Positions 1 through 22,774 of a stretch of 22,774 nt of DNA are shown here, piece by piece (position 1 is the stretch's first letter; each line of letters opens with the position of its first letter). Under the pieces are notes generated by a model, which made no database searches, was not told the origin of the DNA, and was given only the letters and a program-made list of their open reading frames with translations. Made by a program: the position numbers and the translations under genes. The DNA is from a virus. The stretch spans positions 1 to 22,774 of IMG/VR virus record IMGVR_UViG_3300028388_004450, one strand, 5' to 3'.

Positions 1-389
1 GCGGCGATGAAGGATTCACAAACGTTGCCAACATAGCGACTTTTGATCGCACCGATGCCACAGATTTTTGGTCCCAGATTACCACAGCTAATTACGTCAA
101 TGTGTCTGCAAGCAAAAACAATGACGTCAAATGGGTTGTTACGGTAGACAATGCTTCAACGAATGTAAGCCGATTGCTGTATAGCGAGAAAATTCATGGC
201 GAAACTACGCCAAGTTACAACTTGCGTTATTTGACAGATGGAGGTCCTGCAAGTCAAGCCACAGTAATGTCTCTCACCATCAACGACCTTGCCTCTATCG
301 GTGTAGCAACCTCCACATCACAAACACAGGCCGCGATCGACCACGCCAACGCTGTTAGCCCCGTCGACGTCACAATAGTGGGTTCTTAA
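1..389 (+). CDS. 3' end of an unidentified phage structural protein (partial)
   Basis: The frame is open from the left edge (first full codon at position 3) to TAA at 387-389, so this is the last 128 residues of a gene that begins outside the window. A GTG at 102 could be read as a start, but coding continues upstream of it without a stop, so the longer reading is preferred. The visible part is rich in Thr, Ser, Asn and Asp with short alternating hydrophobic stretches, as in beta-rich virion proteins, and has no Cys, membrane segment or known catalytic motif. The next gene starts two bases after the stop, so the two are co-transcribed. Its place just before the amidase and needle suggests a baseplate or tail protein. 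I do not recognise the family. Confidence 0.75.
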   Translation, partial: GDEGFTNVANIATFDRTDATDFWSQITTANYVNVSASKNNDVKWVVTVDNASTNVSRLLYSEKIHGETTPSYNLRYLTDGGPASQATVMSLTINDLASIGVATSTSQTQAAIDHANAVSPVDVTIVGS

Positions 390-390
390 C

Positions 391-672
391 ATGACATTTA
401 TTAACACACTAATGACAGATGTTTATTTGGGTCGAGCTTTCTCCGTTGAGCCTAGTGCGTTTGACCAGCACATTATCGATAATTACCAAGCATACGACGC
501 TGCCTTTACAAAAGCAGCCAATGGCGATTATAGTGATCTTGGTGAATTGACAGCACAGGTACCCAACGTCGATTACCCCGCATCCACTATGGCTTTAATC
601 ATAAGCGAGTTGGCAGGCGTTATAGATTTACGTGGGTCTCTTGGTCGTGTGTTAGAACAAGGAATACGATAA
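391..672 (+). CDS. hypothetical small protein, 93 aa
   Basis: This is a short acidic protein of mixed character, with a mainly alpha-helical look (Ala-rich segments around residues 33-45, and a hydrophobic helix-like stretch about 65-80). It has no signal peptide or clear membrane segment. The start ATG lies one base after the TAA of the upstream gene. Its own stop overlaps the amidase start by one base (TAATG), so translation is probably coupled. T4 gp53, a 196-residue wedge protein, would be expected somewhere near here in a T4-like order. This protein is half that length and I see no convincing similarity. It could be a baseplate component or an accessory protein for the amidase. Confidence 0.7.
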   Translation: MTFINTLMTDVYLGRAFSVEPSAFDQHIIDNYQAYDAAFTKAANGDYSDLGELTAQVPNVDYPASTMALIISELAGVIDLRGSLGRVLEQGIR

Positions 673-1595
673 TGTCATTTGCACAAACTATTGCCGAGGT
701 AGCTTTTAATGATCGAATATCTCGCTTTCTCGGTAGTGACCAAGACAATACAGACAACGGAGAGGCAGTAAATCGCGCAGCGATTGGAGATATTAACGCA
801 GCAGCTGATGAGATACAAACGCAGGATCCAACGCTTGGTCGCGACCAAGCCCTCGATCAAGCACAGCAACTTTTTCAAACGATTGCTGGAACGACCATTG
901 TGGCCAATAATCGCACTGAAGCCGATGACGCTGTGCGTCGTCCTCGGTATGTGGTGACGGCCAACGCAACAGCATCAGTTGAGGATCGCACGCGTTTCAC
1001 ACCCGTACGGTTTGAAAATGAGATGCTTGCAGAAATACGTTCAATCACTCGTGAGATCACAGAGGTAATTGTGCATTGGACTGACTCTTTCGATAACGCC
1101 AACCTGTCTGCGTATGAGATTGACCTAATGCACAAAGCAGTAGGCCACGATCAAATACAATACCACTACATAATTAAAAAAGATGGCTCGATACAAAGAG
1201 GACGTCCTGTAAACCTTGCAAGTGATCATGTCACAGTCAACGGGCATAATCAAAGATCGATCGCCGTAGCGTTTGTCGGAGGCATTAATTACGCCGCAAC
1301 AGAAAATGTGCGAGCCACTCGATACAACACAGCCCGTTCTATCAATCGTCATCAATTCAACGCCTTTGATGTCCTTATACGCAGTATGCTAGCCTATTAT
1401 CCTGGTATTCAAATACTTGGTCACAACGATATTGACCCATCCGTTGTCGATCCGGGCTTTGACGTTATTGAATATGCGTTTGCAAAATACGGAGTGGTAA
1501 GTTTATTTGAGGACCCAGCAGCACGTGGGCCATTTACCACACAAGAGATCGCCAATTACGATCTTTCACCAAGATTCAGAACGACACCTTTATAA
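672..1595 (+). CDS. N-acetylmuramoyl-L-alanine amidase (Amidase_2 / T7-lysozyme-like), likely virion-associated
   Basis: This enzyme is expected to cut the amide bond between N-acetylmuramic acid and L-alanine in peptidoglycan. The domain spans about residues 128-275. It shows VIVHWTDS with the first zinc ligand His135, YHYIIKKDG with Tyr164 matching Tyr46 of T7 lysozyme, HNQRSIAVAFVGG at 192-204, and GHNDI...DPGFDV giving His251 and Asp260. Asp replaces the T7 Cys130, as in AmpD. The Lys two residues before that ligand (T7 Lys128, AmpD Lys162) is Val258 here, as some PGRP amidases also lack it, so activity is likely but not certain. The first 120 residues match nothing I know and may anchor the enzyme in the virion. 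An AAGGAA ribosome site lies at 659-664. The gene overlaps both neighbours by one base. Its place directly before the needle gene suggests it opens the wall during DNA entry rather than serving as the holin-dependent endolysin. Confidence 0.9.
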   Translation: MSFAQTIAEVAFNDRISRFLGSDQDNTDNGEAVNRAAIGDINAAADEIQTQDPTLGRDQALDQAQQLFQTIAGTTIVANNRTEADDAVRRPRYVVTANATASVEDRTRFTPVRFENEMLAEIRSITREITEVIVHWTDSFDNANLSAYEIDLMHKAVGHDQIQYHYIIKKDGSIQRGRPVNLASDHVTVNGHNQRSIAVAFVGGINYAATENVRATRYNTARSINRHQFNAFDVLIRSMLAYYPGIQILGHNDIDPSVVDPGFDVIEYAFAKYGVVSLFEDPAARGPFTTQEIANYDLSPRFRTTPL

Positions 1596-3736
1596 TGACT
1601 ACAGATAGAGACGACATAACATCACGGCTAGCAAATCCTAAATGGGGCCCGTCGAAGGAATTCACGACCGCGATATCGTACGATGGGTTCGCTGATCCAG
1701 GCGGCCAGTATCCCCGTGTAGACTATTTTTATAGCACATCGATTAATCAATACGCTTCAGGCGTAAAGGTTAACAATGTTAGTCATAGTGGAACTTCATT
1801 CGGCGTCTCTTTTAATGTAGTAGATGTCGGCCCTTCGCTTTACCCTTTAAGCCAGGTGCAAGAAACGCCTGCTGGAAATCGTATTGCCACTGATGATACG
1901 CCTGGCAACGAGCGTATAACAATCCAACACAGTTCGGGCTCTTCTGTGGATTTTATGCCAGATGGTACAATACTGGTTAGTGCTGACAATCACAGCGTTC
2001 ACGTAACATCAGGCGACCACACTGCGGTCGTGCATGGCAATGGTGCTTTAGAGTACCACGGCGATCTCGATTTAGTAGTTCATGGCAACTATAACCTTAC
2101 AGTAGCTGGCGATTATAACGTCACGGTACACAACCACGAGAATCACGTGGTGGATGGTAATCGAGTATCGCGCGTTGGTCGACATGACCAACACCTTATC
2201 GGGGGCACTTTCGATCATCGAACTAATGGCAACTCAGTGATAACTTCTCTTGGGCAGTATCAGCACTTCTGCAAGACCACTAGTGAAACGTTTGTCCAAG
2301 AGCGAGCTGAAATACACTCAGGCACAGAAACTCGTATCACTACTCCAGGCAGACTTTCTCTAACAGGCGGCAGTGCTTCTCTTACCTCTTCGGGGGCTGT
2401 TTTTGTTCATGGTATAGGGGGTCGTATTGGTGGCGAAAACGTAACACACGTTGGCAATCTATACACGGGCGGTACTGGGCAACATGATGGGGATGGCGTA
2501 CGATTCGTTGGTACGTTGGTTGGTGTGGCTCTCGAAGCTTTAACATCCGACTTTGCTCTTCAAGCAGAAGAAGCTTCAAAAGCATACCATTCACAATACG
2601 CAAGGGATGCTTTACGAGCCGTAACAGCCGCGGAAGGTACGCCAGCTGTATACGTCAGTACCGCAAACACAGCTCCGTCTACGATTAAGCCCGAACGAGT
2701 TTTTCAACACACCATTGGCGATCTAACTTCATATCCAAGGGAAGATGCCGTAACAGATGGGTATATGAGGTCGTCAACGGGTGGTTGGAAGCAAATACGG
2801 ATCGATCCGGACAATGCAATTTCCAACAACTTGGCCGTACGACAAAAGTACAACTACTACTTCATCCGTGAACCTACAGTCGCCCAAGTGCGTGCAGTAC
2901 TGCGTACTTGGGATATGTCGTCACTTACTAGTGAACAGCAGCAGTGTGTGGATTTGTTAATATCGGAAGGACGGCTTAGCAAATACTATGCTCAACAACC
3001 AACAAGCGGTAAACGGCTGTTTACTAAAGACGGACTATATGGGGGTGGAGCAATCATAGGGGACAACCTTATCGGTAATCCTGATGGCCGTGTTGAAACC
3101 AACGTGTCGTTTGCTCCAATCTTTAATTCAAAAGACTTGGTACCAAACCCTCGTTTCTACTATTACACCAACGGCCAGTACGATATATCAACACGTACTC
3201 GATTATCATCCCACGTTTCGATGGGGCGCATGATGGGTACGGAGGGCGATCCTTCGTCAATGGAGAACATATCACTGCGTTCAGCTAGAATCAGTCTCGC
3301 TAAATTGCTAACCAAACACGCATACATCTACGATCTTGTACGTGATCAGTCACAATTTGACCGCGTTGGGCTGCAGGTTGTCGAAAGCTTTCACACCAAC
3401 ACAAAGGACTTGACCAATCAGTTCAACCTTGGGCCCTTAAAAGCTAGCGGTGAAGTGGTTGTGTACCGTATGATCGACGATCGAGGCCAAATGGACCTGT
3501 CGAAGACATTCGATCTCGCATGCTTCTTGTACCATTTTGCGCCTTGTCAACGCGTGTGGTTGGATTACGACACGTACAACCCAAATGACACGGTGGCAGC
3601 TCAAGTGATGGTTCAGGTGTCACCGTCAACAGACGACACGGCCGCTGCCAATTCATACGCGCCAATGACGATCGTTAACGGCGTCATCTTTGATGGCGCT
3701 TCGTTCGTAGAACTTGATCGAACATCTTTCGATTAA
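1595..3736 (+). CDS. gp5: gp5-like baseplate hub / cell-puncturing needle protein with long C-terminal extension
   Basis: This is the central spike of the contractile tail. Residues 87-108 contain QVQETPAG and DDTPGNERI, the signature that leads into the beta-helix of gp5 and VgrG proteins. About residues 105-290 form a run of short beta repeats rich in Val, His, Gly and Asn (for example HGDLDLVVHGNYNLTVAGDY), typical of the trimeric needle. Residues 292-310 (GTGQHDGDGVRFVGTLVG) look like the cap seen in marine T4-like gp5 proteins. The T4 lysozyme domain is missing, and a separate amidase gene sits directly upstream with a TAATG overlap. Residues about 320-713 form a long extension that I cannot assign. 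It has a helical region near 560-620 and only a faint overall resemblance to M15-type peptidases, without their His/Asp metal motif. T4 gp5 is 575 residues. Confidence 0.85.
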   Translation: MTTDRDDITSRLANPKWGPSKEFTTAISYDGFADPGGQYPRVDYFYSTSINQYASGVKVNNVSHSGTSFGVSFNVVDVGPSLYPLSQVQETPAGNRIATDDTPGNERITIQHSSGSSVDFMPDGTILVSADNHSVHVTSGDHTAVVHGNGALEYHGDLDLVVHGNYNLTVAGDYNVTVHNHENHVVDGNRVSRVGRHDQHLIGGTFDHRTNGNSVITSLGQYQHFCKTTSETFVQERAEIHSGTETRITTPGRLSLTGGSASLTSSGAVFVHGIGGRIGGENVTHVGNLYTGGTGQHDGDGVRFVGTLVGVALEALTSDFALQAEEASKAYHSQYARDALRAVTAAEGTPAVYVSTANTAPSTIKPERVFQHTIGDLTSYPREDAVTDGYMRSSTGGWKQIRIDPDNAISNNLAVRQKYNYYFIREPTVAQVRAVLRTWDMSSLTSEQQQCVDLLISEGRLSKYYAQQPTSGKRLFTKDGLYGGGAIIGDNLIGNPDGRVETNVSFAPIFNSKDLVPNPRFYYYTNGQYDISTRTRLSSHVSMGRMMGTEGDPSSMENISLRSARISLAKLLTKHAYIYDLVRDQSQFDRVGLQVVESFHTNTKDLTNQFNLGPLKASGEVVVYRMIDDRGQMDLSKTFDLACFLYHFAPCQRVWLDYDTYNPNDTVAAQVMVQVSPSTDDTAAANSYAPMTIVNGVIFDGASFVELDRTSFD

Positions 3737-3740
3737 ATCT

Positions 3741-3748
3741 CATAAATA
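3741..3748 (+). promoter_or_regulatory. T4-type late promoter core CATAAATA before gp25
   Basis: CATAAATA matches the late promoter core of T4-like phages (TATAAATA in T4, NATAAATA in marine relatives), read by RNA polymerase with the phage gp55 sigma. It lies in the 18-base gap between the needle gene and gp25. In T4 the box covers -13 to -6, which would put +1 at 3754, one base before the ATG. Confidence 0.65.
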
Positions 3749-3754
3749 TTCGTT

Positions 3755-4210
3755 ATGGCTACACAACGAATAATAAGCAACCAGGACGGTCTACTCGATA
3801 CGCGATCGATTGCCACTACAAGGCAAAGTACATATGAAGACGTAGATTTGTCGTGGACACCAAAGCCCAACGATGGGGACATATACAAAAAACGTGATGT
3901 GGGCGCAGTACTACAGGCGTTAGAAACCATATTGCGAGCTGATAACAACGTCAAGCCGTTCGACCCATCATTTGGCGTTGGCATAGACCGATTTTTATTT
4001 GATGCCATACCTTTAGAGCCTTCAACTGTTCGCCAACTAACGGATACAATACAAGAAAACGTTAGATTCTACGAACCACGCTGTGAGGTGATAGACACTG
4101 AGGTCGATTTCAGTCTCGACAATAGTCAAATAATGGTGACCTTGACTGTTCGCTTAATCAACACGAACGATGTGGTGACATTCACCACTAGCTTTAACCG
4201 AGTACGCTAA
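3755..4210 (+). CDS. gp25: gp25-like baseplate wedge protein
   Basis: This is a homologue of T4 gp25, the small wedge protein of contractile machines (TssE in type VI secretion). At 151 residues it is slightly longer than T4 gp25 (132). The core runs from about residue 27 to the end: DVGAVLQALETIL, then KPFDPSFG with the conserved RPFDPxFG-type turn, then DTIQENVRFYEPR with the conserved N-x-EPR motif, and a final beta strand pair ending in SFNRVR. The protein joins gp6 and the sheath-initiating part of the baseplate. It is followed by gp6 with a TAATG overlap, the same order as T4. The start ATG has no clear Shine-Dalgarno sequence, and a late promoter box ends only six bases upstream. The first 25 residues are less conserved. 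Confidence 0.93.
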   Translation: MATQRIISNQDGLLDTRSIATTRQSTYEDVDLSWTPKPNDGDIYKKRDVGAVLQALETILRADNNVKPFDPSFGVGIDRFLFDAIPLEPSTVRQLTDTIQENVRFYEPRCEVIDTEVDFSLDNSQIMVTLTVRLINTNDVVTFTTSFNRVR

Positions 4211-6039
4211 TGGCAACGCAAACCATATCCGTCACAGATCTCGACTTTAACAACATTCGTGCCAGCCTTCTAGAGAAGCTATCAGCTGAGTTTTCCCAGT
4301 ACAACTACGAGGGGTCGGGCATCGTCTCAATCGTTGACGTTCTGGCATACAACACACACTACAATGCCCTGGTAGCTAATTTCGCTGTCAACGAATCGTA
4401 CTTGTCTTCTGCGCAGTTGCGCAGCAGTGTAGTCAACCTTGCTCAAAATATTGGATATACCCCACGGTCTTATACCAGCGCGTTGATGGAGATCAACGTT
4501 TCTCTTGATCTAACAGGTGTGGCAGGACGACCGGAGAGCATCGTGATACCTGCCGGGTATTCGGTGGTAGGAACACGAGGTAGCGAGTCATATACGTTTC
4601 AAACTCGCCGTAACATTATTGGTTACGATAACGGCACTGGCATATACACTTTCCAAGACGCTGTAGATGGAAGTGTTGATATTCCTGTGTATGAAGGGTC
4701 ATCACAGAGCCGTACTTTTCAAGTTGGATCTTCCAGCGATGCAGCAGTGTACGTGATAACTGACCGCAAAATTGATATATCTTCTCTTCAGGTTGACGTG
4801 TATGAGTCACGCAACAGTCCTATATCAACGAGTTATGGCAACATAACTGAGGCAACATCTCTAACCGATCAGTCGGCTTTGTATGTCGTTCGTGAAACGT
4901 CTAGCGGTTACTACGAATTATTGTTTGGAACCGGTCTTTTGTATGAGTCATTCCCAACTGCTGGAAATGAAATACGGGTTAACTACCAAAGAGCAAGTGG
5001 GTCAGAAGCCAATGGCATTAATGTTGTTACGCCACAAACCGTCGTTACCGTCAATGGAATCGACTACCAGACAACCGTCACAACAGTTTCCCCTTCTGCG
5101 GGAGGCGCAGAAAAAGAAGATATAGACTCAATACGTCTTAACGCTCCATTTGTATATGCAACACAAAACCGTATGGTAACTGCCGTTGACTACGCAACAC
5201 TTGCCCAGCGTTATTACGGCCAGTATATTGACGACATTTTTGCATGGGGTGGCGACCAAGATCCGTTTCCAGAGTTTGGTGTTGTGAAACTTAGCATACG
5301 GTTTAAGGACAACGTTTCGGCGTCTCTCCAACAAACCATCAAAGACGCTATTACCGAACTTGCTTCGGGTCTTGCTGTAGCTACCTTCGACATTAAATTT
5401 GAAGAGCCACAGATTACATACATTACAGTGGCTACAACCTTTCAGTTCAATTCGTCGTTGACGAATTTGACAACAGGGCAGACGCAAAACCTTGTACGGC
5501 AAGCCGTCTCTGAGTACTTCGCCGAGGAAACGGGACGTTTCGGCTTGTCCTTTCGCCGTTCAAACATGCTGACACAAGTCGACGCTGTAGACCCTGCTGT
5601 GCTTTCGTCGAGGGCAGCTGTGACGATGTCACAGCGTATCGCCCCCACGCTGTTAGTTGCTGCGGATTACACGACATCATTCCCAACAGCAGTACTTGAG
5701 CCATCTAGTGAAACGTCAATCACATCGACGCCGTTCACCTATGCTGGTTCTAGCGTGTCATGTATCATTCGTAATAAGCAAGGGTCCACCACCCTCGAAA
5801 TTGCTGAATCTACTCCTCCAAACAACGTGATCGTTGACAACATTGGTTCTTATGTACCAACAACAGGAGTGATTAATTTGAGGGGGTTCAACCCAACGGC
5901 AATAGCTGGAGGTCAGTCGTATATTACCATTACAGCTATCCCTGCAAACCAGAGCGCTATTTCGCCGCAGTTTAATAACATCCTTGAGTACGATCCAGCA
6001 ACGTCTTTTGTAACTGCTGTCTCTGTAACTAGCACATGA
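4210..6039 (+). CDS. gp6: gp6-like baseplate wedge protein (J-like family)
   Basis: This is a homologue of T4 gp6 (660 residues; here 609), the protein whose dimers form the inner ring that holds the baseplate together and triggers sheath contraction. The N-terminus (residues 8-85) has the typical pattern LDFNNIRASLLEKL, then DVLAYNTHYNALVANFAVNE and SVVNLAQNIGYTPRS. About residues 300-360 carry the most conserved block: IRLNAPFVYATQNRMVTAVDY, with GGDQDPFPEFG soon after. The C-terminal 170 residues are more variable. It overlaps gp25 by one base and the next gene by four (ATGA). No DSD tripeptide occurs here, unlike the genes that follow. Confidence 0.95.
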   Translation: MATQTISVTDLDFNNIRASLLEKLSAEFSQYNYEGSGIVSIVDVLAYNTHYNALVANFAVNESYLSSAQLRSSVVNLAQNIGYTPRSYTSALMEINVSLDLTGVAGRPESIVIPAGYSVVGTRGSESYTFQTRRNIIGYDNGTGIYTFQDAVDGSVDIPVYEGSSQSRTFQVGSSSDAAVYVITDRKIDISSLQVDVYESRNSPISTSYGNITEATSLTDQSALYVVRETSSGYYELLFGTGLLYESFPTAGNEIRVNYQRASGSEANGINVVTPQTVVTVNGIDYQTTVTTVSPSAGGAEKEDIDSIRLNAPFVYATQNRMVTAVDYATLAQRYYGQYIDDIFAWGGDQDPFPEFGVVKLSIRFKDNVSASLQQTIKDAITELASGLAVATFDIKFEEPQITYITVATTFQFNSSLTNLTTGQTQNLVRQAVSEYFAEETGRFGLSFRRSNMLTQVDAVDPAVLSSRAAVTMSQRIAPTLLVAADYTTSFPTAVLEPSSETSITSTPFTYAGSSVSCIIRNKQGSTTLEIAESTPPNNVIVDNIGSYVPTTGVINLRGFNPTAIAGGQSYITITAIPANQSAISPQFNNILEYDPATSFVTAVSVTST

Positions 6040-7085
6040 TTGACTTATCACTAATCGACGATGATACGATCGACTGGCCACTTGTTAACCAAGAGCTGTC
6101 AAATGTCGTGCCGTCTTTCTTTTATGAAAAGTACCCGAACTTAATTGAGTGGTTGTCTTTCTATCTTGAAGACTTGCCTTCGACAAAAACGTATGAGATG
6201 TTCCACAATAATCCATACGTTCTCAAAACAATCAGCAAAGTCAATTCAGAATTGCTAAAATTTCTTGAAGATGAACTAGCCCTTGGCTACACGTTCTCTT
6301 CAAATGATGCAAATAGACGTTTTATACTGCAGCGTCTATCACAAATCATCCAAACAAAAGGATCACTATTCAGCATCCAGCAATTCTTTAAGATCTTGTA
6401 TGGGGTCGAACCAGATGTTGTCTACACAAAACGTAACGTGTTCATCGTGGATGACTCGCTAATTGGCCCCCTGAGTGACCGTTATATAATCAATGATCGT
6501 TTATACCAAACGTTTGCCATCTTAATACGTGTGCCGATTCCTGCGCAGCTATGGGAAGAAACATATCGTACACTCATCCATACCGCTGGTATGTATCTCG
6601 GCGCAGAGATATCGTTAGTGTCCGTCGCGACCGTTGAAAACACAGCAGACGATCTCAACCATGAAACCATAATCTCACAGTCAGTTTCTATTGGCGCTGT
6701 GTCCGAAGGTGCGGCAACAATTGGCGACCAAACCAATTTGGAAACGACTCAACTGCTTGCATACCCCACGCCCGATAGTGACGTCGATGGGTTCTTGCGT
6801 ATTGCACCGACTTCGACATTCGCCACCTTCTCTACGTTGCAAGGGTTTGATAGTGCAGGGGACAGCGATCCATTGCTTTCACTAGCCAACGTATCAGCAA
6901 TGTACAGCAGCATCGAACGCTTTATCGATATCACCTCGCCGTCTGTCGACCAAGACAGTGCCGTTGGCATCACACCTTCAAGTACCATCGAAACAGTTGA
7001 CGCAGACCAGTACTATTACTGGGACAGCGACAGCGACCGTTATCTCAATCAAATACTAACAATGTCCAACAACACCAATAAATAA
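6036..7085 (+). CDS. baseplate wedge-like protein following gp6 (possible gp7 counterpart)
   Basis: The first 200 residues are alpha-helical with many aromatics (VPSFFYEKYPNLIEWLSFYL, then FSIQQFFKILYG at about 117-128). This pattern recurs in proteins directly after gp6 in marine T4-like phages and resembles wedge proteins of the P2 gpI type. The remaining 140 residues switch to a beta-rich, Ser/Thr/Asp-rich sequence with several DSD and DSA tripeptides, including DSDSD near the C-terminus. Position suggests it fills the role of gp7, the wedge initiator of T4, but it is about a third of the length of T4 gp7 (1032 residues), so homology is not claimed. The start overlaps gp6 by four bases. 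The stop codon lies inside a late promoter box. Confidence 0.7.
   Translation: MIDLSLIDDDTIDWPLVNQELSNVVPSFFYEKYPNLIEWLSFYLEDLPSTKTYEMFHNNPYVLKTISKVNSELLKFLEDELALGYTFSSNDANRRFILQRLSQIIQTKGSLFSIQQFFKILYGVEPDVVYTKRNVFIVDDSLIGPLSDRYIINDRLYQTFAILIRVPIPAQLWEETYRTLIHTAGMYLGAEISLVSVATVENTADDLNHETIISQSVSIGAVSEGAATIGDQTNLETTQLLAYPTPDSDVDGFLRIAPTSTFATFSTLQGFDSAGDSDPLLSLANVSAMYSSIERFIDITSPSVDQDSAVGITPSSTIETVDADQYYYWDSDSDRYLNQILTMSNNTNK
7077..7084 (+). promoter_or_regulatory. T4-type late promoter core AATAAATA
   Basis: AATAAATA fits the NATAAATA late core and overlaps the last codons and stop of the upstream gene. With T4 spacing, +1 would be about 7090, giving a 20-base leader before the ATG at 7110. 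The match uses A at the variable first position, so support is weaker than for the CATAAATA copies. Confidence 0.45.
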
Positions 7086-7109
7086 GCCTAAACCGGTGTA
7101 ATAACGATC

Positions 7110-8114
7110 ATGTCAAGACAAAATATCAACAGGGGCTCAGTAGCCAACGACGGAACAGGCGACACACTCCGCACCTTTGCGCAAAAATGCAACGACAATT
7201 TTATCGAGCTGTATGGAGTGTTCGGCGACAGTTCAGAATTCAACCCCTTGTACACGTTCGACAGTGCAGGAATCACTGTACGCTCTACTCCTGGCGACAC
7301 CACGCCGGTTGTGTTGTCCTTTCCAAACACACCGTCAACGACGCTAATATCCTTTCCTGATTCGGCAGGAACTGTACTAATCGATACTGCGTCTCAGACG
7401 ATCACCAACAAAACTATATTGGGCGCTACTGTTGATGATCTGAGTGTTCGCGATGCCAGCGACACATATTCGTACGATGTTGTTGGGGGAACACTCGCTG
7501 CAAACCGAACCATCAATCTTCCCGCCCTGACTGACAGTGACACATTCGTTTTTGTTGATGCACCACAAACTCTGTTGTTAAAAACCCTATCGTCACCTTC
7601 TTTACAGACACCAAAAATTGTAACGGCGATACACGACACTAACGACAATCCTGTGGTCGATATCGTTGCAACGCCCGGCGTAATTACAAACCGAGTTAGC
7701 GTCACCAATGAAACAACAGGCAATAATCCTTCGTTATCTGCCAGCGGTGCTGATAGTGACATAACACTCAACATCACGGGCAAAGGAACAGGCGTTGTCA
7801 ACATCGCATCTGGCCTTGCTTACCAAACGCAGGTGCAAACAACGGCCGGGGCAATCAGCCTTTCCACCCCTTTAACTCTATTCAATAGTGGTGTGGGGAT
7901 TGCCGCATCGTTAGCAAATGGGGTGCAAACCGGACACACAAAGAAACTGATCAACGTCAACACCGGCCTTGTGACAGTAACTCCTTCTACATTTGCTCAG
8001 GGTACGAGTATCGCGATGGCAGCAAACAGCTCTTGTGAATTGATATGGGCTGGTTCGTCGTGGCACTTGTTTGCCAGCCAAGACAGCGATAACACATTAC
8101 AGATCAACACTTAA
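7110..8114 (+). CDS. fibre-like virion structural protein
   Basis: Residues 3-30 carry an INRGSVANDGTGDTLRTFAQ pattern, a recurrent N-terminal module of virion proteins in marine T4-like phages. It is followed by repeated beta-rich segments, including a SQTITNKTI motif typical of phage tail fibres (about residues 95-103) and a GTGVVNIASG strand-turn near 230. The last 65 residues form a separate small domain (LINVNTGLVTVTP to the end) of the kind often used as a fibre tip or trimerisation end. It lies between the wedge genes and gp8, and is probably attached to the baseplate. There is no strong Shine-Dalgarno sequence. A late promoter box lies 26 bases before the start. DSD occurs at least three times. 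The exact role is not known. Confidence 0.75.
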   Translation: MSRQNINRGSVANDGTGDTLRTFAQKCNDNFIELYGVFGDSSEFNPLYTFDSAGITVRSTPGDTTPVVLSFPNTPSTTLISFPDSAGTVLIDTASQTITNKTILGATVDDLSVRDASDTYSYDVVGGTLAANRTINLPALTDSDTFVFVDAPQTLLLKTLSSPSLQTPKIVTAIHDTNDNPVVDIVATPGVITNRVSVTNETTGNNPSLSASGADSDITLNITGKGTGVVNIASGLAYQTQVQTTAGAISLSTPLTLFNSGVGIAASLANGVQTGHTKKLINVNTGLVTVTPSTFAQGTSIAMAANSSCELIWAGSSWHLFASQDSDNTLQINT

Positions 8115-8126
8115 TAGGCAACTAAA

Positions 8127-9479
8127 GTGACAGCAAAGATTACTAATTATTTTCGACGTCAGTCGCTCGCACCGTTTATTGGTTCGCTAGACAGCGATTA
8201 CTACTACATCGCCGTTGGACGGTCACAAGATTGGGTCGACAGTGATGGTGCAGGCACACTCGTTGTTGACGCAGAAACGGGGTCTGACAAGCAGTTGCGT
8301 GATCTGCGCAACAATATGCAATACATGCGACGAGTGGTTGATGGTATCTTCGTTGCTCCACGCGTCAACTGGTCGTCAGGTACAACCTATTCAGCTTACG
8401 ATGATATGACAGTGGATCACACTGGCTCTGCGTGGTACGTAATAACACAAACAAATGACGTTTACATCTGCTTGCAGCAAGGTAAAACTGCTCTCGGCAG
8501 TTCAGTCACTTCAACTGTTCAACCAACCGGCACGGCAACCACTCCATTCACCACGGCAGATGGTTATGTTTGGAAGTATTTGTTCACAGTAGGGGCAACG
8601 AACGCAAACACCTTTCTTTCTTCCAACTACATTCCTGTTCCGTTCATCACAGGAACACCTCCATTCGATACTTCATCTGAAGTAGATCAATATAATGTCC
8701 AGCAAGCTGCAACGCCAGGCGAAATAGTTGGCATTGCCGTAACCTCTGGTGGTACAGGGTATACATCTGTGCCGTCCGTAGTGATAACAGGACCGGGCGG
8801 AACCAGCGCAACAGCCACAGCAACGGTGTCTGGTGGAGCCGTTGTTAAGGTAGAAATGACGGCAAGGGGATCGGGCTATGAAGATGCCATCGTAACATTT
8901 ACTGGTGGTGGCGGTACGGGTGCGGCTGCTCGTGCAATTATATCTAAACAAGGTATCGGCGCTGATGCTCGGACGGACATGAACGCAACTGGAGTGATGT
9001 TCAACACCAAACTAGAAGGCGATGCTGATCTGGCATACATCCTCAACGATTTTCAGCAAGCGGCGTTATTCACAAACCCAAAAGTTCCCATCACCGACAG
9101 TGATTTTACGGGCACTGTAGGTAGTACACTACGTAGACTACGTTTTGATATAGCGACCTTTACCGGCACTCTCGAAGCTCTTCCCAAAAACCTACTTGTG
9201 GAGCAAACGCCAAATGGGGTATCTGCTTACGTCGATAAATTCGACAGCGATACTATTTGGTACCACCAAACACGTGAAACTGGTTTTGCTGATTTTGTCC
9301 CGGGCGATCAAATAACGTGGAGTGGTGGTTCAGCGACGCTTTATGCAGACAGTGCCACTGCACTAATTGAAGCAGATGTAGATAAGTATTCAGGACAAAT
9401 ACTCCACATTGATAATTTCGCGGCAGTGTCACGCAACACCAATACAACCGATGACATCAAGATTGTGGTGCAATTCTAA
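8127..9479 (+). CDS. gp8: gp8-like baseplate wedge protein with a Gly-rich insert
   Basis: This is a homologue of T4 gp8 (334 residues; here 450), which bridges gp6, gp7 and gp10 in the baseplate. Matching segments are YYIAVGRSQDW near residue 27, DGYVWKYLF at about 143-151 followed by SNYIPVPF, and the C-terminus GQILHIDNF to IKIVVQF, all in the same order as in T4. An insertion at about residues 197-275 consists of two tandem beta units (TSGGTGYTSVPSVVITG, then ARGSGYEDAIVTFTGGG) of a kind common in phage and bacterial surface proteins and absent from T4 gp8. The start is a GTG. An in-frame TAG at 8115-8117 rules out an earlier start, and there is no upstream ATG. Confidence 0.85.
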   Translation: MTAKITNYFRRQSLAPFIGSLDSDYYYIAVGRSQDWVDSDGAGTLVVDAETGSDKQLRDLRNNMQYMRRVVDGIFVAPRVNWSSGTTYSAYDDMTVDHTGSAWYVITQTNDVYICLQQGKTALGSSVTSTVQPTGTATTPFTTADGYVWKYLFTVGATNANTFLSSNYIPVPFITGTPPFDTSSEVDQYNVQQAATPGEIVGIAVTSGGTGYTSVPSVVITGPGGTSATATATVSGGAVVKVEMTARGSGYEDAIVTFTGGGGTGAAARAIISKQGIGADARTDMNATGVMFNTKLEGDADLAYILNDFQQAALFTNPKVPITDSDFTGTVGSTLRRLRFDIATFTGTLEALPKNLLVEQTPNGVSAYVDKFDSDTIWYHQTRETGFADFVPGDQITWSGGSATLYADSATALIEADVDKYSGQILHIDNFAAVSRNTNTTDDIKIVVQF

Positions 9480-9496
9480 CCTGAGAAAGCTTAAAA

Positions 9497-12400
9497 ATGG
9501 CATTTGACCTTACCAGTACTACTTTTCCTGTAACGTACCGCGATGACTTCAAGGACAGCGATAACTTTCATCGCATCCTGTTCAATAGTGGTCGAGCTCT
9601 GCAGGCTCGAGAGCTTACACAGATGCAGACCATTATTCAGCGCGAGATGGAGCGCTTTGGCGCCAACATCTTCAAAGATGGGGCTGCTGTTAATCCCGTG
9701 CAGAATATCAGCATCACAAACACTCCATCGGTTAAACTCAATACGTCCGTCAATTCACTGCCAGCCGATCCATCGACGCTTGTCGGTACCACTTTTACTG
9801 GTGCAACAAGTGGCGTGCAGGCAGTAGTACGCGAGGTGATAGTGGCGGAGGGCAGCGACCCTGCAACACTGTTTGTCGACTACGTTGATACGCAGGCTGC
9901 CATTTCAAGTGAAGAAACTATTACTTTCGAGTCAAATGAAGATATTAACAACGGGTCGGTGACACTCACCGTAGCCGCTAGCGCAACCAATCCTAACGGT
10001 TTAAACACCGTCGCACGCATTGATGCTGGTGTATTTTTTGTACGAGGTCATTTTGTATACACTGAAGCACAGCAGGTAATAGTCGACAAATACACCGACG
10101 ACCCAACAGCTAATATTGGCTTCACCATTTCGGAAACTGTTGTCACAGCCGACGACGATCCCGCCTTGTACGATAACCAAGGTGTCACGCCAAACGTAAC
10201 AGCGCCAGGCGCTGATCGCTACCGCATTCGTCTTACTTTAACAACACAGGATCAAGTGGACAGCGATCAAGATTTCGTCTTTGTTGCAGCCATAGTACTT
10301 GGGGAGGTGTCTGAGACAAACGATGGACGAGGTGATTATAATTTAATCCTCGATGTGATGGCTCAGCGTCGTTTTGAAGAATCGGGGAATTACACAGTTC
10401 GTCCTTTCTTTATATCGTTTAGCGAAGACAGTGCGGGCGGTACGCAGTATAGCCTTGCAGTTCAGAGTGGTGTTGGCTATGTTAACGGATATCGTGTAGC
10501 GCCACAAAACACTGTACTCAAAGTTGACAAGCCGCAGGACACCATTGAGATAAGTGAGGCAGTTAGCGCTGCGTCTTTCGGAAATTATGTTTCTACTGAT
10601 AGTAACCAGGGCTCGTTCAACACTGACGACTTCGAGCTAGTAACCTTGAAAGACGATTCTTCTTTCGGTGGTTCATCGATCGGCACTGCTCGTGTTCGAG
10701 CAGTAGAACCTGTGTCAGGTGGCAATTACCGTCACTACCTTTTTGACATCAGACTCGACAGTACAAGTGGGTTTTCATCACTGAAATCATTTGGTGTGGA
10801 TTCTAGCAATTACGCTAGTTTGATAGGTACTCAAACTTCGCCCACGGACAACGTAAACAACAACATGCTATTTACGTTGCCTTACCGTCGCCCTGCATTT
10901 GGTGCAGGCGTCAGCCTTGTTCTGGATTACATTGTTTACGAGCACTTTGTTGAAACTGCTTCTGCCTTTGAAGCCACGATCACGACAACGAAAGGGAATT
11001 TTACCTCATCATCATCGTGGATCATTACAACGCAAGGTGGCACACCCGTAACCCCCGACTCCATAACTGGCATTGGAACGTCTACGGCCACGATCGACAT
11101 AACCAGCACAGGCTTAACAGCAACAGAAACGCTGATCGTTCATGCGTTGGTGCAACGGCAAAATGTTCCGTACAAAACGAAAACTCTTATTAACGATGCA
11201 ACACAAACTAGCCCTCTACGCACATCTGCATCAGGTGAACAGTATATCGACCTTCGCAAGGCTGATATTTTTAATGTTACAGCAGCTTGGGACGCAGATA
11301 GCAACGACGTTCTCCCTCAATTTACTGTGGATAATGGTCAGCGTGATAACTGGTATGCGCCGGGCCGACTAGTATTGAATAGCGGAGCAACAGCTCCAGC
11401 CTCGGACGTTACCGTTAAGTTCGATTATTTCACCCATAGTACAGCGGGCGGCTATTTTGCCGCTAAGTCGTATGATGGTGCTGTAGCTTATGGTGACATA
11501 CCAAGCATTACCCTTCGCAATGGACAGGTCGTCGAGCTACGTGAGGTTCTCGATTTTCGTCCACGCCTAGATGACAATGCCAATGATGATAGCGCTGGCG
11601 TCAATTACTTTACACAGCCGACAGCCCGTCTATGCGACGTTCCAGTTAATACCACCCTCCTTGAGGGGGACATGACGTTCTACCTTCCACGGCGCGACAC
11701 TTTGGTAGTAGATCAAACCGGCGAACTGATTTACATTCTCGGCACTTCGTCGTTGACGCCTACCTTGCCACAAGTGCCACCAACGGCCATGGCTCTATAC
11801 GACGTCGATTGGCAACCGAATGCCGTGTCTACCAGTGAGATTCGCCCTCAATATATCGAAAATAAACGATACACGATGCGTGATATCGGTCGCCTCGAGC
11901 GTCAGATTGAGATCAACACTGAGCTTGCGACACTAGGACTACTCGAGGTCGAAACGGCGACGCTTGAGGTTCTCGATGAACAAGGCATCAACCGCACCAA
12001 ATCCGGCTTTTTCGTTGACAATTTCCGTGATAATGTTCCGCAGGACATCAAGAGCACGGAGTACATGGCTTCTAACGACATTGAACGCGGTGAATTGCGC
12101 CCTGCGTTTGCAGAGAAACACGTTCACTTAGTACAAGATAGCGCAGCCGGTGTCAACATTAAGCGTGTTAGCGATGCTATCATGCTTGATTATGATGACG
12201 AATTGTACATCGAGCAGCCTCTTGCATCTGATCCTGTTAATGTTAACCCGTTCAACATCACCAACAACATCGGTGAAATTACTCTAACCCCTAACCAAGA
12301 TAACTGGTTCGATCAGCGTGAAGAGCAAGAAGTTGTTCCTCCTGCTATTGAAGTGCTAGGTTCACGAACAACTACTGCAGGAGGCGTCACCACCAATCCT

Positions 12401-14803
12401 GCTGAGTTTATCACATTGTGGGAACGCATCGACCCTAATTGGAGAAGCTGGGATTGGGGTTGGTGGGGCCGCAGCGGCCAGAACCTTTCTGACGGAGTGA
12501 ATCGTTTCCTCGATATCAACGACATCTCTTACACGGCTAGCACGATCACTGGCGTCGGTGGAAGGTCTATTTCGAGATCAGAATTTAACCGTTCATTGTC
12601 CCAGATCTCTATCCAGCAGTCGCAGCAAAGTGGGCGAACAGTCCGTACGGTTTCAATTCCGTTTATGCGTTCACGCGAAGTGTCGTTTGTTGCGAGAGGC
12701 TTGCGTCCTAATACACAGCACTTCGCGTTCTTTGATGGCGTTGATGTATCAAACTGGGTGCGACAATTGACGGCAGGCGCGTCAACAGCACTTATCGATC
12801 AAATAAACAGCGACCCCGAAAGTGTCGTCGTCAATGGCGATGGGCGCACACAGCATCCAGACGGTAGCTCCACGTTGATTAGTGATGCTACTGGCACGCT
12901 ACGTGGGTCTTTTTTCGTGCCTAATTCTCGCACAGGTCTACGGTTCCGTGCAGGCACCCGTTCGTTCGCTCTTTTTGATGTGACTGAGCCCAACCCAACT
13001 CGAGCACGTTCACAGGCGTCTACAGATTTTGAGTCATCGGGCGATACGAGAATCACGACTACTACGTCTAGTGCAGGTATCACAATTGGGGGCGTTCTGG
13101 TATCCCGTCCTGATGCCCCCTCAACAGGCAAAGCAACCAAAGCGTCTCGTACTCGTACACGTGTTATCGATCTGCGCACAGATCGAACTGTTACACGCGT
13201 GACACGTACGACGCGTCGCGATCCTCTTGCACAGACCTTTTTCAATGCTGCTACGCATCCAGTGTTTGTAACTAAGGTTGGTGTTTTCTTGCAACGTGTT
13301 GGCTCAACTGCTCAGCGCGATCTTATCTGCGAATTACGACCTGTTGTCAATGGTTATCCCTCTGCAACCGAACGTCTGCAGTATGGCTCAGCCGCAATTC
13401 CTCATGCTGACCTGTTGGGACAAGAGAGTTCGACAGCTGCTACTGAAACCATTTTTACCTTTCCCCGTCCCGTTGCTTTGGATGCAGAAACTGAATACGC
13501 GATAGTATTGTTGTCGCAAAGTGATGATTATGAAGTATGGGTTGGTACAGTAGGCAACTTTGTTGTTGGTTCCACTGAACAGCGCATCACTACGCAACCA
13601 AGCACTGGATCGTTGTTCAAGTCACAAAATGGAGCGACGTGGGAGCCTTCTCAGCTTCAAGATCTCAAATTTAACTTGTACGTTGCAGACTTCACAAAAT
13701 CAACCTTCGAAGGCTCTGCATCATTCGTGCTCAATGATTTGCCGAAAAAGCGCCTACCTGATCAGCCATTGATAACAACTGCTGGCAGCAGCACCGTTCG
13801 TGTAGTGCATCCTTTCCACGGCATGTTCGCAGGCGACGTGGTTAATTTGTCATTGTGGGACAGTGCACTTGACAGCTCGAGCACCGCTGGCGGACTTGCG
13901 ACCAGCACCATTTCTGGCAATCGTACAATCATTGCTGCCGATGCAACGGGTTACACATTCGCCGCTGATAGTGTAGCAACAGCGTCTTCACGGAGTGGTG
14001 GACTAGGATGGCAAGCGACAGAAAATGCGATGGTCGACGTAGCGTATCTGGCTGTTGACCACTTCGCCCCTGATTTCACAACAATTGATGGTTCCTTTAA
14101 GTTGGTGTCAGGCAAGTCTTTTGCTGGCAATGAAACACCATACGATGCAGATACTGCGTTTACAGCATTTGACGTTCTAAACAACACTGAGTTGAGAGCG
14201 ACTAAACTTCTGCTCAACAGTTTGACAAGAACCTCTAGTGGAAACTACCGTGGCGTTAATATCGCCAAGCCTGTGGAAGTAAATTTGGCGATGCGCACAA
14301 ACAACAAGTATGTGTCGCCAGTAATCAACTATCACAACGCCAGCTTCCATGCCATCGCGAACGTGATCGATAACCAAGACAGCGCAGACGCTCAGTTTAA
14401 CACGCCAATTCAATACATCGCAGAAACCAATTCAACCGGCGGCACGGCAATTGCCAAGTACGTGTCAAAAACCGTTACACTGGAGATAGCGAGTGTTGGT
14501 TTGAGCATTATTGTATCGGCCAATCGTCCATCACAAACAGATTTCGATGTGTACTACAAAACAGTGCCTGTTGGGTCTGAGCAATCGATCAATGAGCGCC
14601 CTTGGGTCCAAGTAGAAGCAGACACCATCAACCCAATTGATGATGATGGAACAACATTCCGCGACTATCGTTATACGCCTGGTGGTCTGACAGGAACGCT
14701 AACACCGTTTAACCAGTTTAAAATCAAGATCGTGATGCGTTCTTCAAATCAGATCAAATACCCACGCTTTAAGGATCTGCGTGCGATAGCATTAACAGTA
14801 TGA
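9497..14803 (+). CDS. giant DUF4815-like virion structural protein
   Basis: The N-terminus (residues 10-70) has the DUF4815 signature: YRDDF, then FHRILFNSGRALQARELTQM and ERFGANIFKDGA. This family is found after gp8 in marine T4-like phages and is thought to form a large peripheral baseplate or fibre-base structure. The rest is mostly beta-rich. Noticeable parts are a Trp cluster at about 974-990 (WERIDPNWRSWDWGWWG), an Arg/Thr-rich linker near 1215-1240, and a conserved C-terminal block from DPLAQTFF (about 1241) through NGYPSATE to SQSDDYEVWVG that is typical of the family. At 1768 residues it takes up almost a quarter of the window. GAGAAAG at 9483-9489 can serve as ribosome site. It overlaps the next gene by four bases (ATGA). 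Confidence 0.88.
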   Translation: MAFDLTSTTFPVTYRDDFKDSDNFHRILFNSGRALQARELTQMQTIIQREMERFGANIFKDGAAVNPVQNISITNTPSVKLNTSVNSLPADPSTLVGTTFTGATSGVQAVVREVIVAEGSDPATLFVDYVDTQAAISSEETITFESNEDINNGSVTLTVAASATNPNGLNTVARIDAGVFFVRGHFVYTEAQQVIVDKYTDDPTANIGFTISETVVTADDDPALYDNQGVTPNVTAPGADRYRIRLTLTTQDQVDSDQDFVFVAAIVLGEVSETNDGRGDYNLILDVMAQRRFEESGNYTVRPFFISFSEDSAGGTQYSLAVQSGVGYVNGYRVAPQNTVLKVDKPQDTIEISEAVSAASFGNYVSTDSNQGSFNTDDFELVTLKDDSSFGGSSIGTARVRAVEPVSGGNYRHYLFDIRLDSTSGFSSLKSFGVDSSNYASLIGTQTSPTDNVNNNMLFTLPYRRPAFGAGVSLVLDYIVYEHFVETASAFEATITTTKGNFTSSSSWIITTQGGTPVTPDSITGIGTSTATIDITSTGLTATETLIVHALVQRQNVPYKTKTLINDATQTSPLRTSASGEQYIDLRKADIFNVTAAWDADSNDVLPQFTVDNGQRDNWYAPGRLVLNSGATAPASDVTVKFDYFTHSTAGGYFAAKSYDGAVAYGDIPSITLRNGQVVELREVLDFRPRLDDNANDDSAGVNYFTQPTARLCDVPVNTTLLEGDMTFYLPRRDTLVVDQTGELIYILGTSSLTPTLPQVPPTAMALYDVDWQPNAVSTSEIRPQYIENKRYTMRDIGRLERQIEINTELATLGLLEVETATLEVLDEQGINRTKSGFFVDNFRDNVPQDIKSTEYMASNDIERGELRPAFAEKHVHLVQDSAAGVNIKRVSDAIMLDYDDELYIEQPLASDPVNVNPFNITNNIGEITLTPNQDNWFDQREEQEVVPPAIEVLGSRTTTAGGVTTNPAEFITLWERIDPNWRSWDWGWWGRSGQNLSDGVNRFLDINDISYTASTITGVGGRSISRSEFNRSLSQISIQQSQQSGRTVRTVSIPFMRSREVSFVARGLRPNTQHFAFFDGVDVSNWVRQLTAGASTALIDQINSDPESVVVNGDGRTQHPDGSSTLISDATGTLRGSFFVPNSRTGLRFRAGTRSFALFDVTEPNPTRARSQASTDFESSGDTRITTTTSSAGITIGGVLVSRPDAPSTGKATKASRTRTRVIDLRTDRTVTRVTRTTRRDPLAQTFFNAATHPVFVTKVGVFLQRVGSTAQRDLICELRPVVNGYPSATERLQYGSAAIPHADLLGQESSTAATETIFTFPRPVALDAETEYAIVLLSQSDDYEVWVGTVGNFVVGSTEQRITTQPSTGSLFKSQNGATWEPSQLQDLKFNLYVADFTKSTFEGSASFVLNDLPKKRLPDQPLITTAGSSTVRVVHPFHGMFAGDVVNLSLWDSALDSSSTAGGLATSTISGNRTIIAADATGYTFAADSVATASSRSGGLGWQATENAMVDVAYLAVDHFAPDFTTIDGSFKLVSGKSFAGNETPYDADTAFTAFDVLNNTELRATKLLLNSLTRTSSGNYRGVNIAKPVEVNLAMRTNNKYVSPVINYHNASFHAIANVIDNQDSADAQFNTPIQYIAETNSTGGTAIAKYVSKTVTLEIASVGLSIIVSANRPSQTDFDVYYKTVPVGSEQSINERPWVQVEADTINPIDDDGTTFRDYRYTPGGLTGTLTPFNQFKIKIVMRSSNQIKYPRFKDLRAIALTV
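13167..13186 (+). repeat. intragenic 8-bp inverted repeat
   Basis: The arms TCGATCTG (13167-13174) and CAGATCGA (13179-13186) are perfect complements around a CGCA loop. It lies inside the 1768-residue gene, in the Arg/Thr-rich linker before the conserved C-terminal block. It may be chance in a 5.3-kb gene. Confidence 0.35.
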
Positions 14804-15018
14804 GAAAGCTAATATCAGTTGAAGGACATCCGGCACTGGTCAAGGACACGTCGAATGGTGCAGTCATAAATACCAATCACGAAGCGGTACGTGCGGCAAA
14901 AGCACGCAAGCAAGCAAAAGAGAAGCAACAGCAGCTCCATGAACGCGTGGATCGTATGGAACAAGATGTTGCTGATATTAAGTCGATGCTGCAGCAACTG
15001 GTAAACAACAATGGCTAA
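14800..15018 (+). CDS. small coiled-coil protein, 72 aa
   Basis: The first 28 residues contain HPALVKDTSNGAVINTN, a pattern I know from short conserved proteins beside fibre genes in marine T4-like phages. Residues 30-68 are Lys/Gln/Glu-rich with heptad spacing (QLHERVDRMEQDVADIKSML), predicting a coiled coil. The start overlaps the giant upstream gene by four bases, and the end overlaps the fibre gene at 15011 by eight, so the three are probably translated together. A coiled coil of this size could be a trimeric adaptor or assembly factor for the fibre. No enzyme function is visible. Confidence 0.8.
   Translation: MRKLISVEGHPALVKDTSNGAVINTNHEAVRAAKARKQAKEKQQQLHERVDRMEQDVADIKSMLQQLVNNNG
14865..14872 (+). 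promoter_or_regulatory. possible internal late promoter core CATAAATA
   Basis: This copy of CATAAATA lies inside the 72-residue gene, about 140 bases before the S74 fibre start. It spells part of the Val-Ile-Asn-Thr-Asn codons, which look conserved in the family, so it may be fortuitous. If used, it would give extra message for the downstream fibre. Confidence 0.25.
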
Positions 15019-15865
15019 CACGACACTTCTACTAAAGGATAACTTCGGCACACTCGTTACGAAGTTCAACCAGTTGTCTGGTGTGGTTGGCGATACTGCA
15101 ACATTGAACACGACAGCTGATTCTGCCGTAGGTGCTATAAACGAACTCCTTGCAAGTTTAGATTCCGAGACAACTCGTAACATTACACAAGATGGGCAGA
15201 TCGCAGTTCTCGACAGCGACCTTGCTGCCTACATCGTTTCAAACGATGCACGGTCAACAGTAATCGAATCTACAGCTGCGGCACTCGATAGCGATGTAGG
15301 CGCACGTGTCAATTTGACAACTACCGACCGCAGCTCGCTAGTGGCGGCAATCAATGAGCTCGACTCCGTTGGGTTGAAGAGTGTTGCACAAGATCCTACG
15401 CCTCAGCTCGGGGGAAATCTCGACCTCAATTCAAACACTATCAATGGCACCGGCACTATCTCTTATGTTGGGGATTTCACAAGCACCAACATAACAGCTG
15501 ACAGCGCCATCACGGCAAGTACGTTGATACTGAGCGATTCAGCTAATGTTGCAGGAACAGTGACAGCACTGGATTTCAATGCTACTTCTGATTTGGTCCT
15601 CAAAGAAGACTTAACGCCGTTAACCGACCTTCAAAAAATCCTTAATGGTCTGAATGGCATGTCGTTCACCTGGAAGCACAATGGCAAGCGAAGCATCGGG
15701 GTGGCTGCGCAAGACGTCGAAGTTGTCCTCCCCACTGCTGTTAGCGAACACAATGGGTTCAAACGCGTCAACTACAACCAAATCGTTGCAGTGTTGGTTG
15801 AAGTGGTAAAGCAACAGCAAGAGCAAATTAACACGTTACTGTCGCACTTTACAAATCATAAATAG
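15011..15865 (+). CDS. short tail fibre with C-terminal S74 intramolecular chaperone
   Basis: Residues 1-190 are a fibre stalk: repeated motifs such as AVGAINEL (about 39-46) and LVAAINEL (110-117), plus several DSA and DSD tripeptides. From about residue 191 the sequence follows the Peptidase_S74 endosialidase-type chaperone pattern: ATSDLVLKED, then LNGMSFTWKHNGKRSIGVAAQDVE, then FKRVNYNQIVAVLVEVVKQQ, ending in a helix. In this family the chaperone folds the trimer and then cuts itself off at a conserved Ser, here most likely Ser193. The mature fibre would then end near residue 192. It overlaps the upstream coiled-coil gene by eight bases and ends inside a late promoter box. Confidence 0.88.
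   Translation: MANTTLLLKDNFGTLVTKFNQLSGVVGDTATLNTTADSAVGAINELLASLDSETTRNITQDGQIAVLDSDLAAYIVSNDARSTVIESTAAALDSDVGARVNLTTTDRSSLVAAINELDSVGLKSVAQDPTPQLGGNLDLNSNTINGTGTISYVGDFTSTNITADSAITASTLILSDSANVAGTVTALDFNATSDLVLKEDLTPLTDLQKILNGLNGMSFTWKHNGKRSIGVAAQDVEVVLPTAVSEHNGFKRVNYNQIVAVLVEVVKQQQEQINTLLSHFTNHK
15857..15864 (+). promoter_or_regulatory. T4-type late promoter core CATAAATA overlapping a stop codon
   Basis: The box overlaps the last codons and TAG of the S74 fibre gene. With the T4 geometry (-13 to -6) transcription would begin at 15870, which is the A of the next ATG. Confidence 0.6.
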
Positions 15866-15869
15866 CTCC

Positions 15870-16226
15870 ATGGCGCATTACCAAGATATACAAATAGATC
15901 AGGGTCAGGACATTGCGATCCAGGTCGAATTGATCAATCGTGACGGTACGCCAAAAGATTTAACGGGCCACTCTGTCGCAGCAATGATTAAAAAGTCATA
16001 CAACGCTGATAGTGCTGATTCGCTAACCTTTTCATCGATAGTTTCGGCTCCCGCTACTGACGGTATTGTGGTCCTCGCTCTAACAAACCAGCAGACCGAT
16101 GCTTTACAGGCGCGACGAAATTACGTGTACGACGTTGAGATCAGTTTCGTCGACAGTGATGCGAATACCATAATAGAGCGAGTTCTCGAAGGAAGGGCTT
16201 ATATTCATCCATCTGTTACAAGGTAA
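15870..16226 (+). CDS. small beta-sandwich-like structural protein, 118 aa
   Basis: The pattern is IQIDQGQDIAIQVEL, then DLTGHSVAAMIKKS, then RRNYVYDVEISFVD and LEGRAYIHPSVTR. It matches a common small phage protein in fibre clusters that resembles the N-terminal immunoglobulin-like domain of baseplate upper proteins (BppU type). This is recognition by pattern only. It probably attaches a fibre or receptor-binding protein. No other Met is available before residue 41, so the start at 15870 is firm although no Shine-Dalgarno site is present; a late promoter core ends five bases upstream. The stop is six bases before the next start codon (GTG). Confidence 0.8.
   Translation: MAHYQDIQIDQGQDIAIQVELINRDGTPKDLTGHSVAAMIKKSYNADSADSLTFSSIVSAPATDGIVVLALTNQQTDALQARRNYVYDVEISFVDSDANTIIERVLEGRAYIHPSVTR
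16220..16223 (+). promoter_or_regulatory. ribosome binding site supporting a GTG start
   Basis: AAGG sits eight bases before the GTG at 16232, inside the last codons of the previous gene. It supports the GTG as start of the 80-residue gene, for which no in-frame ATG exists near the N-terminus. Confidence 0.45.
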
Positions 16227-16231
16227 CAACA

Positions 16232-16474
16232 GTGCCAACAACACGTATTCAAAATGTCACTGTTACCGACAATGTAACATTGGTTAAAAAGGTAGTGGTG
16301 GGGCGACCAGTTCGTCGCGTTAACACTGCTACTGCTGGTTCAATCGACACCTTGAGTGGTGTCGATACTACAAGTAAACAAGATGGGTCTGTTTTGGTGT
16401 ACCAGACAAACAGTGGTAACTGGGAAGCTACCCAAACCCTTGAACAGCAAATAATAAATGGGGGCCAATATTAA
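16232..16474 (+). CDS. small tail-fibre-associated protein, 80 aa (GTG start)
   Basis: The C-terminal half (DGSVLVYQTNSGNWEATQTL, then an ending INGGQY) is a pattern seen repeatedly in short proteins of marine T4-like fibre clusters. The N-terminus (TTRIQNVTVTD) resembles that of the glycine-rich fibre at 22106 (IKIKNVTVIDD), so both may dock on the same partner. The protein is too small to be a fibre alone and is probably an adaptor or module of the 670-residue fibre that starts directly after its TAA. The codons for SIDTLSGVDTT form a 9-bp inverted repeat. Confidence 0.75.
   Translation: MPTTRIQNVTVTDNVTLVKKVVVGRPVRRVNTATAGSIDTLSGVDTTSKQDGSVLVYQTNSGNWEATQTLEQQIINGGQY
16343..16366 (+). repeat. 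intragenic 9-bp inverted repeat
   Basis: The arms ATCGACACC and GGTGTCGAT are perfect complements separated by six bases (TTGAGT). It lies inside the 80-residue gene, about 110 bases before the start of the large fibre. Whether it forms in RNA and matters is unknown. Confidence 0.5.
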
Positions 16475-18487
16475 ATGGCATCAATAATTCGTATTAAGAG
16501 ATCGCCAACTTCTGGCAATCCCGCTATCCTTGCTCAAGGTGAGCTGTCGTATTCCTACCTAACAGACAACGGCGGCAACGGTGGCGATCGACTCTACATC
16601 GGTACCGGCACAGAGACCGCTGGTGATGCTGCTAACCACGAAGTAATTGGTGGTAAGTATTATGTTGATCTCCTTGGTGGCGCCAGCGGAGCTTCGTTTG
16701 GTGTGGTTACAGCCAACCAAGCCTTGGTCGTTGACAGTGATAAAAAACTGAACGAGATACTGATCGACAACGTCACTATCGATGGCAACACAATCTCAAC
16801 GTCAACGGGCAATCTAGTACTAAGCCCTACCGGATTTGTCGACGCCAATACCAACCTGATTAAAAATGTTGGCGCACCTGTCGATAGTGCCGATGTTGCA
16901 ACTAAACAATATGTCGACGATCAGGTCATTGCTGGCTCAGGAACAGTGTTCCAGTTTAATGATGGCACAACGTCTCGAACATACACTGCTGCCAACGGCC
17001 CCCTTGAATTTATCGGGGGTACAGGCATTACAACGCAAGCTGTTGATAGTGATACGCTGAATATCAGCCTCACCGATGTTGTGACTGGCACAACAATCGG
17101 GTCATCAACGCAGATACCAGTGCTCACCATCAACAATCAGGGTCAGGTAACTACCATTGACAGTGCAACGATAAGCACTGCATTGAGCATAGCCGGCGAT
17201 GCTGGCGCTGATACTGTTAATGTTGGCACCGACACGTTGACGGTTGCTGGTGGCACAGGACTGTCCTCGACAGTAACAGACAACAACATTACTATCGATC
17301 TCGATAGCACCGGCGTTACACCAACGACGTACGGTTCAACCACATCGATTCCTGTTATCACTGTCAATGCTCAGGGTCAATTAACGACCGTCACTACAGC
17401 ATCGATCTCAACAGACCTGACTGTAAACAACGATACCATAAGTCTCGCCGACAGCGATTTAACTTTCGCTGCTGGTGAAGGATTGGACATCACCGTCGAT
17501 AGTGCTACAAACACGATAACATATTCAGGTGAAGATGCTACAACTTCGAACAAAGGTATCGCGTCTTTCACTGCAGCTGATTTTGGCGTTACAAGCGGTG
17601 CAGTTAGCCTCGCCGATACTGTCGTCAAAAGTGTTGCCACTGACGGTTCTGCTGCTACGCCAAGTACGCACAGCTTCGGCATTGTTGGTGCTTCGGCTCA
17701 GGGCGTCTCAACGAGCGGGTCTGGTGCTAACGTAACAGTTACAGTACAGGACGCTACGACTGCAAACAAAGGTGTTGCGTCGTTTAGCTCATCAGACTTT
17801 TCTGTTAGCTCAGGAGCCGTTTCGATAGCGAGTGGTGGCGTAAGCAATGCTCAACTCGCGAATAGTTCGATAACCATTGGCTCTGATGCAATATCACTGG
17901 GTGCATCCCGCACCGATATTAACGGCCTAACTTCGCTTGACGTCGACAATATTACAATCGACGGCAATACCATTAGCACGACAACAGGGGCTCTTACTCT
18001 TGATCCAGCTAATGCCGGTGACAGTGGTGATGTGATCATTCTTGGTAACTTAACTGTTAATGGTACAACGACTACCATTAACAGTACCGAAGTTACTATC
18101 AACGACCTAACCCTAACCCTAGCTGACTCAGCCACCAACTCAACAGAAGCAAATGGTGCTGGTCTCATTGTTGCTGGAGCTAACGCCGAATTTACATACG
18201 CTTCAACAGGCGACAAGTGGACAACCAACAAAACTCTCGATGTTGGCGGCAGTGGCCTGCTGATCGGTGGTGTTACACTAGACGAAACCATTGATGACCG
18301 CGTATCAAGTTTGCTACTTGCCGGGGAAGGTGTTGATCTCACATACAACGATGGCGCCGACACTCTAACGATTTCAGCAGAGCTAGCTACCGTTACTAAT
18401 CCCGGTGTAGCGAGCTTTGATAGTGATCAAATGACTGTAACGTCAGGGTTTGTGACGATCGTCGATATCGACGGCGGAACGTACTAA
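16475..18487 (+). CDS. repeat-rich tail fibre protein, 670 aa
   Basis: The N-terminus shows RIKRSPTSG, LAQGELSYS, GGDRLYIGTG and HEVIGGKYY. This base module is common in marine T4-like fibres. The rest is built from repeats: DNVTIDGNTISTSTGNLVL at about 98-116 and a near copy at 491-509; two long units with QIPVLTINNQGQVTTID (about 213-229) and SIPVITVNAQGQLTTVT (290-306); and three units of the type NKGIASF...SGAVSLA near 354, 426 and 636. The duplicated segments differ widely at third codon positions, so the duplications are old. The VDSADVATKQYVDDQV motif at about 135-150 is typical of phage fibres and often forms a coiled segment. A strong hairpin follows the stop. Confidence 0.85.
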   Translation: MASIIRIKRSPTSGNPAILAQGELSYSYLTDNGGNGGDRLYIGTGTETAGDAANHEVIGGKYYVDLLGGASGASFGVVTANQALVVDSDKKLNEILIDNVTIDGNTISTSTGNLVLSPTGFVDANTNLIKNVGAPVDSADVATKQYVDDQVIAGSGTVFQFNDGTTSRTYTAANGPLEFIGGTGITTQAVDSDTLNISLTDVVTGTTIGSSTQIPVLTINNQGQVTTIDSATISTALSIAGDAGADTVNVGTDTLTVAGGTGLSSTVTDNNITIDLDSTGVTPTTYGSTTSIPVITVNAQGQLTTVTTASISTDLTVNNDTISLADSDLTFAAGEGLDITVDSATNTITYSGEDATTSNKGIASFTAADFGVTSGAVSLADTVVKSVATDGSAATPSTHSFGIVGASAQGVSTSGSGANVTVTVQDATTANKGVASFSSSDFSVSSGAVSIASGGVSNAQLANSSITIGSDAISLGASRTDINGLTSLDVDNITIDGNTISTTTGALTLDPANAGDSGDVIILGNLTVNGTTTTINSTEVTINDLTLTLADSATNSTEANGAGLIVAGANAEFTYASTGDKWTTNKTLDVGGSGLLIGGVTLDETIDDRVSSLLLAGEGVDLTYNDGADTLTISAELATVTNPGVASFDSDQMTVTSGFVTIVDIDGGTY

Positions 18488-18490
18488 ATA
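18483..18490 (+). promoter_or_regulatory. weak late-promoter-like box ACTAAATA
   Basis: This differs from NATAAATA by one base at a normally conserved position. It overlaps the stop codon of the fibre gene, as the better boxes do. If used, transcription would start at 18496, placing the 10-bp hairpin at the very 5' end of the message. Confidence 0.2.
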
Positions 18491-18494
18491 ATCA

Positions 18495-18518
18495 AACCCG
18501 CTATTCTTATAGCGGGTT
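18495..18518 (+). terminator. perfect 10-bp hairpin between fibre genes (terminator or 5' stabiliser)
   Basis: AACCCGCTAT and ATAGCGGGTT are perfect complements around a TCTT loop, eight bases after the fibre stop. Only two T residues follow the stem directly. The TTTTT run is 16 bases further down and belongs to the next gene's leader. It could be a weak or factor-dependent terminator, an mRNA end-protecting hairpin for the fibre transcript, or a leader hairpin for the next gene. Confidence 0.55.
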
Positions 18519-18538
18519 AACAACCACAAGGTGTTTTT

Positions 18539-18823
18539 ATGCCGGCTAATATAAAGCTGAAGAAGTCTTCAGTACCTGCCAAAGTGCCTCTCGATAGTGA
18601 CCTCGCCTATGGCGAGCTCGCTCTTAACTTTGCTGATGGTCGTCTTTTCTATAAGAACTCTTCTAATGAGATTAAGAGTTTCATCGATAGCGACAACATT
18701 GCTAGCGCTGGATACCTCGATTCCTCTGATATTGGGGTTCATGTTCAAAAAAACATCTACATAGACTCGGCCTTGCCTTCTCCGGCAGGCTACGCTGAGA
18801 ACGACATTTTTCTTGTGATCTAA
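18539..18823 (+). CDS. fibre base-module protein, 94 aa
   Basis: The pattern IKLKKSSVPAKVPLDSDLAY, then GELALNFADGRLFYKN matches the N-terminal module of many marine T4-like fibre proteins, here as a stand-alone protein. It is distantly like the N-terminus of the 670-residue fibre (KRS...GELSYS...GDRLYIG). It carries two DSD and two further DS tripeptides, with a short C-terminal strand PAGYAENDIFLVI. An AAGG ribosome site lies at 18528-18531, seven bases before the ATG. It is the first gene after the hairpin at 18495-18518. It may be the remnant of a longer fibre or an adaptor. Confidence 0.8.
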   Translation: MPANIKLKKSSVPAKVPLDSDLAYGELALNFADGRLFYKNSSNEIKSFIDSDNIASAGYLDSSDIGVHVQKNIYIDSALPSPAGYAENDIFLVI

Positions 18824-18837
18824 TAGGAGATCGTAAA

Positions 18838-19242
18838 ATGGATTACCAGGCGTTAAGTGCGCTTATTCAAACCCATCCTCAGTGGCCAGCGGTCGATGAT
18901 TCAGTTTTGACGGATTGGGTCAACGAAGAAGCTATAACCGTTGACAGTCCCACGATTCAATCCGGTGACATCTTTTCTGCAGTGCTTAACAATAGGTCTG
19001 AATGGGAAGCACTAACAGCAGATCAGCGCCAGATTGTGCGCGACGTTCTCGTTATATACAGCACCGATGGGGTGCCAACAGCGTCCGGTTCTCCGGCGAG
19101 AACTGTGCTCATTGATATACTGGGTGTGAACACTAAAGCAGAGATTGCCGCTCTGATTCCAAAAGACATATCTCGCGCCGAAAACGCCGGAATTATCGGT
19201 CGGGTGCGAGAAGGCGATGTGATTTACGCAAGGACTCTATAA
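18838..19242 (+). CDS. conserved phage structural protein, 134 aa
   Basis: It starts MDYQALSALIQ and ends with a segment SRAENAGIIGRVREGDVIYA. This layout is known to me from small proteins in the tail or fibre regions of siphophages and prophages, where the end reads like SRAEELGLG-xVxxGDVxxAR. Function is not known. It is helical, without membrane segments. AGGAGA at 18825-18830 is a strong ribosome site, seven bases before the ATG. It overlaps the next gene by one base (TAATG). With the next genes it appears to form a cassette. Confidence 0.75.
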   Translation: MDYQALSALIQTHPQWPAVDDSVLTDWVNEEAITVDSPTIQSGDIFSAVLNNRSEWEALTADQRQIVRDVLVIYSTDGVPTASGSPARTVLIDILGVNTKAEIAALIPKDISRAENAGIIGRVREGDVIYARTL

Positions 19243-19697
19243 TGGCTAATGAAGCAATTTTTTCAGCAGGAACAAAACTAACACTCGCAGCAACAGGAAC
19301 TACTTCTAGCGTATCAGATGGTGGTTTTGTAGAATGTACCGATGATACTCGAACGGCGGCTGATAATCCGGGTTATCCTTTAGGTGAATTTGTTTTCACA
19401 ACAGCTGCGGGTGGGTTTTCGACCGCTCCAACCGCCGGTGCTGTGATCAATCTGTATGAACAAAAACAACCGGATGGTTCAAACGACGCTCCTGATGTTG
19501 ACGCAAACTACAAGCACGACTACATTGGATCTTTCTACGTCGATCCAGCAGACGCTCAGCAAACTCTCGGTCTGCTCGCGCCCATATGGAGACAGGGGGC
19601 CAAGTACTGGATTGAGTGGGTCGATGGGGGAGCGGGGACAGCATCGTTAGACGCGGGTTGGAAGCTTGAGCTGACACCAGTCACATATGGAACATGA
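19242..19697 (+). CDS. conserved phage structural protein, 151 aa
   Basis: This is a beta-rich protein with the pattern NPGYPLGEFVFTT (about 43-55), GAVINLYEQ (66-74), YKHDYIGSFYVDP (90-102) and a C-terminus AGWKLELTPVTYG. It resembles a widespread small family next to fibre or receptor-binding genes of siphophages and prophages. Its precise role is not known to me. A virion decoration or fibre-attachment role is likely from position. It overlaps both neighbours (TAATG before, ATGA after), which implies coupled translation with the LamG-like gene that follows. Confidence 0.75.
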   Translation: MANEAIFSAGTKLTLAATGTTSSVSDGGFVECTDDTRTAADNPGYPLGEFVFTTAAGGFSTAPTAGAVINLYEQKQPDGSNDAPDVDANYKHDYIGSFYVDPADAQQTLGLLAPIWRQGAKYWIEWVDGGAGTASLDAGWKLELTPVTYGT

Positions 19698-20395
19698 GTC
19701 GATTGATTCCTCGCCGGTACATGGAACCGGCCCTTTACAACCCAGCTAAAGTCCCAGTTGGCCCAGTTAAAATCAACTGGGCCAACTCTATCACCAAAAA
19801 ACTTCATGCAGCGATAGTATACCGCAATGGGTTTATAACCAACCTACTAACCGGGCAAGTGATTCAAAGCCCCGGACAGGCGATCGGCGAATCGACATAT
19901 CTCGATAACACTGTGTCTTTTACCATTGACATAGAACCGCTTGCTGATTTTACGGACATGTCAATTTTCATGGACACCACTATCGGTGAGTTATCATCTT
20001 TCGATGAAGGAGGCGGAATATTCAGTATACCTGACACTGCAACGCTCGACTTCATAACACTAGAGCGTCGCCTTACTTTGACAAGTACCTTTTCAATACG
20101 AGCTCAAGCTGAAGCGCAAGCCAGCTCTTCAGGTGTACCGGGATGCAGAACCTTTGCTCTCACATTACGTGACACAACATATCATCTTTATGCAAACGGT
20201 CAGCAAACAGCGAGTGTTGGCAATCTGAATAACAGAGATAACTGTGACAATATAATTTATATTAACGCCGAAAGTACGAATTCTAGCTATGGCGACCAGT
20301 ACTTTAGGTCAGCGTGGGTGTTCTCTAGAGCGCTAGAAGCTGGGGAAGTAGCCTCGTTGAATCAAAGACCATACCAACTACTGTTACCCGCGTAA
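19694..20395 (+). CDS. concanavalin/LamG-like fibre protein A, 233 aa
   Basis: After a short start, VGPVKINWANSITKKL (about 22-37) matches the IDWSNPLTRGL-type motif that opens many phage LamG-like proteins. The body is a beta-sandwich pattern with alternating strands and TYHLYANGQQTASVG (about 165-179). It ends in the typical WVFSRALEAGEVASL and RPYQLLLPA. Such domains usually bind carbohydrate, so a role in host surface recognition is likely. It is a paralogue of the next gene, sharing the opening W motif and the RxL...GEVASLxxxPYQxLxP ending. It overlaps the previous gene by four bases. A 13-bp perfect inverted repeat lies in codons 21-31. Confidence 0.75.
   Translation: MSRLIPRRYMEPALYNPAKVPVGPVKINWANSITKKLHAAIVYRNGFITNLLTGQVIQSPGQAIGESTYLDNTVSFTIDIEPLADFTDMSIFMDTTIGELSSFDEGGGIFSIPDTATLDFITLERRLTLTSTFSIRAQAEAQASSSGVPGCRTFALTLRDTTYHLYANGQQTASVGNLNNRDNCDNIIYINAESTNSSYGDQYFRSAWVFSRALEAGEVASLNQRPYQLLLPA
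19756..19787 (+). repeat. intragenic 13-bp perfect inverted repeat
   Basis: AGTTGGCCCAGTT (19756-19768) and AACTGGGCCAACT (19775-19787) are perfect complements around a six-base loop, AAAATC. It lies 62-94 bases after the start of the LamG-like gene A. It is the longest perfect stem I noticed in the window, and it lies within coding sequence for a conserved motif. Confidence 0.8.
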
Positions 20396-20404
20396 TTATT
20401 GACT

Positions 20405-21352
20405 ATGGAAGAGTTCCTCTATTTTAGCTCAGTTGATTCAGACCCGGCAGGATATTTCATACCTGACGAGCGGGTTGCAACGCACGAACTACTAGAACCC
20501 GGTAGAAAACCTACTCTACCAATAGAGATCGATTGGACCAATCCGATCTCTCAAGGACTCAAACACTGCGTAGTTCAAAATGAGGATTTGATCTCTAACG
20601 CTCGCGGTTTGTCGTCAAGTCCGGCAGTATACGAAACTGGTTTCTTTCAGAACAACGATTCTGATGGGTTTCATCTTTTCCTTTCACCAATCATATCGCC
20701 AATACAGAGTACACCACTAACTACGATGATTCGTTATGAATCACCCGATTCATCTGGCGATAATGTTCTATTTGGAAATTTTGCTTATGTTAATGCTTCC
20801 CTCAACGTAGGTTGGGGTATTCGCAAAGTTGGTGCTGACCTCGAGTTAGTTACTGGCCAGAACTTATTTACACGTGCCCGTTGGACAGATGTGCTATTGC
20901 CATTCAACGAGATGCGCACATATGCTGGTGTATATGACGCTGTTGGTGCTAATCGCAAACTGTATGTCGATGGTGTCGACCAGGGCTCACCTGATACCTC
21001 GGCTAATACAGGAGGACCGGGTCTCACTTCAGTCAGTATCGGACTATTCAGCAACGACGGTGGAGGATACTTTGCAGGCACAGCCCACGCACAGGGTAAA
21101 ATTGAGTTTGCTTACGCTTGGGACCGCGAACTGACAGAACAAGAGATCGTATCTTTATCACGAGATCCGTATCAGATATTGCGTCCTGCGTATGGCCTTG
21201 AGTCGATGTTCCTCCTCACGCCTCCAGCACCTGGATTCTACGTTCATGTCTCCTCCCAATGGGTTCCTGCACAAGCGTATGTTCATGATGGTGCTGCGTG
21301 GCAACCAGCCACTCCTCACGTACTAAAAGACGGCGCGTGGGTACCTCCGTAG
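20405..21352 (+). CDS. concanavalin/LamG-like fibre protein B, 315 aa
   Basis: TLPIEIDWTNPISQGLKHCV (about 36-55) opens a LamG/concanavalin-type domain that extends to about residue 265. It includes ANRKLYVDGVDQGSP (about 182-196, the usual strand-turn) and the ending WDRELTEQEIVSL with DPYQILRPAYG. The last 40 residues are a separate element with three Trp repeats (SQWVPAQAY, AAWQPATPH, GAWVPP), a common C-terminal tip in phage fibres. It is a paralogue of the preceding gene. I chose ATG at 20405; a TTG two codons upstream (20399) is also possible. Neither has a clear ribosome site, so reinitiation after the upstream stop nine bases away is likely. Confidence 0.78.
   Translation: MEEFLYFSSVDSDPAGYFIPDERVATHELLEPGRKPTLPIEIDWTNPISQGLKHCVVQNEDLISNARGLSSSPAVYETGFFQNNDSDGFHLFLSPIISPIQSTPLTTMIRYESPDSSGDNVLFGNFAYVNASLNVGWGIRKVGADLELVTGQNLFTRARWTDVLLPFNEMRTYAGVYDAVGANRKLYVDGVDQGSPDTSANTGGPGLTSVSIGLFSNDGGGYFAGTAHAQGKIEFAYAWDRELTEQEIVSLSRDPYQILRPAYGLESMFLLTPPAPGFYVHVSSQWVPAQAYVHDGAAWQPATPHVLKDGAWVPP
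20524..20551 (+). repeat. intragenic interrupted inverted repeat in LamG-like gene B
   Basis: AGAGATCG (20524-20531) pairs with CGATCTCT (20544-20551). The inner ATTGG and CCAAT are also complementary, with a one-base bulge, although tight geometry allows only part of that to pair. It falls on the IDWTN codons, close to the place where the paralogue has its 13-bp stem, but its centre is shifted by about three codons. Confidence 0.5.
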
Positions 21353-21353
21353 G

Positions 21354-21361
21354 CATAAATA
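21354..21361 (+). promoter_or_regulatory. T4-type late promoter core CATAAATA
   Basis: The box begins one base after the stop of LamG-like gene B. With T4 spacing, +1 is about 21367, leaving a 21-base leader with a TAGGAG ribosome site (21376-21381) before the ATG at 21388. This is the most conventional promoter, leader and start arrangement in the window. Confidence 0.7.
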
Positions 21362-21387
21362 CAACACACTAACCATAGGAGAATATT

Positions 21388-21807
21388 ATGGTATATCGAA
21401 CTAGTGAAGTACAACAGGCCATTGCTTTGTTGACATCTTTGGGCTACACAGTGTCAAAAATAGAAGAAGACCCTATCGAAGATCAATATTACATGCAATC
21501 CGAGGTTTGGGAAAACAACCCCCTCGAATATGTGTCGTGGCTTACAGGTCGAAACCGCCGCGAAATGGTCGATCTATTCAACAACCTGGACCACGAACGG
21601 ATGGTGTCAACGTGGAGGCTGGACACGATATACGACGTTCTTGACGCAGGTTCCGATATTGCTCTCAATAAGAGAGGCCGTATTCTGATGAGACGAGCAT
21701 GCACCGAAGAGGTCAACAACCGTCTTGGGCAACCACAGCCTACCGATCGCAATAGAAAGGGTGGCTCTGGCCGTCAGCGACTAAAAACAGGACACAGCTA
21801 CAACTAA
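21388..21807 (+). CDS. hypothetical protein with basic C-terminus, 139 aa
   Basis: I do not recognise this gene. The first 100 residues look alpha-helical with mixed charge (SEVQQAIALLTSLGYTVSKI; RREMVDLFNNLDHER). Residues 115-139 are a flexible, strongly basic tail (RNRKGGSGRQRLKTG), which could bind nucleic acid or a partner. It has no DSD tripeptide and no beta-repeat character, so it does not look like a fibre protein although it sits among them. It has its own late promoter and an excellent ribosome site. A late-expressed assembly, regulatory or lysis-related role is possible, and I cannot choose between them. Confidence 0.75.
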   Translation: MVYRTSEVQQAIALLTSLGYTVSKIEEDPIEDQYYMQSEVWENNPLEYVSWLTGRNRREMVDLFNNLDHERMVSTWRLDTIYDVLDAGSDIALNKRGRILMRRACTEEVNNRLGQPQPTDRNRKGGSGRQRLKTGHSYN

Positions 21808-21818
21808 GGAACTAGCCA

Positions 21819-22088
21819 ATGCTTCAGTTGCGCATACGCAACTTTTTGATCGCAATTGATCAACTGCTGTATGTGCTTCTGACGCTTGGCGGCGGAATGC
21901 CCGACGAAACCATTTCCGCCGCGCTGTGGAGATGGGAAAGGGCTGGAAAAATCTACGGTCGGCTTTTTCGCCCTCTTGTCGATCTCCTTTTTTCGCCTTT
22001 TGAAAACAACCACTGTTACCGTTCGTTTGTGTCTGAACAGCTAAGAAGACACTTACCTCGTGAATATCACTTAGATCACGATTGCTAA
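21819..22088 (+). CDS. small conserved phage protein, possibly lysis-region associated, 89 aa
   Basis: The pattern LIAIDQLLYVLL, then GGGMPDETISAALWRWERAG, KIYGRLFRPLVDLLF, HCYRSF and LPREYH matches a short family seen in many phages and prophages, often near lysis or tail-end genes. Its function is not known to me. Residues 8-24 are hydrophobic and could be a weak membrane or signal-anchor segment, interrupted by Asp14. Cys66 lies in the recurring HC pair. AAGGA at 21806-21810 lies eight bases before the ATG. It follows the 139-residue gene by 11 bases and is probably in the same transcript. Confidence 0.7.
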   Translation: MLQLRIRNFLIAIDQLLYVLLTLGGGMPDETISAALWRWERAGKIYGRLFRPLVDLLFSPFENNHCYRSFVSEQLRRHLPREYHLDHDC

Positions 22089-22105
22089 TAGTCGAGGAGA
22101 CGAAG

Positions 22106-22774
22106 ATGGCAATAAAAATAAAAAATGTCACCGTTATTGATGACGAGCGCACTCTAATCCCCTCTTCAGATTCAGCCGGCGCTCGTCCTGGCTCACCGGC
22201 CATCGGAATGCTACGTCACAACGCTACACGCGATACCTTTGAAGGTTACCATAGTGAAAGCGGTTGGAAGGATGTGGGCATTCGACGTTGGCAAACGGCT
22301 ACCAACGACAGCGATCTAACATTATCACGTTTAGACGCTGGTAAGTTTTTTGTGATGAACCCTGTAGGGGATATCACTTTATCCCTACCAAGAATCACAG
22401 ACAGTGATGGCGGCAATGTAGGAATGTACATTGCCGTGCGTAATACATCGAACACGGGTAATGTCATATTCGATGGGGCAGATAGTGATCTCGTTGAAGG
22501 TGACGAGACGTATGTGCTCGGTCGAAACAACTCGTTATCGCTAGTAGCAACGCCACAAGGCTGGTTTAGACAAGAAACGGCAGTGTTTTCGATCTCTGGA
22601 ACATTGCTTCCCAACATTCTTGAATTCACATCGTCAGGTTCGTGGACTGTACCTATTGGTGTTGACAATGCCCGCATCCATTGTTGGGGTGGCGGTGGTG
22701 GTGGTGATGGTGTTGACGGTTCCAGGACTGAAGGTGGTCTCGGTGGCGTAGCGTCAGGTGGTGCGATCAATGTC
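22106..22774 (+). CDS. glycine-rich tail fibre protein (5' part, partial)
   Basis: The reading frame is open from ATG at 22106 to the right edge (223 codons seen). The ribosome site GAGGAG lies at 22094-22099. N-terminus: IKIKNVTVIDDERTLIPSS, then GSPAIGMLRHNATRDTFEGY followed by GWKDV, a docking module common at the start of phage fibre proteins. The middle (about 60-165) is beta-rich with three DSD tripeptides (about 67, 97 and 126). From about residue 173, FTSSGSWTVPIGVDNARIHC leads into a glycine run (WGGGGGGDG) typical of the glycine-rich domain of phage receptor-binding tips. The receptor-specific end lies outside the window. Confidence 0.85.
   Translation, partial: MAIKIKNVTVIDDERTLIPSSDSAGARPGSPAIGMLRHNATRDTFEGYHSESGWKDVGIRRWQTATNDSDLTLSRLDAGKFFVMNPVGDITLSLPRITDSDGGNVGMYIAVRNTSNTGNVIFDGADSDLVEGDETYVLGRNNSLSLVATPQGWFRQETAVFSISGTLLPNILEFTSSGSWTVPIGVDNARIHCWGGGGGGDGVDGSRTEGGLGGVASGGAINV

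Follow-up and report, generated by a model that had tools for sequence, protein, structure and literature searches.

The window analysed here is a 22.8-kb fragment (22,774 nucleotides) from an uncultured T4-like phage. Its genes follow the order amidase, gp5-like lysozyme, gp25, gp6, peripheral baseplate/neck-like protein, connector, gp8 and VrlC, followed by fibre and collar genes (Table 1). Based on PHROG matches and on the synteny with phage C48C1 and the IMG/VR locus L229, the succession of gp25, gp6, gp8, VrlC and fibres represents a T4-like (Kyanoviridae-related) tail module. L229 has the gene order of the window plus one extra fibre gene. Together with L216 it is the nearest IMG/VR locus found, with an identity of 47% in VrlC. 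The closest annotated record is C48C1, whose gp8 and VrlC are about 30-34% identical to those of the window and whose collar protein is 58% identical. No near relative of the window was found among the phage records by megablast, and scans of IMG/VR with single sequences returned no relatives of gp6 and gp8. In the region from 18838 to 21807, genes either match no family or match only Laminin_G_3, and that weakly (19694-20395, 20399-21352).

Table 1. Genes of the tail module in the window and the positions of Asp-Ser-Asp (DSD) and Asp-Ser-Ala (DSA) in their products.
Feature	Position	Strand	Family match	DSD and DSA
gp25-like and gp6-like core baseplate genes (contrast set)	3755..6039	+		0 DSD, 0 DSA
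349-aa peripheral baseplate/neck-like protein	6036..7085	+	Pfam Baseplate_wedge, weak	DSD 6774, 6861, 7023, 7029; DSA 6849, 6954; all AGY
Wedge/tail-fibre connector	7110..8114	+		3 DSD (7533, 7752, 8082), 2 DSA
gp8-like baseplate wedge subunit	8127..9479	+		4 DSD (8190, 8238, 9096, 9243)
VrlC-like protein	9497..14803	+	phrog_358	2 DSD (9554, 10259), 5 DSA; all AGY
S74-like fibre	15011..15865	+		2 DSD (15212, 15287), 3 DSA
Collar protein	15870..16226	+	phrog_1084	DSA 16008, DSD 16152
Fibre protein	16475..18487	+	phrog_15769 (N-terminus)	4 DSD (16733, 17045, 17450, 18419); DSA: 3 AGY, 1 TCA (18125)
Short tail-fibre N-terminal protein	18539..18823	+		2 DSD (18593, 18686)
Fibre/tail protein	20399..21352	+	Laminin_G_3, weak	2 DSD: 20435 (TCA), 20657 (TCT)
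Glycine-rich fibre-like protein, runs off the window	22082..22774	+		3 DSD (22307, 22400, 22481)

From position 6036 on, DSD was found 27 times in exactly ten proteins, compared to 2.8 expected (sd 1.7, z = 14) when the residues were shuffled within each protein. The initial annotation had counted about 26 copies in ten proteins and regarded this as more than chance; the recount bears out both statements, and the coordinates given there are correct to about 4 bases. The same shuffling gave an expectation of 3.3 for DSA, which occurs 20 times, and no other common tripeptide of this region comes close to the excess of these two. Among the 66 Asp-Ser pairs, the third residue is Ala or Asp in 47 and another one in 19, for which about 31 would be expected. 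The claimed absence of DSD upstream of 6036 is true as a count (0 in 2,001 aa), but since only 0.83 copies are expected there, it is not significant by itself. As a post-hoc observation, DGD, DND and DTD are absent from 6036-22774 (0 vs about 8 expected), and DGA, DNA and DTA are not depleted.

Both tripeptides, in the following written as DS[AD], are common to a large clade of uncultured aquatic T4-like phages. Thus, of the implied view that the feature is peculiar to this phage, only the part concerning its serine codons can be kept, as described below, while the peptide itself is clade-wide. Three IMG/VR scans gave 164 loci (829,000 residues), in which DSA amounted to 1772 vs 390 expected (4.6x) and DSD to 1211 vs 338 (3.6x). 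For the other third residues, DSS (1.7x), DSN (1.4x) and DSG (1.2x) were slightly raised and all remaining ones lay below 1x, among them I (0.85), L (0.75), V (0.77), M (0.82) and T (0.75). Since many of the sites are of common descent, these counts are not independent. In a non-redundant pool, from which segments with any common hexapeptide were removed, DSA (167 vs 59) and DSD (133 vs 60) took ranks 1 and 2 of all tripeptides by z. The permutations of the motif as well as DTD, DTA, ESD, ESA, NSD and DSE reached at most 1.3x in this pool, with 0.73x for DTA and 0.82x for DTD, and neither DGD nor DND was enriched in the pools of related loci. A fourth productive IMG/VR scan, carried out with VrlC, yielded 80 loci, of which 64 comprise at least 8 DS[AD], most of them several-fold over the expectation.

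The signature has a boundary, since the lowest loci of the first list, which were found via a widespread fibre N-terminus only, show none of it. Isolates of the same family are without the motif: HTVC008M, Melnitz, P-HM2, S-CAM3 and S-SSM4 showed no excess of DS[AD] in their homologous tail proteins, and neither did more distant phages. A partial exception is C48C1, whose peripheral proteins contain 28 DS[AD] vs 10.5 expected, with TCN codons. A literature search, which reached few subscription journals, found no description of the motif.

In the clade, DS[AD] is carried by the wedge protein gp8, VrlC, connector, collar, fibres, neck and sheath. For four long contigs (G001, G002, G003 and G005), the genes were assigned to classes via their homologues in G001, whereby the division into core and peripheral tail follows the established anatomy of the T4 tail, not structures of these phages. 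The peripheral tail proteins comprise 275 DS[AD] compared to 36.3 expected, the core tail proteins 0 compared to 6.4 and the head proteins 5 compared to 5.4. Likewise, G001 outside its DS-rich genes showed 20 DS[AD] vs 22.7 expected. We infer the exposure of the motif on the tail surface from the identity of these carrier proteins rather than from a solved virion. Of the site on the tail surface proposed in the initial annotation, the surface part is accordingly supported, as the peripheral tail proteins carry the motif and those of the core do not. A 2,855-aa fibre-like protein of G002 (L211:6129-14693) contains 80 DS[AD], just 7 of them with AGY. The dipeptide Asp-Ser is rare in the core tail genes of the window (672-6039; 2 vs 10.2 expected) and in the core tail of the four contigs (24 vs 50). 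Since it is weakly low outside the clade, too (12 vs 17.6), no weight was given to a reading of this depletion as avoidance of the motif.

Where the position within a protein can be judged, the sites are predicted to lie in loops. The model of the collar protein (pLDDT 93) showed an Ig-like fold, closest to the tail-tip protein of T5/DT57C, in which DSA 16008 and DSD 16152 are both placed in loops between strands, one of them touching a helical turn of three residues. The sheath sites of the relatives lie in segments that are unalignable or gapped compared to T4 gp18, and the gp8 model from four sequences reached a pLDDT of 41. Some sites are part of conserved repeats, for example ARADSDFD and LPDSAQV.

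The conservation of the motif was determined for 4,477 homologous pairs of 30-60% identity, which are not mutually independent. DS[AD] was kept in 36% of the aligned cases, compared to 9.5% if the residues were independent. At the aligned sites DSA and DSD interchange, while DTD/DTA, DND/DNA, NSA/NSD and ESA/ESD lie at or below the expectation. Conservation at aligned places beyond that of the single residues, in the ten unrelated proteins of the window, corresponds to the behaviour of a short linear motif. The serine codons were less constant: 28% of the co-conserved sites pair AGY with TCN. All four DSD of the window's gp8 recur at matching aligned places in the gp8 of G001 (44% identical), with the codons AGC/TCG, AGT/TCT, AGT/AGT and AGC/TCT (window/G001), so that the codon class differs in three of the four. 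At FDSDQMT (18419) the window uses AGT, whereas the homologues keeping DSD use AGT in 5 cases and TCN in 9; at site 12137, AGC in the window, all 12 homologues keeping D-S use TCN.

DS[AD] is accordingly a motif of the clade's peripheral tail proteins that acts at the protein level. Tentatively, with a probability of roughly 40%, it is a short linear motif that would be read in trans by a modifying enzyme or a binding partner. Reading in trans is suggested by the occurrence in unrelated folds, the restriction of the third residue to Ala or Asp, the lack of Thr in place of Ser and of Glu or Asn in place of Asp, the absence from the core tail and also the placement in loops. Altogether, the motif resembles a site of recognition or attachment at the tail exterior. 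Most likely the serine would carry a modification such as a sugar, or a factor of the phage or the host may bind the outer face of the tail there. A more specific form appears rather unlikely as a whole: an enzyme encoded by the phage or the host would modify the serine in loops that face outward, in most of the peripheral tail proteins and in none of the core, with near-fixed AGY codons in addition in the lineage of the window.

The main rival is a plain preference of local structure, according to which D-S-A/D serves as a convenient turn or loop in the tail domains of this clade, was spread by descent and domain shuffling and involves no factor in trans. This reading is possible, if on balance doubtful. 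The loops of the collar model, the variable sheath segments, the slight increase of DSS, DSN and DSG and the sites within conserved repeats would all be in line with it. However, the tail proteins of the isolates listed above, from HTVC008M to the more distant phages, are homologous and show no excess, and Thr, Asn and Glu do not substitute. Furthermore, the pair remains at the top of all tripeptides after the removal of redundancy and occurs in unrelated folds.

Cation binding on the tail surface had been proposed in the initial annotation; as a binding of divalent cations through pairs of acidic residues it agrees with the two acidic residues of DSD. It is disfavoured and considered improbable, as DSA is more enriched than DSD and as DSE, ESD, DGD and DND are not enriched.

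The serine codons add a separate aspect. In the 27 DSD of the window, Ser is encoded by AGT (12), AGC (13), TCA (1, at 20435) and TCT (1, at 20657), which results in an AGY share of 25/27. The strong bias given in the initial annotation (25 of 26, with one exception near 20436) is thus confirmed, while the second exception at 20657 had been missed. Since the only two TCN-coded DSD are located in the gene at 20399, this gene may be a recent arrival. For DSA the AGY share was 14/20 and for the other DSx 9/19. Taken together, DS[AD] showed 39 AGY of 47, compared to 130 of 442 (29%) outside DS[AD] (Fisher p 9e-13). A general preference for AGY after Asp, which had been named as an observation that would speak against the claim, is weakly present (9/19 in other DSx vs the 29% background).

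In the related loci (164 loci, three IMG/VR scans), the codon class of the serine equals the background of 28-32% AGY. The AGY share in DS[AD] differs among loci, with a mean of 0.31 in a beta-binomial fit to 147 loci. Under this fit the 39/47 of the window have a tail probability of 6e-6, and the window is therefore an outlier even after allowing for 147 loci. The share is not predicted by how a locus uses its Ser codons overall and shows a weak link to G+C (Spearman 0.25). The AGY codons are a second, lineage-specific layer in the lineage of the window. Single transitions that turned DGD, DND or DTD into DSD, as suggested by the absence of these three tripeptides, would account for AGY, but as a general route this was unsupported in the aligned homologues.

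As a cause of this codon layer, avoidance of GANTC, the target of a HinfI- or CcrM-like enzyme, was considered, since GAY followed by TCN always creates this word, and the window contains 59 GANTC vs 84 expected. Such avoidance should deplete all four words in all frames. A shuffling of synonymous codons, however, showed a clear depletion only at in-frame Asp-Ser (GAY-TC in frame 0), while GAATC/GAGTC and the other two frames were near the expectation. Owing to this dependence on the frame, GANTC avoidance was rejected as the cause and is very improbable.

The remaining explanations place the signal in the DNA. The word GAYAGYGAY occurs 25 times on the plus strand of the window, always in frame, and 2 times on the minus strand, compared to 1.67 expected on both strands together; according to the codon table, ordinary residues would also be encoded in one other frame and on the reverse strand. 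The spread of a short sequence by duplication or by template switching, the latter proposed in the initial annotation, would account for one word in ten genes. It was rejected and is hardly credible, since the copies follow the reading frame and lie on one strand, the codon class switches at conserved sites, the gp8 sites lie at matching aligned places in a homologue of 44% identity and the pair ranks first after redundancy removal. In addition, the flanking codons and residues are not alike between sites, as the initial annotation had already stated for the residues in its argument against simple duplication. A DNA-level signal for recombination or protein binding common to the fibre modules, also proposed there, is refuted as the main cause and least credible of all: it would fit the near-fixed AGY and the 27 matches, but not the 25 of 25 plus-strand copies in frame, the mere 2 on the minus strand and the relatives that retain the peptide with TCN codons at conserved sites. 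Selection keeps the motif as protein and not as DNA.

By co-occurrence only, a radical SAM-SPASM protein and a GT25-like protein are candidate enzymes for DS[AD]. The former was found in G001, G002, G005, several DS-rich loci and C48C1, which is the sole good match among 50,697 phage records, with two others at 21% identity. Since G003 comprises at most a weak relative, the co-occurrence with the motif is loose. The GT25-like protein is present in the clade and had a match in none of the phage records. Placed between the genes for the S74 fibre and the collar, a cassette of G001 (L187:13860-19999 and L188:1-8908) encodes six radical SAM proteins, of which some have SPASM and one has a B12-binding domain, together with a carbamoyltransferase of the NodU type and several unknown proteins. 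Another region of this contig (L193:12964-16409) encodes a nucleotide-sugar epimerase and a GT25-like protein as well as two unknown proteins; among the phage records, the last of these matches C48C1 alone.

The most over-represented tripeptide pair of the clade is thus confined to the peripheral tail, which points to a common function of the tail exterior in aquatic viruses. If the serine is modified, this would be a rare example of a virus-wide sequon, by which such phages might change or shield their surface. Furthermore, the pair provides a simple sequence mark for members of the clade and for peripheral as opposed to core tail proteins.

Among known systems, the host recognition cluster of pelagimyophages lies between VrlC and gp14 and contains genes for fibres and glycosyltransferases as well as radical SAM cassettes (PMC7029224). 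The order of VrlC and fibres in the window and its relatives is alike, as is the position of the radical SAM/carbamoyltransferase cassette in G001, whereas the description of that cluster reports no recurring peptide motif (PMC7029224). Moreover, the cultured phage HTVC008M differs in having no excess of DS[AD]. The O-glycosylation sequon of Bacteroidota, D-(S/T)-(A/I/L/V/M/T), occurs in many unrelated proteins. Like DS[AD], it starts with Asp followed by Ser, allows Ala as the third residue and is spread over unrelated proteins. In contrast, it accepts both Ser and Thr, while DTA and DTD are not enriched here, and it accepts I, L, V, M and T at the third position, at which only Ala and Asp are strongly enriched in the phages. 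The serine-aspartate repeat proteins of staphylococci, which are glycosylated, also show alternating Asp and Ser, but there these residues form one long tandem repeat, whereas the phage motif consists mostly of single tripeptides distributed over unrelated folds.
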